Shown here: positions 1-64,000 of the stretch, one piece after another
Layout of the letters: each line of letters begins with the position of its first letter
Numbering within the stretch: the stretch's first letter is position 1
Origin: Ulvibacter algarum
Lineage (GTDB): Bacteria > Bacteroidota > Bacteroidia > Flavobacteriales > Flavobacteriaceae
Length of the DNA stretch: 64,000 nt
Direction of reading: 5' to 3'
Assembly (NCBI GenBank): GCA_947488905.1
Contig: CANLBJ010000007.1
Coordinates: forward strand, 62,001 to 126,000
The notes under the pieces: generated by a model
The model's database searches: none
What the model was told of the DNA's origin: nothing
What the model saw: only the letters and a program-made list of their open reading frames with translations
Position numbers and translations under genes: made by a program

Positions 1-83
1 AAAGACGAGCGGTTTTATGAAGTGTTACTATGGGTGTTTTTAATTGTTTATTTTGTTGGTTGTCATTGTTTTAGTTAAAAATA

Positions 84-123
84 AAACCGCTTATAAAATT
101 TTATAGAATTTTATAAGCGGTTT
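84..123 (-). terminator. Rho-independent terminator of the ABC exporter gene
   Basis: Two 17-base arms (84-100 and 107-123) pair perfectly around a 6-base loop. The stem starts with ACCGC/GCGGT and continues as A/T pairs. Read on the minus strand it follows the stop codon of the exporter at 148 and is followed by a T-rich stretch, as expected for an intrinsic terminator. It could also stop transcription arriving on the plus strand. Confidence 0.8.
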
Positions 124-147
124 ATACTATTTAATAAAAAAGACGTG

Positions 148-1923
148 TTATATCTTAGCTTGATAGGTATATAAATCGTGATACCTACCTTCTGTGGCAA
201 TTAACTCATCGTGATTACCGCTTTCTGCAATTTTACCATTTTCTATTACCAAAATCTGGTCTGCTTTTTTGATGGTACTCAGTCTGTGGGCGATGATGAT
301 GGTGGTACGGTCTTTAATTAACTCGTTAAGTGATTTCTGTATTAATGCTTCACTCTCTGTATCTAGGTTAGAAGTAGCCTCATCAAGAATAATAATTTTG
401 GGGTTGGCAAGAATAGCTCGTGCAATAGAGATACGTTGTCGCTGCCCTCCAGAAAGCTTGACACCGCGTTCGCCAATTAAGGTTTCAAGACCGTCTTCAA
501 AACGATCTGTAAACTCATTAACATAACCAGCCTTTACAGCGGCTTGTACTTCTGCTTCTGTAGCGTTTGGTCTAGGGAACATTATATTCTGGCGTATAGT
601 GCCTTCAAATAAAAACTCATCTTGTAAAACAACCCCTAAGTTTTGGCGATAGCTGCTTAGTTTTACGGTGCTTAAATCTATACCGTCAATACTTACAGTA
701 CCTTCTGTAGGCGTTAAAAAAGTAGCTGCAAGTCCTGCCATTGTAGATTTTCCAGAACCAGAACTCCCTACAAGGGCAATTACTTTTCCGGCTTCTACAT
801 CTAGGTTCATACTATGCAGTACGTTTTTACCTTCTTCATAAGCAAAAGATACGTTCTTAAATTCTAGATGACCTTTAATGTTTTCTAAGGTCACCGTTCT
901 GTTTTTCATTTCTTCTTCTGGCACGAGGTTCATTAATTCTTCTGTGCGGTCAAGGCCTGCCAGTGCTTCTGTGAGCTGGCTCCCTATATTACTCATTTGT
1001 ACGATAGGGGCGATCATCAATCCTAAAAACAAGGTAAAAGAAAGAAACTCTCCCGTTGTCATAGTCCCTTCTATCATAAAATAACCACCTATACCCATAA
1101 TCCCTACAGAGGCAAGACCCAGTAGAAATGTTGAAGAACTAGACATCACCGCAGTAGCAATGAGACTCTTTTTTACATTCTGAAATAGCTGATCCACACC
1201 TTCTTCAAACACTTTGTTTTCTTGTTCTTCTGCGTTAAAACCTTTTATGACGCGAACACCAGCGAGGGTTTCTGTCAGTCTTCCTTTTACTTCTGCATTA
1301 ATTTTACCTCTGGCTCTAAAAATAGGACGGATGTATTTAAATGCTTTTAAGGCAACAAGACCAAATAGTATAACAGGTAGAAATACAAATAAAGTCATCC
1401 ATGGATTAATACTAATTAGAATTACAGTAGAAATGATTGCAGTCATTGTACCACCCACTAGTTGTACTAACCCTGTACCAATTAAGTTACGAACCCCTTC
1501 AACATCGCTCATAATTCTAGAAACAAGTGCACCAGATTTTGTGTTATCAAAAAAGCTAATAGGTAATGAGAGTACTTTTTTCTGTACTTGAGCACGTAGT
1601 TCGCTAATAAGCAATTGTGCTTGTACACTTAATACCTTTGTTAAGAAGAAAGAAGTAACGGCTTGTACCAGTAGCGCAACACCTACAAAGATGAGTAGCT
1701 CTGTTAAAGCAGCCATATCTTTATTTGGGATCACCGTATCTAAAAGCGCTTTAGATTTCCAAGGTAAAACAAGGCTGGCGAGACGTCCAATGATAATGAG
1801 GATTAAACCAATAAAAACAATATTTCTACGTGGCCATATTATGGTCTTAAACGCAGAAAGCATGGTTACTTTATTTTCTTTATTCTTTGATTTTGAGGGA
1901 GTTTTTTCGGCGTAGTGTTGCAT
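148..1923 (-). CDS. ABC transporter ATP-binding/permease protein (MsbA-like exporter)
   Basis: This is a half-transporter exporter of 591 residues that works as a dimer in the inner membrane and moves a lipid or drug-like substrate outward using ATP. The N-terminal half holds about six membrane segments (residues 35-320). The C-terminal nucleotide-binding domain shows Walker A (GSSGSGKST, Lys392), the signature LSGGQ near residue 490, Walker B (ILDEAT) near 515 and a switch AHR. Length and layout match the MsbA/LmrA type. A TAnnTTTG-like element (CAAAGGTA at 1928-1935, read on the minus strand) lies only a few bases before the ATG, so the transcript may be nearly leaderless. The gene appears monocistronic and ends at a strong hairpin. 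The substrate cannot be told from sequence. Confidence 0.93.
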   Translation of the reverse strand: MQHYAEKTPSKSKNKENKVTMLSAFKTIIWPRRNIVFIGLILIIIGRLASLVLPWKSKALLDTVIPNKDMAALTELLIFVGVALLVQAVTSFFLTKVLSVQAQLLISELRAQVQKKVLSLPISFFDNTKSGALVSRIMSDVEGVRNLIGTGLVQLVGGTMTAIISTVILISINPWMTLFVFLPVILFGLVALKAFKYIRPIFRARGKINAEVKGRLTETLAGVRVIKGFNAEEQENKVFEEGVDQLFQNVKKSLIATAVMSSSSTFLLGLASVGIMGIGGYFMIEGTMTTGEFLSFTLFLGLMIAPIVQMSNIGSQLTEALAGLDRTEELMNLVPEEEMKNRTVTLENIKGHLEFKNVSFAYEEGKNVLHSMNLDVEAGKVIALVGSSGSGKSTMAGLAATFLTPTEGTVSIDGIDLSTVKLSSYRQNLGVVLQDEFLFEGTIRQNIMFPRPNATEAEVQAAVKAGYVNEFTDRFEDGLETLIGERGVKLSGGQRQRISIARAILANPKIIILDEATSNLDTESEALIQKSLNELIKDRTTIIIAHRLSTIKKADQILVIENGKIAESGNHDELIATEGRYHDLYTYQAKI

Positions 1924-1969
1924 TTTACAAAGGTATAGACTCCATTTGTATTCTTACTTGCATTTAACA

Positions 1970-2533
1970 TTATCTACTAGAAATCTTTTCGATAATTTTT
2001 TGAGCTCTGTTTTTATAGCCTGCAGAACCTGAGGGTAGTTTTTGGGTAAGAATCACTTTTAATTCTGGGTGAATCCATTCTATTTCTGTCCCTAATAGAT
2101 ATAAACAAGTCATTGCTCGCGCAGTGCAAGCCACTTTTTTATCTTCTATTATCCAGTCAAAACACGCCTCTGTGAGAATCTCTTTGTGGGCTGCTGTTAA
2201 TGGCGGTTTGCTGTGTTTTTTAGATGCTTTGTAATGAGCAAGGCATAATTTTTCAGCAATATTTGCAAGTGGTCTTACGGTTTGTTCTTTCTCCGGAAAT
2301 GTGATGCGTTCAAAAAATAGGTCTAAATGATTATAGAGTAGGCTAGGGTTTTCAATAACCACAAACTCGAGTACCCAGGCTGCTTTGTGGGTAATTTCTT
2401 TTTGGTTTTCTAGATAGACATAATCAATTAGCTCTGGGATAGTTTCGGGATGTTCAATTACCCATTGTGCTCCTGCGAGTCTATTTGCTCGGTAGGCTTT
2501 AGCGTAGTTTATTTGGGCTAGGAGGTTGGGCAT
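1970..2533 (-). CDS. hypothetical helical-repeat protein (187 aa)
   Basis: I do not recognise a characterised function. The protein is almost entirely predicted helix with the spacing of an ARM/HEAT-like repeat (for example AAWVLEFVV and ARAMTCLYLL), has no signal peptide or membrane segment, and is probably a cytoplasmic scaffold or binding protein. It shows none of the signature loops of adenylosuccinate lyase, so that name, which I recall being attached to similar short flavobacterial proteins, would be unsupported here. The ATG at 2533 is the first good start. Upstream lies a polypurine repeat region (2540-2707) that may influence expression. The gene lies 46 bases before the exporter gene on the same strand. 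Confidence 0.75.
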   Translation of the reverse strand: MPNLLAQINYAKAYRANRLAGAQWVIEHPETIPELIDYVYLENQKEITHKAAWVLEFVVIENPSLLYNHLDLFFERITFPEKEQTVRPLANIAEKLCLAHYKASKKHSKPPLTAAHKEILTEACFDWIIEDKKVACTARAMTCLYLLGTEIEWIHPELKVILTQKLPSGSAGYKNRAQKIIEKISSR

Positions 2534-2569
2534 TTTTCAAAGATAAGGAGAAGTAGATGAAAGAGGAAG

Positions 2570-2707
2570 GACCGCTTCGCTGAAAGACGAAAGAAAAAAA
2601 GAAGAAAGACCGCTTCGCTGAAAGAAGAAAGAAGAAAGAAGAAAGATGGAAGATGGAAGATGGAAGATGGAAGATGGAAGATGGAAGATGGAAGACCGCT
2701 TCGCTGA
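2570..2707. repeat. three dispersed copies of GACCGCTTCGCTGAAAG
   Basis: The 17-mer GACCGCTTCGCTGAAAG is exact at 2570-2586 and 2608-2624. A third copy at 2694-2707 is identical over its first 14 bases and then diverges. A fourth, full copy lies at 4695-4711. Copies are separated by purine-rich GAAGAAAGA tracts. The element is intergenic every time, so it looks like a small dispersed repeat, not coding sequence. Confidence 0.8.
2645..2693. repeat. tandem array of seven GATGGAA units
   Basis: Seven perfect head-to-tail copies of the heptamer GATGGAA run from 2645 to 2693. The whole 2541-2700 stretch is strongly purine-rich on the plus strand. The array lies about 112 bases upstream of the minus-strand start at 2533. 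Perfect short tandem units of this kind are prone to slippage, so copy number may vary among strains. Confidence 0.85.
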
Positions 2708-3005
2708 TAGATTTTAGAGCATAGAGAAAAACACAAATAGAAGATGGAGTTTTTCTCGCGAAGACGCGAATTTTTAAAAGCCCAAAATTAAATGAAACAT
2801 AACAGTCTAAGCTCCTTCCCCTTTTTCAGGGGAAGGTGGGAAAGCTATGCTTTCTCGGAAGGGGTGCAAAGCGCAGCGTCTTTGGCTAGTTTTATACTGC
2901 ATGACCATTTCCCTCATCCCCTTCACTTCTCCCGCTGAGAAGGGAGCACAGAGTATCTACTTTTTTATCTCTCACTACTCAATACTAAAAACTAACCACT
3001 CAGTA
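2708..3005. other. intergenic stretch with small repeats and hairpins, no gene
   Basis: I see no credible gene here. The stretch holds a hairpin CCTTCCCC/GGGGAAGG (2814-2836), a short palindrome AAAGC-TAT-GCTTT (2841-2853), and CTCCC/GGGAG-type sequence near 2920-2945. These resemble dispersed intergenic repeat material common in Bacteroidota. The end (2971-3005) is built from ACTCA/ACTAA words related to the direct repeat at 5320-5345. Short open frames crossing this region consist only of repeat sequence. Confidence 0.6.
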
Positions 3006-3680
3006 CTATTTCTCAATCATCTCAATCACTTTAGCAACTCCAGTAGTAGCATTCTCAGCAATTACCGTTAGTGTGTCATTAGAAGACAACGAAGGATTAG
3101 GATCTACAAAATATAACTTGGCGTGTTCTGGTGCGTATTGCATTAATCCAGCTGCAGGGTATACTTGCATAGAGGTTCCAACAATAATAACTGCGTCTGC
3201 TTTTTCTACAATAGTAATTGCTTCGTCCATTGCAGGAACTGCCTCGCCAAACCAAACAATATGCGGTCGCCATTGATGTCCTTTTTCGCAAACATCGCCA
3301 ACTATGATATCTTTATCCCAGTGTTTAATGTTTTTAATATTTCCGCAGCTACGCACTTTAAGGAGTTCCCCGTGTAGGTGAATTACCTTATTACTACCTG
3401 CTCGCTCGTGAAGATCGTCTACGTTTTGAGTGATAATATGTACGTTGTGTTTTTCTTGTAATTGAGCTAAAGCAAGATGTGCAGCATTAGGTTTTACTTC
3501 CAGCAATTGCCTGCGACGCTGGTTATAAAACTCTAAAACCAATGCTGGATTGCGCGCAAAACCTTCGGGTGTAGCAACTTCCATAACATCGTGACCTTCC
3601 CACAGCCCGTTTGAGTCTCTAAAGGTTTTAAGTCCGCTTTCTGCAGATATCCCTGCGCCTGTGAGTATTGTGATATTCAT
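3006..3680 (-). CDS. Sir2-family NAD-dependent protein deacylase (sirtuin)
   Basis: This 224-residue sirtuin removes acyl groups from protein lysines using NAD+ in the cytoplasm. Visible motifs are GAGIS (8-12), TQNVDDLHERAG (84-95) and the catalytic His103 in HLHGE. Tyr52 and Arg55 in the order YxxR match the pair that binds succinyl/malonyl groups in SIRT5 and E. coli CobB, so a broad deacylase is likely. Only two cysteines (112 and 131) remain where sirtuins normally have four zinc ligands. I start the gene at the ATG at 3680 because MNITILTGAG is the usual N-terminus. The longer frame to 3752 adds 24 residues that do not fit the family. Confidence 0.9.
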   Translation of the reverse strand: MNITILTGAGISAESGLKTFRDSNGLWEGHDVMEVATPEGFARNPALVLEFYNQRRRQLLEVKPNAAHLALAQLQEKHNVHIITQNVDDLHERAGSNKVIHLHGELLKVRSCGNIKNIKHWDKDIIVGDVCEKGHQWRPHIVWFGEAVPAMDEAITIVEKADAVIIVGTSMQVYPAAGLMQYAPEHAKLYFVDPNPSLSSNDTLTVIAENATTGVAKVIEMIEK

Positions 3681-4017
3681 TTTATTTTGGCTTTTAGCTA
3701 CTGGCTCTTTGCTACCAGCATAATGTTTTAATGTGTGATTAATAAGTTGCAAGCTTTATGCGATGCGTAAAAATAGCAATTACTGTCATGCTGAGCCTGT
3801 CTAGGCACAACAAATAGCTGAAAATTATAAGTTTTGAGAGTTGCCCTTAGACAAGCTCAGGGTGACATTGTTGATTATTTGAATAAAGCAAATCGTCTAT
3901 ACTCTATACTTCATATTCTATTTCCTAAAAAACAAAACATCTCATTAATAAAAAACCACACAAGTCTTGTCCGTTTGCCTCTTGTTTACTTATTTTACAA
4001 CTAAATTAAAGTATATT
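3681..4017. other. intergenic region holding an inverted repeat, no gene seen
   Basis: The region separates the divergent sirtuin and TrmH genes. Apart from the inverted repeat at 3784-3867 I see no gene and no clear TAnnTTTG promoter. The A+T-rich part from 3868 to 4017 presumably holds the promoter of trmH. Confidence 0.5.
3784..3867. repeat. inverted repeat of the TGTCA-CTGAGC type
   Basis: The arms at 3784-3807 (TGTCATGCTGAGCCTGTCTA and following bases) and 3842-3867 (ending AGCTCAGGGTGACA) are imperfect reverse complements around a 34-base spacer. A single related arm lies at 23086-23112. This is a REP-like dispersed element of a kind often seen between genes in Bacteroidota. It may form a long hairpin in RNA. 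Confidence 0.75.
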
Positions 4018-4680
4018 TTGGATATAGAACTATTAGAACATTTAAAAGGTTTTTTAACCGAAGGAAGAATGGAACGTTTTGAGAAAATACTCAGTGAGCG
4101 AACCAAACATTTTACGGTTGTGACAGAAGACGTGTATCAAATACATAATACAAGTGCCGTAATGCGTTCTTGTGATGCTTTTGGTATTCAAGACCTGCAT
4201 CTTGTAGAGGAGAAATTTGGAAAACGTGTAGACAAGGAGATTGCTATGGGTGCTCAAAAATGGGTGACATTACACAGACATTTAAATCTTGATGATTGTG
4301 TTTCTACTCTTAAAGACCAAGGGTATCAGATTGTAGCCACATCACCACACGCAGATGCGAGTTTTTTACATGATTTTGATTTTACAAAGAAGAGTGCCAT
4401 TTTCTTTGGTACAGAAAAAGATGGTTTAACAGAAGACGTATTAGAGCAAGCAGATGCTTTGATAAAAGTGCCTATGTATGGTTTTACCGAAAGTTTAAAT
4501 ATTTCTGTTTCTGCGGCTATTATTATGCAGCACTTAGTGACTAAGTTAAAATTAAGTGATATAGACTGGAAGCTTTCTGAAGAAGAAAAATTTGATCTAG
4601 AATTGCAATGGGCTAAGAATACTATTAAAGCAAACAAGAAAATTGTAGATCGCTTTCTTGAGAATAGAGGAGATAATTGA
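4018..4680 (+). CDS. trmH: tRNA (guanosine-2'-O)-methyltransferase TrmH (SpoU family)
   Basis: This enzyme methylates the 2'-hydroxyl of G18 in tRNA using S-adenosylmethionine. The SPOUT-fold motifs are clear: NTSAVMRSCDAFGI (motif 1), IFFGTEKDGLT (motif 2) and the knotted loop VPMYGFTESLNISVSAA (motif 3). The start is uncertain. There is no ATG before MERFEKIL at 4069, but the preceding residues DIELLEHLKGFL resemble the N-terminus I recall for flavobacterial relatives, so I take the TTG at 4018 as start (220 residues). The ATG at 4069 and a TTG at 3967 are alternatives. A dispersed repeat begins just after the stop codon. Confidence 0.88.
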   Translation: MDIELLEHLKGFLTEGRMERFEKILSERTKHFTVVTEDVYQIHNTSAVMRSCDAFGIQDLHLVEEKFGKRVDKEIAMGAQKWVTLHRHLNLDDCVSTLKDQGYQIVATSPHADASFLHDFDFTKKSAIFFGTEKDGLTEDVLEQADALIKVPMYGFTESLNISVSAAIIMQHLVTKLKLSDIDWKLSEEEKFDLELQWAKNTIKANKKIVDRFLENRGDN

Positions 4681-4694
4681 GAAGCAAGAAGAAA

Positions 4695-4755
4695 GACCGC
4701 TTCGCTGAAAGAAGAAAGATGAAAATGTAAAACGCGAAATGTAAAATGTAAAAGT
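4695..4755. repeat. fourth GACCGCTTCGCTGAAAG copy followed by AAATGTAAAA repeats
   Basis: A full copy of the 17-mer at 4695-4711 is flanked by the same GAAGAAAGA tracts as the copies near 2.6 kb. It is followed by a short run of AAATGTAAAA-like units (4721-4755). This is an intergenic element between trmH and the secreted protein gene. Confidence 0.75.
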
Positions 4756-4786
4756 TTAAATGTTAATCAGAAAGGGTATATCATCT

Positions 4787-5317
4787 ATGAAATTAATCAT
4801 CTTATTTTTTATTCCTTTTACTATATTCTCGCAACAGTCTCAAAGGTATTTAGAGTTTATGAATAGTATAAGCCCTGTAGACTCTTCATTGGTCATTAAG
4901 AAATATAAGAAAGGGGAGATAAAAGAAACCGGTAAAGAGTACGTCTTTGAAACAGAAGATTTTTTTTACACTTCTTTTGTTGGAGAAAACTTGAGCTACT
5001 TTAAATCTGGAGCTTTGTCTAGAAAAACAACTTTTGATGATTTAGGGATTCAACTTTCAAATATCTATTATACTGAAGATGGTCAAATACTTCAAGAAAA
5101 CTTGACTCAAAAACTTGATACTTCTGCAAAAACTGCTGAAGATTTTTTTGATAATACGATCTTAGATATTACAACATACTCAAAGTGTTATTCTTATTCT
5201 TTTAAGCTTTGTAAATATTACCTGAAGAAAGAAGGGGCTTATTTCAATTACAAAAAATCTGGAGTTTGGAAAATATACAACCCAGATGGCTCACTCAAAA
5301 AAGAAAAATCATACTAA
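4787..5317 (+). CDS. hypothetical secreted protein with MORN-like C-terminus
   Basis: A 176-residue protein of unknown function. The start at 4787 gives a clean signal peptide (MKLIILFFIPFTIFSQ), so it is probably exported. A longer frame from 4760 would add nine residues ahead of the signal and is less likely. The last 25 residues (KKSGVWKIYNPDGSLKKEKS) and an earlier YFKSGALSRKT segment resemble the YwqK/MORN-type repeat, in which short beta-hairpins are stacked. This is a weak structural hint and does not give a function. It is followed closely by rdgB. Confidence 0.7.
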   Translation: MKLIILFFIPFTIFSQQSQRYLEFMNSISPVDSSLVIKKYKKGEIKETGKEYVFETEDFFYTSFVGENLSYFKSGALSRKTTFDDLGIQLSNIYYTEDGQILQENLTQKLDTSAKTAEDFFDNTILDITTYSKCYSYSFKLCKYYLKKEGAYFNYKKSGVWKIYNPDGSLKKEKSY

Positions 5318-5319
5318 TT

Positions 5320-5345
5320 ACTCATTACTAAAAACTCATTACTAA
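5320..5345. repeat. direct repeat ACTCATTACTAA x2
   Basis: The 12-mer ACTCATTACTAA occurs at 5320-5331 and 5334-5345, separated by AA. It fills the 31-base gap before the rdgB start. Similar words occur at 2971-3008, suggesting a common type of small repeat in this section. Confidence 0.7.
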
Positions 5346-5348
5346 TAC

Positions 5349-5921
5349 ATGAAACTAGTCTTCGCTACCCATAACCAGAACAAGTTTAAAGAAGTAAAAG
5401 CTTTGCTACCATCTAGCATAGAATTATTAAGCCTAACAGATATAGGCTGTAATGAGGATATTCCAGAAACAGAAAAAACTATAGAAGGAAATGCAAAACT
5501 GAAAGTAGCTCACGTAAGAAAACATTATAATTTGAATTGTTTTGGTGATGATACAGGGCTTGAGGTTAAAAGTTTGAATAACGAGCCAGGGGTTTATAGT
5601 GCACGTTACTCAGGTAAAGATGCTACGGCAGACACTAATATGGATAAGCTGCTTGCTAATCTTAAAGGCAAAGAAGACCGATCAGCACGTTTTAAAACTG
5701 CTATCGCGCTTGATATTGATGGGCAAGAACAACTCTTCATAGGTCTTTGTGAGGGTCATATTACAGAAGAGCGAAGTGGGAGTGAAGGCTTTGGTTACGA
5801 TCCTATATTTCTGCCTAATGATGCTAGTGTTACTTTTGCTGAAATGTCAATGAAAGAAAAAAGTGCCATAGGTCATAGAGGTAAAGCAATGCGCCAGTTG
5901 ATTGCGTTTTTGAATTCTTAG
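5349..5921 (+). CDS. rdgB: XTP/dITP pyrophosphatase (RdgB/HAM1 family)
   Basis: This cytosolic house-cleaning enzyme hydrolyses non-canonical purine nucleotides (dITP, XTP, dXTP) to monophosphates and pyrophosphate, keeping them out of DNA. The N-terminus (M)KLVFATHNQNKFKEV is the classic substrate loop (T/SxxxxK). The metal/base region DDTGLEV, the loop GVYSARYSG and the C-terminal SEGFGYDPIF and SAIGHRGKA are all present. Length (190 residues) is normal. The ATG follows 4-5 bases after the repeat at 5320-5345. Confidence 0.95.
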   Translation: MKLVFATHNQNKFKEVKALLPSSIELLSLTDIGCNEDIPETEKTIEGNAKLKVAHVRKHYNLNCFGDDTGLEVKSLNNEPGVYSARYSGKDATADTNMDKLLANLKGKEDRSARFKTAIALDIDGQEQLFIGLCEGHITEERSGSEGFGYDPIFLPNDASVTFAEMSMKEKSAIGHRGKAMRQLIAFLNS

Positions 5922-5944
5922 TAATGTTGTGAACAGTTGGAGTG

Positions 5945-5967
5945 CCTCTCTTTAAGAGGTCTTTTAT
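5945..5967 (+). terminator. possible terminator after rdgB
   Basis: A 5-base stem CCTCT/AGAGG (5945-5949 and 5955-5959) with a 5-base loop is followed by TCTTTTATT. The stem is short, so this is a weak call, but its place 24 bases after the rdgB stop is right. Confidence 0.45.
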
Positions 5968-6002
5968 TGTAAAGAAATCAGGCTTTTTTAATGTCCATAA
6001 AA

Positions 6003-6011
6003 TTTCCGAAG
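6003..6011 (-). repeat. TTTCCGAAG, one of about 14 copies of an over-represented nonamer
   Basis: The nonamer CTTCGGAAA or its complement occurs at 6003, 8166, 11646, 14204, 14577, 25615, 26515, 31748, 32075, 35149, 36544, 37972, 40175 and 56239 (first bases). Six copies (6003, 8166, 11646, 14577, 26515, 31748) are intergenic, three of them within 11 bases after a stop codon and before a terminator hairpin. The most common wider form is ACTTCGGAAATA. Near copies lie at 26719 and 44192. I do not know its role. Confidence 0.75.
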
Positions 6012-6054
6012 TAATAATAAATTATTAATAACTAGCTATATCCAAGAAAAAGAG

Positions 6055-6063
6055 TACTTTTGC
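6055..6063 (+). promoter_or_regulatory. promoter -7 element TACTTTTGC for the DEAD-box helicase
   Basis: TACTTTTG followed by C matches the Bacteroidota -7 consensus TAnnTTTG(C). It lies about 125 bases before the helicase ATG, so the transcript would carry an untranslated leader of more than 110 bases (about 6070-6188). A TTG at the expected distance upstream is not clear. Confidence 0.65.
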
Positions 6064-6188
6064 ACCGCGTTAGCAGAAATGTTACGCAAATACAAAATCC
6101 TCAGGGAGAGGTAGTGCTAAAAGTGAAGTCGTAGGTTTTTTGTCGATCGCTTCCCACAGCACACAAATAACATATAGACTATAAAAAA

Positions 6189-8159
6189 ATGTCAGCATTT
6201 AAAGCGTTGGGCCTCAACGATGAATTACTACAGGCCATCACAGATATGGGTTTTGAAACCCCATCTGAAGTACAAGAACAAGCAATCCCAATCCTTCTAG
6301 AAGAAGATACAGACCTCGTTGCGTTAGCGCAAACAGGTACGGGTAAAACAGCAGCATTTGGTTTTCCAATGTTGCAAAAAATAGATGTAGAAAGCCGCAC
6401 AACTCAAGGTTTGATACTTTCTCCAACTCGTGAACTGTGTATGCAGATCACAAATGAGATGAAAAATTACGGTAAGTACATGAAAGGACTTAACGTAGTT
6501 GCTATTTATGGTGGAGCGAGTATCTCTGATCAAGCACGCCAGATTAAAAAAGGAGCACAAGTGATTGTTGCTACTCCTGGTCGTATGAAAGATATGATTA
6601 GTCGTAGAATGATTGATATCTCTAAAATACAGTATTGTGTTCTTGATGAAGCAGATGAGATGTTAAACATGGGTTTCCATGAAGATATCACAGAGATTTT
6701 ATCACACTCACCACAAGAGAAGAGTACGTGGTTGTTTAGCGCAACGATGCCAAGAGAGGTGTCAAATATCGCTAAAGAATTTATGTACCAACCACAAGAG
6801 ATTACTGTTGGTTCTAAAAACACAGGTTCAGAAAACGTATCACACGAATACTATACAGTAAACGCACGTGATCGTTACCAAGCCTTAAAGCGTCTTGCAG
6901 ATGCAAATCCAGAAATCTTTTCTGTAGTATTCTGTAGAACAAAGCGTGATACTCAAAAAGTAGCAGAGCAATTAATTGCAGATGGTTACAGTGCAGGAGC
7001 GATACATGGAGATTTAAGTCAAAATCAACGTGATATTGTGATGAAGCAATTCCGTAGTCGTCAAATACAGATGATGGTTGCAACAGATGTTGCTGCTCGT
7101 GGTATTGATGTAGATAATATTACACACGTTATTAATTACCAATTGCCAGATGAGATAGAGACGTATACGCACCGTAGTGGTCGTACAGGTCGTGCTGGTA
7201 ATCAAGGTATTTCTATTGTGATTGTTTCTAAAAGTGAAGTTCGCAAGATTAGAAGCATAGAAAAAAAGATACAGCAAAAGTTTGAAGCTAAAGAAGTTCC
7301 TTCTGGAATGGAGATTTGTGAGAAGCAGTTAATGCACTTAGCAAACAATATCAAGGATACAGAAATCAATAATGATATTGAAGCTTATTTGCCAGCAATT
7401 AGTGAGTCTTTAGAAGCGTTTACAAAAGAAGAATTGATTAAAAAATTCTTTTCTGTAGAGTTTACACGTTTTTACAACTACTATAACAAGGCTAAAGACA
7501 TTAATGTTAAAGCAGGACAAGAAAAAGACTACAGAGATGATACAGGTAGTACTCGTTTCTTCTTAAACGTAGGTGAGAAAGATGACTTTAACTGGATGAC
7601 GTTAAAAGATCTTTTAAGAGATGTCTTAAACTTAGGTCAAGATGATGTTTATAAAGTAGATGTAAAAGATTCATTCTCATTTTTTAATGTAGATGAAAAA
7701 CATAAAGATCTTGTAACAAGTGTATTTGCAGATTTTGAAATTGAAGGACGCAAAGTAAATGTTGAAGAATCTTCTGGTGGAGGTGGCGGAGGTCGCAAAG
7801 GCGGAAGAAGTGGCGGAGGTCGTAGTGGCGGAGGTCGCAGAGATGGTGGAGGAAGAGGACGCAGCGGCGGAAGCGGAGGCGGTTACAAAGGAAAACGTGA
7901 TGGTGGTTACGGCGGCGGCGGAAGAAGCAGCGGCGGTGGCGGTGGCTACAAAGGAAAAAGAGACGGTGACTCGGGTGGTTACGGTGGAGGTTCTGGAGGT
8001 AGTAGATCTAGTAGCGGTTCTGGTGAGTCTTCAAGTAGAGGAAGATTTGGGGGAAGCTCAGATTCTGGATCTGAAAGTAAATCAAGATTTAGCGGTAAAC
8101 GTAGAGGAAAAACAAAACCAGATGGTGGTGGTACCGGAGGTCGTAGAAGAAGAGATTAA
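6189..8159 (+). CDS. DEAD-box ATP-dependent RNA helicase with DbpA-like domain and RGG-type tail
   Basis: This 656-residue RNA helicase unwinds or remodels RNA, most likely during ribosome assembly, RNA decay or cold adaptation. The Q motif precedes Walker A (AQTGTGKT, Lys53). The DEAD box is at 153-156, SAT at 184-186 and HRSGRTGRAG from 328. Residues about 455-525 look like the DbpA RNA-binding domain. From about residue 527 the tail is rich in Gly, Arg and Ser (GGGGGGRKGG, GGYGGGGRSSGGG), a low-complexity RNA-binding and possibly condensate-forming tail. The long leader fits regulation seen for cold-shock helicases such as CsdA, but that is inference. The G+C-rich tail also creates a long open frame in another phase. 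Confidence 0.95.
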   Translation: MSAFKALGLNDELLQAITDMGFETPSEVQEQAIPILLEEDTDLVALAQTGTGKTAAFGFPMLQKIDVESRTTQGLILSPTRELCMQITNEMKNYGKYMKGLNVVAIYGGASISDQARQIKKGAQVIVATPGRMKDMISRRMIDISKIQYCVLDEADEMLNMGFHEDITEILSHSPQEKSTWLFSATMPREVSNIAKEFMYQPQEITVGSKNTGSENVSHEYYTVNARDRYQALKRLADANPEIFSVVFCRTKRDTQKVAEQLIADGYSAGAIHGDLSQNQRDIVMKQFRSRQIQMMVATDVAARGIDVDNITHVINYQLPDEIETYTHRSGRTGRAGNQGISIVIVSKSEVRKIRSIEKKIQQKFEAKEVPSGMEICEKQLMHLANNIKDTEINNDIEAYLPAISESLEAFTKEELIKKFFSVEFTRFYNYYNKAKDINVKAGQEKDYRDDTGSTRFFLNVGEKDDFNWMTLKDLLRDVLNLGQDDVYKVDVKDSFSFFNVDEKHKDLVTSVFADFEIEGRKVNVEESSGGGGGGRKGGRSGGGRSGGGRRDGGGRGRSGGSGGGYKGKRDGGYGGGGRSSGGGGGYKGKRDGDSGGYGGGSGGSRSSSGSGESSSRGRFGGSSDSGSESKSRFSGKRRGKTKPDGGGTGGRRRRD

Positions 8160-8196
8160 TTTATTCTTCGGAAACACTATATATTATACAATTAAG

Positions 8197-8226
8197 AAAT
8201 CCGTGTCAAACTTTGGCACGGATTTT
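8197..8226 (+). terminator. terminator after the DEAD-box helicase
   Basis: Arms AAATCCGTG (8197-8205) and CACGGATTT (8217-8225) pair around a loop of 11 bases and end in a T-run. A CTTCGGAAA copy at 8166 lies between the stop codon and the hairpin. Confidence 0.75.
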
Positions 8227-8357
8227 ATGGTTATATAAAGTGATTCACATAATGAGGTTGCTTATTAGTTTAGCTTTTAATAACTTCAGAAATAGTAATT
8301 ATTTGTAAATTGTTAATTCGCAACGAAATTATACGACAGAATTGTCGTCTATATATG

Positions 8358-8365
8358 TACATTTG
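8358..8365 (+). promoter_or_regulatory. possible -7 element TACATTTG
   Basis: TACATTTG fits TAnnTTTG and ends 9 bases before the ATG at 8375. The transcript would have almost no leader. The nearest TTG (8342) is spaced only 13 bases away, shorter than usual, so confidence is moderate. Confidence 0.45.
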
Positions 8366-8374
8366 TATTATTCT

Positions 8375-9142
8375 ATGAAAAACTATATCCTACTTTTCTG
8401 TCTATTTTTAGTAACCTCTATGGCATTTGCTCAAGATGAATTTACTATAGAAGGTACTGTTCTTAACGACAACGATGATAGACCTCTTGAAAATGTAAAT
8501 ATCGTTAACCTTAATAGGGTAAAAGGAACCACTACTAGTCAAAAAGGTCTGTTTAAGATACAAGCAGCAGTGAATGACACTTTATATTTTAGTTATTTAG
8601 GTTTTAAATCAATTAGAGTACGTGTTACAAATGACTGGTTAAAATTTGGTGACATTAAAGTAAAAATGACAGAACTTGGTATAGCACTAGAAGAAGTAGT
8701 TGTTCGTCCAGTACAACTTACAGGTTATGTTGAGGTTGATGCTAAGATTATACCGCTATACGACAACTATCGCTACCGTATATCTGGTATAGGTTCAGGT
8801 TATGAAGGGGGTCAACAACAACCAGGAGCCATCTCTAAAGTTTTAGGAGCTATATTTAATCCAGCAGATTTCTTGTATAATGTTTTTGGCAAGCGCCCTA
8901 AACAGATGAAAAAGCTTCGTCAAATGAAAGAAGATGATAACATACGTAATCTACTACAATCTAAGTTTGACCGTGAGACCTTAATGGCTGTATTACAGTT
9001 AGAGCGTATGGATATAGAAGAGGTTTTAAATAACTGTAGTTATAGTGAAGATTTTATACGTACCGCAAATGATCTACAAATTCTCGATGCTATAAGTGAA
9101 TGCTATGAGGAGTATAAGGTGCTTAATCGTGATAGAGGGTAA
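8375..9142 (+). CDS. carboxypeptidase-regulatory-like (CarboxypepD_reg) domain protein, secreted
   Basis: This 255-residue protein starts with a signal peptide (MKNYILLFCLFLVTSMAFAQ), so it goes to the periplasm or outer membrane. Residues about 22-105 have the CarboxypepD_reg-like fold seen at the N-terminus of SusC/TonB-dependent receptors (IEGTVLNDNDDRPLENVNI, then LGFKSIRVRV and LEEVVV). No plug or barrel follows. The C-terminal half is helical and uncharacterised. The start at 8375 is preferred because a frame from 8342 puts 11 unlikely residues before the signal. The role is unknown; the family name indicates fold only. Confidence 0.8.
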   Translation: MKNYILLFCLFLVTSMAFAQDEFTIEGTVLNDNDDRPLENVNIVNLNRVKGTTTSQKGLFKIQAAVNDTLYFSYLGFKSIRVRVTNDWLKFGDIKVKMTELGIALEEVVVRPVQLTGYVEVDAKIIPLYDNYRYRISGIGSGYEGGQQQPGAISKVLGAIFNPADFLYNVFGKRPKQMKKLRQMKEDDNIRNLLQSKFDRETLMAVLQLERMDIEEVLNNCSYSEDFIRTANDLQILDAISECYEEYKVLNRDRG

Positions 9143-9233
9143 TTAGATTAAACACTTGTCAGGGCATTAACAGGAACTTCTGTTATCAATATCATAAATA
9201 TTAGATATCTAATCACAAATTATTGTTAGCTAA

Positions 9234-9241
9234 TAATTTTG
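9234..9241 (+). promoter_or_regulatory. possible -7 element TAATTTTG before the aldehyde dehydrogenase
   Basis: TAATTTTG fits TAnnTTTG and lies 68 bases before the ATG at 9310. No TTG lies at the usual distance upstream, so this is tentative. Confidence 0.4.
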
Positions 9242-9309
9242 TGGATTTCATTTGTTTAAATTGCATTCTTAGAAATAAATAATAAAGTATCTAAGCAAAC
9301 TCTTAACCT

Positions 9310-10674
9310 ATGAAACAATATATTGATGCTCAAAAAGCATTCTTTCTTACACAAACGACTAAAGATGTTTCTTTCAGGATTAATGAGCTTAATAGGCTTG
9401 CTAAGCTCTTAAAAGATAATGAAGAGGTTCTTAATAAGGCCATTCTTGATGATTTTAAAAAATCTGCTTTTGAGAACTATTTGACAGAGCTAGCCTTTGT
9501 ACAACACGATATAAAAGAAGCAAAAAGAAACTTACACAGATGGGCACGTAGACAAAAAGTAAAAACTAATGTCGCTAACTTCCCTGCAAAAAGTTACATT
9601 ATTCCAGAACCTTTAGGAACTGTTTTAGTTATTGGTGCCTGGAATTATCCCTACCAATTATCTATTTCTCCTGCTGTAGCTGCGATTGCTGCAGGTAACA
9701 CTGTGATTATTAAACCAAGCGAAATGCCAAGCGAGACTGCTCGCGTAATGGCTGAGTTGATTAATAATGCTTTTGACCCTAAAATACTTAAGGTTATTGA
9801 AGGTGGTGTAAAAGAGACTACAGAGTTGCTCAAACAAGATTTTGATAAGATATTTTTTACAGGTAGTACCACCGTTGGTAAGATTGTTTATAAAGCTGCT
9901 GCAGAAAAGCTAATACCTGTTACCCTTGAGTTAGGTGGTAAAAGCCCCGCTATTATTACAAAAGATGCGAATCTTAAAATGGCAGCAAAGCGCTTAATTT
10001 GGGCAAAGTTTTTAAACTCTGGTCAAACGTGTATCGCACCAGATTATATACTCATTCATAAAAGTAAAGAGCAAGAATTTTTAAAATATGCCGTTGCAGA
10101 AATAGAAAAAGCCAAGTATGCTTTTGACAATGACAACTACGTGCAGATCATTAATGAGAAAAACTTTGATCGTCTTGCAGCAATGCTAGATACTTCAAAA
10201 ACACATTATGGTGGCGAGACCAATAGAGCAGAAAGGTATATTGCGCCTACATTATTAACAGCTATCTCTTGGGAGCATCCTTCTATGCAAGAAGAGATTT
10301 TTGGCCCTATACTTCCAGTTCTTACTTTTTCTGAAATAGATGAAGTTTTTACAAATGTTAGAAAATTTGATAAGCCATTATCATTGTATGTTTTTACTTC
10401 AAGCTCAAAGACAAAAAATCGTGTTTTGAATGAATTATCTTTTGGTGGGGGAGCTGTAAATGAAGCAGTAATGCACGTAAGCAACCCGCATTTGCCTTTT
10501 GGTGGTGTAGGTACTAGCGGAATAGGGTCTTATCACGGTAAAGCCGGCTTTGACTGCTTTACGCATTATAAAAGTATCATTGATAAACCTACCTGGATCG
10601 AGTTACCTATTAAATTTTCGCCATATTCAAAAACCAAACTCACTTGGTTAAGACGCCTATTTAAATTGCAATAA
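9310..10674 (+). CDS. aldehyde dehydrogenase, ALDH3-like
   Basis: This NAD(P)+-dependent enzyme oxidises aldehydes to acids. At 454 residues it has the shorter length of the ALDH3/fatty-aldehyde class. Visible are the cofactor region GAWNYPYQLSISP and IIKPSEMPS, the glycine motif FTGSTTVGK, the general base Glu207 in LELGGK and catalytic Cys241 in SGQTCIAPDY. The C-terminal PFGGVGTSGIGSYHGKAGF is also typical. Possible substrates are medium or long-chain aldehydes from lipid breakdown, but the sequence does not decide this. The stop codon overlaps the next start by one base, so the two genes are probably translated together. Confidence 0.93.
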   Translation: MKQYIDAQKAFFLTQTTKDVSFRINELNRLAKLLKDNEEVLNKAILDDFKKSAFENYLTELAFVQHDIKEAKRNLHRWARRQKVKTNVANFPAKSYIIPEPLGTVLVIGAWNYPYQLSISPAVAAIAAGNTVIIKPSEMPSETARVMAELINNAFDPKILKVIEGGVKETTELLKQDFDKIFFTGSTTVGKIVYKAAAEKLIPVTLELGGKSPAIITKDANLKMAAKRLIWAKFLNSGQTCIAPDYILIHKSKEQEFLKYAVAEIEKAKYAFDNDNYVQIINEKNFDRLAAMLDTSKTHYGGETNRAERYIAPTLLTAISWEHPSMQEEIFGPILPVLTFSEIDEVFTNVRKFDKPLSLYVFTSSSKTKNRVLNELSFGGGAVNEAVMHVSNPHLPFGGVGTSGIGSYHGKAGFDCFTHYKSIIDKPTWIELPIKFSPYSKTKLTWLRRLFKLQ

Positions 10675-10991
10675 TGTTACAGTCTTTTATTCATTACGGA
10701 TTGCATTTTTCATTGCCTTTATTTGTGGCGTTACTCTTTTATAGGTCACAATGGAAAAGGGCTTTTTTAATAATGCTTGCAATGATGGTAGTAGATGTAG
10801 ATCATCTATTTGCAGACCCCATTTTTGACCCAGATCGTTGTAGTGTTGGGTTTCACTTTTTACATAGTTATTGGGCTATAGGGGTATATATTGTTTGTGT
10901 TTTTATTAAACCATTGCGATTATTCGCATTAGGTTTATTACTACACATGTTTGCAGATTTTACAGATTGTTTGATGATGGGGACTTGGTAA
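10674..10991 (+). CDS. DUF6122-like small membrane protein
   Basis: A 105-residue integral membrane protein with about three or four hydrophobic segments. Conserved-looking charged and polar motifs are VDVDHLFADPIFDPDRCS and FHFLHSYW, then LLHMFADFTDC near the C-terminus. The His/Asp-rich pattern resembles membrane-bound metal-dependent hydrolases of the YdjM type, though it is much shorter. The family number is from memory. It starts in the ATG that overlaps the aldehyde dehydrogenase stop (TAATG), which implies translational coupling. Function unknown. Confidence 0.8.
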   Translation: MLQSFIHYGLHFSLPLFVALLFYRSQWKRAFLIMLAMMVVDVDHLFADPIFDPDRCSVGFHFLHSYWAIGVYIVCVFIKPLRLFALGLLLHMFADFTDCLMMGTW

Positions 10992-11138
10992 AATCAAGCT
11001 TAAGTCAAAATTTTATTCTCTTCAATATATTCAAATTTTGGGTGTTCTCTAATATCAATGATACTCTATTGAATTCCCTACTTCTACGACGCTCAGTAAT
11101 TCGCTTTTCGTCTTCGATTTCAGTTTCGATTTCTAATT

Positions 11139-11612
11139 CTAACGGTGATGATAAGGCTCATTCTTTAAAATAGTAAACCCACGATAAATTTGCTCTACCA
11201 CAAATAACCGAACCATTTGGTGGCTAAAAGTCATTGAAGATAGTGATACTTTACCGTTTGCTCTTGCGTAAATTTCTTCGCTAAAACCATAAGGACCACC
11301 TATTACAAAGATGAGGTTCTTGAGACCACTATTCATATGCTTTTGTAGGTATTGACTAAACTTTACAGAGGTATAGGTTTTTCCTTTTTCGTCAAGCAGA
11401 ACTAATGCGTCAGACGTTTGGGTGCGTTTTAGAATCTCTTCGCCTTCAAGTTGTTTTTGTTGGGCTTCACTTAGATTTTTTGCTTTCTTTATATCAGGGA
11501 TGATTTCAAAAGAGAAACCTACGTAGTGTTTTAGCCTTTTTATATAGACCTCTGTAAGTTCAATTAGCTTTTTGTCGTCTGTTTTGCCAATGGCAATTAA
11601 GGTGATTTTCAT
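11139..11612 (-). CDS. rlmH: 23S rRNA (pseudouridine1915-N3)-methyltransferase RlmH
   Basis: This SPOUT methyltransferase modifies pseudouridine 1915 in helix 69 of 23S rRNA on assembled 70S ribosomes. It has the family's usual length (157 residues). The N-terminal MKITLIAIGKTDDK, the SAM-binding loop FVIGGPYGFSEE and the C-terminal LSSMTFSHQMVRLFVVEQIYRG followed by YHH are diagnostic. It converges on the DUF6122-like gene; the 147-base gap between them shows no gene. Upstream it shares a divergent promoter region with nadC. Confidence 0.96.
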   Translation of the reverse strand: MKITLIAIGKTDDKKLIELTEVYIKRLKHYVGFSFEIIPDIKKAKNLSEAQQKQLEGEEILKRTQTSDALVLLDEKGKTYTSVKFSQYLQKHMNSGLKNLIFVIGGPYGFSEEIYARANGKVSLSSMTFSHQMVRLFVVEQIYRGFTILKNEPYHHR

Positions 11613-11715
11613 TTATTAATATTAAGAAGTATCAAGAACTTATTATTTCCGAAGAAAATAGAAGTACAAGTAAAACAAATAAAAGATTTTTATACATTGA
11701 GTAGCTTTTGGTCCT

Positions 11716-11734
11716 CAAAAATACTATATTTTTG
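11716..11734. promoter_or_regulatory. divergent promoter palindrome between rlmH and nadC
   Basis: CAAAAATA-CTA-TATTTTTG is a perfect inverted repeat. Each half reads TATTTTTG outward, so each fits the -7 consensus TAnnTTTG on its own strand. The plus-strand element (11727-11734) has a TTG at 11708-11710 and lies 20 bases before nadC. The minus-strand element (11716-11723) faces rlmH, about 100 bases away, and lacks a clear partner TTG. It may instead be an operator for a dimeric regulator. Confidence 0.6.
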
Positions 11735-11754
11735 ATACTTTAATATATGAGCAG

Positions 11755-12612
11755 ATGATTTCAGAAAAACAATTTAATAAAGAGATACATATTACAATTG
11801 CAAATGCAATACGTGAAGATATAGGTGATGGTGATCATAGCTCACTAGCTTGTATACCAGAAGATGCACAAGGTAAAGCAAAGTTATTAGTAAAAGATGA
11901 TGGTATTATAGCAGGTGTGGAGTTTGCACAACAAGTATTTGATTATGTTGATCCGGGTTTAAAAATTGATGTGAAAATAAAAGATGGTACGCCTGTAAAA
12001 TATGGTGATATTGCTTTTTATGTGGAGGGTAACTCTCAGTCTATTTTAAAAGCAGAGCGATTAGTGCTTAATGCAATGCAACGTATGAGTGCTATTGCTA
12101 CAAAAACGAATGCTTATGTAAAACTTCTAGAGGGGACTAAGACAAAAATATTAGATACAAGAAAAACGACTCCAGGGATACGTGCGCTAGAAAAATGGGC
12201 AGTAAAAATAGGGGGTGGCGAGAACCATCGTTTTGCATTGTATGACATGATTATGTTAAAAGATAATCATATAGATTTTTGTGGTGGTATTACAAAGGCT
12301 ATTGAAACTACGGTAAACTATCTTGAAGCAAATCATCTAGATTTAAAAATAATAGTGGAGGCGCGTAACCTTGATGAGATTAAAGAAATTCTTACTACAA
12401 AAGGAGTTTACAGAATATTGATAGACAATTTTAATTATGAAGACACTCGTAAAGCCGTAGCGCTTATAGGCGATCAATGTCTTACAGAAAGTAGTGGAGG
12501 TATTACCTTAGATACTGCTAGACACTATGCAGAATGTGGAGTAGATTTTATATCTAGTGGTGCATTAACGCATTCTGTTTATAATATGGATTTAAGTCTT
12601 AAAGCTGTATAG
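11755..12612 (+). CDS. nadC: nicotinate-nucleotide pyrophosphorylase (carboxylating)
   Basis: NadC (quinolinate phosphoribosyltransferase) makes nicotinate mononucleotide from quinolinate and PRPP in de novo NAD synthesis. The 285-residue protein has EDIGDGDHSS near the N-terminus, the PRPP/quinolinate-binding RKTTPGIRALEKWAV, GGGENHRFALYDMIMLKDNH and the C-terminal ESSGGITLDTARHYAECGVDFIS. All are hallmarks of the family. The stop codon overlaps the GTG start of the next gene by one base, so the two are probably co-translated. No nadA or nadB is nearby. Confidence 0.97.
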   Translation: MISEKQFNKEIHITIANAIREDIGDGDHSSLACIPEDAQGKAKLLVKDDGIIAGVEFAQQVFDYVDPGLKIDVKIKDGTPVKYGDIAFYVEGNSQSILKAERLVLNAMQRMSAIATKTNAYVKLLEGTKTKILDTRKTTPGIRALEKWAVKIGGGENHRFALYDMIMLKDNHIDFCGGITKAIETTVNYLEANHLDLKIIVEARNLDEIKEILTTKGVYRILIDNFNYEDTRKAVALIGDQCLTESSGGITLDTARHYAECGVDFISSGALTHSVYNMDLSLKAV

Positions 12613-13547
12613 TGGACGAGCAAACCGAAGAATACAATACAAATATCCCGGTCATTAAAAACATTGTAAAATGGAGCCGTAAAGCAAAGATCCCTGGTCT
12701 TCACGGTTTAACATTGTATAAACTTGTTGAGATGTACGGTACGGGGATTATTGAGGGATCTTTTTCGCCAAGAGCGAGTTCTATTGCTTATAGTTTTTTT
12801 GTGGCGTTATTTCCATTTATGTTATTTATCTTAAACCTGATTCCGTATATCAAGATAGAAGGGTTTCAGACAAGATTTTTAATATTTATAGAAGAAGCGT
12901 TGCCGTCTCAGACTGCAGATTTGTTTTACCCAGTTATAGCAGATATTGCTATTAATCCGCGTGGGGGTTTGTTGTCTTTTGTGATAATATTATCCTTGTT
13001 TCTTGCAGCAAATGGTGTAAATGCCGCCTTTAGTGCTTTTGAAGAATCTTACCACGTCACACTTAACCGTGGCTTCTTTAAGCAGTATGCTTTTGCCTTT
13101 GCAGTCTCTTTGCTTTTGGCATTGTTGTTGATTATTACAGTGAGTGTAATTGTATATGGAGAGTTTCTAATCAATGACTTAACACAACATGCTTACATAA
13201 AGAATGATCTTTTTTGGATCTCTTTATTACAAGTTACGGTCTTTATTTTAATGGTGTATATAGCAGTAGCAACTTTATACTTTTTTGGTACAAGAGAAGG
13301 AAGAAAGACACGTTTTTTCTCATTAGGTGCTTTAGTAACAACGTTGCTTTTTATTGTAACAACATATCTTTTTGGTATATATATAGATGATTTTTCTACA
13401 TATAACGAATTATATGGCTCGCTAGGAGCATTGTTGATAATGATGTTATATATTTGGATTAACTCAAATCTCTTATTATTAGGTTTTGAGCTAAACATTG
13501 CACTATACAAACTTGACTTGAAACAAAACCGAATAAGAAAAGAATAG
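12612..13547 (+). CDS. YihY/BrkB-family membrane protein
   Basis: An inner-membrane protein of 311 residues with about six membrane segments. The N-terminal segment SFSPRASSIAYSFFVALFPF and the later FEESYHVTLNRGFFKQ are typical of the YihY family, once mis-annotated as ribonuclease BN. Some members have been linked to transport or envelope integrity, but the role is not settled. The GTG at 12612 overlaps the nadC stop (TAGTG), and there is no better start upstream, so translation coupled to nadC is likely. Confidence 0.88.
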   Translation: MDEQTEEYNTNIPVIKNIVKWSRKAKIPGLHGLTLYKLVEMYGTGIIEGSFSPRASSIAYSFFVALFPFMLFILNLIPYIKIEGFQTRFLIFIEEALPSQTADLFYPVIADIAINPRGGLLSFVIILSLFLAANGVNAAFSAFEESYHVTLNRGFFKQYAFAFAVSLLLALLLIITVSVIVYGEFLINDLTQHAYIKNDLFWISLLQVTVFILMVYIAVATLYFFGTREGRKTRFFSLGALVTTLLFIVTTYLFGIYIDDFSTYNELYGSLGALLIMMLYIWINSNLLLLGFELNIALYKLDLKQNRIRKE

Positions 13548-13573
13548 TAACTAATTTAATTAAACAAACAAAA

Positions 13574-14137
13574 ATGAAAAAAGTAATTTTCCTCTTAGTA
13601 GCATTAGTATCAGTAAACATGGCTGTCGCACAGACACAGGTTGGTGAGGTAACCCTTCCAGATACTATGAACTTTAACTCGCAAGAATTAGTACTTAACG
13701 GTGCTGGTATTCGTAAGAAAGCGATGGTACTTAAATTATATTCTGGTGGTTTATATTTACCAGCAAAGTCAAGTGATGCAAAAGCAATCATAAACTCAGA
13801 CGATACAATGGCGATTCGTCTTGTGATTACTTCTGGTTTTGTAAGTAGTGATGCGATGAGTGATGCTGTTTCTGAAGGTTTTGAAGCTTCTACAGATGGC
13901 AATACTGCTCCAATAATGAGTCAAATTAAAACTTTCGTTTCTTTCTTTAGTGACGAAATAGTTGAAAATGATGTATTTGATATCACAAACCAAAAAGGTA
14001 AAGGTGTAGTTGTTTATAAAAATGATAAAGAACTAGGTGTGATTAAAAACGATGCATTTAAAAAGGCTTTATTTGGTATCTGGTTAGGTAATGACCCAGC
14101 AGATAACAAACTTAAAAAAGGAATGCTTGGTAAATAA
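13574..14137 (+). CDS. chalcone isomerase-like (CHI-like) secreted protein
   Basis: A 187-residue exported protein: the signal peptide MKKVIFLLVALVSVNMAVAQ is clear. The rest fits the bacterial chalcone isomerase-like family (LNGAGIRKKAMVLKLYSGGLYLPAKSSDA and a C-terminal FGIWLGNDPADNKLKKGMLG). In bacteria this fold is thought to bind lipid-like ligands; flavonoid isomerase activity is not expected. It lies 26 bases after the YihY gene and one base before the DUF2147 gene, so it probably belongs to the same transcript. Confidence 0.88.
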   Translation: MKKVIFLLVALVSVNMAVAQTQVGEVTLPDTMNFNSQELVLNGAGIRKKAMVLKLYSGGLYLPAKSSDAKAIINSDDTMAIRLVITSGFVSSDAMSDAVSEGFEASTDGNTAPIMSQIKTFVSFFSDEIVENDVFDITNQKGKGVVVYKNDKELGVIKNDAFKKALFGIWLGNDPADNKLKKGMLGK

Positions 14138-14138
14138 T

Positions 14139-14570
14139 ATGAGGCAAACTATAGCAATTATTGCGATAGCATTAGTGAGTTTTACAAGCACTGCGCAAGA
14201 TATCTTCGGAAAATGGCAAACCATTGATGATAATTCTGGAGAAGCGAAATCTATCATTGAGATTTATGAACGTGAAGGCAAAGTGTATGGTAAGATTTTA
14301 AAAATTATGAATCAAGACATTCAGGACGCACGTTGTACAGAGTGTTCTGGTAAGGATAAAGATCAACTCCTTATTGGTTTTGAACTCATAAGAGGTCTAG
14401 AAAAAGATGGTGATACTTACGAAGATGGTAAGATTATAGATCCAGAAAACGGTAAAGTGTATAAATGCTATATTGAGCTCGATGAAGACGATAAGTTAAA
14501 AATACGAGGCTATATAGGTTTTGCCATTATAGGTAGAACACAATACTGGAATAGAGTAGTAGAACCATAA
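14139..14570 (+). CDS. DUF2147 family secreted protein
   Basis: A 143-residue exported protein with signal peptide MRQTIAIIAIALVSFTSTAQ. The mature part is DUF2147-like: DIFGKWQTIDDNSG at the start, the CTECSG pair of cysteines, and YIGFAIIGRTQYWNR at the end, a lipocalin-like small beta-barrel pattern. The function of the family is unknown. The ATG at 14139 comes one base after the previous stop. A longer frame from 14091 overlaps that gene and is rejected. The gene ends in a CTTCGGAAA motif and a strong hairpin. Confidence 0.88.
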   Translation: MRQTIAIIAIALVSFTSTAQDIFGKWQTIDDNSGEAKSIIEIYEREGKVYGKILKIMNQDIQDARCTECSGKDKDQLLIGFELIRGLEKDGDTYEDGKIIDPENGKVYKCYIELDEDDKLKIRGYIGFAIIGRTQYWNRVVEP

Positions 14571-14590
14571 GTTTTACTTCGGAAATATTA

Positions 14591-14626
14591 AAAACGGCAA
14601 TCAATATAATTTGGTTGCCGTTTTTT
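14591..14626 (+). terminator. terminator of the nadC-DUF2147 gene group
   Basis: Arms AAAACGGCAA (14591-14600) and TTGCCGTTTT (14615-14624) are perfect complements, with a T-run on the right. The CTTCGGAAA copy at 14577 lies between the stop codon and the stem. Confidence 0.85.
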
Positions 14627-14784
14627 ATGGTTATAATGTTCATAAAATATACCGTTAGAACTTTATAATCTAACTATGCTTAAGTAATTTCACATTAAAT
14701 TATTGAAAGCTATAAAAGCTTATTAATATAATTCAATTCTTATCTTTATTCTTGATCTAGAATTAATACTAAAAACACACGCAC

Positions 14785-17256
14785 TTGTCCTTTTTTATAG
14801 ACGTTATATTACCGATACCATTAAAACAGACATTTACTTATTCTGTAAATAAAGACGAAGCTGCTTTTTTAAAGCAAGGTTTTCGTGTAGCTGTACCTTT
14901 TGGTAAGTCTAAGGTGTATACAGCTATTGTGTTTCAAGTTCACGACCAAGCACCACAAGGATATGAGACAAAATCTATAGATCATATACTAGATGAGAAG
15001 GCTGTTATTACAGAAAAACAAATCACACACTGGCAATGGATGGCATCTTATTATATGTGTACGCTAGGTGAGATAGTAAAAGCAGCATTGCCTAGTGCAT
15101 TTTTATTAGAGAGTGAAACAAAAATCACATTAAACTTAAAAAATAAAACAGTCGAAGAACTTCAAGAAATTGAAACAAATCTTACAGATGAAGAGTATTT
15201 AATTTTTGAAGCATTACAGGCGCAACCGGTTCTTCATATTAATGACCTACGTTCTATTCTTAATAGAAGCAACGTGGTTAAGGTAATGCACCAGTTATTA
15301 GATAAAGAAGTTATTACAGTAGAAGAGGAGCTTACAGAAAAATACTCTCCAAAACTGAGACGTTATGTTAAGCTAAAGCAGGAATACGTTGCAGAAGAGT
15401 CATTAAAAGAATTACTAGAAACGTTGTCTAAGGCTCCAAAACAAAAGACAGTATTGATGACACTTTTTATGCTCACAGGCCAAAGTCCAAAACCTGTTGA
15501 TACCATAAGTTTGCAAAAGAAGAGCGGTACAACAGCTTCTGTGCTAAAAGCATTAATTAATAAGGGAATACTCGAAGAGTATTTTATTCAAAAAGATAGA
15601 GTGGAATATGAAGGTGAAGCTGCTGAGGCCACCAAAACCTTATCAAATGCACAAGAAACAGCGCTAAGTGAGTTAAAATTAGCATTTCAGCAACACGAAA
15701 TAGCATTATTACACGGTGTTACTTCTAGCGGAAAGACAGAGGTGTATGTAAAGTTAATTGAAGATGCAATTAAAGAAGGTAAGCAGGTTTTGTATATGCT
15801 GCCAGAGATTGCATTGACCACTCAATTGATATCTAGACTTCAACACTATTTTGGGGAGCTAGTGTCTGTCTATCATTCAAAATACACTTTAAACGAGCGT
15901 GTGGAGGTCTGGAATAATGTGATGGACTGTAAGCCCAAAGCCCAAATTATTTTAGGAGCACGTTCTTCAATATTCTTGCCTTTTTCTAAACTAGGGTTGA
16001 TTATTGTAGATGAAGAACATGAGCCTTCTTTTAAACAATATAGCCCAGCACCTCGTTACCATGGTCGTGATAGCGCTATAGTTTTAGCTTCTATGCATGG
16101 TGCAAAAACTTTACTAGGTTCTGCAACACCGTCATTGGAGACTTTTCATAATGCAGAGGCTAATAAATATGGGTTGGTTACTTTATCAAAGCGTTTTAAC
16201 AATGTTTTGATGCCAGAAATAGAACTAGTAGATATTAGAGATAAGTATCGTAAAAAGAAAATGACAGGTCATTTTAGTGATCGTTTGTTAGAAGAAATTA
16301 AGGTGGTCTTGGATCAAGGTGAACAAGTAATTCTTTTTCAAAATAGACGTGGTTTTTCTCCAGTTATAGAGTGTACTACTTGTGGTGTTTCTCCTCAATG
16401 TCCCAATTGTGATGTGAGTTTAACGTATCATCAATATAAAAACGAACTGCGTTGCCATTATTGTGGCTACCATATGGGAATGCCAAAAGCTTGCGTAGCT
16501 TGTGGTAGTGAGACTCTTGATGATAAGGGTTTTGGTACAGAGCAAATAGAAACTGAGGTAAAAGCACTTTTCCCTGAGTATAACGTTGCGAGAATGGATC
16601 AAGATACCACTAGAGGTAAACACGCTTATGCAAAGCTTATAGATAAGTTAGAGAATCAAGAGATTGACATCCTCATTGGTACACAGATGGTTGCCAAAGG
16701 GTTAGATTTTAGAAACGTGAGATTAGTGGGGGTGTTAAATGCGGATAACTTGCTTAATTTTCCTGATTTTAGAGCGCATGAACGTAGTTTTCAATTATTG
16801 CAGCAAGTAGCGGGTAGGGCAGGAAGGACAGAAAAAAGAGGTAAAGTTGTGATACAAAGCTATAACCCTCTGCATCAAATTTTACAACAAGTAAGTCAGA
16901 ACGATTATCCTGCAATGTATAAGGAGCAAACAGACGAGCGTTACCAGTTTAAGTATCCTCCTTATTACAGGATGATAAAAATAATGTGTCGAGATAAAAA
17001 CTTTAATAAGCTAGATAAAGCTGCTTTATGGTTTGGTACCGCATTGCGCTCACAGTTAAAAGACAATGTGCTTGGCCCAGAGCCACCTCCTGTGTCTCGT
17101 ATTCGCAATTATTATATCACTAATATCTTAATAAAGATCCCAAAAGAACAATCTTTGTCTAAGACTAAACAAGTGATTGATGTAGTGAGTCGCAGTTTTA
17201 ATGGTATTAAAGAATTTTCTTCGGTAAGGATTACTATAGACGTAGATAACTATTAG
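14785..17256 (+). CDS. priA: primosomal protein N' (replication restart helicase PriA)
   Basis: PriA recognises stalled replication forks and reloads the replisome. The 823-residue protein has an N-terminal fork-binding region (VILPIPLKQTFTYSV), Walker A GVTSSGKTE (Lys317), the box DEEH (409-412), eight zinc-binding cysteines between 530 and 573 arranged as four CxxC pairs, and helicase motifs such as GTQMVAKGLDF and QQVAGRAGR. The start is the TTG at 14785: the homologous N-terminus begins there and no ATG occurs for many codons. It ends just before a perfect palindrome shared with the convergent regulator gene. Confidence 0.97.
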   Translation: MSFFIDVILPIPLKQTFTYSVNKDEAAFLKQGFRVAVPFGKSKVYTAIVFQVHDQAPQGYETKSIDHILDEKAVITEKQITHWQWMASYYMCTLGEIVKAALPSAFLLESETKITLNLKNKTVEELQEIETNLTDEEYLIFEALQAQPVLHINDLRSILNRSNVVKVMHQLLDKEVITVEEELTEKYSPKLRRYVKLKQEYVAEESLKELLETLSKAPKQKTVLMTLFMLTGQSPKPVDTISLQKKSGTTASVLKALINKGILEEYFIQKDRVEYEGEAAEATKTLSNAQETALSELKLAFQQHEIALLHGVTSSGKTEVYVKLIEDAIKEGKQVLYMLPEIALTTQLISRLQHYFGELVSVYHSKYTLNERVEVWNNVMDCKPKAQIILGARSSIFLPFSKLGLIIVDEEHEPSFKQYSPAPRYHGRDSAIVLASMHGAKTLLGSATPSLETFHNAEANKYGLVTLSKRFNNVLMPEIELVDIRDKYRKKKMTGHFSDRLLEEIKVVLDQGEQVILFQNRRGFSPVIECTTCGVSPQCPNCDVSLTYHQYKNELRCHYCGYHMGMPKACVACGSETLDDKGFGTEQIETEVKALFPEYNVARMDQDTTRGKHAYAKLIDKLENQEIDILIGTQMVAKGLDFRNVRLVGVLNADNLLNFPDFRAHERSFQLLQQVAGRAGRTEKRGKVVIQSYNPLHQILQQVSQNDYPAMYKEQTDERYQFKYPPYYRMIKIMCRDKNFNKLDKAALWFGTALRSQLKDNVLGPEPPPVSRIRNYYITNILIKIPKEQSLSKTKQVIDVVSRSFNGIKEFSSVRITIDVDNY

Positions 17257-17279
17257 CGAGTTGAGATAATGAGATATAA

Positions 17280-17327
17280 AAAATGCTTATTTCTGAAATA
17301 GTATACTATTTCAGAAATAAGCATTTT
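17280..17327. terminator. perfect 48-base palindrome, bidirectional terminator
   Basis: Arms 17280-17303 and 17304-17327 are perfect reverse complements with no loop, centred on GTATAC. The arms end in A-run and T-run, so the RNA hairpin works in both directions between the convergent priA and LytTR genes. Confidence 0.85.
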
Positions 17328-17345
17328 AAATTTTATATAAAACTT

Positions 17346-18065
17346 CTAGCTTCTCATAGATGCGGCTAATGCCTCTACAAGTTGTGTTTTTCTATTACGG
17401 CTTAATGGTAATTGCTCTGTATCTAGTTCTATTACTTTACTATTGTATCGTTCTACTTTATCAAGATTTACAATATATGACTTGTGTATTCTTAAAAAAC
17501 GATCTGCTGGTAGTAATGCTTCAAAAGCCTTCATAGTAGAGAGTACAACTAGTGCGTCATGTTCAGTAACTAGTTTTACGTAATCTCCTAGCGCTTCAAT
17601 ATATCTTAACTCGTTAAGAAATACTTTACGTTTTTTAAGATTACTCTTTACAAATATGAAGTCTTCATCATCAAAGCCATCATCATTTTTAAGTTTAAAG
17701 TTTGTGAGTGCTTTATGTACTGCATTTAAGAAACGCTCTTTAGATATAGGTTTTCTTAAGTAATCTACAGCATCATAGTCAAAAGCTTTAAATGCATATT
17801 TAGTCTTACCTGTCACAAATATAATTTGAGGCTTAGTAGTAAGATCATCAAGCAAATCAAAACCAGATAGAATAGGCATCTCTATATCAAGAAAAATCAA
17901 ATCGATTTCTGTTGATGCAAGTCCCATTTTTGCTTCTATGGCATTATTGTATTCAGCCATTAGCTGAAGAGAAGGATGATTTTCTATTAATTTAACAATA
18001 GAAAGGCGTTGTAGTGTAGAATCATCTACAACGGCACATTTAAGAAGGGGTTTGTCCACAGTCAT
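17346..18065 (-). CDS. LytTR-family response regulator
   Basis: A two-component regulator of 239 residues. The receiver domain (about 8-125) has the acidic pair Asp14-Asp15, phospho-acceptor Asp60 in LIFLDIEMP and the conserved Lys in YLRKPIS. The C-terminal LytTR DNA-binding domain (about 138-235) has FLRIHKSYIVNLDKVERY and LPLSRNRK. Such regulators usually pair with a membrane histidine kinase of the LytS/5TM type, but no kinase gene is adjacent. Targets cannot be read from the sequence. It is divergent from rpsF with a gap of about 200 bases. Confidence 0.93.
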   Translation of the reverse strand: MTVDKPLLKCAVVDDSTLQRLSIVKLIENHPSLQLMAEYNNAIEAKMGLASTEIDLIFLDIEMPILSGFDLLDDLTTKPQIIFVTGKTKYAFKAFDYDAVDYLRKPISKERFLNAVHKALTNFKLKNDDGFDDEDFIFVKSNLKKRKVFLNELRYIEALGDYVKLVTEHDALVVLSTMKAFEALLPADRFLRIHKSYIVNLDKVERYNSKVIELDTEQLPLSRNRKTQLVEALAASMRS

Positions 18066-18187
18066 GTAGGTTTAGTAGCACAATTATAGTCAAAATATCG
18101 ATGAACGGCAAGTTTTTTTTATTTTATCGTAATTTTTATACTTTTAATCTTATATTCTATGTTAAATAATTATAATCTTTATGGTGT

Positions 18188-18217
18188 TTGTTATATGAAT
18201 TAAATGTAGTATTTTTG
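18188..18217 (+). promoter_or_regulatory. promoter of the rpsF-rpsR-rplI operon
   Basis: TTG at 18188-18190, then 19 bases, then TATTTTTG at 18210-18217 followed by C. This fits the Bacteroidota -33/-7 consensus very well. The leader before rpsF would be about 45-50 bases. Confidence 0.85.
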
Positions 18218-18270
18218 CACGCTCTTGGCAAAGTGCTGAGAGATTAATCCAATATTAAAGATTTATATTT

Positions 18271-18609
18271 ATGAATCAATATGAAACTGTTTTCATCTTA
18301 AATCCCGTTTTATCTGATGATCAGATAAAGGAAACAGTAAAGAAATACGAAGATATTCTTGTTTCTGGAGGTGCTAAGATGATATCAAAAGAGGACTGGG
18401 GGCTTAAAAAATTAAGCTACGCTATCCAACACAAAAAAAGTGGTTTTTATCACTTAATGGAATACACCGTACCAGGTGAAGTTATCAATGAGCTGGAAAT
18501 AGCTTTTAGACGTGACGAGCGTGTTATGCGTTATTTAACTGTAAGGTTAGATAAACATGCAATTGCTTGGGCAGAAAAAAGACGTAACCGCGATAAACAA
18601 AAAGCATAA
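18271..18609 (+). CDS. rpsF: 30S ribosomal protein S6
   Basis: S6 binds the central domain of 16S rRNA together with S18. The 112-residue protein starts [12 protein letters not shown] and shows the S6 core [20 protein letters not shown] and [12 protein letters not shown]. It is the first gene of the S6-S18-L9 operon, an order shared by most bacteria. A strong promoter lies just upstream. I did not find the conserved S6:S18 leader RNA motif with confidence. Confidence 0.98.
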
Positions 18610-18611
18610 GT

Positions 18612-18908
18612 ATGGCATCTATTCAAGAACAAGCAAAAGGAAAGAAAGACGGAGAGATCAGATATCTTACTCCTCTTAACATAGAGACTGCAAAGCAAAA
18701 GAAATATTGCCGTTTTAAGAAGTCTGGTATTAAGTACGTAGACTACAAAGATGGTGAATGGTTATTGCGTTTTGTAAACGAACAAGGAAAATTATTACCT
18801 AGAAGATTGACAGGAACATCTTTAAAGTACCAACGTAAAGTTGCTGTAGCTGTAAAGAGATCTCGTCACCTAGCTTTAATGCCTTACGTAACAGATTTAT
18901 TAAAATAA
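18612..18908 (+). CDS. rpsR: 30S ribosomal protein S18
   Basis: S18 pairs with S6 on the platform of the small subunit. The 98-residue protein contains [18 protein letters not shown] and the basic C-terminal [24 protein letters not shown] typical of S18, which binds rRNA. A longer N-terminus than E. coli S18 is usual in Bacteroidota. The start lies two bases after the rpsF stop, so translation is coupled. Confidence 0.98.
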
Positions 18909-18921
18909 AAACAAGATAGAC

Positions 18922-19377
18922 ATGGAAGTTATATTAAGAAATGACGTTGAAAATCTTGGTTTTGCAGATGATACTGTAACAGTAAGAAATGGATACGGAC
19001 GTAATTATTTGATCCCACAAGGACACGCAGTGCTAGCTACTGTTTCTGCAAAGAAAGTTCTTGCAGAGAAGTTAAAGCAACGTGCCTTTAAAGAGAAAAA
19101 GATAGTAGAAGCTGCTCAAGCTCAAGCTGATAAGCTTACTGGCATTGAGATGAAGTTAACTGCTAAAACTGGTGAAGGAGATAAATTATTTGGTTCTATT
19201 ACTAACGCAGATGTTGCAGAAGCATTAGCGAAAGAAGGTGTAGAAATCGAAAAGAAATTTATTTCAGTTGCTGGTGGTAACATTAAGAGAACAGGACAAT
19301 ATGATGCTAACATTCGTTTCCACAGAGACGTTGTTGCAACCCTTACTTTTGACGTTATAGCAGAAGCTAAAAAATAA
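18922..19377 (+). CDS. rplI: 50S ribosomal protein L9
   Basis: L9 binds 23S rRNA near the L1 stalk with its N-terminal domain and extends outwards by a long helix. The 151-residue protein has the N-terminal MEVILRNDVENLGFADDTVTVRNGYGRNYLIPQG-type motif (only part quoted: NGYGRNYLIP), the linking helix (about 42-75) and a C-terminal domain with KLFGSIT. It is the last gene of the operon before a terminator hairpin. Confidence 0.98.
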   Translation: MEVILRNDVENLGFADDTVTVRNGYGRNYLIPQGHAVLATVSAKKVLAEKLKQRAFKEKKIVEAAQAQADKLTGIEMKLTAKTGEGDKLFGSITNADVAEALAKEGVEIEKKFISVAGGNIKRTGQYDANIRFHRDVVATLTFDVIAEAKK

Positions 19378-19400
19378 GCTTTTCTATTACATATTATATT

Positions 19401-19430
19401 AGCCTTTCTCTTATGAGGAAGGCTTTTTTA
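19401..19430 (+). terminator. terminator of the rpsF-rpsR-rplI operon
   Basis: Arms AGCCTTTCTC (19401-19410) and GAGGAAGGCT (19415-19424) pair with one wobble and are followed by six T residues. It lies 24 bases after the rplI stop. Confidence 0.85.
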
Positions 19431-19449
19431 TTTAATTTTTTTATACCCA

Positions 19450-19920
19450 ATGAAATACGCTAGACTTACCAAAGAACAATTTGAAGAACTAAATCAAGAA
19501 TTTATCAATTTCTTAGCTACACAATCTATTACAGGAGATGAGTGGGCAGATATTAAGAAAAACAAACCAGAGGTGGCAGAAGAAGAGTTAGATATCTTTA
19601 GTGACCTTGTATGGGAAGGTGTGCTTTCTAAAGCAAAATATTTAGAAAATATGAGCGCTAACCAATTGTTCTTATTTCAAGTAGAAGAAACACAAATGAG
19701 TCTAATCTCTTTGAGGGTAAATAATGAAGCTATTGATATTACTACTCCAGAAGGATATGCCTGGTTGCAGAAAAACTACATGGATGACAGTGTAGAATTC
19801 TTTACTTCAGAGAAGGCATTTTCTAAAGACAAAAACAACGATATATTTGGTATTATCAAACAGGGTGCTGTGATGACAAAAGGAAATCTATATCAGTTTT
19901 TTGAGCGTTTTGTTGGGTAA
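19450..19920 (+). CDS. DUF6495-like hypothetical protein
   Basis: A 156-residue acidic cytoplasmic protein of unknown function, widespread in Flavobacteriaceae as far as I recall; the family number is from memory. It begins MKYARLTKEQFEELNQEFINFLA and contains EEELDIFSDLVWEGVL. No catalytic motif, signal or membrane segment is seen. It lies behind the ribosomal operon terminator and runs convergent to the RDD gene. A small palindrome (AAAATCGATTTT, 19960-19971) sits between them. Confidence 0.8.
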   Translation: MKYARLTKEQFEELNQEFINFLATQSITGDEWADIKKNKPEVAEEELDIFSDLVWEGVLSKAKYLENMSANQLFLFQVEETQMSLISLRVNNEAIDITTPEGYAWLQKNYMDDSVEFFTSEKAFSKDKNNDIFGIIKQGAVMTKGNLYQFFERFVG

Positions 19921-19971
19921 GGTTTAGCTTGCGCGAAAATATGCTGGGATTGAAAATTGAAAATCGATTTT

Positions 19972-20538
19972 TTAATTTCTTTCTTGTATCACATACGTTT
20001 TTGCAATCTGGTCGTGCAAAGAACTCTGTGTTTTTAATTCGTTTACCAATAATACAATTATATCGGCTAAAATGATAGCAAAACTTATATTGCTAATCCA
20101 GGTTTGAATTGGGTATTCAATTATCATGCCTTGTGCAAATTCCATAAAACCAGTTAAATCTGCTAATGCTTCATTATTAAATGCTAAAAAGTAAATAGGA
20201 ATATAAAAGATAGCAGGGAAGATGAAAAAAATGCTTCTTAAAAATGATTGTTTTAACCCTATTTGATTAAAATTATGGTCGGTAACTTTTAAATTAAGAG
20301 CCATTTTTCCAAATGTAGCACCATACTTACTTTCCATATATGGCTTATAGAGTATTGCTAGTATTGCTATAGGTAAATATAAAAGGAAGCTTTTAAAATT
20401 CATGATGTTTATGTAGTTAAATGCAGAAGAAAAAATGCTTACAATAATACCATCAATAAAATATGCTCCAGCTCTACTCCAGAATTTTGCATATTCAACG
20501 TTTGATCCTGTGATACTCGATTTGCTGTATTCGATCAT
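19972..20538 (-). CDS. RDD-family membrane protein
   Basis: A 188-residue membrane protein with four hydrophobic segments (near residues 25-45, 50-65, 105-125 and 148-168). The N-terminal FWSRAGAYFIDGIIV and the central YGATFGKMALNLKVTD with a following LKQSFLRS are the RDD family pattern, in which Arg and Asp residues sit in the first segments. Some RDD proteins have been linked to sodium/proton exchange or to membrane partner roles, but this one cannot be assigned. It is followed in transcription by nothing on the same strand and preceded by the lipocalin-like gene 27 bases away. Confidence 0.85.
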   Translation of the reverse strand: MIEYSKSSITGSNVEYAKFWSRAGAYFIDGIIVSIFSSAFNYINIMNFKSFLLYLPIAILAILYKPYMESKYGATFGKMALNLKVTDHNFNQIGLKQSFLRSIFFIFPAIFYIPIYFLAFNNEALADLTGFMEFAQGMIIEYPIQTWISNISFAIILADIIVLLVNELKTQSSLHDQIAKTYVIQERN

Positions 20539-20565
20539 GTTTTTTTGGAAGATTTTTATAATAGC

Positions 20566-21183
20566 TTAATTTATGCGCTTGTAGTAGAACTCTGTATTTC
20601 CGCATGATATTTCTTTACGATTACCATCTTTTGTGTGGTAGCCTTCATTTTTTAAATGTAGTACATTGCGATTAATACTGTGCTTGTTATCTTTTAATTG
20701 AAAACTCCAGATTTGGCCATCTGAAAAATCGAATGTTGTGAAGCTTGGCACTCTATGATAAGAGGCTTTTGTAAAAACGATATCTTCTTTAGTGACGAGG
20801 ATGTCATTCTTAAAAAACTCAATAACATCTTTTTTGATAGTAATTTTATCGACCTTAATATTTGTAGTTGATTTTTTAAACCCCCAGTTAGAATCTGATT
20901 CTGTAATCGTCCAAGTGCCTTGTATTTCTTTAATTAGTTTTGTCTTTTCAATTAATAAAATTGAGTCAAATTTCTTTAAAGCTAATCTTCCCATTTCTGT
21001 ATTCTGACCTTTACTATATGAAAGGTAAAATAGATTCATTGTTTGAGTGGTTTTATTTTCACCTAGGAGATTCAAGGCTTTGTCAAAAGCTATTACTTGT
21101 TGTTCGTTGCTGAAATTATCGTTTTCTTGAGCTAGAACAGTTATGTTTATAAATAATAATAATGCTGAAAGAGTTTTCTTCAT
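20566..21183 (-). CDS. hypothetical secreted protein, lipocalin-like C-terminal half
   Basis: A 205-residue exported protein of unknown role. I start it at the ATG at 21183, giving the signal peptide MKKTLSALLLFINITVLAQ. The frame extends to 21279 but would then overlap the ABC gene and put 32 odd residues before the signal. After a helical part (30-85) the remainder (IQGTWTITESDSNWGFKK, then EFFKNDILV and a final EFYYKRIN) has the strand pattern of lipocalin-like stress proteins. No enzyme motif is seen. Confidence 0.72.
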   Translation of the reverse strand: MKKTLSALLLFINITVLAQENDNFSNEQQVIAFDKALNLLGENKTTQTMNLFYLSYSKGQNTEMGRLALKKFDSILLIEKTKLIKEIQGTWTITESDSNWGFKKSTTNIKVDKITIKKDVIEFFKNDILVTKEDIVFTKASYHRVPSFTTFDFSDGQIWSFQLKDNKHSINRNVLHLKNEGYHTKDGNRKEISCGNTEFYYKRIN

Positions 21184-21226
21184 TGTTTTATAATATTGAA
21201 TTATCTCAAAGTATTGGCTTTGAATA

Positions 21227-23053
21227 TTAAGCCAACGACTGCATCTCCACCAAACTCTGATAAATACCTTTTTTAGCAAGTAGTTCTTCGTGTTTTCCTT
21301 GTTCTACAATCTCTCCTTTGCTGAGCACTACAATATTATCTGCTTTCTGTATAGTAGATAAACGGTGAGCGATGACAATAGACGTTCTGTTTTTCATCAT
21401 ATTCTCTAAGGCTTCTTGTACTAGACGTTCGCTTTCTGTGTCTAGGGCAGAGGTAGCTTCGTCAAGAATCATTATGGGTGGGTTTTTAAGTACGGCTCGT
21501 GCTATACTTAAACGCTGTTTTTGACCACCGCTTAATTTGTTACCACTATCACCTATGTTTGTGTTAATGGTGTCTGGTAATTCTTTTACAAACTCCCAGG
21601 CATTGGCAATTTTTAATGCTTCAAGAATTTCGTCTTCCGTGGCATCTGGTTTCCCTACGAGAAGGTTTTCTTTAATGGTGTCATTAAATAATATAGAGTC
21701 TTGCGTTACAAGCCCCATAAGGCCTCTTAAAGAAACTTGAGTGATTTCTTTAACATTGTCACCGTCAATTGTGATACTGCCTTCATTTACGTCATAAAAA
21801 CGTGTGACAAGGTTTGCGATGGTGCTTTTTCCGCTACCGCTTTGTCCTACTAGTGCAACTGTTTCGCCTTTCTTTACGTTTAATGTAAAATTCTTTAGTA
21901 CATAATCATCTTCATATTTGAATGAGATGTTATTAATAGAAAGTTGATTGTCAAAACCTGCTTTCTCTTTTGCATTAGGCGCGTCTGTTATAGTAGATGG
22001 TGTTTCAAGAATTTCAAGTACTCGTTCTGCAGCTGCATTCCCTTTTTTAACACCGTAGCTTGCTTTACTTATTGCTTTTGCTGGTGTTAAAATATTATAA
22101 GCTAACCCCATATATACTATAAAAGCTGCTGGCTCTAGTGTTCCGTCAATTAAAACCATACGACCACCAAATAATAATAATACACCAATAACTGCAATCC
22201 CTAAAAACTCACTTGTAGGGGAGGCTAAGTTTTGTCTATTTAATAGGCTATTAGAGTACTTGTAATAGCGACTTGTAGAATCTTGAAATTTATTATTAAA
22301 AATAGACTGAGCGTTAAAACCTTTAATAATTTTTAAACCACTTAAAGTTTCCTCAAGAATAGATAAAAAGGTACCCTGTTCTTCTTGTACTTGATGCGAT
22401 TTCTTTTTTAAAGTTTTTCCAATTTTTGAAATAATAAAACCAGAAACTGGGATAAAAATAAACACAAACAAAGTCAATTTAGGGCTTATAGTAAGCATAA
22501 TGATAATTGTAAATAATATCATTAAAGGCTCTCGAACTATTAGTTCTAATATGGATAAGAATGAAGATTGTATAACCTGTACATCACTCGTCATACGTGA
22601 CATGGTATCTCCTTTTTTCTTTTCTGAATAAAATGAAATAGGTAAGTCTAAAGTTTTAAGGTAAAGCGCATTTCTAATGTCTTTTAGAACTCCGTTACGT
22701 AAAAATGTGATAAACCACATAGCTAGATATCCAAAGAAATTTTTCAATAAAAAGGTAGCGATTACAACCCCTATCATATACATTAGTACAGTCATCTCAC
22801 CAGCTTCGGCTACTTTTTGGGTAAGATAAAAGTTAAGCTGTCCTTCAAGATAATCGCCTGTTTCAAGAAATCCAGTATAGGCTGGTGGCTCGGTGAGTGG
22901 TTTTTTGTCGTCAAATAACACCTTTAACATTGGCATTAATGACACGAAGGCTAAGCTCCCAAAAAGCGCATAAAATACATTTGATATAATGTTTCCGTAG
23001 GCATACTTTTTATAGGGTTTTGCAAAGGCCCATATTTTTTTTATGTAATTCAA
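21227..23053 (-). CDS. ABC transporter ATP-binding/permease protein (MsbA-like exporter)
   Basis: A second half-transporter exporter, 608 residues, different from the one at 148-1923. Six membrane segments lie in residues 15-330. The nucleotide-binding domain shows Walker A GQSGSGKST (Lys409), signature LSGGQKQR, Walker B MILDEAT and AHR. The layout matches MsbA, so export of a lipid precursor such as lipid A core is possible; the substrate is not shown by the sequence. Between its start and the phosphohexomutase stop lies a dispersed repeat arm (23086-23112). Confidence 0.93.
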   Translation of the reverse strand: MNYIKKIWAFAKPYKKYAYGNIISNVFYALFGSLAFVSLMPMLKVLFDDKKPLTEPPAYTGFLETGDYLEGQLNFYLTQKVAEAGEMTVLMYMIGVVIATFLLKNFFGYLAMWFITFLRNGVLKDIRNALYLKTLDLPISFYSEKKKGDTMSRMTSDVQVIQSSFLSILELIVREPLMILFTIIIMLTISPKLTLFVFIFIPVSGFIISKIGKTLKKKSHQVQEEQGTFLSILEETLSGLKIIKGFNAQSIFNNKFQDSTSRYYKYSNSLLNRQNLASPTSEFLGIAVIGVLLLFGGRMVLIDGTLEPAAFIVYMGLAYNILTPAKAISKASYGVKKGNAAAERVLEILETPSTITDAPNAKEKAGFDNQLSINNISFKYEDDYVLKNFTLNVKKGETVALVGQSGSGKSTIANLVTRFYDVNEGSITIDGDNVKEITQVSLRGLMGLVTQDSILFNDTIKENLLVGKPDATEDEILEALKIANAWEFVKELPDTINTNIGDSGNKLSGGQKQRLSIARAVLKNPPIMILDEATSALDTESERLVQEALENMMKNRTSIVIAHRLSTIQKADNIVVLSKGEIVEQGKHEELLAKKGIYQSLVEMQSLA

Positions 23054-23085
23054 TAGTGTTGTTTTTGTTAGTAATTGGTTTAATG

Positions 23086-23112
23086 TTGCCCTTCGCCAAG
23101 CTCAGGGTGACA
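23086..23112. repeat. single arm of the CTGAGC/GCTCAG dispersed repeat
   Basis: TTGCCCTTCGCCAAGCTCAG followed by GGTGACA is closely related to the right arm of the inverted repeat at 3842-3867. It stands alone here, between the ABC gene start and the phosphohexomutase stop. Confidence 0.7.
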
Positions 23113-23125
23113 GTTAAACACGTTC

Positions 23126-24847
23126 TTAATTTGTTAAATCTTTTAGCTCTAACTGTATTGCTGCTATTTTATCTTCTAAAATAGACGCTGCATTATTTTT
23201 ATCATCAGTGCTTACGCTGATATAAAACTTGATTTTTGGTTCTGTTCCACTTGGTCTTGCGGCTATTTTGCTGCCATCTGCTGTATAATATATAAGCACA
23301 TTAGATTTTGGTATTTCAATAGTTTCTGAAATGTTCTTTTCTAGATATTTTGCTTCACTTGTAAGGTAATCTTCTATTCTTATTACTTTACTACCGTTAA
23401 TCTCTGTGAATGGATTTTCTCTTAATTGCTTTAGTATTTCTGCAATTTCTGCGGCACCTTTTTTACCTTTTTTTACAATAGAAATTAGGTGTTCTTTATA
23501 ATAGCCTACCTCATTTTGTATATCATTAAAATAGTCTAAAAGGGTATTACCTTTTGCTTTCTCTATAGCTGCAATCTCACAAGCGAGTAGGGTAGCGGTC
23601 ACGGCATCTTTATCTCTTACAAACTCACCTACCATAAAACCAAAACTTTCTTCTCCACCACCTACAAAGTCTAACTCTGGAAAGTCTTTCACCATTTTTG
23701 CAATCCATTTAAACCCTGTGAGGCCTTCCATGTATTTTACGTTAAACATCTTTGCTATCTTCTCTATCATTGGGGTAGAAACAATAGTAGATGCCACAAA
23801 GTGTTTAGGGGTGATTGCGTTTTGTTCTTTTAACTGGTTTAACAAGAAATAGGTTTTTATGGCCATTGCTTGGTTACCATTTAAGATTTGCATTTTACCG
23901 TTACCGTCACGAACTGCAATACCTAAGCGATCACAATCTGGATCTGTACCAATAACGATATCTGCTTGCTCTTTATCTGCTAGCGCAATTGCCATAGACA
24001 ATGCTTCTGGTTCTTCTGGGTTAGGAGAAACAACCGTTGGGAAATCTCCGTCTGGTTTTTCTTGTTCTTTTACTAGATGAACATCAGTATAGCCTGCTTC
24101 TGCCAGTACTCTTGGGATCATTGTTATTGATGTTCCGTGGAGCGAGGTGAACACGACTTTAAGATTTTCGCGTAAGCTAGAATCTTTTATTTTGCAACCA
24201 TTTTTTAAAGAAGCTGCTGCAAAAGCATCATCAACTTCTTGATCAATACCTTCTATGAGTGATGCGTCACCTTTAAAGTTAATGTCGCTATATTTAAGTG
24301 CGTTAATTATGTTGATAATCTCTCCGTCTTGAGGCGGTACGAGTTGCCCACCATCTTGCCAGTACACCTTGTAACCGTTATATTCTGGCGGGTTATGAGA
24401 TGCTGTGTGTACAATACCACAATGACAGTTTAAGTGTCTTACTGCAAAGCTAAGCTCTGGCGTAGCGCGTAGATCTGTAAAAAGATAGACTTGTATTCCG
24501 TTTGCAGAAAACACATCTGCTACTACTTGTGCTAATTCTTTACTGTTGTGTCTACAATCATAGGCGATAGCAACCTTTAAATTTTCTGAAGGAAATTGTT
24601 TCTTTAGGTAGTTAGAAATCCCTTGTGTGTTTTTTCCTAATGTGTATTTATTAATACGATTATCACCAACACCCATAACGCCTCGCATACCTCCAGTACC
24701 AAATGCTAAAGACTTGTAAAAGCTGTCTTCTAGTCCTTCAGGATCACGAGCAATCATTTCTTTAATTTCTGCTTGTGTCTCTTTATCAAAAGTAGGGGTA
24801 AGCCAAGTGTTTACTTTTTCTAATATTGTAGGATCTATGTGTATCAT
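23126..24847 (-). CDS. phospho-sugar mutase (phosphoglucomutase/phosphomannomutase)
   Basis: This alpha-D-phosphohexomutase interconverts sugar 1- and 6-phosphates and so feeds glycogen, cell wall and polysaccharide pathways, including the RfbA reaction encoded later in the window. The 573-residue length fits the PgcA-like subgroup. Motifs in order: [10 protein letters not shown], the phosphoserine loop [13 protein letters not shown], the metal loop [10 protein letters not shown], the sugar loop GGGEESFGF and the phosphate-binding [10 protein letters not shown]. Whether glucose or mannose is preferred cannot be told. Confidence 0.94.
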
Positions 24848-24887
24848 AAGCGTGTTTATTCTAGTGTAAAAAATATAATTAAGAAAT

Positions 24888-25829
24888 TTAAACAGTCTCC
24901 CTAATAATATAATCTGCAGTGTTCTTTTTAGTTCTTAAAATAAGTTCGCCAAGGAAGCCGGCTAAGAAAAGTTGCGTTCCTAAAACCATAGCTATGAGCG
25001 AAATATAAAACTCTGGGCGTTCTGTAATGAGACGACCTGTTTCATTAATAAATATCTTGTCAATACCTAAGTAAAGAGCAAAGCAGAAGCCTATAATAAG
25101 CATGATTGCTCCCCAAGCGCCAAAAAGGTGCATAGGGCGTTTGCCAAAACTTGATATAAACCAAATGGTAATTAAGTCTAGAAAACCACGAACAAAGCGT
25201 TCTGCGCCAAACTTGGTCTCGCCATATTTGCGGGCTTGGTGTTGCACTACTTTTTCGCCAATGTTTGCAAAGCCTGCATTCTTGGCTAGTACTGGTATGT
25301 AGCGGTGCATCTCACCAGTTACTTCTATAGTTTTTATTACCTCATTGCGGTATGCTTTAAGGCCGCAGTTAAAATCGTTAAGTTGCACGCCAGATGTTTT
25401 ACGAGCGGCAAAGTTGAAGAGTTTTGAAGGGAGATTTTTACCTATTAAAGGGTCAAAGCGTTTTTTCTTCCATCCAGAAACTAGGTCATAGTTCTCTTCG
25501 GTAATCATTTTATAGAGTTCAGGTATTTCTTCTGGGTTGTCTTGCAAGTCTGCATCCATCGTTATCACGACGTCACCTTTTGCCATTGCAAAGCCAGCGT
25601 GTAAAGCTTGAGACTTTCCGAAGTTCTTTAAAAACCTGATACCCTTTACTTGTGGGTGCTCATTTTTAAGGTGTGTAATAATCTCCCACGAGCTATCTGT
25701 GCTACCATCATCAATAAAAATAACTTCATATAAAAGACCATTGGACTGCAAGGTCTTTGCAATCCAATGGTATAATTCTTTTAAAGATTCCTCTTCATTA
25801 AGAAGGGGTATAATGATAGATAGATTCAT
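24888..25829 (-). CDS. glycosyltransferase family 2, polyprenyl-phosphate (DPM1/ArnC-like)
   Basis: A 313-residue membrane-linked glycosyltransferase that probably moves a sugar from a nucleotide donor onto polyprenyl phosphate. The GT-A domain begins [13 protein letters not shown], with FIDDGSTD and the metal site [14 protein letters not shown]. After residue 230 there are two strong membrane segments (about 235-258 and 275-295), as in ArnC/GtrB. The product would be flipped and used for envelope glycan modification. The DUF4199 gene directly abuts it upstream (stop next to the start codon), so they form an operon. Confidence 0.9.
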
Positions 25830-26363
25830 TTATTCTAAATGTGCAGGTTTGTTTACTTTCATAATTAGACCAGAAATTAAAGAGACAATAAAACCAAGAA
25901 ATAAAGATCCTATAATACCCATAGCAGCAAGTACAACTGGGCTTGTCATTTTTTCTGTAATACCCATAGCCATCTCAAGTGCTTCACCAGACATTTCTGG
26001 GTTTTGCTCTATCATATCTGACTGCGCTTTTTCTAAGATGTTTGCGGTAAAATCTGGTTCTATAACTGTAGAAAAAACAAAGTTATACGCCACACTAATA
26101 AGACCTGCAATAAGTGCAACTGCTAGACCTACTTTTATTGCTTCTCCTAATGATAAATAACCACCGTTGTCAGTTTTAAAAGCTTTAATAGCAAAAATAA
26201 CACAAGCTAGCATAAGCCCAAAGCCTAAAACACCTTGCCACCATGGTTGCTCATAAGTTTGTCCCATTACATAAACAATTACAGATAGCATTACAGAGGC
26301 AAGCCCAAGAATAAGCCCGTATTGCATGGCTACTTTTTTTACAGATCCATTTTGATTTTCCAT
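25830..26363 (-). CDS. DUF4199 family membrane protein
   Basis: A 177-residue protein with about four membrane segments (near 12-32, 40-57, 72-95 and 140-165). The pattern YGGYLSLGEAIKVGL, seen here as GGYLSLGEAIKVGLAVALIAG, is the DUF4199 hallmark. The function is unknown, but in many Bacteroidota it is encoded just before a family 2 glycosyltransferase, as here with zero bases between them. Start at 26363; the frame extends further to 26411 but MENQNGSVKK is the likelier N-terminus and leaves room for the promoter at 26400. Confidence 0.85.
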   Translation of the reverse strand: MENQNGSVKKVAMQYGLILGLASVMLSVIVYVMGQTYEQPWWQGVLGFGLMLACVIFAIKAFKTDNGGYLSLGEAIKVGLAVALIAGLISVAYNFVFSTVIEPDFTANILEKAQSDMIEQNPEMSGEALEMAMGITEKMTSPVVLAAMGIIGSLFLGFIVSLISGLIMKVNKPAHLE

Positions 26364-26399
26364 TTTTATATTTTTAAGTTGATTTGTTAGGTTAGTAAA

Positions 26400-26407
26400 C
26401 AAAAGTA
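26400..26407 (-). promoter_or_regulatory. promoter -7 element TACTTTTG for DUF4199-GT2
   Basis: On the minus strand the sequence reads TACTTTTG, matching TAnnTTTG, 36 bases before the ATG at 26363. No clear TTG partner is visible. Confidence 0.55.
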
Positions 26408-26411
26408 ACAA

Positions 26412-26599
26412 AATGTTACGGGACTGTTTAAGTTTTTGCGGTATGTTATACTGTTTACTCTATTTTTAATACCATAATGGCTTTTTAATAGGGGATAGGT
26501 GCGTGTAATAATTGCTTCGGAAATAATAAAACTTGATATTTACCTCTGTATTTAAACTTAAAGAAGGTGATTTTGTATCTTATTTTTCTAAATTCTTAG
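26412..26599. other. upstream part of the DUF4199/L31 intergenic region
   Basis: Part of the 395-base gap between the divergent DUF4199 and L31 genes. It holds one CTTCGGAAA copy (26515-26523) and no gene that I can support. The rest of the gap is occupied by the promoters listed separately. Confidence 0.5.
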
Positions 26600-26607
26600 T
26601 ATTTTTG
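26600..26607 (+). promoter_or_regulatory. upstream promoter element TATTTTTG for L31
   Basis: TATTTTTG followed by C fits the -7 consensus. A TTG lies 24 bases upstream (26573-26575), slightly longer than usual. With the element at 26703 it would form a tandem promoter pair for L31, giving a leader of about 145 bases. Confidence 0.55.
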
Positions 26608-26680
26608 CATCACCAAAACCCTGACACACAAGGTTAATTGCGATTAGTGAAATTTTAATCAAAAAAAATAAACTATTGTG

Positions 26681-26711
26681 TTGTCATTTTAGTAATAATA
26701 CTTAAATTTGC
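26681..26711 (+). promoter_or_regulatory. proximal promoter of L31
   Basis: TTG at 26681-26683, 19 bases, then TAAATTTG at 26703-26710 and C. This is an excellent match to the Bacteroidota consensus, 48 bases before the L31 ATG. Confidence 0.85.
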
Positions 26712-26758
26712 ACTCGCATTTCCGAAAGGTCGGTGATGCTATTTTAAAAGAATATAAG

Positions 26759-27058
26759 ATGAAAAAAGGTATCCATCCAGAAAATTATAGATTAGTAGCG
26801 TTTAAAGACATGTCAAACGACGAAGTTTTTTTAACAAAATCTACAGCAAATACAAAAGAAACTTTAGAAGTTGATGGTGTAGAGTATCCTGTTGTAAAAA
26901 TGGAGATCTCAAGAACATCTCACCCATTTTATACTGGGAAATCTAAACTTATCGATACTGCAGGACGTATTGACAAGTTCAAGAACAAATATGCAAAATT
27001 TAAGAAGCCAGCTGCTGCACCAGCAGTAGAAGAAGCTCCAGCAAAAGACGCAGAGTAG
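26759..27058 (+). CDS. rpmE2: 50S ribosomal protein L31, type B
   Basis: L31 bridges the ribosomal subunits. The protein of 99 residues starts [20 protein letters not shown] and ends with an Ala/Pro/Glu-rich tail. It has no CxxC pairs, so it is the zinc-independent type B (C-minus) form that can replace zinc L31 under zinc limitation; in many Bacteroidota it is the only form. The ATG at 26759 is the family start, downstream of a strong promoter. An earlier in-frame TTG at 26708 lies inside the promoter. Confidence 0.96.
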
Positions 27059-27372
27059 TCTTTATACTAAGCTTTTAGTGTAATGTTTTCATTACATGTA
27101 TGGTTTTAAATATATACAATAGCCTTCGGTTTTTACCGAGGGCTTTTTGGTTTGTAGTTTTCGCTATATCTCGATAAAAAGTGTTAAGATTTTTTATTTG
27201 TGCACATAAGTGCCTCTACTTTGTTTAGTAAATGTATGTTTTGCTTTGCAGTTGATAGAGAAGCACGAGTGTCTCTTTGCTTGTCATTTATTTGAAATAC
27301 GACTATGGCTTAGATTAACCGCTTAAATCTTATTACTTTTAACTTTATACATTAATTAATAAAATCTAGTTT
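27059..27372. other. intergenic region with a terminator, no gene
   Basis: After the L31 terminator (27121-27148) about 220 bases remain before the rhomboid gene. I see no open frame worth calling and no exact TAnnTTTG element, only near matches such as TAACTTTA close to 27340. Confidence 0.5.
27121..27148 (+). terminator. terminator of L31
   Basis: AGCCTTCGGT (27121-27130) pairs with ACCGAGGGCT (27135-27144) with one mismatch and is followed by T residues. Confidence 0.75.
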
Positions 27373-28020
27373 ATGCCACCTATTGATATTGCAACTCTTG
27401 TTATTATTGCTGCCAATATTTTAATCTCTATTAAAGGGTTTAATGACTTCTCGTTTTTTGAAAAATATAAGTTTAACATAGCGGGTATAAGAAAAGGAGA
27501 GCGTTTAAGAATGTTCTCTTCTGGTTTTTTACATGCAGATTTTTCGCACTTGTTATTTAATATGCTTACGCTATACTTTTTTGCAGGTACAGTGATTAGG
27601 TATTTGGGTACTCCTAAGTTTGTGATTATTTATATAGGGAGTTTACTAGTAGGTAGTTTGCTTTCGTTTTATTTTCATAAAGACGAGTATCATTATAGTG
27701 CTATAGGTGCTAGTGGCGCAGTAACGGGTATTTTATATGCTGCCATACTATTTGTGCCAGATGCAAAATTATACTTATTCTATGCGATACCTATCCCTGC
27801 TTGGCTTTTTGGTATTGGTTATTTACTATACTCTATTTACGGTATGAAGAATAGAGTGGGTAATATAGGTCATGATGCCCATTTTGGTGGTGCTATTGCG
27901 GGTTATGTTTTAACTATAGCCTTTGCTCCAGGATTAATTGAAAACTCTACATGGATCGTTCTTTTATTAGCAGTCCCTATTGTGTTGTTATTTGTGCTTC
28001 ATAAATTAGGTAAGCTTTAG
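27373..28020 (+). CDS. rhomboid-family intramembrane serine protease
   Basis: This 215-residue inner-membrane protease has six hydrophobic segments and cuts the transmembrane parts of substrate proteins. The catalytic serine is Ser114 in IGASGAVTG and the catalytic histidine His170 in GHDAHFGGA. The oxyanion-site pattern FLHADFSHLLFNMLTLYFFA in the second segment is typical. Substrates are unknown. It stands alone, convergent to the TlpA-like gene, with a shared hairpin between them. Confidence 0.93.
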   Translation: MPPIDIATLVIIAANILISIKGFNDFSFFEKYKFNIAGIRKGERLRMFSSGFLHADFSHLLFNMLTLYFFAGTVIRYLGTPKFVIIYIGSLLVGSLLSFYFHKDEYHYSAIGASGAVTGILYAAILFVPDAKLYLFYAIPIPAWLFGIGYLLYSIYGMKNRVGNIGHDAHFGGAIAGYVLTIAFAPGLIENSTWIVLLLAVPIVLLFVLHKLGKL

Positions 28021-28062
28021 TATTTATTATCTAGTTATAATTACGCTAAGTTTATATTATAA

Positions 28063-28094
28063 AAAAAATCCATTTCAGAAGAAATGGATTTTTT
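28063..28094. terminator. bidirectional terminator between rhomboid and TlpA-like genes
   Basis: Arms AAAAAATCCATTTC (28063-28076) and GAAATGGATTTTTT (28081-28094) pair perfectly around a four-base loop, with A/T tracts on both sides. Confidence 0.88.
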
Positions 28095-28119
28095 GTTGTT
28101 TTAAAATCTTGTATTTACT

Positions 28120-29232
28120 TTAGTCTAGTAGACTACCTATTCTGTTAGCTAGGGCAGCGCCTCTTAGGTTTTTGTCTATTATCTTACCGTTTTCATCTAA
28201 TAAAAATGTTGCAGGAATAGAACGCACGTTATACTGTTGTGCAATAGGATCTTGCCAAAATTGTAGATTAGAAACGTGATACCAATCCATATTATCATCT
28301 GCGATGGCTTTTGTCCAACGTTCTTTTTGACCTTTACGGTCTAGTGACACGCTAATAATGTTTAAACCTTTATCGTGGTATTTTTCATATACTGCAACTA
28401 CATTAGGGTTTTCCATTCTGCAAGGTTTACACCAAGAAGCCCAGAAATCTATTATTGTATATTTTCCTAATGCATCATCAAGTGAGAGCATTTCTCCTTC
28501 TGGAGTAGGAGCTGTAAATTTTGGAGCATCACCACCTACAGATGATTTTGATAAGGCATCAACAGAGGCTTTTATTTTTGCTACTTGTGGAGATTTGCTA
28601 ACCTTTGGAGAAAGATTATTTACTGCCGCTAGTGCTTTATCTGCGGTAAGTTCTCTTTTTTGGAGCATTTCAGAAATAAGCATAGCACTATAGAGAGCGT
28701 TTGGGTTATTCTCTATAAAATCTAATTTTATGCTTTTCTCTTTACCGCTATCACTTAAATTAAGTTGCTGTAGCTCTTTTAATTTTTTTGTATCTCTGTT
28801 AATGCGGGCAGCGTTAAGCTCAGTGTTTCTTTCTATTCGCATTTTTGCGATAGTAGTCAATTGGTTTTTAAACTCATTAAAGTTATCATTTTGTGGGCTC
28901 CCTAATATGGTAGAAGCTCTTATACTGTCTTTGTAAATAGTTGCTTTTAAGTTTATATTTTCAGGAAAGTAATACAACATTTCTTTTGTGTAATCTGGCT
29001 TGAGATAGTTCATACCTACAACTTCTGTTTTTGGGTACGTAGCAGAAAATTTACTACCCTGAACAATCATTGTGTCTATAGGTTTAGGTTGATTATTTTG
29101 GTCTAATTCATAGACATATATCCTTGCACCGTCTGGATAGCCAACAGCTTCTCCTTGAAGGGTGTAGGTTGTAGAGTTGTCTGCACAACTAATAAGTAAG
29201 AGAGTTGCACAAAGAGAGAATAACAATTTCAT
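28120..29232 (-). CDS. TlpA-like thioredoxin-domain lipoprotein (DUF4369 + AhpC/TSA)
   Basis: A 370-residue periplasmic lipoprotein: the signal ends in a lipobox (LLLISC). The N-terminal half (25-120) fits the DUF4369 beta domain (YTLQGEAVGYPDGARIYVY). After a helical middle part, a thioredoxin domain (about 235-370) carries the redox pair Cys268-Cys271 in FWASWCKPC and the cis-proline loop RSIPATFLLD. It likely reduces disulfides in the periplasm, for example in cytochrome maturation or oxidative repair. Bacteroidota carry many such paralogues, so the exact partner is unknown. Confidence 0.92.
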   Translation of the reverse strand: MKLLFSLCATLLLISCADNSTTYTLQGEAVGYPDGARIYVYELDQNNQPKPIDTMIVQGSKFSATYPKTEVVGMNYLKPDYTKEMLYYFPENINLKATIYKDSIRASTILGSPQNDNFNEFKNQLTTIAKMRIERNTELNAARINRDTKKLKELQQLNLSDSGKEKSIKLDFIENNPNALYSAMLISEMLQKRELTADKALAAVNNLSPKVSKSPQVAKIKASVDALSKSSVGGDAPKFTAPTPEGEMLSLDDALGKYTIIDFWASWCKPCRMENPNVVAVYEKYHDKGLNIISVSLDRKGQKERWTKAIADDNMDWYHVSNLQFWQDPIAQQYNVRSIPATFLLDENGKIIDKNLRGAALANRIGSLLD

Positions 29233-29251
29233 AAGGTAAATTTATTTTATA

Positions 29252-29259
29252 CAAAAATA
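29252..29259 (-). promoter_or_regulatory. promoter -7 element TATTTTTG for the TlpA-like gene
   Basis: On the minus strand this reads TATTTTTG and lies 19 bases before the ATG at 29232. No clear TTG lies upstream. Confidence 0.5.
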
Positions 29260-29370
29260 TGGAATTTTAAATGGGTAGAATGAGAGTGAGTAAATTTTTG
29301 TTAAATAGCCGTTTGATTTGATAAAAGGTGCGTAATATTGCTATATTGAGTTGTAATAACAGGATAATTA

Positions 29371-31737
29371 ATGATGATAAAGGACGATTTTCCATTTATA
29401 GTAAAGATTAGTTTTAAGAAACTACTAGATCAATATGAGGGGTTAACTACTTCTGATAATGAAATTGTAGCTCAAAAGGCTAAGTCTATTTTAAAACTAT
29501 CAAAAGAAGATAATAGGCTTGTAGATGGTTTTGATAATTTAGAAGATTTAAAAGAAAAGAAAGATTTAATAGGCCGTATTACAGAAGATCTTTTTACTTC
29601 TGTACTAGGCCAGAACGAGATAAAAATAGCGACACTTCCTTTTCAGGGTGTTGTGTTAAAATCAACAGAGCGTTACAAGAAAATTCTTGCGAATGCTGGT
29701 AAAGACTTTGTGCCAGAATTTATAAATTTTGATGAAAATCAATTTTATTTAATGGGTTGCAGTGTTATTTTAAATCTTTATTATGGTTATGAGGTAGATT
29801 TTAAGAGACCTTTTTATTATGAGATTCCAGACGCTAATGGTTTAATAAGAACTTATAGAATTATCTATAATGGTGATTTTATAGAAGTAGAAAAGACTAA
29901 AAAAGCTTTAGATATTACAGATGATGACCTAGCAGAACTTCTTGATAATTTTGATAATATATCTGTGTGGAAAGAAAAATTTCCGCCTCAAAGTTGGATT
30001 TTTAAGGGATTTGTAATTGCAAACATGATTGATGTTACTGCAGATGCTTCAATCTCTAGTTTTAAAACATTTTTATTAAAACAAGATACAACAGAACCAA
30101 CTTTAACAAATGATATAGAGAGTGTTTTTCAAAAACTTTTTGGACTTCCAGAGCTTAAGGTGGGTTTTGCAGATTTTAATGAAGAAGATGAAACCTTTGA
30201 GCGTGTACTTTATAAAGATCTAAAAAGTTATATTTTAAACGATAAAAAATCTCAAGGTTGTAGAGATGCTTTATGTGATTCTTCTTATTATACATTATTT
30301 AAGAAAAACGATTACTATTGTATATCAGATACAGAGCGTTATCACAAGTTGTATCCTGATAATATATTATATAAAAAACTCTTAGATCAAGGTATTAAAA
30401 GTGCGATACTAGTTGCGGTTGTTCAAAACGGTAATGTAATAGGTTTGTTAGAATTAGTTAGTTATCATTCTAGAAGACTTAATAGTATTAATGCAAATAA
30501 GCTTAAAGATGTAATGCCTTTTCTTGAAGATGCTGTAATAAGAGCAAAAGAGATGCAGGAGAATGAACTTGAATTGATAATTCAAGAAGAGTGTACTTCT
30601 ATTCATAAAAGTGTACACTGGAAATTTAGAAAAGAAGCCAAGAGATATCTTGCTGCTATGTCTCAAAATAATCCAGTTTATTTTAGAGAAGTAGTCTTTG
30701 ATGATGTTTACCCGTTATATGGGCAAATGGATATTAAAGGGTCTTCAGTTGCTAGAAATAAAGCAACAATTCAAGACTTAAAACACCAACTTACATCTAT
30801 ACAAGGTATCATATCAAGTGTCGCTAGAGTAGAGAAGTTACCTATTTATGATCAAATAAGTTTTAGAATTTCTACCTATTTAGATCAAATGCTCGAAGAG
30901 CTTCAAGTTGACAGCGAGCGTCACGTATTAAATTTTTTACAAGCAGAGGTTATTCCTCTTTTTGTTCACCTAAGAAAAAAAGACGATGGTTTAAAATTAC
31001 TTATTGAGGAGTATTATGAAGAGGTAGATAAAAGCACTGGGCTCATCTACAAACACCGTAAAGATTATGATGATACGGTAATGATGATTAATAAGCGTAT
31101 GGCTGCTATTTTAGATAAAAAGCAAGTGGACGCTCAAGCAATGTATCCTCATTATTACGAGCGTTATAAAACAGATGGTGTAGAGCATAATATGTACATA
31201 GGTGAGTCAATCACTAAGAAAAATAGTTTTCATAAAGTCTATTTATATAATTTAAGACTATGGCAAATGCAAGCCATGTGTGAGATGGAAAACCAGTACT
31301 ATAAATTAAAAGAACATATGGCTGTTGAGCTAGATGTGGCTTCTATGATTTTGGTATTTAACGGTTCATTGTCACTACGTTTTAGGATGGATGAAAAGCG
31401 TTTTGATGTAGATGGTACTTATAATGCGCGATACGAGGTTGTTAAAAAGCGCGTAGATAAAGCCAATATTAAAGGTACAAATGAGCGTGCTACACAAGCC
31501 GGTAAAATTACTATCATATATTCTCAAGAAGAAGATGAGATAGAATACAGAAGATATATAGGGTTCTTACAGACCATGAAACAACTTGATAATGATCTAG
31601 AGATGTTAGAGCTGGAAGACTTGCAAGGAGTAACAGGCCTAAAAGCCTTAAGAATAAGTGTCTTATACTCTAAGGGTAAGGATAATGCAAAGGAGTATTA
31701 CACTTATAATGATCTAATAGAGAGTATAAACGACTAG
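29371..31737 (+). CDS. large GAF-domain protein of unknown function (788 aa)
   Basis: A cytoplasmic protein of 788 residues without signal or membrane segments. The middle (about 240-395) has the GAF pattern: IESVFQKLFGLPELKVGFADF, then a Cys-containing loop SQGCRDALCDSS and KSAILVAVVQNGNVIGLLELVS. The flanking regions are mostly helical, with LKHQLTSIQGIISSVARVE recalling a dimerisation helix of histidine kinases but with no histidine phosphorylation box or ATPase domain. No output domain is recognised. It may sense a small ligand or redox state and signal by protein contact. It converges on the HD-PycTM gene, and that neighbour may be relevant. Confidence 0.82.
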   Translation: MMIKDDFPFIVKISFKKLLDQYEGLTTSDNEIVAQKAKSILKLSKEDNRLVDGFDNLEDLKEKKDLIGRITEDLFTSVLGQNEIKIATLPFQGVVLKSTERYKKILANAGKDFVPEFINFDENQFYLMGCSVILNLYYGYEVDFKRPFYYEIPDANGLIRTYRIIYNGDFIEVEKTKKALDITDDDLAELLDNFDNISVWKEKFPPQSWIFKGFVIANMIDVTADASISSFKTFLLKQDTTEPTLTNDIESVFQKLFGLPELKVGFADFNEEDETFERVLYKDLKSYILNDKKSQGCRDALCDSSYYTLFKKNDYYCISDTERYHKLYPDNILYKKLLDQGIKSAILVAVVQNGNVIGLLELVSYHSRRLNSINANKLKDVMPFLEDAVIRAKEMQENELELIIQEECTSIHKSVHWKFRKEAKRYLAAMSQNNPVYFREVVFDDVYPLYGQMDIKGSSVARNKATIQDLKHQLTSIQGIISSVARVEKLPIYDQISFRISTYLDQMLEELQVDSERHVLNFLQAEVIPLFVHLRKKDDGLKLLIEEYYEEVDKSTGLIYKHRKDYDDTVMMINKRMAAILDKKQVDAQAMYPHYYERYKTDGVEHNMYIGESITKKNSFHKVYLYNLRLWQMQAMCEMENQYYKLKEHMAVELDVASMILVFNGSLSLRFRMDEKRFDVDGTYNARYEVVKKRVDKANIKGTNERATQAGKITIIYSQEEDEIEYRRYIGFLQTMKQLDNDLEMLELEDLQGVTGLKALRISVLYSKGKDNAKEYYTYNDLIESIND

Positions 31738-31770
31738 TTGTTTTTTACTTCGGAAATAACTTTTATAAAA

Positions 31771-31808
31771 AAAGAAGGCTAAGTACATTTTTGTGCTTAG
31801 CCTTCTTT
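31771..31808. terminator. bidirectional terminator between GAF and HD-PycTM genes
   Basis: Arms at 31771-31787 and 31792-31808 (AAAGAAGGCTAAG and CTTAGCCTTCTTT) pair with one wobble around a short T loop. A CTTCGGAAA copy (31748) lies between the GAF stop and the stem. Confidence 0.88.
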
Positions 31809-31815
31809 TTGTGAT

Positions 31816-33039
31816 TTATGTAGTTTCCTGAACTATTTTAGTAACCTCTTCTGCTACATTCTCACTCATCCCAAAAGAGATACCAAAAGCAAGGATAGAG
31901 ATAACTATACCTATAACAAAAATGGTATAGGTGAGTCTTAAAATACGATATTTTCTATCTAGTACTTTTCCTAAAAAATATAAATCTTTGGTTAGTGAAG
32001 AGTACACGTAGTTTTTGTCTTTAATAAGCTCGTCTATAGCCCATTGAAATTGCGATAATTCCATTTTATGAAAATTTCCGAAGAACGTTAAGTTAACAGA
32101 TTTGTTCTCTACGTCTTCTTTAGTAAACTCTCCTCGGGTTACATTAGGTCTTGTAGCAATAACGGCAAGTACCATAGTTACTGTAGATGATATAACAAAA
32201 ATAGCTGTGGGCCATACTAAAAAAGCGTTGTTATCAAGTTTAGAAAGCAGGTTTGCTACTACTACAGAAATTATAATGGCATTTACAGATAGTAAAATAT
32301 TGGCCTTTGTATCTGCGATATCACTAAGTTTAATGTGATTACGAAGCGCAACACGATAAAAGGTTTGAATACCTCTTTCTGGGCTTTCATTTTTTGCCTC
32401 GGCCTTATACATGGCCTTCATTTTTTCTTTCTTGAGTTTCTTTTTTTCGTTTTTCTTTTCTTTAAGTAGCGCTGCAAGGTTCTTTTCTTTAGGAGATTGC
32501 CAGTTTTTTAAGGCATAATCACAGTAGTATTGGTGCTTTTCTGAGAGTACTGTAATGTTTTCGTCTCTCCACTCAGATGCAGTATATTCTTTAATACCCT
32601 GTAATTTATATTCTTGTCTTAAAAAGTCACTGGCTTCTTGAAAATAATCTTTAGCAAAATGTGAAGCATCTGCGTCACGTATCATCTCTTCAAGTCTACC
32701 TTTTGGGTCTCCTTTAAACTTAGTAGCCATAATACAGCAAGAAACTGCCTTAATAATGTCTTCGTCTACTTTTTGTTCTCTTAAGAATGCCTCTGCTATT
32801 TTAACACTTTCTTCTTCATGGCCTTCTCTTTTAATGGTGTATCCTGTATCGTGTAAAAGTGCCGCCAGTTGTAAGATGGTGGTATCTTTAACATTAATTT
32901 CAGAGTTTTCAATTATTTCATTGATACTTTTATACACACGTTTTGAGTGTGTATAATTATGGTAGGTGAATGTGACAGGTAATTTCTCTTTAAAAAGATG
33001 TAAAATAAAATCGTCTGCCTTTTGTACTATATCAATCAT
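31816..33039 (-). CDS. HD-domain phosphohydrolase fused to a Pycsar-effector-type TM domain (PycTM)
   Basis: A two-part protein of 407 residues. The N-terminal HD domain (1-180) carries the metal ligands His27/His31 (YHNYTH), the pair His63-Asp64 (LLHDTGY) and Asp122/Asp124 (RDADASHF), so hydrolysis of a nucleotide phosphodiester or polyphosphate is likely. A Lys/Glu-rich linker (184-215) follows. The rest resembles the PycTM module (DUF5706) of Pycsar antiphage effectors: LRNHIKLSDIADTKANILL, membrane segments near 245-268, 275-297 and 370-392, and the VNLTFFGNF loop. No pyrimidine cyclase is nearby, so a chromosomal nucleotide-sensing role is as possible as defence. Confidence 0.85.
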   Translation of the reverse strand: MIDIVQKADDFILHLFKEKLPVTFTYHNYTHSKRVYKSINEIIENSEINVKDTTILQLAALLHDTGYTIKREGHEEESVKIAEAFLREQKVDEDIIKAVSCCIMATKFKGDPKGRLEEMIRDADASHFAKDYFQEASDFLRQEYKLQGIKEYTASEWRDENITVLSEKHQYYCDYALKNWQSPKEKNLAALLKEKKNEKKKLKKEKMKAMYKAEAKNESPERGIQTFYRVALRNHIKLSDIADTKANILLSVNAIIISVVVANLLSKLDNNAFLVWPTAIFVISSTVTMVLAVIATRPNVTRGEFTKEDVENKSVNLTFFGNFHKMELSQFQWAIDELIKDKNYVYSSLTKDLYFLGKVLDRKYRILRLTYTIFVIGIVISILAFGISFGMSENVAEEVTKIVQETT

Positions 33040-33163
33040 AAGATACTTAAATTGACAACTAAATTACGAAAAATACAATCGAGACAATTTTCTAATGCAG
33101 AAAATTAACAGCATTATAACTTTTTTTTTGATTAATAGACGTCTTACTCCCTATTACTGCTAC

Positions 33164-36100
33164 ATGACTTACAAAAATTTATTCTTATTAATATTTTTTT
33201 TTATTGTTACTTCTTGTGCTACATATGCACCACAATATAAAAATACAGAGACATCTATTACATTTCCTACAGATAGGGAAGTGGCTACACAGTTTTATCT
33301 AATAGGAGATGCTGGTATATCACCTACAGGTGGTATGAGTAAAGGTTTAACTGCTGCAAAAAAAATTATAGGTGATGAGAGTAGTAAAAACGATTTTGCA
33401 TTTTATCTAGGAGATAACATTTACCCAGATGGTATGCCACCTATAGGTGCTGAAGACAGAAGTGAATCTGAAAATGCATTAGACGGGCAGTTAATGACAG
33501 TAAATGCATTTTCTGGGACAACCTATTTTATACCTGGTAACCATGACTGGTACAATGATGGTTTAAAAGGATTAAAGCGAGAGCAAGATTATTTAATTGA
33601 AAAGTCTGGTAATTCTGAGATATTTCAGCCTAAAGATGGTTGCCCTATTAAAAGTATCTCTGTAAGTGATGATTTGCAAATAATCATTATTGATACACAA
33701 TGGTATCTTGAAGACTGGAACGATGATCCTAATTTTAATAAGTATTGTGATATTAAATCTCGAGAAAAATTCTTTATTGAGATAGAGTTAGAAATTACTA
33801 AAAACAAGAATAAAAATATTTTATTTGCTATGCACCATCCTATGTATAGTAATGGGACACACGGTGGTTATTATGGTTTAGATAAACATTTATATCCTAT
33901 ACAGAAAAAAATACCAATGCCTGTGTTAGCAACTTTGGCAACACAAATTAGAACACAAGGTGGAGTATCTGTTCAAGATAGATATAATGAGCTCTATAAT
34001 AAGATGATGATTAAATTAGGAGGTATTGCAAAAAAGCATCCTCGTCTTGTCTTTGCTTCTGGTCATGAGCACTCTTTGCATCATATAGAAAAAGATGGCT
34101 TAATACAGATACAATCTGGTAGTGCTTCTAAGGAGTCTGCTGGAGCTTTAGGTGATGGTGGTGAGTTTAGTTATGGAGGTCACGGTTTTGCTGTAATGAC
34201 AGTTTTTAAAGACAAATCTACTTGGGTAAGATATTATGGAGTTCAAAATGATGAAGATCCTGTTTTACTTTTTCAGAAAGAAATATTTCCAGCAGAGGCA
34301 AAATATGAAGTAAAAGACTTGCCTTATACTTTTGAAAATGAAAGAGCAGCATCAATTTACACAAGAGATAGTATTACAGAGCTCTCATTTTTTAAAACCG
34401 TATGGGGATCAAAATATGAAAAAGTATATGCCACTCCAGTAAATGCTAAAGTAGCAACCTTAGATTCTTTATTTGGAGGTGTAACTGTGGGCGGTGATCG
34501 TAGTAACTTAGATTATAAAGCATTAGAGCTTATAGATGCAGAGGGTAATAAATATAGAATGAGGTCTTTGGGTAAAAACTCATTTAAATATAAAGAAAGG
34601 ATTAATGATAAATCAAATATTGAACTTGATGAAAATGGAGAAATAATTATTGCAGAAAATATAGATCCTTCTGAGAGAGATATATCATTTTATACAGCTA
34701 CACACCCTTATGCATCTTTAGCATTACCTAATCTAGCAGAAAAAGCAGGTGTTTTTCATACAAAACCTTCATTATACTTTGTACCTAAACAACGAAAACT
34801 AGGTCGCTTTAATGATGATTTTGGTGATGAACTATACCTAATCACACTAGAACCTAATGAAAAAAGTGTTGCAGCAAGTATCTATAGTTATCCAGATGAT
34901 ATAGAGACTACAGATGATATTTTAATAAAACTTAGAGAAAGTGGAAAAGTAGGGGTAGATGAATATGATTATATTAAGTCTAGACTATTTGATATGTTAG
35001 TGGGTAACTGGGATCGTAAAAAAGATAAATGGCGTTGGGCAGAATTTACTAATAAAGATAGTATAGATGTATTTGTACCAATACCAAAAAATAGAGATGA
35101 TGCATTTGCAAGTTTTGAAGGTAACATTCTAGATGTAGCAAGTTCTATCTTCGGAAAAACAACACAACGTCATATTTATAGCGATAACCTCACAGATTTA
35201 AAATGGTTTAATAAAGAAGGGATCATTTTTGATAGAGCTTTATTACATAGATCTGGTAGAAGCCAATGGACATATATTGCCAAAGAAATTCAGAAACAAT
35301 TGACAGATCAAGTCATTGAAGAGGCATTTAACCAAGTTCCGCCAGAGGTACAAGAAGAGACACTTTCAGAAATAAAAGAACACCTTAAGGCAAGACGAGA
35401 TAACCTTTTAAAGATTGCAAATAATTATTACAACATTCTCTCTACGCTACAAGTAATAGAGGCGACAGATAAAAAAGATATCATTGAGATTACTAGATTA
35501 CCTGGTAAGAAAACCGATATAAAAATATACGCTAATTATCTAGATGGCACCTCAAAAATTCTGGTAGATCGCAGCTTTAGCAGTAACGACACTCAAGAAC
35601 TATGGGTTTACGGGCTAGACGGCGATGACACATTTATAGTCAAAAATGAAGTGCCTGAAAATATTGATGATAGTAATCGTGTCTTTATAAGGTTAATAGG
35701 GGGGCACGGTAACGATACTTATAATATAAAGAAGGGAAATAGAGTTAAAGTCTATGACCATAAAACATTAGAAAATACAATTATTGATAAAGAAGGAGCA
35801 AATTTTAGGATGACAGATATTTATAATCTAAACACTTATGATTATCGTAAACAAATAGATAAGACCAATGATTTTCTGTTAGCGATAGGTTCTAATCCAG
35901 ATGATGGTTTTAGAACAGGGCTTCAGTATTCTTTTCAGAAAGAAGGTTTTCAAAGAAACCCATTTAGCTTTAAACATACTTTTAATGCAGCCTATTATGC
36001 AGATACACAAAGTTATGATTTTAACTATACTGGCGAATATGCAAATATATGGGGTGACAGAAATTTAAGCTATGATGTATATATTACAAGCCCTAATTAT

Positions 36101-36892
36101 ATAGAAAATTATTTTGGCTACGGAAATGAAACAACAAACACTAATAGTGACTTTGATGCAAATAGAGTAGAGGTTCAAAAAATAAGCGCAAATGTAGGTC
36201 TGTTAAAGAATAGTGCTTTTGGTAGTTTCTTTAAAACTCAGCTATCTTTTGATGCTGTAAAAATAGGCAGCAATATATCATCTAGTTTACCTACAAAAAC
36301 TTCTTTTACTGCAGATGAAACAAGCTTTTTTACTTCACTAGAAAGTATATATAGCTACCGTAGTTTTGATGACCCAATAAATCCTACCCTAGGGATGATG
36401 TTTGACCTTAATCCAGGGGTAACAAGCAATATTCAAGATGTAAGTAGAACCTTTGGGTATCTCAACACACGATTAGGCTTTTATAATTCTGTTACTACAA
36501 ATAGTAAGTTAGTATTAAAAACAAATATAAATGCTAAGTTTAACTTCGGAAACAAGTTTGAGTTTTACCAAGGGGTGAAGCTTGGTGGAGAAACGGGCTT
36601 GAGAGCATACAGAGAAGAACGTTTTACGGGTAAAACCTCATTAGTAGGTAATGCAGATCTTCGTTATAGTTTTGATACTTTTAAAATAGGTTTAATACCA
36701 TTACAAGTAGGTATTTATGGAGGAGCAGATCTAGGTCGTGTTTGGATACCGAGCAGACTCTCAGAACAATGGCACAACAGTTATGGTGGTGGTTTATGGA
36801 TTAACGGTCCAGGAGGGTTAAACGGCAAATTTAGTGCGTTTACAGCCACAGAAAGCACAAGAGTTTCTTTTGGTTTAGGGTTTAAATTTTAA
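33164..36892 (+). CDS. lipoprotein with metallophosphoesterase domain and C-terminal outer-membrane barrel
   Basis: A 1,242-residue surface protein. The signal ends in a lipobox (FIVTSC), so I start at the ATG at 33164 and not at 33095. The calcineurin-like phosphoesterase domain (30-370) keeps the metal ligands: Asp49 (GDAG), Asp84-Asn85 (GDN), Asn126-His127-Asp128 (GNHDW), His224 (HHP) and His301/His303 (GHEH). A middle region (about 445-700) has paired motifs WDRK (617) and PKNRDDAF (642-649). The end (from about 890) is a BamA/surface-antigen barrel with GLRAYREERF and a final aromatic FKF. It has a convergent paralogue at 37632-41267. Confidence 0.9.
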   Translation: MTYKNLFLLIFFFIVTSCATYAPQYKNTETSITFPTDREVATQFYLIGDAGISPTGGMSKGLTAAKKIIGDESSKNDFAFYLGDNIYPDGMPPIGAEDRSESENALDGQLMTVNAFSGTTYFIPGNHDWYNDGLKGLKREQDYLIEKSGNSEIFQPKDGCPIKSISVSDDLQIIIIDTQWYLEDWNDDPNFNKYCDIKSREKFFIEIELEITKNKNKNILFAMHHPMYSNGTHGGYYGLDKHLYPIQKKIPMPVLATLATQIRTQGGVSVQDRYNELYNKMMIKLGGIAKKHPRLVFASGHEHSLHHIEKDGLIQIQSGSASKESAGALGDGGEFSYGGHGFAVMTVFKDKSTWVRYYGVQNDEDPVLLFQKEIFPAEAKYEVKDLPYTFENERAASIYTRDSITELSFFKTVWGSKYEKVYATPVNAKVATLDSLFGGVTVGGDRSNLDYKALELIDAEGNKYRMRSLGKNSFKYKERINDKSNIELDENGEIIIAENIDPSERDISFYTATHPYASLALPNLAEKAGVFHTKPSLYFVPKQRKLGRFNDDFGDELYLITLEPNEKSVAASIYSYPDDIETTDDILIKLRESGKVGVDEYDYIKSRLFDMLVGNWDRKKDKWRWAEFTNKDSIDVFVPIPKNRDDAFASFEGNILDVASSIFGKTTQRHIYSDNLTDLKWFNKEGIIFDRALLHRSGRSQWTYIAKEIQKQLTDQVIEEAFNQVPPEVQEETLSEIKEHLKARRDNLLKIANNYYNILSTLQVIEATDKKDIIEITRLPGKKTDIKIYANYLDGTSKILVDRSFSSNDTQELWVYGLDGDDTFIVKNEVPENIDDSNRVFIRLIGGHGNDTYNIKKGNRVKVYDHKTLENTIIDKEGANFRMTDIYNLNTYDYRKQIDKTNDFLLAIGSNPDDGFRTGLQYSFQKEGFQRNPFSFKHTFNAAYYADTQSYDFNYTGEYANIWGDRNLSYDVYITSPNYIENYFGYGNETTNTNSDFDANRVEVQKISANVGLLKNSAFGSFFKTQLSFDAVKIGSNISSSLPTKTSFTADETSFFTSLESIYSYRSFDDPINPTLGMMFDLNPGVTSNIQDVSRTFGYLNTRLGFYNSVTTNSKLVLKTNINAKFNFGNKFEFYQGVKLGGETGLRAYREERFTGKTSLVGNADLRYSFDTFKIGLIPLQVGIYGGADLGRVWIPSRLSEQWHNSYGGGLWINGPGGLNGKFSAFTATESTRVSFGLGFKF

Positions 36893-36909
36893 TTTAAAAA
36901 ACTATAAAA

Positions 36910-37545
36910 ATGAATATAGGGTTTAAACAGTTAAACATCATTTATGCATCTTTTCTATGTGTAGTACTTTTATCTTCTTGCAACAATTTTAAAGAAGAGG
37001 TTAAGTTTGATGAAGGTGCAATTGTAGATAATGTTTATAAGAGTGAGGCTTTAGGTTGGTCTATAGAAATACCTCAAGACTGGGATTTAATTTCTCTTAA
37101 TGAACAAATAGAAACTAATGAGTTGGGTCAAGATGCGATAGAAGATTACATTGATGGAGAGATAGAAATGAGCGGACTTAAAAATTTAGTTTCTTTTAAG
37201 AAAGATGACTTTAATAGTTTTCAATCTTCATCAGAGTCTTATGATTTAGATTATGAAGGGGAGTATGAAGATATAAATACCATGTTAAAAGAGCTTATTT
37301 ATGAAACATTTAGATCTCAAGGTATGAAGACAGACACTACTGCCACTACAACGGTTAATGTAGATGGTCTTGATTTTTATACGTATTCTATCACATTATA
37401 TGGCCCAGATGATGTAGAAATACTTAAACAAGAGATGTTTTCCAGATACATTAATGGTCAAGATTTTGGTGTAAATATTAATTATAATAATCAAGAAAGT
37501 GGAAAAGTGTTAAGAGATGCTTTTTTAAATTCTATGTTTGAATAA
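36910..37545 (+). CDS. hypothetical lipoprotein (211 aa)
   Basis: An exported lipoprotein with signal and lipobox ending LLSSC near residue 25. The acidic mature part starts with a segment typical of beta-rich stress lipoproteins (YKSEALGWSIEIPQDWDL), resembling the PsbP/photosystem-like or YmgD-like fold only in a general way. I do not recognise a family with confidence. It lies 17 bases after the phosphatase-barrel gene, so it is probably co-transcribed and may act with it at the outer membrane. Confidence 0.75.
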   Translation: MNIGFKQLNIIYASFLCVVLLSSCNNFKEEVKFDEGAIVDNVYKSEALGWSIEIPQDWDLISLNEQIETNELGQDAIEDYIDGEIEMSGLKNLVSFKKDDFNSFQSSSESYDLDYEGEYEDINTMLKELIYETFRSQGMKTDTTATTTVNVDGLDFYTYSITLYGPDDVEILKQEMFSRYINGQDFGVNINYNNQESGKVLRDAFLNSMFE

Positions 37546-37569
37546 ACTTATAAAAGCTTAAGTAAAAAT

Positions 37570-37607
37570 AAAACTCCCATTTCCTATTAAAAGGAAATGG
37601 GAGTTTT
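37570..37607. terminator. bidirectional terminator between the two convergent operons
   Basis: Arms AAAACTCCCATTTCCT (37570-37585) and AGGAAATGGGAGTTTT (37592-37607) pair perfectly around a 6-base loop. Confidence 0.9.
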
Positions 37608-37631
37608 AGGTTATTAGTGTTTTCTGAAATA

Positions 37632-40600
37632 TTAAAAACCGAAACCAAACCCTATTTGAAGTTGAGAACCTTCATCGCTTGTAAAATATCCAAGATTAAG
37701 ACCAAAACTGTTAAGACCACTTACCCATAATCCTCCTCCTTGAGAAGTGTGCCAATTGTTACTGTCTTCTCCATCAACCCAAACACGACCGTAGTCAAAA
37801 CCACCATAAATACCATAGTTAATAGGTATTACAGATGTAACTATTTTACCTAATCTTATATTTAAGTCACTAGTTTGATACACATAAGATTCTCCCGTAA
37901 AACGTTCGTCTCTAAAACCTCTTAAGCCGTTATTACCACCAATACTAGGGGCGTGGTAAAAGAAATACTCATTTCCGAAGTTAGTTTTACCTTCTACTAG
38001 TGTGCTAAACACAAGATTACCAGATGCAATTAGTTTTTGTTTTATACCTATTTGAGCACTTGCGTAACCAAAGTTATTATCTTCTAATTCTAAATTGCTT
38101 TTATATCCTAAAGTTGCGTTTAAATGCAGTTCGCGCGTAGGGAAGTCTGCAGCATCTAAGTTTTCATAATTAGCAGAAACTTCTCCACCTATATAATTTT
38201 GACGGTTCAATAATCCTGTATCGCCAAAATTAGCATTGTTAAAAATTCTATCTGCATCTTCTTCAATTTCCCAAGTTTCAAAAATACCTTTCACTTTAAA
38301 GTGTTTTGATGCGATACCTATATCTCCTACTATTTGTTCTGTTCTTGCTCTGTTAAACTCTACGTCAACCAGGTCATCATCATATGTAGTGTCATTACCC
38401 AAACCAAAATAGTTTTTTGCATATCCATCATTAGTAGCATAAACGCCCACTTCAAGATTCCAGTTAGGAAAGATATTTGCAAACACACCATTATAATCAA
38501 GTTCTATGGCGCTAGTTTGAGTAAAGTAATTAACCATTAAGGTATGTTTGTATCTAAAAGGGTTACCGTTAAACTCGTAGTTTGTATAGGTGTCTGTAGC
38601 ACCAAAAAACAAACCGTCGTCTCTTCTAAACCCAATAGATGGCAATAATATATTATTATTTTCTTTAAAGTATCTCCAGTGCCAAGTATTAGTTTCATAC
38701 CTGTTTGTTAATTGATTTTTAGGTTTTTTATCTTCAAACTTAGTGTTCTCGTGTCTCCAGTCATACACTTTTAATCTTTTTTTATTTGACACATTAAATT
38801 GATCTTTACCATAACCACCTATTAATCTTACTTTAATCTCGTGGTCACTATCATCACCATTTACTATAAATACATCATCATCTTCTAGACCATATAACCA
38901 GATTTCATTTGTATCTTTTTTATCAAAGGTTCTATTATAGAACACCTTGTTAGTTTCGTTTTTTAGTTTTCGCTCAATAGTAACTTGAGTTTTTCCATCT
39001 TGCAATCTTGTTATGGTAAATTTGTCATCTTTATTTGTACCATGTACAGAGACAATTGCGTCCATTCTTTTACCATACACCTCTGCAATAGATACAATGT
39101 TTTGAAGGCGGCCTTTTAAGCTTTGTTTAATAGCTTGAGAGTTTTCATCTTGTACTTCTAGTGGTATGTTTTTAAAAGCAGCTTCTATGTCTGCATCTGT
39201 AATGCCGTCTTGTATAGCTTTAGCCTCTTCCATCCAAACAGTATGGTCAAATTTATTAAGAACAGCACGATCTAGATTGTTCCCTTCACCATTAAACCAC
39301 TTTATGTCTGGGATCTCTGCGTGATAAGATTGCCAAAAACGTACATCTGGTAAAATAAGCTGGATTAAAGGGATTGCAATACCATCAAACTTAGAGAATG
39401 CAGCATCTCTATCTCTAGGAATAGGGATAAATCTAATGTCATCATCATTTACTTTGTATTGCGCCCAGCGCCACTGATCATTATGTCTATCCCAGTCACC
39501 AATAAGCATATCAAATATACGTGCTCTAATAAAAGCTCTTTGGTCAAGGCTGTATCTTTCATCTTCTTTTAGTTTTTCAAAAACATCTGTAGTACTTTCA
39601 AACTGTTCAATCTTACCTTTTACGTCTGGGTTGGCCCTATTATAACCATCAAAATCTTTATTAGCATCATTAGCTCTTTCTTCAATAAAATATAGTTGGT
39701 CTCCATATTCTTTGCCTAATATTTCAAAACCTGGTTGTTTAGGTAAATAATATAATTGAGTATTTGCGTGATTTACTTTTGCAGAAGCTGCTAACGGATT
39801 AATAACTAACTGCATATAAGGATGTGTGGTGCTAAAAAAGTCATAAACTGCTGTTTCTGCAAACGTACCTTTATAATTTTCTTCATTAAATGCAAGACCT
39901 TTAATTTTAAACCTTAAAAACTTAAGAGCATTTTTTTCAAGCCCACGCATAGCATATTCTCTTCCTTGCTCATCTACAAGTCTGGCAGAGAAAGATTGGT
40001 GCCCACCACCTTTTTGAATAATAGTGAGTGGTGACTCCATTTGTTCTAAAATTCCGATAGGAGCGGTAACTGGTTTCCCAAAATAATCACGATACCTTTT
40101 ACCCCAGATAAAATTATATACACCAGATTTATTTAGCTTGTCTTCATCTGTTGTGATGGGTACTGTTTTTGTTGCTTCGGAAATATTAGGGACGTCAAAT
40201 TTTTCTGAATTTGGTAAATCAAGAGCAGGTGTCACATCTATAATGTTCTCTTCATCCTCAGTAATAAATGAAACAGAAGAGCTTCCATCTCCATAATATT
40301 TCAGCACAGCAAAACCTTGTTTGCCTTGTGCAAACTGACCTTCATATTTAAGAATACCACCAGCGGTAGTAATATTGTCTTTGGCTCTGTGAACTCCAGA
40401 GGCAGATCCCATTGCACCACTTATTAATTGGTGTATGCTACCACCTTTAAGGTATTGTAGGCTAGGGTCGTGTCCAGAAACTATGGTCACTCTGTCTAAT
40501 TCTTGTGCAAATGCAGCAACTAAAACTCTTAACTCGTTGTAACGATCATAATTTGTGTAAGCAGGGGAGAAGCCGCCTAGACCGTTATTGTATTTACCGT

Positions 40601-41267
40601 TATTAAACACTGGGTGATGCATTACTATAACAAGATTTTTATTGCGAGCATCTTTAATGTAACCTTCTAATTCTTCAGAAAACCTTCTGCGAGTAACGAT
40701 GTCTATACATTTTCTGTTTATGTCTTCTACGTGATCCCAGTCTTGTATGTACCAATTAGAATCTACAAAAAGAATAGCAAGTTTGTCGTTAATGTCTTTG
40801 TAGTCTAGTGGGCAAACGTTATTAGGTTGTACAGAGATTCTTTTTAGATTTTCATCTTTAATATAGTTCTCTATCCATTCAATGTTTTTAGATTTTTTAC
40901 TAGACCATTCATTATCACCAAGATTAAAGTAAGTATGTCCTTTAAAGTCTTTTGCGAGAGTTAATTGTGATTCTAGAAGTGCCTGCTTTGCATTTTTATC
41001 ATTGTTCTCCAGGTCTGTAAAATCTCCAGTAAAAAGTAAAGTGCTATTTTTTGAAGCACCTTCTAATTGAGATTGCAGCTTTTGCATTAAACCAGCAGAG
41101 ATTGGTCCATTGCCTTGACCGCCTGTTATGTAAAAGGTATGAGTTGTTTCTTTATTTTTATTGGTGTCACTTAGTGAGTCAATTTGTTGTGTTTTAATAG
41201 AAGCACAACTAATAACAAAAAACGAAATGATAAGTGGTATAATTGAGGTTGGGTAGTTTGTTTTCAT
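37632..41267 (-). CDS. lipoprotein paralogue with degenerate metallophosphoesterase domain and outer-membrane barrel
   Basis: A 1,211-residue paralogue of the protein at 33164-36892, read in the opposite direction. The lipobox is FFVISC, start at 41267. The phosphoesterase fold is there, but several metal ligands are replaced: ITGGQG (Gly50) in place of GDAG, GDNE (117-120) in place of GNHD, and GHDP (265-268) in place of GHEH, while HHP (217-219) is kept. It is likely inactive or has altered chemistry. The middle motifs are intact: GDWDRH (Asp593-His595) and PRDRDAAF (Asp621). The barrel ends in IGFGFGF. It may serve as a partner or regulator of the active paralogue. Confidence 0.88.
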   Translation of the reverse strand: MKTNYPTSIIPLIISFFVISCASIKTQQIDSLSDTNKNKETTHTFYITGGQGNGPISAGLMQKLQSQLEGASKNSTLLFTGDFTDLENNDKNAKQALLESQLTLAKDFKGHTYFNLGDNEWSSKKSKNIEWIENYIKDENLKRISVQPNNVCPLDYKDINDKLAILFVDSNWYIQDWDHVEDINRKCIDIVTRRRFSEELEGYIKDARNKNLVIVMHHPVFNNGKYNNGLGGFSPAYTNYDRYNELRVLVAAFAQELDRVTIVSGHDPSLQYLKGGSIHQLISGAMGSASGVHRAKDNITTAGGILKYEGQFAQGKQGFAVLKYYGDGSSSVSFITEDEENIIDVTPALDLPNSEKFDVPNISEATKTVPITTDEDKLNKSGVYNFIWGKRYRDYFGKPVTAPIGILEQMESPLTIIQKGGGHQSFSARLVDEQGREYAMRGLEKNALKFLRFKIKGLAFNEENYKGTFAETAVYDFFSTTHPYMQLVINPLAASAKVNHANTQLYYLPKQPGFEILGKEYGDQLYFIEERANDANKDFDGYNRANPDVKGKIEQFESTTDVFEKLKEDERYSLDQRAFIRARIFDMLIGDWDRHNDQWRWAQYKVNDDDIRFIPIPRDRDAAFSKFDGIAIPLIQLILPDVRFWQSYHAEIPDIKWFNGEGNNLDRAVLNKFDHTVWMEEAKAIQDGITDADIEAAFKNIPLEVQDENSQAIKQSLKGRLQNIVSIAEVYGKRMDAIVSVHGTNKDDKFTITRLQDGKTQVTIERKLKNETNKVFYNRTFDKKDTNEIWLYGLEDDDVFIVNGDDSDHEIKVRLIGGYGKDQFNVSNKKRLKVYDWRHENTKFEDKKPKNQLTNRYETNTWHWRYFKENNNILLPSIGFRRDDGLFFGATDTYTNYEFNGNPFRYKHTLMVNYFTQTSAIELDYNGVFANIFPNWNLEVGVYATNDGYAKNYFGLGNDTTYDDDLVDVEFNRARTEQIVGDIGIASKHFKVKGIFETWEIEEDADRIFNNANFGDTGLLNRQNYIGGEVSANYENLDAADFPTRELHLNATLGYKSNLELEDNNFGYASAQIGIKQKLIASGNLVFSTLVEGKTNFGNEYFFYHAPSIGGNNGLRGFRDERFTGESYVYQTSDLNIRLGKIVTSVIPINYGIYGGFDYGRVWVDGEDSNNWHTSQGGGLWVSGLNSFGLNLGYFTSDEGSQLQIGFGFGF

Positions 41268-41415
41268 AAAAAAGGTTTGTGTATGTAAATGTAATATAGA
41301 CATTTAAGTTAATAGATGTGTTTATGAATATTTTAAGAGAGGTTTAGTAAAGATTAAGATTTGTCTAATAATAAGGTTTAACCTTACTTTTTGCTGAAAA
41401 TTATATGTATATTAA

Positions 41416-41423
41416 TATATTTG
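41416..41423 (+). promoter_or_regulatory. promoter of the sulfate-activation operon
   Basis: TATATTTG followed by C fits TAnnTTTGC, 17 bases before the cysQ ATG at 41441. A TTG lies 22 bases upstream (41391-41393). The leader would be very short. Confidence 0.7.
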
Positions 41424-41440
41424 CACCCTTAAAAAAAACA

Positions 41441-42238
41441 ATGAATTATCAAGAAAATCTTGCTATTATTATGGAAGCTTCATTAGAAGCTGGAAGAGAA
41501 ATAATGAAGGTATATGCAACAGATTTTAATGTAGAGTTTAAAGGAGATGATTCTCCATTGACCATTGCAGATAAAAATGCTAATGAGGTAATTAATACAT
41601 ATCTTAAACAGACAGAATTTCCTGTAATTAGTGAAGAGAATAAACAAATTGATTTTAGTGTTAGAAAAAAATGGTCTACTTGTTGGATTGTCGATCCTGT
41701 AGATGGTACAAAAGAGTTTATAAAACGTAATGGTGACTTCACTGTAAACATCGCATTAGTAGAAAACGGAAAACCTATAATGGGAGTAATTTATGTGCCT
41801 GTGACTAAGACACTTTATTTTACAAGTGATAATGGACAAAAATCTTATAAAACAGATAACGTTTCTGCAGGAATATCTACTACGGAAATTTTAAAAAATG
41901 CAACTTTGCTTTCACCATTAAAAATGAATGATGGCTTTGTAAAAGTAGTAGGGAGTCGCTCACATCTTAATGATGATACTAAGGCATTTGTAAGTGAATT
42001 AGAAAAGCATAAAGAGGTAGAGATTGTATCTAGAGGGAGTTCATTAAAATTTTGCATGATAGCAGAAGGTGCAGCACATGTTTACCCAAGATATGCACCT
42101 ACAATGGAGTGGGATACTGCAGCCGGACAAGCAATATGTCAAGGAGCAGGTGTTACAGTAATTGATGTAACCACTAACAAACCATTACAATACAATAAAG
42201 AAAATTTATTGAATCCGTATTTTATTGTTGAAGCGTAG
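41441..42238 (+). CDS. cysQ: 3'(2'),5'-bisphosphate nucleotidase CysQ
   Basis: CysQ removes the 3'-phosphate from PAP, the by-product of every sulfotransferase or PAPS reductase reaction, and can also control PAPS. The 265-residue protein belongs to the lithium-sensitive phosphatase family: DDSPLTIADKNANE, the metal site VDPVDGTKEFIKRNGDF (motif DPxDGT) and PTMEWDTAAGQAI (WDxAAG). The start at 41441 is chosen because it follows a promoter; a frame from 41405 would include the promoter itself. First gene of the operon; the DUF2061 gene overlaps its stop by one base. Confidence 0.95.
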   Translation: MNYQENLAIIMEASLEAGREIMKVYATDFNVEFKGDDSPLTIADKNANEVINTYLKQTEFPVISEENKQIDFSVRKKWSTCWIVDPVDGTKEFIKRNGDFTVNIALVENGKPIMGVIYVPVTKTLYFTSDNGQKSYKTDNVSAGISTTEILKNATLLSPLKMNDGFVKVVGSRSHLNDDTKAFVSELEKHKEVEIVSRGSSLKFCMIAEGAAHVYPRYAPTMEWDTAAGQAICQGAGVTVIDVTTNKPLQYNKENLLNPYFIVEA

Positions 42239-42660
42239 TGACAGATCCATCATATAAACGACATCTAGCAAAAACAATTACGTGGCGTTTGGTTGGTACA
42301 ATAGATACCATTATACTCTCTTGGTTAATTACAGGAAATCCTTTAACGGGTTTAAAAATAGGAATGGCCGAAGTGCTTACAAAAATGGTGCTATACTATA
42401 TACATGAGCGTGTTTGGTTTAAAATTAACTTATCTAAAAATGGTGCTATTTTAGAAAGTAAAAAACGTCATATAGCAAAAACTTTGACTTGGAGAACACT
42501 CGGTACTCTTGATACTATGTTATTATCATTTATTATTACTGGAAACCCTCTTATGGGATTGCAGATAGGTTTTACAGAGGTAATTACAAAAATGGTCTTA
42601 TATTATTTTCATGAGAGAGTTTGGTATAGAGTTGATTATGGTTTAATAAAAAGGAAATAA
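42238..42660 (+). CDS. DUF2061 membrane protein, tandem duplicate
   Basis: A 140-residue membrane protein made of two copies of the DUF2061 unit, roughly 5-62 and 75-132. Both read KRH(L/I)AKT(I/L)TWR, GT(I/L)DT, ITGNPL, G(L)xIG and KMVLYY(I/F)HERVW. Each unit has two membrane segments. The function is unknown, but the position between cysQ and cysC suggests a link to sulfate or nucleotide traffic; this is inference. It starts at the GTG overlapping the cysQ stop (TAGTG). Confidence 0.88.
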   Translation: MTDPSYKRHLAKTITWRLVGTIDTIILSWLITGNPLTGLKIGMAEVLTKMVLYYIHERVWFKINLSKNGAILESKKRHIAKTLTWRTLGTLDTMLLSFIITGNPLMGLQIGFTEVITKMVLYYFHERVWYRVDYGLIKRK

Positions 42661-42669
42661 ATTTAGACT

Positions 42670-43260
42670 ATGAAAAATATAGTGGAGCATAGATTTGAGG
42701 TTACTAGAAAAGAGCGTAATATATTAAATGGTCATAAAGGATTAGTTTTGTGGTTTACGGGGCTTTCTGGGTCTGGTAAATCTACCATTGCAAATGCACT
42801 GGAAAAAGAATTAATTTCAAAAAATATACATACCTACACTCTAGATGGTGACAATGTGAGAAAAGGATTGAACAACAATCTTACTTTTTCACCAGAGGAT
42901 AGGACAGAAAACATAAGACGCATTGCTGCCGTCTCTAAGTTGATGTTAGATGCTGGATTAGTTGTGCTTTCTGCATTTGTGTCTCCGTATTTAAAGGATA
43001 GAGAAGGAGTGAAGATAGCTGTAGAGGAAGAAAATTTTATTGAAATTTATATAAATACGCCTTTATCTGAGTGTGAAAAGAGAGATGTAAAAGGCATGTA
43101 TGCAAAGGCAAGAAAGGGAGAGATTAAAGAATTTACTGGAATCTCTGCACCCTATGAAGTGCCTGCAAGACCTGATATAGAAATTAAAACAACAGAACTT
43201 ACCATCGCAGAAAGCGTGAATAAGATTCTTAAAGAAATAGAACATAAACTAGCATTGTAA
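42670..43260 (+). CDS. cysC: adenylylsulfate kinase (APS kinase)
   Basis: CysC phosphorylates APS at the 3' position with ATP, giving PAPS. The 196-residue protein has Walker [10 protein letters not shown] (31-39), [18 protein letters not shown], the binding segment [11 protein letters not shown] and [22 protein letters not shown], all classical. Normal length for a stand-alone kinase. It is followed by cysD after one base, and all three activities (CysD, CysN, CysC) are thus encoded together. Confidence 0.97.
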
Positions 43261-43261
43261 T

Positions 43262-44167
43262 ATGAGTAAATATTATTTAAATTATCTAGATGAATTAGAA
43301 TCTGAGGCTATTTATATACTGAGGGAAGTATGGGCGCAGTTTGAAAATCCTGTAATCTTGTTTTCTGGCGGTAAAGACTCTATTTTAGTAACACACCTTG
43401 CTAAGAAAGCCTTTTATCCATCAAAGATTCCTTTTTCATTAATGCATGTAGACACAGGCCATAATTTTCCTGAAACCATTCAATTTAGAGATGATTTAGT
43501 AAAAGAGTTTGGGGTTCAATTATTAGTAGGTTCTGTACAAGAGGCTATAGATGAAGGCCGCGTGGCAGAAGAGCGAGGTAAAAATGCCACCCGTAATGTT
43601 TTACAAATAACGACTTTACTTGATGCTATAGAAAAAAATAAAGTAGATTGCGCTATAGGTGGAGGTAGACGAGATGAGGAAAAAGCAAGAGCAAAAGAAC
43701 GATTCTTTTCTCATAGAGATGACTTTGGTCAATGGGATCCTAAAAACCAAAGACCAGAACTTTGGAATATATTGAACGGAAAACATTTTGAGGGAGAGCA
43801 TTTTAGAGCATTTCCTATTAGTAACTGGACAGAAATGGATGTTTGGAATTATATACTTCGCGAAAACATAGAAGTACCATCTTTGTATTTAGCACATGAT
43901 CGAGATGTGGTTTGGCGCAGTGATAGCTGGATACCTGTTTCAGATCATTTAAAGTTAGAAGAAGGAGAGAAGATTGAAAATAAAAAGGTTCGTTTTAGAA
44001 CTTTAGGAGATATCACTATTACAGGTGGGCTAGAAAGTGAAGCAGATACATTAGAAAAAATCGTAGCAGAAGTAGCAGCAATGAAGCAAACAGAGCGCGG
44101 AAATCGTACTGATGACAAACGAAGCGAGAGTGCTATGGAAGATAGAAAGAGGCAGGGTTATTTTTAA
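43262..44167 (+). CDS. cysD: sulfate adenylyltransferase subunit 2
   Basis: CysD is the catalytic adenylyltransferase subunit that forms APS from ATP and sulfate, driven by the GTPase CysN. The 301-residue protein shows the PP-loop FSGGKDSI, AIGGGRRDEEKARAKER, and the C-terminal RFRTLGDI.TITGG segment plus ERGNRTDDKRSESAMEDRKRQGYF-like ending (key residues RTDD and MEDRKRQGYF). Length is typical. The operon order is cysC-cysD-cysN. Confidence 0.98.
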   Translation: MSKYYLNYLDELESEAIYILREVWAQFENPVILFSGGKDSILVTHLAKKAFYPSKIPFSLMHVDTGHNFPETIQFRDDLVKEFGVQLLVGSVQEAIDEGRVAEERGKNATRNVLQITTLLDAIEKNKVDCAIGGGRRDEEKARAKERFFSHRDDFGQWDPKNQRPELWNILNGKHFEGEHFRAFPISNWTEMDVWNYILRENIEVPSLYLAHDRDVVWRSDSWIPVSDHLKLEEGEKIENKKVRFRTLGDITITGGLESEADTLEKIVAEVAAMKQTERGNRTDDKRSESAMEDRKRQGYF

Positions 44168-44220
44168 TCAGCAATTTTCATTGAGTTAATATTTCCGAAT
44201 AAAAAAATTAGAATGCAAGA

Positions 44221-45474
44221 ATGATAGACAATAATCAATTATTAAGATTTACAACAGCTGGTAGTGTTGATGACGGTAAGAGTACCCTTATAGGTCGTTT
44301 ACTTTATGATAGTAAAGCAATTTTTGAAGACCAATTAGACGCAGTAGCAGCAACTAGTAAACGTAAGGGGCATGATGGTGTAGATTTAGCATTATTCACT
44401 GATGGGTTGAGAGATGAACGTGAGCAAGGAATTACTATTGATGTAGCATACCGTTATTTTACTACGCCAAAACGTAAGTTTATTATTGCAGATACTCCTG
44501 GACACATACAGTATACTCGAAACATGGTAACTGGAGCATCTACAGCAAATGCAGCATTAATACTAATTGATGCGCGCCACGGTGTTATAGAGCAAACTAA
44601 GCGGCATACTTTTATAGCTTCTTTATTACAGATACCACATGTTATTGTGTGTGTAAATAAAATGGATTTAGTGGATTATTCTGAAACTGTCTATACTGAT
44701 ATTGTATCTCAATTTGAAGAATTTTCATCTAAATTAGATGTCAAAGATGTGCGATTTTTACCAATGAGTGCCTTAGATGGTGATAATGTAGTCAACCGAA
44801 GTCAAAATATGAAATGGTTTAAAGGAGCGGCATTATTACACACCTTAGAAACGATTCATATAGGAAGTGATTTAAATAAAATAGATGCTCGTTTTCCTGT
44901 ACAAACGGTGCTAAGGCCACAACGGGAGGGTTTTATAGACTATAGAGGATACGCGGGTAGATTAGCAAGTGGAATTTTAAGACCTGGTGATGAAGTAACA
45001 GTGTTACCGTCAGGTTTTAATTCTAAGATAAAAACTTTAGATACAGAAAAAGGTTCTTTAAAAGAAGCTTATGCACCTATGTCAATATCTATTACTTTAG
45101 AAAACGATATTGATGTAAGTAGAGGGGATATGATAGTAAAGGTTAATAATCAACCAAAACCGTTGCAAGAGTTTGATGCAATGCTTTGTTGGTTACACAA
45201 TGATGCTGCAAAACCTAGAGCAAAATATACTATAGTCCATACTTCTAACGAGCAGAAAGCAATGTTGAAGAATGTTGTTTATAAAATAGATATTAATAGC
45301 TTTTCAAGAATAGAAGATGATACTTCTTTAAATATGAATGAGATTGCTCGAGTTACTGTAAAAACAACAAGGCCTTTAATGGTTGATGAATATAGAGAAA
45401 ATAGGGTTACAGGAAGTTTTATACTAATTGATGAAGCAACTCATGAAACAGTTGCAGCCGGTATGATTGTCTAA
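44221..45474 (+). CDS. cysN: sulfate adenylyltransferase subunit 1 (GTPase)
   Basis: CysN is an EF-Tu-like GTPase that couples GTP hydrolysis to APS synthesis by CysD. The 417-residue protein shows G1 GSVDDGKST, G3 DTPGH, G4 NKMD and the beta-barrel domains after residue 225. It is not fused to CysC, in line with the separate cysC gene. The 53-base gap after cysD holds a near copy (TTTCCGAAT) of the nonamer discussed in the findings. The next gene follows after 5 bases. Confidence 0.97.
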   Translation: MIDNNQLLRFTTAGSVDDGKSTLIGRLLYDSKAIFEDQLDAVAATSKRKGHDGVDLALFTDGLRDEREQGITIDVAYRYFTTPKRKFIIADTPGHIQYTRNMVTGASTANAALILIDARHGVIEQTKRHTFIASLLQIPHVIVCVNKMDLVDYSETVYTDIVSQFEEFSSKLDVKDVRFLPMSALDGDNVVNRSQNMKWFKGAALLHTLETIHIGSDLNKIDARFPVQTVLRPQREGFIDYRGYAGRLASGILRPGDEVTVLPSGFNSKIKTLDTEKGSLKEAYAPMSISITLENDIDVSRGDMIVKVNNQPKPLQEFDAMLCWLHNDAAKPRAKYTIVHTSNEQKAMLKNVVYKIDINSFSRIEDDTSLNMNEIARVTVKTTRPLMVDEYRENRVTGSFILIDEATHETVAAGMIV

Positions 45475-45479
45475 ATAAA

Positions 45480-46460
45480 ATGGAAGAAAAATTTTTAGTG
45501 TCGGGAGGTATTCCAAGAGTTTTAGGGGAGTTAATTGCTGGTCATGTTTTTAAAAAGGCAGAGCTAGCAGAAATTGATTTTTCTAACAAAACTTACACTA
45601 AGGTTTTTACTTATAAAACACCAAAAGAATATTGTTCAGATACACTACCGTCAATTACATTTGGTTGTTTTTTTACTACCGAAAATGAATTATTTATCCC
45701 AACAAGAACTGAGGTTCTTATTTTAGACAAAAACTCTTACATTGTCAAAGAAATAATCAGGGATCCATTATTTAATGATATTCATAGTGTAGTTGTTTTA
45801 AATAACCAACTTTATGTAGCGGTAACAGGTCTAGACGCAGTGTATATTTATGATTTGATTAAAAGGGAGCGAGAGGTGATAAATGTGCTAGGCAAAGATG
45901 CTTTTCATAAATATAAGCCAAGTGATAATCTTAATAAACGGGCATCTTTAAAACCTCATGAGGCACACCCTAATCAACTTTTTATTCTTAAAGGAGAAGT
46001 TTGGGTTACTAGGCTTATTGCTAAAGATGCTATTTGTATAAATGATGCGTCTAAAAGAATTAACATAGGTATTGGTTCTCCACACGATGGTATTGTAAAA
46101 GATAATTTAGTTTATTTTACTACTGTCAATGGTTATGTGGTTGTTAGTGATGCCGCTAATAATTATTCTACAAAAACAATTAAATTATCGGGATCGAAGA
46201 TTAATGAAGAAGTACCATTAGGCTGGTGTAGAGGACTTTTTGTTGGCGAAACTCATTTTTATGTGGGATTTACGCAGCTAAGAACTACAAAGCTTACAGA
46301 GAATTTAGATTGGGTAAAAACAATGCTTAAAAAGAAAGAGATTACAAATAAGCCTTTACCTACTAGAATAGAAAAGTATACTTTAAACGGTGAATATGTG
46401 TCAGAATTTAAGCTGCCTAAAGATGGTATTTATAATGTTTTTTCTATTCATAAAATTTGA
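45480..46460 (+). CDS. uncharacterised beta-propeller-like protein
   Basis: A 326-residue protein without signal peptide that I cannot place firmly. Repeated units of about 45-60 residues have the strand pattern of a beta-propeller: DIHSVVVLNNQLYVAVTG, HPNQLFILKGEVWVTRL, SPHDGIVKDNLVYFTTVNG and GWCRGLFVGETHFYVGFTQLR. These conserved His/Asp/Trp-Cys-Arg motifs resemble the DUF4915/TIGR03032 group as I recall it (low certainty). It lies 5 bases after cysN and before the polysaccharide genes, so it may take part in sulfated glycan production. Confidence 0.7.
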   Translation: MEEKFLVSGGIPRVLGELIAGHVFKKAELAEIDFSNKTYTKVFTYKTPKEYCSDTLPSITFGCFFTTENELFIPTRTEVLILDKNSYIVKEIIRDPLFNDIHSVVVLNNQLYVAVTGLDAVYIYDLIKREREVINVLGKDAFHKYKPSDNLNKRASLKPHEAHPNQLFILKGEVWVTRLIAKDAICINDASKRINIGIGSPHDGIVKDNLVYFTTVNGYVVVSDAANNYSTKTIKLSGSKINEEVPLGWCRGLFVGETHFYVGFTQLRTTKLTENLDWVKTMLKKKEITNKPLPTRIEKYTLNGEYVSEFKLPKDGIYNVFSIHKI

Positions 46461-46586
46461 TTTTGATTAGACTAGAGCTAAACTTGATATGAAAATTTTA
46501 TTTTCTTTCGAATAATTTATTTGCTGAAATATGAATTGAGTCTTTCATTTTAAATTATTCTTCAATTAAAATACTATTGTTAGTAG

Positions 46587-46594
46587 TACCTTTG
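46587..46594 (+). promoter_or_regulatory. possible -7 element TACCTTTG
   Basis: TACCTTTG fits TAnnTTTG in the 272-base gap before the gene at 46733. No TTG lies at the usual distance. The rest of the gap is A+T-rich with no visible gene. Confidence 0.35.
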
Positions 46595-46732
46595 ATAAAC
46601 TTTATGTTTTAATATTTAAGATTATTGTTATCTCTGGTACTTTCTATTGTTATAAGATAATTAAGTTTAATTTATAAGTTAATCTACATCAAGTGTCAAA
46701 TTAATCTTTTCAAGAAATTTAAAAATTAATTA

Positions 46733-48094
46733 ATGAATATTGTTATACTTGGAGGAGGCTCTTTTGGAACTGCACTTGGAAATCAAATTTCTTATAATGC
46801 CAATAATAAAGTTGTCTTGTTATTAAAAGACAAAGAGGTTGAGAAAGAGGTTAATAAACATAATACAAATTCAAAATATTATCCAAACAGAAACTTAAGC
46901 AAGCTGCTATCTGCATCAACAAACTATTCTGTTTTGAAAGACGCAGATGTTCTTTTTATAGCAGTGTCTACTGCTGTCATTCCTGAAATAATTGAAAGAA
47001 TAAAACCTGTTTTAAACCCGAGCACATTAATTGTTAATATGGCAAAAGGGATATTTGAAGAAGGGCAAACAATTGTGTCGTTTTTGCAAGAAAAGTTAGA
47101 TCACGATAATGTTATTACATTAAAGGGTGCATCTTTTAGCGCAGAAATGATTAAAAGTTCTCCAACCTTATTTACAATAGGATTCAAGCGAAAAACCCAA
47201 CTCAATATCATAGAAGAAGTAATTGAAGGTAGTTATATTTACCTAGATCATACTATTGATGTTTTTGGTGTAGAACTGTTAAGTGCTTTAAAAAATATTT
47301 ATGCTATTTTATTAGGTAATATTGACGCTAAATTTAATGCTGCAAATACGCGTTTTTTATTTTTAACAAGAGCTTTTTCTGAAATGAGAACTATTCTTAA
47401 AGCAATGGGCGGAAAAGAAGAAACGCTATTTTTAAGTTGTGGTATTGGTGATATGTCTTTATCTTCTTTGAATGATTTGAGTAGAAATCGTACCTTAGGC
47501 TTATTGATAGGAAAGGGTTTTTATAATGAATCATTACAAGAAAACACTATAGTTTTAGAAGGTGTAAAAACTTTGAAATTAATAAATGCAGTTATCTCTG
47601 AAGACTTAAAGAAAAAACTTCCTCTTTTTAAAGAATTAACTAGGTTTTTAATAGATAAAGAAGGAGATAGTTTGAAATTAAATTTCAATGACATATTTAA
47701 GAAAAACTATAAAACAGTACTGACTTACGGAACGTTTGATTTACTTCATTATGGACATATGGAGATTTTACGTAAATCAAGAGAATTGGGGGATAGACTT
47801 ATAGTTGGTCTTTCTACAGATGATTTCAATCTAAAAAAAGGTAAGGTTTGTGAGATCAACTATAAAAAGAGAAAACAATTGCTGGAGTCGTTGCCATTTG
47901 TAGATCTAGTGATTCCTGAAAAAAATTGGGATCAAAAAGTTGAAGATGTTTTAAATCATCAAGCAGATATTTTTGTAATGGGAGATGATTGGGAAGATAA
48001 ATTTGACTTTCTAAATGAACATTGTGAAGTTCTTTATTTGCCAAGAACCAAGGGGATTTCTACAACTGCGTTAAAAAAGGCTATTAAGTTTTAA
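46733..48094 (+). CDS. fused glycerol-3-phosphate dehydrogenase (GpsA) and glycerol-3-phosphate cytidylyltransferase (TagD)
   Basis: A 453-residue fusion. Residues 1-310 form a GpsA-type dehydrogenase: NAD loop GGGSFGTA (7-14), MAKGI (103-107) and the catalytic Lys187 in GVELLSALKN. Residues 327-453 form a complete TagD/GCT-type cytidylyltransferase: YGTFDLLHYGH (332-342, with the HxGH pair 339/342) and RTKGISTT (438-445). Together they would convert dihydroxyacetone phosphate to sn-glycerol 3-phosphate and then CDP-glycerol, the donor of glycerol phosphate for cell-surface polymers. No CDP-glycerol transferase gene is seen in the window. A tunnelling advantage is inference. Confidence 0.92.
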   Translation: MNIVILGGGSFGTALGNQISYNANNKVVLLLKDKEVEKEVNKHNTNSKYYPNRNLSKLLSASTNYSVLKDADVLFIAVSTAVIPEIIERIKPVLNPSTLIVNMAKGIFEEGQTIVSFLQEKLDHDNVITLKGASFSAEMIKSSPTLFTIGFKRKTQLNIIEEVIEGSYIYLDHTIDVFGVELLSALKNIYAILLGNIDAKFNAANTRFLFLTRAFSEMRTILKAMGGKEETLFLSCGIGDMSLSSLNDLSRNRTLGLLIGKGFYNESLQENTIVLEGVKTLKLINAVISEDLKKKLPLFKELTRFLIDKEGDSLKLNFNDIFKKNYKTVLTYGTFDLLHYGHMEILRKSRELGDRLIVGLSTDDFNLKKGKVCEINYKKRKQLLESLPFVDLVIPEKNWDQKVEDVLNHQADIFVMGDDWEDKFDFLNEHCEVLYLPRTKGISTTALKKAIKF

Positions 48095-48269
48095 TGTAAT
48101 TATTATAATTAAATCTCAGTACCGCTTATTGTTATATTAAAATTGTTTACAATTTACTATAGTTTTGCCTCTAGTGATTGCTAGTTATCTTACAATTGAT
48201 TGTTGTTCTAATTGCTAGAAATGCCAATCTTGTCAGTGTCTTACCTTATGTTTTCAATTAAAAAAAATG

Positions 48270-48278
48270 TATATTTGC
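48270..48278 (+). promoter_or_regulatory. promoter -7 element TATATTTGC of the polysaccharide export operon
   Basis: TATATTTG then C fits TAnnTTTGC, 42 bases before the start of the Wza-like gene. An upstream TTG is not clear. Confidence 0.6.
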
Positions 48279-48319
48279 AGTCGTTTTAATTAGTATAATT
48301 CTTGAAATAATATTTTTAA

Positions 48320-50740
48320 ATGACAGTAAAATTAAAAGCTCAATTAATTATTCTTATGTTGTTTGTTTTTACAACAAACATGCTTGTTGCTCAGGTTAAC
48401 CCTAGTGCACCTAGCGTAGAAGGGAGTGATGATAAGCAATTGTACGGATATTATCAGGAATTAAAAACTCAGGGTTATTCTGATGCGCAAATCAAGGCAT
48501 TGGCCGAATCTAAAGGTGTATCTGCAGAACAAATAGCAGATTTTGAAAATCGTATGAGCTCCTTGAACGGAACTCAAAACAAAACTTCTAGTGATGCAGA
48601 TAGCGCTTTAAATATAAAAGTTGAATCTCAAAGTGTAAATCAGAATGTAGAAACTCCTAAAAAAAGAAGTAGGATTTTTGGAATGGATTTCTTTTCAAAC
48701 TCAAATATTTCATTTTCACCTAATTTAAACTTATCGACTCCTATCAATTATAAGTTAGGACCAGGTGACGAGTTAGTCGTGTCTATTTGGGGAGCTTCAG
48801 AGAGTACATATAATCTTCCAGTTAATAGGGAAGGAGCTGTTACTATACCAAATGTAGGGCCTATACTATTAAACGGACTTACTATAGAAGATGCAACTAA
48901 GAAGATTAAGGGTAGTTTAAAAAAAATATATAATGGGTTAAATGCACCTGAAAATAGCCCTTACAGAGTAAACCTTGGTGTTTCTTTAGCTACTGTAAGA
49001 ACTGTGCAAGTAAATATTATAGGAGAGGTTAGTACTCCAGGAACTTATTCATTAAGTTCTTTATCCACTGTTTTAAACGCTCTATATGCTGCAGGAGGAC
49101 CTTCAGAGAAAGGTACATTTAGAGATATTAAATTGGTTAGAAATGGTCAAGAAACAGTTAGTTTTGATATGTATGAGTATCTAACAAAAGGTTCACAGGA
49201 AGGAAATAATGTACTTAGGGATCAGGATGTGATAATTGTAACTCCGTATTTATCTAGAATAAGTATTTCTGGAGAAGTAAAAAGACCAGGTTTGTTTGAG
49301 TTAAAACCAAATGAGACATTAAGCGACCTCCTTAGATTTACTAGTGGGTTTTCTTCTTCAGCTTATAAAGATATTGTTACTGTAGAGCGTATTTCTGGGG
49401 ATGCTAAAAGGGTTTTAGAAATAAACGTTAACAAATCTAAAACTGAGAAATTAAAAGATGGAGATCTTATTGAGGTGAAATCTATTTTAGGGGAATTTGA
49501 AAATAAGGTGCAATTAGATGGTGCTGTTTTTCGTCCTGGTATATACGAGTTAACAGAAGGATTGACAGTTTCTCAGTTAATTAATAAAGCTAATGGTGTA
49601 TTAGATAAAGCATTTCTTAGCCGAGCAATAATTTTACGCGATATTGATAAAGTTAGATCAGAAGCAATTCCTTTTTCTATCACAGAGGTTATGAATAACC
49701 CGTCTAAAGATGTTCTTTTAAAAAATAATGATGTTATAAAAATATATGATAAATATAATACCCAAGAAAAATCATATATTTCTATTTCTGGAGCAGTAAA
49801 TAGCCCCTCAAAAATTCCTTTTGTAGAGAATATTAGCGTTGAGGAGATGGTTTTAATGTCTGGTGGTTTTAGTGATGATGCTGATATTAATAATATTGAT
49901 ATTTACAGAAAAATATTAGGAGAGAGAACAGAAAAACTGGTTGAGACTATTAGTTTTAGTAGTAATGGTTTAAATGAAGTTATTGGAGAATCTAGAGATA
50001 TTATTTTGAAACCCAATGACCGAGTTTCTGTAAGATACTTGAAAGGATTTAAAGGAGAGTTATTTGTTCAAGTTAATGGTGAAGTTAATTATGCTGGTAG
50101 TTATGGTTTAGAGAATAAGAAAGTGAGAATCTCAGATGTAATCAATCTTTCAGGTGGAGTTACAGATTATGCTTTTGTTAGAGGTGCTTCACTTTCTAGA
50201 GTGAACCCTTTTTATAAAGCTGAAGCTCAAAAGCAAGTGGTTCAAGATGTGAAAGATAATTTAAGCGATGAAGATGTTGATATTAAGCTTAATAACGCTA
50301 AATCATTGCAGGTAGGAATTGATTTAGAAAAAATACTTTCCAATCCAGGTAGTAAATATGATATGATACTAAAAGATGGAGATATTGTGACAATACCTTC
50401 AATTAAAGAAACTGTTAAGGTGGAAGGAGAGGTTTTAGTTCCTTCATTGATTAGATACGACACAAGTAATAATTTAAAAGATTATATTAATAGTTCTGGA
50501 GGCTTTGCAGAAAACGCTAGAAGAGGTAAAACCTATGTAGTGTATTTAAACGGAAGTATTGCTGCTACCAAACGTTTTTTGTTTTTTAAATCTTATCCAA
50601 AATTAGAAGCAGGTGCTTTAGTGATTGTTCCAAGAAGACCAGATAGAAGTGAATCACGTTTATCTACTCAAGAAGTAATAGGTATTTCTACAGGTTTCAC
50701 AACGTTAGCTTTATTAATTCAAAATTTAACAAGCAATTAA
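48320..50740 (+). CDS. polysaccharide export protein (Wza-like) with about six SLBB repeats
   Basis: An 806-residue outer-membrane export protein with signal peptide (LIILMLFVFTTNMLVAQ). After a short helical region (35-85) comes the polysaccharide export domain (about 150-235; NYKLGPGDELVVSIWGA, NREGAVTIPNVG). Then SLBB-type units follow, each opening with a GEV/GAV-PG pattern: IIGEVSTPG, ISGEVKRPG, LDGAVFRPG, ISGAVNSPS, VNGEVNYAG and VEGEVLVPS. E. coli Wza has two or three such domains, so this one would form a longer periplasmic tube. It ends with a helix. It is followed 2 bases later by the Wzz-like gene. Confidence 0.93.
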   Translation: MTVKLKAQLIILMLFVFTTNMLVAQVNPSAPSVEGSDDKQLYGYYQELKTQGYSDAQIKALAESKGVSAEQIADFENRMSSLNGTQNKTSSDADSALNIKVESQSVNQNVETPKKRSRIFGMDFFSNSNISFSPNLNLSTPINYKLGPGDELVVSIWGASESTYNLPVNREGAVTIPNVGPILLNGLTIEDATKKIKGSLKKIYNGLNAPENSPYRVNLGVSLATVRTVQVNIIGEVSTPGTYSLSSLSTVLNALYAAGGPSEKGTFRDIKLVRNGQETVSFDMYEYLTKGSQEGNNVLRDQDVIIVTPYLSRISISGEVKRPGLFELKPNETLSDLLRFTSGFSSSAYKDIVTVERISGDAKRVLEINVNKSKTEKLKDGDLIEVKSILGEFENKVQLDGAVFRPGIYELTEGLTVSQLINKANGVLDKAFLSRAIILRDIDKVRSEAIPFSITEVMNNPSKDVLLKNNDVIKIYDKYNTQEKSYISISGAVNSPSKIPFVENISVEEMVLMSGGFSDDADINNIDIYRKILGERTEKLVETISFSSNGLNEVIGESRDIILKPNDRVSVRYLKGFKGELFVQVNGEVNYAGSYGLENKKVRISDVINLSGGVTDYAFVRGASLSRVNPFYKAEAQKQVVQDVKDNLSDEDVDIKLNNAKSLQVGIDLEKILSNPGSKYDMILKDGDIVTIPSIKETVKVEGEVLVPSLIRYDTSNNLKDYINSSGGFAENARRGKTYVVYLNGSIAATKRFLFFKSYPKLEAGALVIVPRRPDRSESRLSTQEVIGISTGFTTLALLIQNLTSN

Positions 50741-50741
50741 T

Positions 50742-51866
50742 ATGGAAAATTCAGATTTAAATGTTGAAAATCAATTTTCTATTGATGCTTTTGCAATCAT
50801 CCTAAGTGCTCTAAGAAAAAGAACCCGTTTAATCTTTATTGCACTTATTTTATTCTCTATAATAGGTATTATTGTGTCTAGTTTGATTAAGAAAGAATAC
50901 ACAGCTAATGCAACCATACTTCCTCAAGCAGATATTAGTAATAGTATTAGTAGTAGGTATAGTAGTATTGCAGTACTCGCAGGGTTAAACATTAGTGGGC
51001 AAGACGGAAGTAAGTTAACACCTAAATTATACCCAGTTTTTTTAGATAATCTTTATTTTCAACGTAAATTATATAATAAGACTATAAGGTTGAGTACTAT
51101 TTCAGACTCTATAAGTTATGGTGATTTTATGCTGAATTATTATGATGAAGGCTCTCTTGTTCGTTTTAAAAGTAACATTTTTGGGTTACCTTCAAAAATT
51201 ATTTCATTATTCAAGAATAAAAATAATAACTTATCGGTGATTGATACCGTTGGTGTTAACAGAAGAACAGTAAATGAAATATTTCAAGAAAAAATATTAA
51301 AAAAGCAGCTAAAAGTAATAATCAATGAAGAGCAAGGGGTTATGATAATAGAGGCTATAACCCATGATCCTTTATTGTCAGAACAATTAGTTAGACGTTG
51401 TGAGGAGGTTCTTCAAAAAACAATTATTGATGGAACTATTGAAAAGTCTAAAATTGAATTAGAATTTTTAGAAAAAAGACTTAAAGTTGCAAAGGAGGAT
51501 TACATTGCTAAGAGGAGTGCTTTAGGTAATTTTAGAGATAGAAATAAATTTGCACTTACTTCATACACAAAAAATATAGAAGAGCAATTGAATTCTGAAT
51601 ACCAGTTGACATTTAGCGTATACTCTCAAATTGCAACTCAAATTGAGAATGCAAAACTACAAATAGCAAAAGACACGCCTATATTCACTGTAATAAAACC
51701 CGCAGTGGTTCCTGTAGGTAGTTCATCTACTAGTAGTGCTGTTATCGTGTTAGGTGTGGCGTTTTCTGGTGTATTTGTTGTTATACTTATTATTCTATTC
51801 TTTGCCTTTAAGCCTTTTCTTATGGGTCTTCTGAAATCGAAAATGGAACCTGAAGATAAAGAATAG
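50742..51866 (+). CDS. polysaccharide chain-length determinant (Wzz/PCP family)
   Basis: A 374-residue inner-membrane protein with membrane segments near 32-52 and 337-360 and a large periplasmic part between them, including a coiled segment (KSKIELEFLEKRLKVAKEDY). The N-terminal KKEYTANATILPQ and the C-terminal proline-rich TPIFTVIKPAVVP are typical of polysaccharide co-polymerases. There is no cytoplasmic tyrosine kinase domain, unlike Wzc. It would bridge the Wza-like exporter and the Wzx/Wzy enzymes encoded next. Confidence 0.92.
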   Translation: MENSDLNVENQFSIDAFAIILSALRKRTRLIFIALILFSIIGIIVSSLIKKEYTANATILPQADISNSISSRYSSIAVLAGLNISGQDGSKLTPKLYPVFLDNLYFQRKLYNKTIRLSTISDSISYGDFMLNYYDEGSLVRFKSNIFGLPSKIISLFKNKNNNLSVIDTVGVNRRTVNEIFQEKILKKQLKVIINEEQGVMIIEAITHDPLLSEQLVRRCEEVLQKTIIDGTIEKSKIELEFLEKRLKVAKEDYIAKRSALGNFRDRNKFALTSYTKNIEEQLNSEYQLTFSVYSQIATQIENAKLQIAKDTPIFTVIKPAVVPVGSSSTSSAVIVLGVAFSGVFVVILIILFFAFKPFLMGLLKSKMEPEDKE

Positions 51867-51907
51867 TAAAGTATTGTAATTCCTTATTTCAATTAAAATC
51901 CTTTTTA

Positions 51908-53341
51908 ATGAATGCTTTAGAGAAATTATTGCAAAGAAGCTTGCTTTGGAGTATTATTCAAGTATTTGTTAAACGTATTTTTGATTTTTTTGTCAAACTA
52001 GTATTACTTAATTTATTATTTCCCAAAGACTTTGGGATAGTAAGTATGGCTGTGGCCTTTACTAGTATAATTTATGTTGTTTCAGATCTTGGTTTTAAAA
52101 ATGCTCTGATTCAAAAAAGGGATGATGAACTTGCGGATATACATTATCAATCTGTTTTCTGGTTTGGAATATTATGGGCGTTAATTGTTTATGCCTTTGT
52201 TTATTATTTAGGGAGTGATAAGTTTTCTAACTTTTATTCTGAGCCTTTACTAACTAAGATTATTCCAATTTTAACAGCCCCAATTCTTATTGATTCGTTG
52301 ACTATTGTCTTTAGAGTTAAATTGTTTAGGTTACTTCATTTTAAAAAAATAGCTATTATACAAGCAACGGCAACTATTCTGTCTGGATTTGTTACAGTGG
52401 TATTTGCCTTAAGTGGAGCCGGAATTTGGTCTCTTGTTTTGTATTTGGTGTTCCCTTACTTGTGTTCGTTACCATTATATTTATTATTAGCTAAATGGAA
52501 ACCTAAACTCATTTTCAGTTGGTCTCATTTGGTTGATATTTTGAGATCTAGTTTTTTTATTTGTCTAACGATTCTGATAATTATAATGTCTAGCACACTA
52601 GACGTTTTGTTTATAGGTAAGCTTACAGATGCTCACAGTTTAGGTATTTATAGTTTTGCTTTAATGTTTACTGTCTTGTTAAGTGTGCAAATAACAAGTA
52701 TGATAGATCGTGTTCTTTATCCTTTCTACAGTAAAGTTCAGCAAAATATGAATCTGATCAAAAGTTATTTTTTAAAAAGTTTGTTTTGCTACTCTGTAAT
52801 TTTGTACCCTATAATGCTTGGTCTTCTATTGTTTAGCTCGCCAATAATTAAACTGTTTTTTAATAAGAAATGGCTTGCAGCAGATTATTCAATAAAAATA
52901 TTAGCATTAGTGGTATTGGTAAAAATGTTGACACACGGGTCTACTTTAGTCTACAGAAGTTTGGGAAAGCCGAAATTAGAATTAAAAATATTAGCTTCAT
53001 CTCTAATTTTAACAACTCTTCCGGCTATATGTATTGGTAGTAGTTATGGTATACTAGGTGTTTCTGTAGGTATTTTAAGTGCTACAATAATAAACTCTTT
53101 TTTTTATTTTTATTTTCTCAATAAAATACTTTCTGTTTCACCTATTGATGTTTTTAAAAACTTAAAGGCTCCTTTGTTAGGTTTCATAATTAGTTTTTCA
53201 ATTATATTACCTACCTATTATTTTACAAAGATTAATTTCTTGTTTTTACTAATATCCTTATTTGTAATTTATGGTTATGTGATTTACTATTTTCATAAAA
53301 TAGTATTGAAAAAAATATCACATAGTCTTTTTCAACAATAA
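51908..53341 (+). CDS. polysaccharide flippase (Wzx/MOP-type)
   Basis: A 477-residue inner-membrane protein with 12-14 hydrophobic segments and few other features, matching the MOP superfamily flippases that move lipid-linked repeat units across the membrane. The N-terminal LLQRSLLWSIIQVFVKRIFDFFVKLVLLNLL-type start (motif: FPKDFGIVSMAVAF) is typical of the MviN/WzxC group. It stands between wzz and wzy homologues, in line with a Wzx/Wzy-dependent pathway. Confidence 0.92.
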   Translation: MNALEKLLQRSLLWSIIQVFVKRIFDFFVKLVLLNLLFPKDFGIVSMAVAFTSIIYVVSDLGFKNALIQKRDDELADIHYQSVFWFGILWALIVYAFVYYLGSDKFSNFYSEPLLTKIIPILTAPILIDSLTIVFRVKLFRLLHFKKIAIIQATATILSGFVTVVFALSGAGIWSLVLYLVFPYLCSLPLYLLLAKWKPKLIFSWSHLVDILRSSFFICLTILIIIMSSTLDVLFIGKLTDAHSLGIYSFALMFTVLLSVQITSMIDRVLYPFYSKVQQNMNLIKSYFLKSLFCYSVILYPIMLGLLLFSSPIIKLFFNKKWLAADYSIKILALVVLVKMLTHGSTLVYRSLGKPKLELKILASSLILTTLPAICIGSSYGILGVSVGILSATIINSFFYFYFLNKILSVSPIDVFKNLKAPLLGFIISFSIILPTYYFTKINFLFLLISLFVIYGYVIYYFHKIVLKKISHSLFQQ

Positions 53342-53401
53342 TACCTTTGTCAGTTGTCTGTTTTAAATAGTAACTCCACATAATTTTGATATCTTTAAAA
53401 C

Positions 53402-54637
53402 TTGGCAAAAGTCTTATATATTGCTTTTTTGGTTCTCTGCTTTATCTCGCGTACTATTTCAGTTCCGGGAGAATCACTTATTTGGTCTAGGATTACCTTA
53501 GCAGATATTATCGGAATATTTGCGTTAATAGTGACAATCCCAAAGTTTATACAGGCATTTAAGCGTTTAAAATCTATACCTCAAGTTTACTTTGTTGCAA
53601 TGATTTTAGTGCTAGGATTAGTTTTAACTTCATTTTTTTCACTCTATCCACTAACTACTGTAGTTGAAGTAGTAATTGTTTTCTACTTATTGTTACTTTC
53701 ACTAGGTATCTATTTGACATTTAAAGATTCACCAGTAACAGTGTTGTTTAACTATTTAATGCTTTCTGTTATTCTTTTTACGGGAATTGGTTTCTATGAT
53801 CTTGTTGCTGAGCAAATAGGTTTACATAGAATATTCCCTGTTGCTAAGTATCCGGGTGTACTAATAAGTGGTTTTAAAAATACAGGTCAGGCAGGGTCTT
53901 TTTATATGATTGTTTTTCTATTGCTTATTCCTCTACGCTTCTCAAAGTTAAATGCAATGCTATCTAAAAGGGAGCAGTGGATGCTTAATGTATCTTTATT
54001 TTGCTGTATTATTACATTTACCACATTAGGTAAATATTCTGTTATATATGGATTGCTTTTTGGCCTTTTACTGTTTATTATTTACGCTAGAAAGAAGAAT
54101 GTTGTAGTTTTTACAGTTTTTACTACGATTTTTATCTTTTGCTTTTTAAGTGTTTTAAAAGTAACGCTACCTTCCGCCTATCATAGAGTTACTTTTAAGT
54201 TTGAAAATAGAGTGGTTAATACAGAGCTAAATTCTAAAGGCAATGGTTTTATTGAAGATAATTTTACTGCCGCTTTTACTGCGTTTAATGAGAATCCATT
54301 TACAGGATGTGGTTTAGGGACTTTTCATTGCAAATATCACACACATGAGGTACATAGTACTTATTTAAAAATGTTAGGAGAAACTGGGTTAATAGGTTCT
54401 GTATTATATATCGTTTTTATGCTTTTCTTTTTGCGGCTGTTTCCAATCTCTTGGAAACAAGCTAAAAACCCATACACTCATTACTTACAGTTTTTACTTC
54501 CATTAGTTATAGGTGCTTTAGTAACTTGGATATACACCTATCATTTAAGAAAGAGGGAGTTTTGGATATTAGTAGCTGTCGTACTGATCATAGCTTACAA
54601 GCAAAAAGATTGTGATTTAAAGCAGCTAGAACTATAA
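53402..54637 (+). CDS. O-antigen polymerase/ligase family protein (Wzy/WaaL-like)
   Basis: A 411-residue inner-membrane protein with about ten hydrophobic segments. The periplasmic loop with NPFTGCGLGTFHCKYHTHEVHSTYLKMLGETG-like pattern (key part: EVHSTYLKMLGETGL) is the Wzy_C hallmark. By context it polymerises repeat units made by this locus, although ligase function is possible. I take the TTG at 53402 as start because no ATG occurs before residue 60 and the sequence MAKVLYIAFL begins there. A start further downstream would remove the first membrane segment. Confidence 0.85.
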   Translation: MAKVLYIAFLVLCFISRTISVPGESLIWSRITLADIIGIFALIVTIPKFIQAFKRLKSIPQVYFVAMILVLGLVLTSFFSLYPLTTVVEVVIVFYLLLLSLGIYLTFKDSPVTVLFNYLMLSVILFTGIGFYDLVAEQIGLHRIFPVAKYPGVLISGFKNTGQAGSFYMIVFLLLIPLRFSKLNAMLSKREQWMLNVSLFCCIITFTTLGKYSVIYGLLFGLLLFIIYARKKNVVVFTVFTTIFIFCFLSVLKVTLPSAYHRVTFKFENRVVNTELNSKGNGFIEDNFTAAFTAFNENPFTGCGLGTFHCKYHTHEVHSTYLKMLGETGLIGSVLYIVFMLFFLRLFPISWKQAKNPYTHYLQFLLPLVIGALVTWIYTYHLRKREFWILVAVVLIIAYKQKDCDLKQLEL

Positions 54638-54680
54638 ATTGCCTTTAAGAAGAACTTGACTTTGTTTTCTTTTATAATGG

Positions 54681-54703
54681 TATATTTGGTTTTTGTAATT
54701 TTG
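54681..54703 (+). promoter_or_regulatory. possible internal promoter before rfbB
   Basis: Two overlapping choices: TATATTTG (54681-54688) and TAATTTTG (54696-54703), both fitting TAnnTTTG. TTG sequences lie upstream at 54656-54664. The rfbB ATG is at 54726. Confidence 0.5.
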
Positions 54704-54725
54704 TATTAAAATAGTGTACCATCAA

Positions 54726-55781
54726 ATGATAATAAAAACGATTTTAATCACTGGAGGAGCTGGGTTTATAGGTTCTCATGTAGTCAAGTTGTTTGTTAAT
54801 AAATACCCTGAATATCATATTGTAAACTTAGATGCTTTAACTTATGCAGGAAATTTAGAAAACCTAAGTGAGATAGAAAGTTTAGTCAATTACACATTTG
54901 TAAAAGGTGACATCACCGATGAAACTTTTATAAGTAATCTATTTGATAAATTTAAATTTGATGACGTTATCCATCTTGCAGCAGAGAGTCATGTAGATAG
55001 ATCTATCTCAGACCCTTTAGCTTTTGCAAAAACAAATATCTTAGGCACCATGGTGTTGTTGCAGAACTTTAAAAGAATCTGGAGTGACAAATGGCAAGGA
55101 AAAAGATTTTATCATATAAGTACAGATGAAGTCTATGGTAGTCTTGGAGAAACGGGTTTGTTTACAGAAACAACATCTTATGACCCTAACTCACCATATT
55201 CTGCGTCAAAAGCTAGCTCAGATCATTTTGTGAGAGCCTATGGTGAGACTTATGGGATGCCATATGTAATAAGTAATTGTTCAAATAATTACGGACCTAA
55301 TCAATTTCCAGAAAAATTGATTCCACTTTTTATTAATAATATCATTAATAAAAAAAATCTACCTGTTTATGGTGATGGTAATTATACAAGAGACTGGTTG
55401 TATGTTTTAGATCATGCAAAGGCGATAGATTTAATATTTCAGAAAGGAAAAAACAGTGAAACATACAATGTGGGTGGTATCAATGAATGGAAGAATATAG
55501 ATCTTGTTAAGCTGCTCTGTGATCAAATGGATGAAAAACTGGGTAGAAATAAGCTAGAAAGTCAAGGACTTATCACTTTTGTAAAAGATAGACCTGGGCA
55601 CGACTTGCGGTACGCAATAGATGCATCAAAAATAAACAAAGAGTTAGGATGGGAGCCAAGTGTTACATTTAATGAAGGGCTTTCTAAAACCATTGACTGG
55701 TATTTAAACAATGAAAAATGGCTTAATCAAGTAACTTCTGGTGCTTATAAAGAGTATTATAACAAACAATACAAAAAATAA
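54726..55781 (+). CDS. rfbB: dTDP-glucose 4,6-dehydratase
   Basis: RfbB (RmlB) converts dTDP-glucose to dTDP-4-keto-6-deoxyglucose. The 351-residue SDR enzyme shows the NAD loop [40 protein letters not shown] and the catalytic pair YSASKA, followed by [18 protein letters not shown]. Start at the ATG at 54726 (a GTG at 54714 is possible). The next gene, rfbA, overlaps its stop by one base. The later enzymes of dTDP-rhamnose synthesis (rfbC, rfbD) are not in the window. Confidence 0.97.
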
Positions 55782-56650
55782 TGAAAGGTATTATTCTAGC
55801 AGGTGGTTCTGGCACACGATTACATCCTTTAACTCAGGTAGTTTCAAAACAATTATTACCTGTTTATGACAAGCCTATGATATATTACCCGCTATCGGTT
55901 TTAATGTTAGCAGGTATAACAGAAATATTAATTATATCTACCCCTAGTGATCTTCCTAATTTTCAAAAACTTTTTGGAGACGGGTCACAATTAGGTCTTT
56001 CGCTCTCATATATTGAGCAACCCTCTCCAGATGGTTTAGCTCAAGCATTTATTCTTGGTAAAGAATTTATAGCACAAGACGATGTCTGTTTAATACTAGG
56101 AGACAATATATTTTACGGCGCTGGTTTACAGAGAATGCTTGAGGCAGCTGTGAAAACTGTTACAGAAGAAAATAAAGCCGTTGTTTTTGGGTATTATGTA
56201 GATGATCCAGAAAGATATGGTGTTGCTTCTTTTGATACCTTCGGAAATGTTATAGATATTGAAGAGAAGCCTAAAAATCCAAAAAGTAATTATGCTGTAG
56301 TTGGGCTGTATTTTTATCCTAACACTGTTGTTGATATAGCAAGTGAGGTGATTCCTTCTCATCGAGGTGAATTAGAGATTACAAGTGTTAATGCAGCTTA
56401 TTTAGATGACAAATCATTAAAGTTACAGCTTATGAGTCGTGGTTTTGCTTGGTTAGATACGGGTACGCATGAAGCCTTAACAGAGGCTACTGAGTTTGTC
56501 AAAACCATAGAAAAGCGGACTAGTTTAAAAATAGCTTGTATTGAAGAGATTGCTTATTATATGAAATATATAAATAAAGAACAGTTAACAGAACTCGCAA
56601 AGCCCCTAGGTAAAAGTAGTTACGGTTTATATTTAAAAAAAATAATTTAA
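55781..56650 (+). CDS. rfbA: glucose-1-phosphate thymidylyltransferase
   Basis: RfbA (RmlA) joins dTTP and glucose 1-phosphate to dTDP-glucose, the substrate of RfbB. The 289-residue protein has the nucleotidyl loop [36 protein letters not shown] and the C-terminal [10 protein letters not shown]. All match the family. The start codon overlaps the rfbB stop (TAATG), so the two proteins are made together. The donor glucose 1-phosphate can come from the mutase at 23126-24847. Confidence 0.98.
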
Positions 56651-56685
56651 ATTTATTAATGATTGTTTAATTTTTCTTTACGAAT

Positions 56686-56715
56686 TTGGATAAGGTGTAT
56701 AATAAATTATCTTTG
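56686..56715 (+). promoter_or_regulatory. promoter of the nonulosonic acid gene group
   Basis: TTG at 56686-56688, 19 bases, then TATCTTTG at 56708-56715. This is a very good consensus match. The leader to the ATG at 56839 would be about 115 bases and A+T-rich. Confidence 0.8.
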
Positions 56716-56838
56716 TGAAAAGAAGGTAATATATATTTTTAATAGATTTCATTAAAATGTACATAAATGGATTTTATTTAATAAAAAATAAATTTCATCT
56801 TTCTTAACCTTATAACATATTTAGTTGATAATTGGAAA

Positions 56839-58026
56839 ATGGATATTTTAAATCTTATTAGTAGAAAAGAAGAGTTGTTTAAAAAAGATATCTCTAAAAA
56901 TGAGCAAGAACTTAGAAATATAGTTTCTTCATCAACATTTTTAGTTTTGGGAGGTGCTGGCTCTATAGGTCAGGCGGTTACAAAAGAGATATTTAAGAGA
57001 AATCCAGAAAAATTACATATAGTTGATATAAGTGAAAACAATCTAGTTGAGCTTGTAAGGGACATTAGGAGTACATTTGGTTACATAGATGGAGATTTTA
57101 AAACGTTTGCTTTAGATATAGGTTCTATAGAATATGAAAGTTTTATAGCTCAGGATGGCAAGTATGATTATGTTTTAAATCTCTCTGCGTTAAAACATGT
57201 ACGTAGTGAAAAAGATCCTTTTACATTGATGAGAATGATTGATGTAAATATTTTTAATACAGACAAAACTATAGCGCAATCTATTGCAAAAGGCACAAAA
57301 AAATATTTTTGCGTATCTACCGATAAAGCTGCAAATCCTGTAAATATGATGGGTGCAAGTAAGCGTATCATGGAAATGTTTTTGATGCGAAGAAGTAAGG
57401 ATATTGTTATCTCTACTGCTCGTTTTGCTAATGTTGCTTTTTCAGATGGTTCTTTATTACATGGGTTTAATCAGAGAATTTTAAAAAAGCAACCCATTGT
57501 TGCCCCAAAAGACATAAAGAGGTATTTTGTAATACCTAAAGAAGCTGGAGAACTTTGTTTAATGTCTTGTATTTTTGGTGAAAATCAAGATGTTTTCTTT
57601 CCAAAATTAAGTGAGAAACTTGATCTGATTTCATTTGCTGATATTGCTGTAAAGTATTTGAAAAATTTAGGTTACGATCCATATCTTTGTGAAACAGAAC
57701 AGGAAGCTAGAGAATTGATGAAAACACTGCCTCAAGAAAAAAAATGGCCATGTTTATTTACAAATAGCGATACCACCGGAGAAAAAGATTTTGAAGAATT
57801 CTTTACAGATACAGAAACTATAGATGTTAGTAAATATCATAATCTTGGGGTCATAAAAAAAGACCTCGAGGTTGTTAATGAAAATCTTGACTTTTTTGAA
57901 AATCAAATCTTTGGGATGAAAGCAAAAAGAATGTGGGACAAAGAAGAGATTGTTAAATTGTTTCAGAAAATGATACCTAATTTTTTACATAAGGAAACAG
58001 GTAAGTATTTAGATGGTAAAATGTAA
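56839..58026 (+). CDS. UDP-sugar 4,6-dehydratase of the CapD/FlaA1-type SDR family
   Basis: A 395-residue soluble SDR enzyme, likely a UDP-N-acetylglucosamine 4,6-dehydratase. The NAD loop is GGAGSIG (38-44). The active site is STDKAANPVNMMGASK (160-175), with Met171 in place of the usual Tyr before Lys175, as in the CapD/FlaA1/PglF family. There are no membrane segments, unlike PglF/CapD. The 110-residue C-terminal extension is not known to me. By context it makes the 4-keto-6-deoxy sugar used by the next gene's aminotransferase in a legionaminic-type route. Confidence 0.88.
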   Translation: MDILNLISRKEELFKKDISKNEQELRNIVSSSTFLVLGGAGSIGQAVTKEIFKRNPEKLHIVDISENNLVELVRDIRSTFGYIDGDFKTFALDIGSIEYESFIAQDGKYDYVLNLSALKHVRSEKDPFTLMRMIDVNIFNTDKTIAQSIAKGTKKYFCVSTDKAANPVNMMGASKRIMEMFLMRRSKDIVISTARFANVAFSDGSLLHGFNQRILKKQPIVAPKDIKRYFVIPKEAGELCLMSCIFGENQDVFFPKLSEKLDLISFADIAVKYLKNLGYDPYLCETEQEARELMKTLPQEKKWPCLFTNSDTTGEKDFEEFFTDTETIDVSKYHNLGVIKKDLEVVNENLDFFENQIFGMKAKRMWDKEEIVKLFQKMIPNFLHKETGKYLDGKM

Positions 58027-58029
58027 ACG

Positions 58030-59175
58030 ATGGAAATAGATAAATCTATTATTGATATAGTTCGAAAATTATTCAATGAGCCAAAAAATTTTATTCCACT
58101 TCATGTACCAACTTTTAAGGGCAATGAGAAGGAGTATTTAAATGAATGTATAGATTCTACATTTGTATCAAGTGTAGGTAAATTTGTAGATGAATTTGAA
58201 AACGCATTAGTAGCTTATACAGGAGCAAAACACGCTATAGTTTGTGTAAATGGAACAAATGCTATTCATCTTGCATTAGAGGTTTTAAATGTTAAAGTAG
58301 ATGATGAAGTATTAACGCAGCCATTAACTTTTATTGCAACTACTAATGCCATAGTGTATGCAGGAGCAATACCAGTTTTTATTGATGTCGATAGAGATAC
58401 AATGGGCTTATCACCTAAGGCACTCGAGGTGTTTTTAAAAGCAAATACTGAACAAATAAACGGCGATTGTTTTAACAAGCATACAGGAAGAAGAATAAAA
58501 GCATGTTTACCAATGCACACCTTTGGTCACGCTTGTAGAATAGAAGAAATTATAGAGATCTGTAGTAAATACAACATTGAAGTTGCCGAAGATGCCGCCG
58601 AAGCAATGGGTTCTAGGTTAAATGGGCAACATTTAGGGACTTTTGGTAAAATAGGCGCAATAAGTTTCAATGGCAATAAAATTATGACTACTGGAGGCGG
58701 TGGTGTCATACTTACTAATGATACAGATTTAGCAATAAAAGTAAAACATCTTAGCACTCAAGCAAAAGTTCCACATGCTTGGGATTATGAGCATGATCAA
58801 ATAGGTTATAATTATAGAATGCCTAATCTTAATGCTGCCTTGGGTTTAGCTCAATTAAATCAATTAGATGGGTTTATTGAGAAAAAACGAAATCTTGCAA
58901 AAAAATATGAAGCCTATTTTAAAGAAAATGGGATTTCCTTTTTTGAAGAACGTGATATGGAAACATCTAATTTCTGGCTAAATGCTATTATACTTGATGA
59001 TGCAAAAAATAAGGATGCTGTTTTAAAGCAAACGAATGAACTGGGGGTGATGACAAGACCCATATGGAAATTGATGAATACAATGCCTATGTTTAAAGAA
59101 TCTCCAAAGGGAGATTTAAGTAATTCAGAGTGGCTAGTAGACCGTGTAGTTAATATACCAAGTAGTGTAATATAA
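58030..59175 (+). CDS. LegC-like PLP-dependent sugar aminotransferase
   Basis: This 381-residue DegT/DnrJ/EryC1-family enzyme transfers an amino group to the C4 keto group of a nucleotide sugar. The PLP lysine is Lys217 in FNGNKIMTTGGGG. Other family marks are CVNGTNAIHLAL, EDAAEAMGS and YNYRMPNLNAALGLAQL. It starts 3 bases after the dehydratase stop, so the two act in sequence; the product would be a 4-amino-4,6-dideoxy sugar. The LegC subgroup is my reading from length and context. Confidence 0.9.
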   Translation: MEIDKSIIDIVRKLFNEPKNFIPLHVPTFKGNEKEYLNECIDSTFVSSVGKFVDEFENALVAYTGAKHAIVCVNGTNAIHLALEVLNVKVDDEVLTQPLTFIATTNAIVYAGAIPVFIDVDRDTMGLSPKALEVFLKANTEQINGDCFNKHTGRRIKACLPMHTFGHACRIEEIIEICSKYNIEVAEDAAEAMGSRLNGQHLGTFGKIGAISFNGNKIMTTGGGGVILTNDTDLAIKVKHLSTQAKVPHAWDYEHDQIGYNYRMPNLNAALGLAQLNQLDGFIEKKRNLAKKYEAYFKENGISFFEERDMETSNFWLNAIILDDAKNKDAVLKQTNELGVMTRPIWKLMNTMPMFKESPKGDLSNSEWLVDRVVNIPSSVI

Positions 59176-59185
59176 TAAAATAGAT

Positions 59186-59770
59186 ATGCTAAAAAGTAAA
59201 TATTATACTGAAAACGATTTAAAAGATTTTGGCTTTAAAAGTATTGGAACAAATGTTTTAATTTCAAGTGACGTTCGCGTTTATGGTCAACAAAACATTT
59301 CAATAGGAAACAATGTAAGAATTGATGATTTTGCTGTTTTGTCAGCTGTTAATGGTTTTATAACCATAAAAAATAATGTTTTTATAGCAAGAGGATGTCA
59401 TTTAAGTGGTTTTTTTGGGATAATACTTGAAAATTTTTCTAGTATGGCGGCTAATACAATTATCTATAGTGCATCCGATGATTATTCAGGAGATTATTTA
59501 ACAGCCCAAGCAATACCTCAAGAATACACTGCCCATATAGGTGGGAAAGTAATTATAGGTAAACATGTAATTATTGGAGCAGGTACTATTATAATTGGTG
59601 AATGTACTATAGGCGAAGGATGCAGTATAGGGTCAATGTCTTTAATTGTTAAAGATTTACATGAGTGGAACGTTTATGCTGGAATCCCAGCAAAAATTAT
59701 TAAAGAAAGAAGTAGAAAATTACTTGAATTAGAAAAAAAACTACTTAAGGATAGACCTGAATTTGGTTAG
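59186..59770 (+). CDS. hexapeptide-repeat acyltransferase
   Basis: A 194-residue left-handed beta-helix acyltransferase. Hexapeptide repeats run from about 27 to 160 (ISIGNNVRIDDFAVLSA, GKHVIIGAGTIIIG, IGEGCSIGSMSLIV) and end in WNVYAGIPAKIIKERS, typical of O- or N-acetyltransferases. By position just after the aminotransferase it may acetylate the new 4-amino group (LegH-like role), but the sequence itself does not prove the acceptor. Confidence 0.85.
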   Translation: MLKSKYYTENDLKDFGFKSIGTNVLISSDVRVYGQQNISIGNNVRIDDFAVLSAVNGFITIKNNVFIARGCHLSGFFGIILENFSSMAANTIIYSASDDYSGDYLTAQAIPQEYTAHIGGKVIIGKHVIIGAGTIIIGECTIGEGCSIGSMSLIVKDLHEWNVYAGIPAKIIKERSRKLLELEKKLLKDRPEFG

Positions 59771-59790
59771 TTTTTTGTTACGTAGTATAA

Positions 59791-59798
59791 TAAGTTTG
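59791..59798 (+). promoter_or_regulatory. possible -7 element TAAGTTTG
   Basis: TAAGTTTG followed by C fits TAnnTTTGC in the 79-base gap before the glycosyltransferase gene. TTG sequences lie 13 and 25 bases upstream, not at the usual spacing. Confidence 0.4.
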
Positions 59799-59849
59799 CA
59801 ATTAACTAACAAAATTTGGTAACAAAATCCTGCAAAAAAGAATAAATAG

Positions 59850-60659
59850 ATGAGTAATACTGTTCTTGTAAGTTTTTTATATCCAAATGCTTTAAAATAT
59901 TTCAGTGAGTTTATATATTCAATTCAACAACAAACAACAAAAGATTTTGACATAATTATTTTTTGTGATGCAGTTAAAATAGATAACTTGAATACCAGTA
60001 ATTTAACAATTAATTTTATTGAGCTAACTGGAACTCCTTTTGAAATACGTGAGTTAGGCATTGATTATTTAGCTAATTCTAGCTATGAAAATTTTATATT
60101 TTTAGATTCAGATGATACAATGTCATCAAATCGAATAGAAATATCTCATAATATATTGAAATCTACAGACATTGTTTGCTGTGATTTAAATTTGATGGAT
60201 GACCTAGGTAATATATGGAAGAAAAATATTTGGAGTAAGAAGTTGTCAAATAATAAGATATTTGATTCAAATTTTTTAATTGATAAAAACATTGTTGGTT
60301 TAGGAAATATATCTTGTAATAAAATTTTTTTACTTCAAAAATGTATTTTTAGTGAGAATATAGTTGCTTTAGATTGGTTTATATTCTACCAAAAGATTAA
60401 AAATGGTAATTTTAAGGTTACCTTTAATAATAAGATGCAAGTTAACTATAGGCAACATATTGAAAATACGGCTGGAATTAAAAAACGGACCAAAAAAGAG
60501 GTAACTCATATTTTAAAAAGTAAAAATGCTCATTATGAATCCTTATTAGATTTAGGGTATTCAGAGTTAGCACCTCAGTATCTTGAAAATAATAAAGTTA
60601 ATATAATAGACAAATTAACAGTAAAATCAAATCACCATTTATTCTGGTGGGAACTATAA
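59850..60659 (+). CDS. glycosyltransferase family 2
   Basis: A 269-residue GT-A glycosyltransferase. The N-terminal VLVSFLYPNALKYFSEFIYSIQQQT and the metal-binding FLDSDDTMSSNRIE (motif DSDD) show the family 2 pattern. It is highly A+T-rich even for this locus. It would add one sugar to the repeat unit; donor and acceptor are unknown. It is the only ordinary glycosyltransferase visible in the polysaccharide part, so more must lie beyond the window. Confidence 0.85.
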   Translation: MSNTVLVSFLYPNALKYFSEFIYSIQQQTTKDFDIIIFCDAVKIDNLNTSNLTINFIELTGTPFEIRELGIDYLANSSYENFIFLDSDDTMSSNRIEISHNILKSTDIVCCDLNLMDDLGNIWKKNIWSKKLSNNKIFDSNFLIDKNIVGLGNISCNKIFLLQKCIFSENIVALDWFIFYQKIKNGNFKVTFNNKMQVNYRQHIENTAGIKKRTKKEVTHILKSKNAHYESLLDLGYSELAPQYLENNKVNIIDKLTVKSNHHLFWWEL

Positions 60660-60668
60660 ATTATACTT

Positions 60669-61721
60669 ATGAAGACAGTAAAAATAAATAATAATTTAAT
60701 ACATAATTATTGTGAGCCATATATTATAGCTGAGATAGGCGCTAATCATAATGGTGATATGGATCTGGCGAAAAAAATGATACTCTCAGCAAAGCAAAAT
60801 GGTGCGAATTGCGCAAAATTTCAATCTTGGACACCATCTTCTTTAGTATCAAGGGAGGAGTATAAAAAGAACCAAAAATACAATGATTCTAAAAAGAAGC
60901 ATTTTGGGTCGCTGAAGGAGATGATTACTAAATATGCACTTACAGACGATCAACATAAAGAGTTGAAAGAGTTTTGTGATTCTAATGATATTGAATTTGC
61001 TTCTTCACCATTTTCTTACAAAGAGGCTAAATTGCTTAACGACCTAGAGGTTTCATTTTTTAAAATCGCATCTATGGATATAAATTATCATAGTTTTATT
61101 AGAGATGTAGCAGCTTTCAAAAAACCAATGATTTTATCTACAGGTATGTCTACTTTAAGTGAAATTGATACAGCAGTAGAGCTATGTTATAAAGAAGGTA
61201 ATAGTGAATTAATTTTATTGCACTGTATATCTATTTACCCACCTGAATATGAGGATATTCATTTGAATAATATTTCTATGCTACAGCAAACTTTTGGTTT
61301 ACCAGTTGGTTTTTCTGATCATACTATAGGAACTTCAATACCTTTAGCTTCTGCAGCACTAGGTGCTTGTTTAATCGAAAAGCATTTCACTTTAGACAAA
61401 GGACTGCCAGGGTGGGATCACGAAATTTCTGCAGATCCAGAGGAATTAAAAATTATAAGCACAGGTTCAAAAAATATAGTTCAATCATTAGGAAATCATA
61501 AAAGGACTGTTTCAGATGCAGAAGAATCTAAAAAATCAAAATTTAGAAGAAGCATTGTAGCAAAAAACGCAATCCCTAAGGGAACTGTTATTACAAAAGA
61601 ACATCTTGATGCTAAAAGACCAGGTACACAAATTCCACCAAATGAAATGGAGTTTGTTATAGGAAGAACAACAACAGTAGACATTCCCGAAGATGATTTG
61701 TTAAAGTGGGATATGTTTTAA
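60669..61721 (+). CDS. N-acetylneuraminate synthase family enzyme (NeuB/LegI-like)
   Basis: This 350-residue enzyme condenses phosphoenolpyruvate with a six-carbon amino sugar to a nine-carbon nonulosonic acid (sialic, legionaminic or related). Motifs: IIAEIGANHNGDMDLAKKMI, KFQSWTPSSL, KIASMDIN, ILSTGMSTLSEI, GFSDHTIG and EKHFTLDKGLPGWDHEIS. The C-terminal SAF (antifreeze-like) domain starts near 288 (SIVAKNAIPKGTVITKEHLDAKRPG). Neighbouring genes point to legionaminic-type acid. The gene follows the glycosyltransferase by 9 bases. Confidence 0.93.
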   Translation: MKTVKINNNLIHNYCEPYIIAEIGANHNGDMDLAKKMILSAKQNGANCAKFQSWTPSSLVSREEYKKNQKYNDSKKKHFGSLKEMITKYALTDDQHKELKEFCDSNDIEFASSPFSYKEAKLLNDLEVSFFKIASMDINYHSFIRDVAAFKKPMILSTGMSTLSEIDTAVELCYKEGNSELILLHCISIYPPEYEDIHLNNISMLQQTFGLPVGFSDHTIGTSIPLASAALGACLIEKHFTLDKGLPGWDHEISADPEELKIISTGSKNIVQSLGNHKRTVSDAEESKKSKFRRSIVAKNAIPKGTVITKEHLDAKRPGTQIPPNEMEFVIGRTTTVDIPEDDLLKWDMF

Positions 61722-61730
61722 TATAATATC

Positions 61731-62780
61731 ATGCGAAAATTATTAAAACAAATTACTATTTCAGAAAATAGTACGATAGCTGAAGCTCTACGTCAATTAA
61801 ATGAAATACGACTTATTAGTAGATTAATTCTCTTTGTAGAAGATGGAAATAAGAAAATCATTGGTTCTTTAACTGATGGTGATATTAGGCGTTCTTTAGC
61901 AAAAGATGAAGATGTTTATAAAAATATAAAGGAAATATGTAACAAGGATTTTGTTTTTGAAACAAGTAAAACCTCTTACATAAAACTTAAAAAATATAGG
62001 GATGAAAAAATTCTAATTCTTCCCATATTAAATGAAGACAAAACACTTCATTCTATTGTTGATTTAACATACACTAAATCAATGATACCTGTTGAATGTA
62101 TGATTATGGCTGGAGGAAGAGGTAAAAGGTTGAGTCCGTTAACTGATACAATTCCAAAACCTATGTTACCTTTAGGTGATAAGCCTATAATTGAGCATAA
62201 CATAGATCGTTTAATTAGCTATGGCGTTAAGAAATTTTACATATCTGTAAAATACTTAGGGGAGCAGTTAGAAGCTTATTTTGGTGATGGAAGCTCTAAA
62301 GGTGTTTCTATAGAATATATTTGGGAAAATGAACCATTGGGTACAGCTGGAGCATTGAGCTTGGTAGATAATTTTGAAACTGATCGCATACTACTCATGA
62401 ATAGTGATTTGTTTACAAATGTTGATTTTGAATCAATGTTTACTAAAATGCTACGTGAGGATGCAGATATGGTTGTTGCATCTACAGAATATAAAGTAGA
62501 CGTACCATACGCTGTTTTTGAAACAGATGATGATCGCGTTACAGCATTCAAAGAAAAACCAACATTTAGATATCAATCTAATGCAGGTATTTATATGATT
62601 AAAAAAGAAATTTTAAATCTGATACCTAAAAACGAATATTGTGACATAACTGATGTTATGCAGAAATTAGTAGATCAAAATGGTAAACTATTATTTGACC
62701 CTATAATTGGTTACTGGATTGATATAGGTAAGCCTGTAGATTATGATCAAGCTCAAGAATTTATAAAACATATTGAATGA
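61731..62780 (+). CDS. PtmE-like protein: CBS pair plus sugar nucleotidyltransferase
   Basis: A 349-residue protein with an N-terminal CBS-pair region (about 1-115; GSLTDGDIRRSLA) and a nucleotidyltransferase domain (about 120-349; MAGGRGKRLSPLTDTIPKPMLPLGDKPIIEH and LMNSDLF). The same layout occurs in PtmE, which makes GDP-glucosamine for legionaminic acid in Campylobacter. The CBS pair may sense an adenine nucleotide. The last four bases (ATGA) overlap the next start, so expression is coupled. Confidence 0.9.
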   Translation: MRKLLKQITISENSTIAEALRQLNEIRLISRLILFVEDGNKKIIGSLTDGDIRRSLAKDEDVYKNIKEICNKDFVFETSKTSYIKLKKYRDEKILILPILNEDKTLHSIVDLTYTKSMIPVECMIMAGGRGKRLSPLTDTIPKPMLPLGDKPIIEHNIDRLISYGVKKFYISVKYLGEQLEAYFGDGSSKGVSIEYIWENEPLGTAGALSLVDNFETDRILLMNSDLFTNVDFESMFTKMLREDADMVVASTEYKVDVPYAVFETDDDRVTAFKEKPTFRYQSNAGIYMIKKEILNLIPKNEYCDITDVMQKLVDQNGKLLFDPIIGYWIDIGKPVDYDQAQEFIKHIE

Positions 62781-63454
62781 TTGCAATAATACCTGCTAGA
62801 GGTGGATCAAAAGGATTACCGGGAAAGAATATCAAGCTTCTTAATGGTATTCCATTAATTGCACACACAATTAATGCAGCTTTAAAATCTAAAGCTGTTA
62901 CTCGTGTTTTTGTTAATACAGATGATGAGGAAATCGCAGCTATAGCAAAAGAATATGGAGCAGAAGTTCCATTTTTAAGACCAATACATTTAGCATCAGA
63001 TACTGCTAGAGCTATTGACGTTTACGCACATTTTATTAATAAATATCACGAACTATACAACATTCATTTACAATCTTTTATCGTTTTACAGCCTACCAGC
63101 CCTTTACGATCTTCAATTGATATTGATGCAGCCATAACGCTTTTTAGCACTAAAAATGCAGATTCTGTTATCAGTTTTTGTCAAGAGCATCATCCTGTAA
63201 AGTGGCATAAATATATTACCGAAGATTATAAAATCACCCCCATATTTGAAGATACTTTAAATAATAGACAATTAGAAAAACCAAGTTTTTATCCCAATGG
63301 AGCTATTTATGTTTTTAACACAAATATTTTAAAAGCAAATACGTATTACACAGAAAACACATATGCTTACATAATGGATAGAAGTAAATCTATTGATATT
63401 GATTTTTTAGAAGATTTTCAGTATGCTGAGTTCTTACTCAGTTTGAATAAGTAA
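62777..63454 (+). CDS. CMP-nonulosonic acid synthetase (NeuA/LegF-like)
   Basis: This 225-residue cytidylyltransferase activates the nonulosonic acid with CTP to the CMP-sugar donor. The N-terminal AIIPARGGSKGLPGKNIKLLNG, then VFVNTDDEEIAAIAKEYGAEV, LQPTSPLRSS and the final SIDIDFLEDFQYAE are all hallmarks. It overlaps the previous gene by four bases. With the synthase and PtmE-like genes it defines the locus as one making a sialic-acid-like sugar. Confidence 0.94.
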   Translation: MIAIIPARGGSKGLPGKNIKLLNGIPLIAHTINAALKSKAVTRVFVNTDDEEIAAIAKEYGAEVPFLRPIHLASDTARAIDVYAHFINKYHELYNIHLQSFIVLQPTSPLRSSIDIDAAITLFSTKNADSVISFCQEHHPVKWHKYITEDYKITPIFEDTLNNRQLEKPSFYPNGAIYVFNTNILKANTYYTENTYAYIMDRSKSIDIDFLEDFQYAEFLLSLNK

Positions 63455-63497
63455 ATAAGTCTTAATTAGAAATATACTTTAATTAATATATTAAAAA

Positions 63498-63992
63498 ATG
63501 AGTTTAATTTATAAGTTATTATATAACATATCTAACTACCATCAGAATTTACGTTATAAAATTTACAGAAATAATTATTCAATTAGTGATGATTTTAGAT
63601 TTAATGGAAAGGATATTTTTTTTTATGGTAAAGGATATTTAAAGATTGAGAACAATAGTTATATTGGAAGTTTATCTACAATTCAATTACACGAGAATTG
63701 TTCAGTCACAATAGGTCAAGGTTGTAGTATCAGTCATAACGTTAGAATTTACACAACTACTAAAGATCCAGATTTTGATTTTAGTGATAAAAATAATATA
63801 CCAATAAAAACTGGAGATGTCTTAATTGGAAAAAATGTATGGATTGGAGCTAATGTTTTTATTAATCCAGGGATAAAAATAGGAGATAATAGTGTAATAG
63901 GAGCAAACTCTGTTGTAACTAAAAATGTAGAGCCTTTCGGTATTTATGGTGGCGTGCCAGCTAAATTATTACGTATGAAAGATATTAAATGA
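63498..63992 (+). CDS. hexapeptide-repeat acetyltransferase (164 aa)
   Basis: A complete gene close to the window edge; its stop codon is at 63990-63992. The 164-residue protein has hexapeptide repeats (IGSLSTIQLHENCSVTIGQGCSI, VLIGKNVWIGANVFINPG, IGDNSVIGANSVV) and ends in GIYGGVPAKLLRMK, the CatB/WbbJ-type O-acetyltransferase pattern. It may acetylate the polysaccharide or its nonulosonic acid. It follows the CMP-sugar synthetase by 43 A+T-rich bases. Confidence 0.87.
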   Translation: MSLIYKLLYNISNYHQNLRYKIYRNNYSISDDFRFNGKDIFFYGKGYLKIENNSYIGSLSTIQLHENCSVTIGQGCSISHNVRIYTTTKDPDFDFSDKNNIPIKTGDVLIGKNVWIGANVFINPGIKIGDNSVIGANSVVTKNVEPFGIYGGVPAKLLRMKDIK

Positions 63993-64000
63993 TAAAAAAA

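Follow-up and report, generated by a model that had tools for sequence, protein, structure and literature searches.

A candidate DNA-uptake word with flanking A/T tracts in Ulvibacter algarum and related Flavobacteriaceae

Results and Discussion

The nonamer in the 64-kb window

The stretch of Ulvibacter algarum DNA analyzed here (the window, 64,000 nucleotides) carries 14 exact copies of the nonamer CTTCGGAAA, counted on either strand, together with two related sequences (Table 1). All 14 coordinates given in an earlier note on this DNA were exact, and its estimate of less than one copy expected agreed with dinucleotide shuffles, which gave a mean of 0.27 copies and a maximum of 2, none of 100 shuffles reaching 14. 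Under an order-2 model, the nonamer ranked second by z among the 9-mers of the window (30.2) behind CGGAGGTCG (z 35.5, 4 copies), and had the most copies of the 14 top 9-mers listed. The placement described earlier was likewise recovered: six copies lie outside predicted genes and eight inside, seven of these eight reading CTTCGGAAA on the coding strand, and the copies at 8166, 14577 and 31748 follow stop codons after 6, 6 and 10 nt. The copy at 56239 is the only one in the low-GC stretch from 40184 to 64000, in which polysaccharide genes are found from 48320 on. No matches were obtained when the window was scanned with Rfam (gathering threshold) and for tRNA, or when viral contigs were scanned with a window protein.

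Table 1. Copies and relatives of the word in the window
Feature	Position	Strand	Context
Word copy	6003..6011	-	Intergenic
Word copy	8166..8174	+	Intergenic; 6 nt past stop of DEAD-box helicase gene 6189-8159, same orientation
ACTTCAGAAATA, relative of the word with one mismatch	8283..8294	+	
Word copy	11646..11654	-	Intergenic
Word copy	14204..14212	+	Inside gene 14091-14570 (+), coding strand
Word copy, full form ACTTCGGAAATATTA	14577..14585	+	Intergenic; 6 nt past a stop
Word copy	25615..25623	-	Inside glycosyltransferase gene 24888-25829 (-), coding strand
Word copy	26515..26523	+	Intergenic
ATTTCAGAAATA, copy of a second over-represented related word, TTTCWGAAA	28667..28678	+	
Word copy	31748..31756	+	Intergenic; 10 nt past stop of gene 29371-31737, same orientation
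Word copy	32075..32083	-	Inside gene 31816-33039 (-), coding strand
Word copy	35149..35157	+	Inside gene 33095-36892 (+), coding strand
Word copy	36544..36552	+	Inside gene 33095-36892 (+), coding strand
Word copy	37972..37980	-	Inside gene 37632-41303 (-), coding strand
Word copy	40175..40183	+	Inside gene 37632-41303 (-), non-coding strand
Word copy	56239..56247	+	Inside nucleotidyltransferase gene 55781-56650 (+), coding strand

Abundance of the word and its perfect and mismatched cores

The excess was not limited to the window. The whole genome (G000; 3,548,518 bases) holds 817 copies, 408 on one strand and 409 on the other, compared with 58 for the reversed word, so that the genome-wide count proposed earlier as a possible refutation came out in favor of the word. 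This amounts to about one copy per 4.3 kb. A sample of 864 kb, made up of the window and 800 kb of contig C1, contained 225 copies where 3.0 (order 2) or 2.0 (order 3) were expected. Among retrieved sequences, 5 of the 80 named loci had at least three copies.

Inside genes, 149 copies were counted in this sample vs 4.6 in synonymous shuffles, and each of the six reading frames, sense and antisense, was in excess (observed/expected 17 to 67). The same shuffles gave 103 vs 5.9 expected coding copies in genome G287 and 47 vs 4.1 in G076. Bare-nonamer counts are high in several other genera too, as a by-product of codon usage or a dispersed mobile repeat might produce, but this explanation is refuted by the synonymous shuffles and by flanks that, outside the consensus, vary from copy to copy; we give it practically no credence.

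In the G000 sample, perfect and singly mismatched cores stood at 225:285, with ~141 of the 285 expected by chance, and the ratio was 0.79 vs an expected 0.021 (0.86 in G287 and 0.42 in G076). According to the available text of PMC1626085, perfect cores far outnumber those with a single mismatch in genomes with the uptake words USS or DUS; here, unlike in that description, perfect cores do not outnumber the pooled single mismatches.

Extension of the core and A/T flanks

The earlier note had also proposed a wider form, ACTTCGGAAATA. An extension does exist, but the fixed base placed before the core does not, as this position is free. With the bases of the core numbered from 0, the extension has T at -3 and -2 on the left and at +9, +11 and +12 on the right; A occupies +13 to +15 and recurs in another run near +22 to +24. 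These preferences were also found in coding copies measured against a frame-matched null, with z of 9.6 for T(-3), 8.7 for T(+9), 7.3 for T(+11), 6.7 for A(+13) and 3.5-4.1 for A(+22 to +24). On the 3' side of the 9-bp core lie two A/T-rich segments, spaced by about one turn of the helix. The main word is asymmetric and not a perfect palindrome; CTTCGGAAG occurs three times in 800 kb of G000.

Placement of the copies

The word is ~4-fold denser between genes than within them, with 76 intergenic copies in the 864-kb sample vs 0.37 expected. Three genomes of the genus, with 11-12% of their DNA intergenic, had 70/211, 72/175 and 15/62 of their copies between genes. A binding site for a nucleoid or chromosome-organising protein, or for a global regulator needing hundreds of sites, would agree with this enrichment as well as with the strict core, the A/T tracts and the partly conserved positions described below. 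However, two thirds of the copies in the sample (149/225) are genic and occur on both strands, the core is more stringent than regulatory sites usually are (a comparison taken from the accessible part of PMC1626085), and the full form is rare in six congeners. We consider such a binding site unlikely.

The earlier note had offered four candidate roles, and a DNA-uptake word proved the best fit among them, while a chromosome-polarity signal or a Chi-like hot-spot found no support. To either side of the GC-skew minimum, the copies were balanced (50/48 and 55/58), and no preference for the G-rich strand was seen in three genomes of the genus (113/211, 84/175 and 31/62). Chi and KOPS are polar and are not known to have phased A/T tracts. 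A recombination or chromosome-processing signal, either a Chi read by AddAB/RecBCD or a pointer of the KOPS type, would suit the density and the coding copies, which resemble those of Escherichia coli Chi and KOPS, the excess in all reading frames and the somewhat even spacing of copies in G000 (lower-tail p 0.02 for 10-kb dispersion). It was nevertheless rejected on polarity, since the word has no orientation relative to replication, and we regard it as quite improbable. The variance/mean ratio in 20-kb windows was 0.50 in G000, 0.93 in G287 and 1.39 in G076.

Within 65 nt of gene 3' ends, the transcribed orientation is favored (27:6, 31:10 and 6:2); such a bias is not required by a symmetric uptake signal. 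No position bias toward ORF ends was observed. Facing pairs less than 130 bp apart were found 8 times in G000 (1.8 expected) and 15 times in G287 (1.9 expected), whereas none of the 3 close pairs of G076 face each other, and hairpins are possible for some facing pairs. The orientation bias and these hairpins would be compatible with an RNA element of the 3' end, that is, a terminator, a processing signal or a UUCG tetraloop. Yet the majority of copies are coding, in both orientations and in excess on sense and antisense strands, and 17 of the 75 classified intergenic copies sit between divergent genes. We rejected the RNA element, which the antisense coding copies largely refute, and consider it very remote. 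The word was not clearly denser in genes with homologues in sampled relatives (0.193, 0.216 and 0.087 copies per kb where homologues occurred in 0, 1-2 and 3+ groups), in a test made weak by the partial coverage of the comparison genomes.

Distribution and dialects across Flavobacteriaceae

The word was also found in sister species, the second result on which the earlier note had made its proposal depend. The full form is frequent in five Patiriisocius-group genomes and rare (2-8 copies) in six congeners with small genomes. An extended word, TTNCTTCGGAAATNTTA, was counted 86, 58 and 123 times in three genomes of the genus; among the other 296 genomes of the family, it reached 19 copies in one, 7 and 6 in two, and 0-4 in the rest. 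Related words of the genus have the right flank in common. Word positions are partly conserved in congeners: at orthologous codons, 9 of 16 words were identical between G000 and G076 vs 12.9% of random 9-mers, and 7 of 39 between G000 and G287 vs 6.9%. No aligned words were kept in comparisons involving the small congeners G299 and G306 (0/12, 0/30 and 0/10). G299 shows a mild enrichment of other words (TCTGAAATA), in numbers too small to be termed a dialect.

A looser relative, CTTCRGAAR, was at least 4-fold over its control in 36 of 299 Flavobacteriaceae by hand tally. Codon bias was first assumed to lie behind the counts in other genera, since their copies are nearly all coding, but synonymous shuffles ruled against it, CTTCGGAAA and CTTCGGAAG being 8- to 13-fold in excess on both strands in G279, G012, G039 and G284. 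This excess was therefore re-read as a looser relative of the word, and the bare-nonamer counts of other genera partly reflect CTTCNGAAR without the A/T flank. The form in other genera is a near-palindrome, YTTCNGAAR, with no clear flanks and no intergenic bias (0/26 copies intergenic in G279, 3/22 in G039).

Such a near-palindrome would fit a highly iterated sequence like HIP1 of cyanobacteria, descended from CTTCNGAAR and maintained through methylation or a bias of repair. Like the word studied here, HIP1 is short, very abundant and without a settled function, and it may be linked to orphan methyltransferases, in the available portion of PMC4390886. One genus (G010) has a different dispersed palindrome of 16 bp, which would fit the same explanation. 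HIP1 is, however, a perfect palindrome (same portion of PMC4390886), whereas the dominant form in the genus studied here is not palindromic and has one-sided flanks. A HIP1-like origin thus seems to us very unlikely.

Transformation machinery

The genome encodes the competence proteins ComEC and DprA as well as DUF5689 and DUF1343 proteins, families that are common to Riemerella, where natural transformation is known. It also has a gene pair matching, by domains and order, Riemerella RA0C_RS04915/RS04920, a pair that Riemerella needs for transformation. The first member is a large protein with a carboxypeptidase-regulatory-like domain and a putative outer-membrane barrel, to which no TonB-receptor Pfam model matched; the second carries DUF5689, and its N-terminus resembles that of a lipoprotein. 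A model of the G287 DUF5689 protein reached a mean pLDDT of 85; among the 50 Foldseek matches listed for it, the best were gingipain cleaved-adhesin domains and carbohydrate-binding jelly-roll domains, aligned over 170-200 columns, and these have no bearing on DNA binding.

Searches for the secretin (PF00263) and the N_methyl pilin (PF07963) gave no match at E 0.001 in any of five genomes, while 6 and 8 of 14 control genomes were matched. The transformation genes are equally present in genomes that do not have the word, and the machinery does not track it.

The word as a candidate uptake signal

Pasteurellaceae and Neisseriaceae have established uptake words, and their DNA uptake uses parts of the type IV pilus. 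The words of both families are treated in the portions of PMC1626085 and PMC2346458 available, the latter mentioning inverted-repeat forms. By analogy, the anatomy of the word is that of a Pasteurellaceae uptake signal and not of Chi or KOPS. In the same portion of PMC1626085, the USS (AAGTGCGGT; Apl type ACAAGCGGT) has a 9-bp core followed on the 3' side by two A/T motifs, occurs in hundreds of copies without orientation or strand bias, prefers non-coding DNA and has dialects that partly share a motif, all of which apply to the word as well. The USS core is unrelated to that of the word, and the density differs (close to one per kb for the USS vs 0.23). The word also differs by its orientation bias at 3' ends and by showing no bias to ORF ends, a bias that does exist in Pasteurellaceae. 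The DUS of Neisseriaceae, whose receptor is ComP, is over-represented with no orientation bias, like the word, and lacks flanking motifs, unlike the word (both from that portion of PMC1626085); its dialects between species, in the available text of PMC3630211, can be likened to those seen here.

Taken together, these likenesses suggest that the word probably, if by a narrow measure of confidence, functions as a DNA-uptake signal core does, for a machine independent of pili. A putative surface DNA receptor of the Flavobacteriaceae transformation machinery would bind DNA bearing the word, conspecific DNA would then be preferentially taken up, and recombination of this DNA would let words accumulate. 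The candidate receptor is the barrel and lipoprotein-like pair described above. As neither a secretin nor a type IV pilin was found, DNA would enter by a route unlike the one in Haemophilus and Neisseria. USS and DUS are read by type IV pilus/secretin machines, and we did not file the word in either family because this reading machine was not found in the five genomes and the uptake role is a predicted one.

Among the papers listed in the literature searched, none reported uptake in this genus and, with few subscription journals covered, none described an uptake word for Bacteroidota; all listed papers that contain the word's letters, or those of its complement, were unrelated. Riemerella columbina prefers its own DNA (available parts of PMC7965970 and PMC8459023). 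PMC7965970 gives frequent k-mers of three species, those visible being A-rich, and in the text available leaves their function open and establishes no uptake word.

More tentatively, and with somewhat greater doubt than belief, we propose that an uptake-signal system particular to Flavobacteriaceae may exist and comprise dialects. Several genera would use the looser YTTCNGAAR, and the Patiriisocius group a sharpened form, CTTCGGAAA with phased A/T tracts; the reader at the cell surface would be an outer-membrane barrel/lipoprotein pair working without type IV pili. Self-DNA recognition would then have evolved once more, with a different machine. If this holds, uptake words would extend to a further phylum, one with none described in the literature searched, and a case in which neither secretin nor pilin is detectable would put to the test the idea that receptor preference and recombination together give rise to such words. 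The preference for self DNA in Bacteroidota such as R. columbina, for which no word is known, would become testable, and adding the word to donor DNA would offer a practical handle for transforming marine flavobacteria.

Abundance of the word and selection on DNA

The earlier note had counted 14 copies of the nonamer CTTCGGAAA in the window; all 14 lie exactly where it placed them, with 0.27 expected from shuffles, and its six intergenic copies and the coding-strand reading of seven of the eight coding copies were confirmed. The proposed excess holds genome-wide, as the Ulvibacter algarum assembly (G000; 3,548,518 bases in 33 contigs) contains 817 copies (408 forward, 409 reverse) versus 58 of the same word read backwards. 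In an 864-kb sample, composed of the window and the first 800 kb of contig C1, 225 copies were observed versus 3.0 expected under an order-2 model, and CTTCGGAAA was the top 9-mer under an order-3 model.

With home-made gene calls (89% coding), these 225 copies divide into 149 coding and 76 intergenic. Permutation of synonymous codons within genes predicted 4.6 coding copies versus the 149 observed, and the excess was 17- to 67-fold in each of the six frames. Two other word-bearing genomes of the genus, G287 (103 versus 5.9) and G076 (47 versus 4.1), gave similar excesses over synonymous shuffles, pointing to selection on the DNA and not on the protein. Intergenic DNA, 11-12% of the sequence, held 70 of 211 copies in C1 of G000, 72 of 175 in G287 and 15 of 62 in G076.

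Core, flanks and sister words

Aligned copies share a flanking pattern beyond the nonamer. With position 0 at the first base of the core, intergenic copies carry T at -3 (80%) and -2 (72%) upstream and T at +9 (88%), +11 (78%) and +12 (68%) downstream, followed by A at +13 (76%) and +14 (63%), a T-rich segment at +18 to +20 (51-66%) and an A-rich one at +22 to +24 (58-68%), the two downstream T-to-A steps being ~9-10 bp apart. The 149 coding copies have the same flanks in weaker form when compared with a frame-matched null (z of 9.6 at -3, 8.7 at +9, 7.3 at +11, 6.7 at +13 and 3.5-4.1 at +22 to +24).

Within the core (positions 1 to 9; 864-kb sample), none of the three substitutions at position 8 ever occurred and those at positions 1, 4 and 6 were found at 0.2-1.3 of expectation. 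Over-representation was 5- to 6-fold for substitutions at position 3, 3- to 5-fold for A or T at position 5 and 4- to 5-fold for single changes at positions 2, 7 and 9. The ratio of perfect to singly mismatched cores was 0.79 (225 to 285) versus 0.021 expected. Two further words, TTTCTGAAAT (114 copies versus 5.5 expected) and CTTCTGAAAT (42 versus 3.7), were likewise over-represented. The right flank TnTTA, with a background of 2.4% of all GAAA, followed 57 of 225 CTTCGGAAA, 20 of 58 CTTCTGAAA and 31 of 188 TTTCTGAAA copies, as well as AAGCCGAAA in G076 (5 of 29) and G287 (7 of 31); on GTCTGAAA and two arbitrary control words in G000 it was found at 0 of 28, 0 of 10 and 1 of 47. A third over-represented word in G076, AGCCGAAAT (34 in 400 kb versus 2.6 expected; pieces L194-L199 and L220-L233), carries the same right flank as CTTCGGAAA; it occurs 28 times in 500 kb of G287 and only 3 times in 800 kb of G000.

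Placement along the chromosome

The GC-skew minimum of C1 lies at about 400 kb; strands were balanced on either side of it (50/48 and 55/58), and 113 of 211 copies in G000, 84 of 175 in G287 and 31 of 62 in G076 were on the G-rich strand. This lack of polarity speaks against the polar chromosome words Chi and KOPS as models. Spacing in G000 was slightly over-even (counts per 10 kb, p 0.02), with a variance/mean in 20-kb windows of 0.50, compared with 0.93 in G287 and 1.39 in G076. Pairs less than 130 bp apart numbered 12 in G000 (7.0 expected) and 18 in G287 (7.7 expected), and 8 and 15 of these face each other where 1.8 and 1.9 facing pairs were expected; in six of these facing pairs the starts are separated by 25-28 bp and the middle is shared. 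In G076, none of the three close pairs was of the facing kind.

Within 65 nt of a gene 3' end the transcribed orientation is preferred (27:6 in G000, 31:10 in G287, 6:2 in G076), a bias for which DNA uptake alone gives no explanation.

Word density in C1 rises with GC (Spearman 0.34, p 0.002), and no general core/accessory contrast in density was seen. The word-poor end of the window (see table) would fit a recent acquisition of this DNA, or simply its AT-richness.

Features located in the window and in other sequence pieces
Location	Strand	Feature	Remarks
window 31816-33039	-	protein with HD and PycTM (Pycsar effector) domains	may act as an anti-phage effector or be a relative with a different role
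window 33095-36892	+	very large protein matching calcineurin-like phosphoesterase	two word copies
window 37632-41303	-	very large protein matching calcineurin-like phosphoesterase	additional weak ShlB/FhaC match; two word copies
window 40,184-64,000		word-poor stretch	single CTTCGGAAA copy
window 48320-62780	+	genes for polysaccharide synthesis and export (scanned genes)	GC about 0.30-0.32; NeuB-family gene, Wzy_C (O-antigen ligase) match, SLBB export protein
L009:14065-15366	-	endonuclease/exonuclease/phosphatase-family gene	divergent neighbour of putative outer-membrane receptor gene
G010:C1:1-100000 (L075-L079)		dispersed palindrome, consensus CGCTTTCGCGAAAGCG	in another Flavobacteriaceae genus; ~17 sites per 100 kb; flanks mostly unrelated

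Conservation in the genus and spread in the family

In codon-aligned orthologues, 9 of 16 G000 words were identical in G076 (9 of 17 in the reverse direction; random 9-mers 12.9%) and 7 of 39 in G287 (7 of 46; 6.9%). Where the amino acids were conserved, 6 of 8 were kept in G076 (24.7% random) and 5 of 11 in G287 (16.6%). Identity above that of random 9-mers, yet incomplete, indicates that the words outlast random 9-mers but turn over. None was kept in the small-genome congeners G299 (0 of 12 from G000, 0 of 30 from G287) and G306 (0 of 10 from G000), with about 5-8% expected from random 9-mers. Across 11 genomes of the genus, CTTCGGAAATNTTA was frequent in five (201, 313, 156, 127 and 70 copies, the last in a 59%-complete genome) and present in 2-8 copies in the other six (1.7-2.1 Mb, 77-90% complete); its backwards control gave 0-1 in each. 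In G299 (L188-L193, L234-L237), CTTCGGAAA is nearly absent (4 in 200 kb), and the mild excess of TCTGAAATA (24 versus 2.5) and GTCTGAAAT (12 versus 1.1) is perhaps another dialect.

TTNCTTCGGAAATNTTA, the extended word, was counted in 299 genomes of the family: three genus members had 86, 58 and 123 copies, G284 had 19, genus g46 had 7 and 6 in its two members, and the remaining 293 had 0-4. The bare nonamer reaches up to 1166 copies in other genera. In three such genomes (G279, G012, G039) most copies are coding, the flank is missing, and CTTCGGAAG and CTTCAGAAA accompany the word. Codon bias was rejected as the cause, since the words exceed synonymous shuffles: 8.4-fold for CTTCGGAAA, 13.4-fold for CTTCGGAAG and 7.6-fold for CTTCAGAAA in G279, and in G012, G039 and G284 8- to 12-fold for the first two and 4.6-, 6.6- and 2.8-fold for CTTCAGAAA. 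By hand tally, the looser pattern CTTCRGAAR exceeded its backwards control by 4-fold or more in 36 of the 299 genomes, seven of them weak cases with a very low control (G022, G047, G059, G131, G181, G259, G269). Of 119 genomes drawn from across the order, 104 lie outside the family, and in these its density did not exceed about 164 per Mb (G360), versus 329 in G000 and 830 in G279; several small genomes exceed 4-fold there because their control counts are tiny. The CTTCRGAAR excess was absent in G119, G053 and G010. The dispersed palindrome of G010 is reminiscent of the cyanobacterial HIP1.

Transformation machinery and a possible role in DNA uptake

Of 17 genomes tested, 16 had ComEC, the exception being a 59%-complete MAG; DUF5689 was detected in 14 of 14, one match lying below the cut-off, and DprA and DUF1343/NamZ_N each in 9 of 9. 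Each of the four occurs both in genomes that have the word and in genomes that lack it. Searches for a secretin and an N_methyl pilin gave no match in five of five genomes; the same searches matched 6 of 14 and 8 of 14 control genomes, respectively. In G000, the gene for a 953-aa protein bearing a carboxypeptidase-regulatory-like domain precedes that of a DUF5689 protein of 728 aa, whose N-terminus is lipoprotein-like and whose cysteine 22 is conserved without exception across 30 homologues. In domain content and order, the features on which the likeness is based, this pair resembles RA0C_RS04915/RS04920, each reported as essential for transformation of Riemerella anatipestifer (PMC8459023). 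TonB-receptor Pfam models did not match the 953-aa protein at E 0.001, so that its barrel is only presumed. R. columbina is described as preferring its own DNA; frequent k-mers are listed, at least some of them A-rich, and the authors leave their role open (PMC7965970).

The word has several traits in common with the uptake signal sequence (USS) of Pasteurellaceae as described in PMC1626085: a 9-bp core flanked on its 3' side by two A/T segments, a balance between strands, a preference for intergenic DNA, and relatives that look like dialects. The USS hallmark of perfect cores far outnumbering singly mismatched ones is approached but not reached (225 to 285). In H. influenzae, too, A/T tracts are reported to influence uptake (PMC7811141). 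The words of Pasteurellaceae are described as commoner in one orientation within reading frames, with positions biased to gene ends (PMC2346458), whereas no positional bias of CTTCGGAAA within ORFs was seen. The genome carries a dispersed DNA signal, which may, less probably, be a genome-wide binding site of another kind, but which we lean towards regarding as a signal for DNA uptake; it would be read at the cell surface by a protein for which we infer a candidate.
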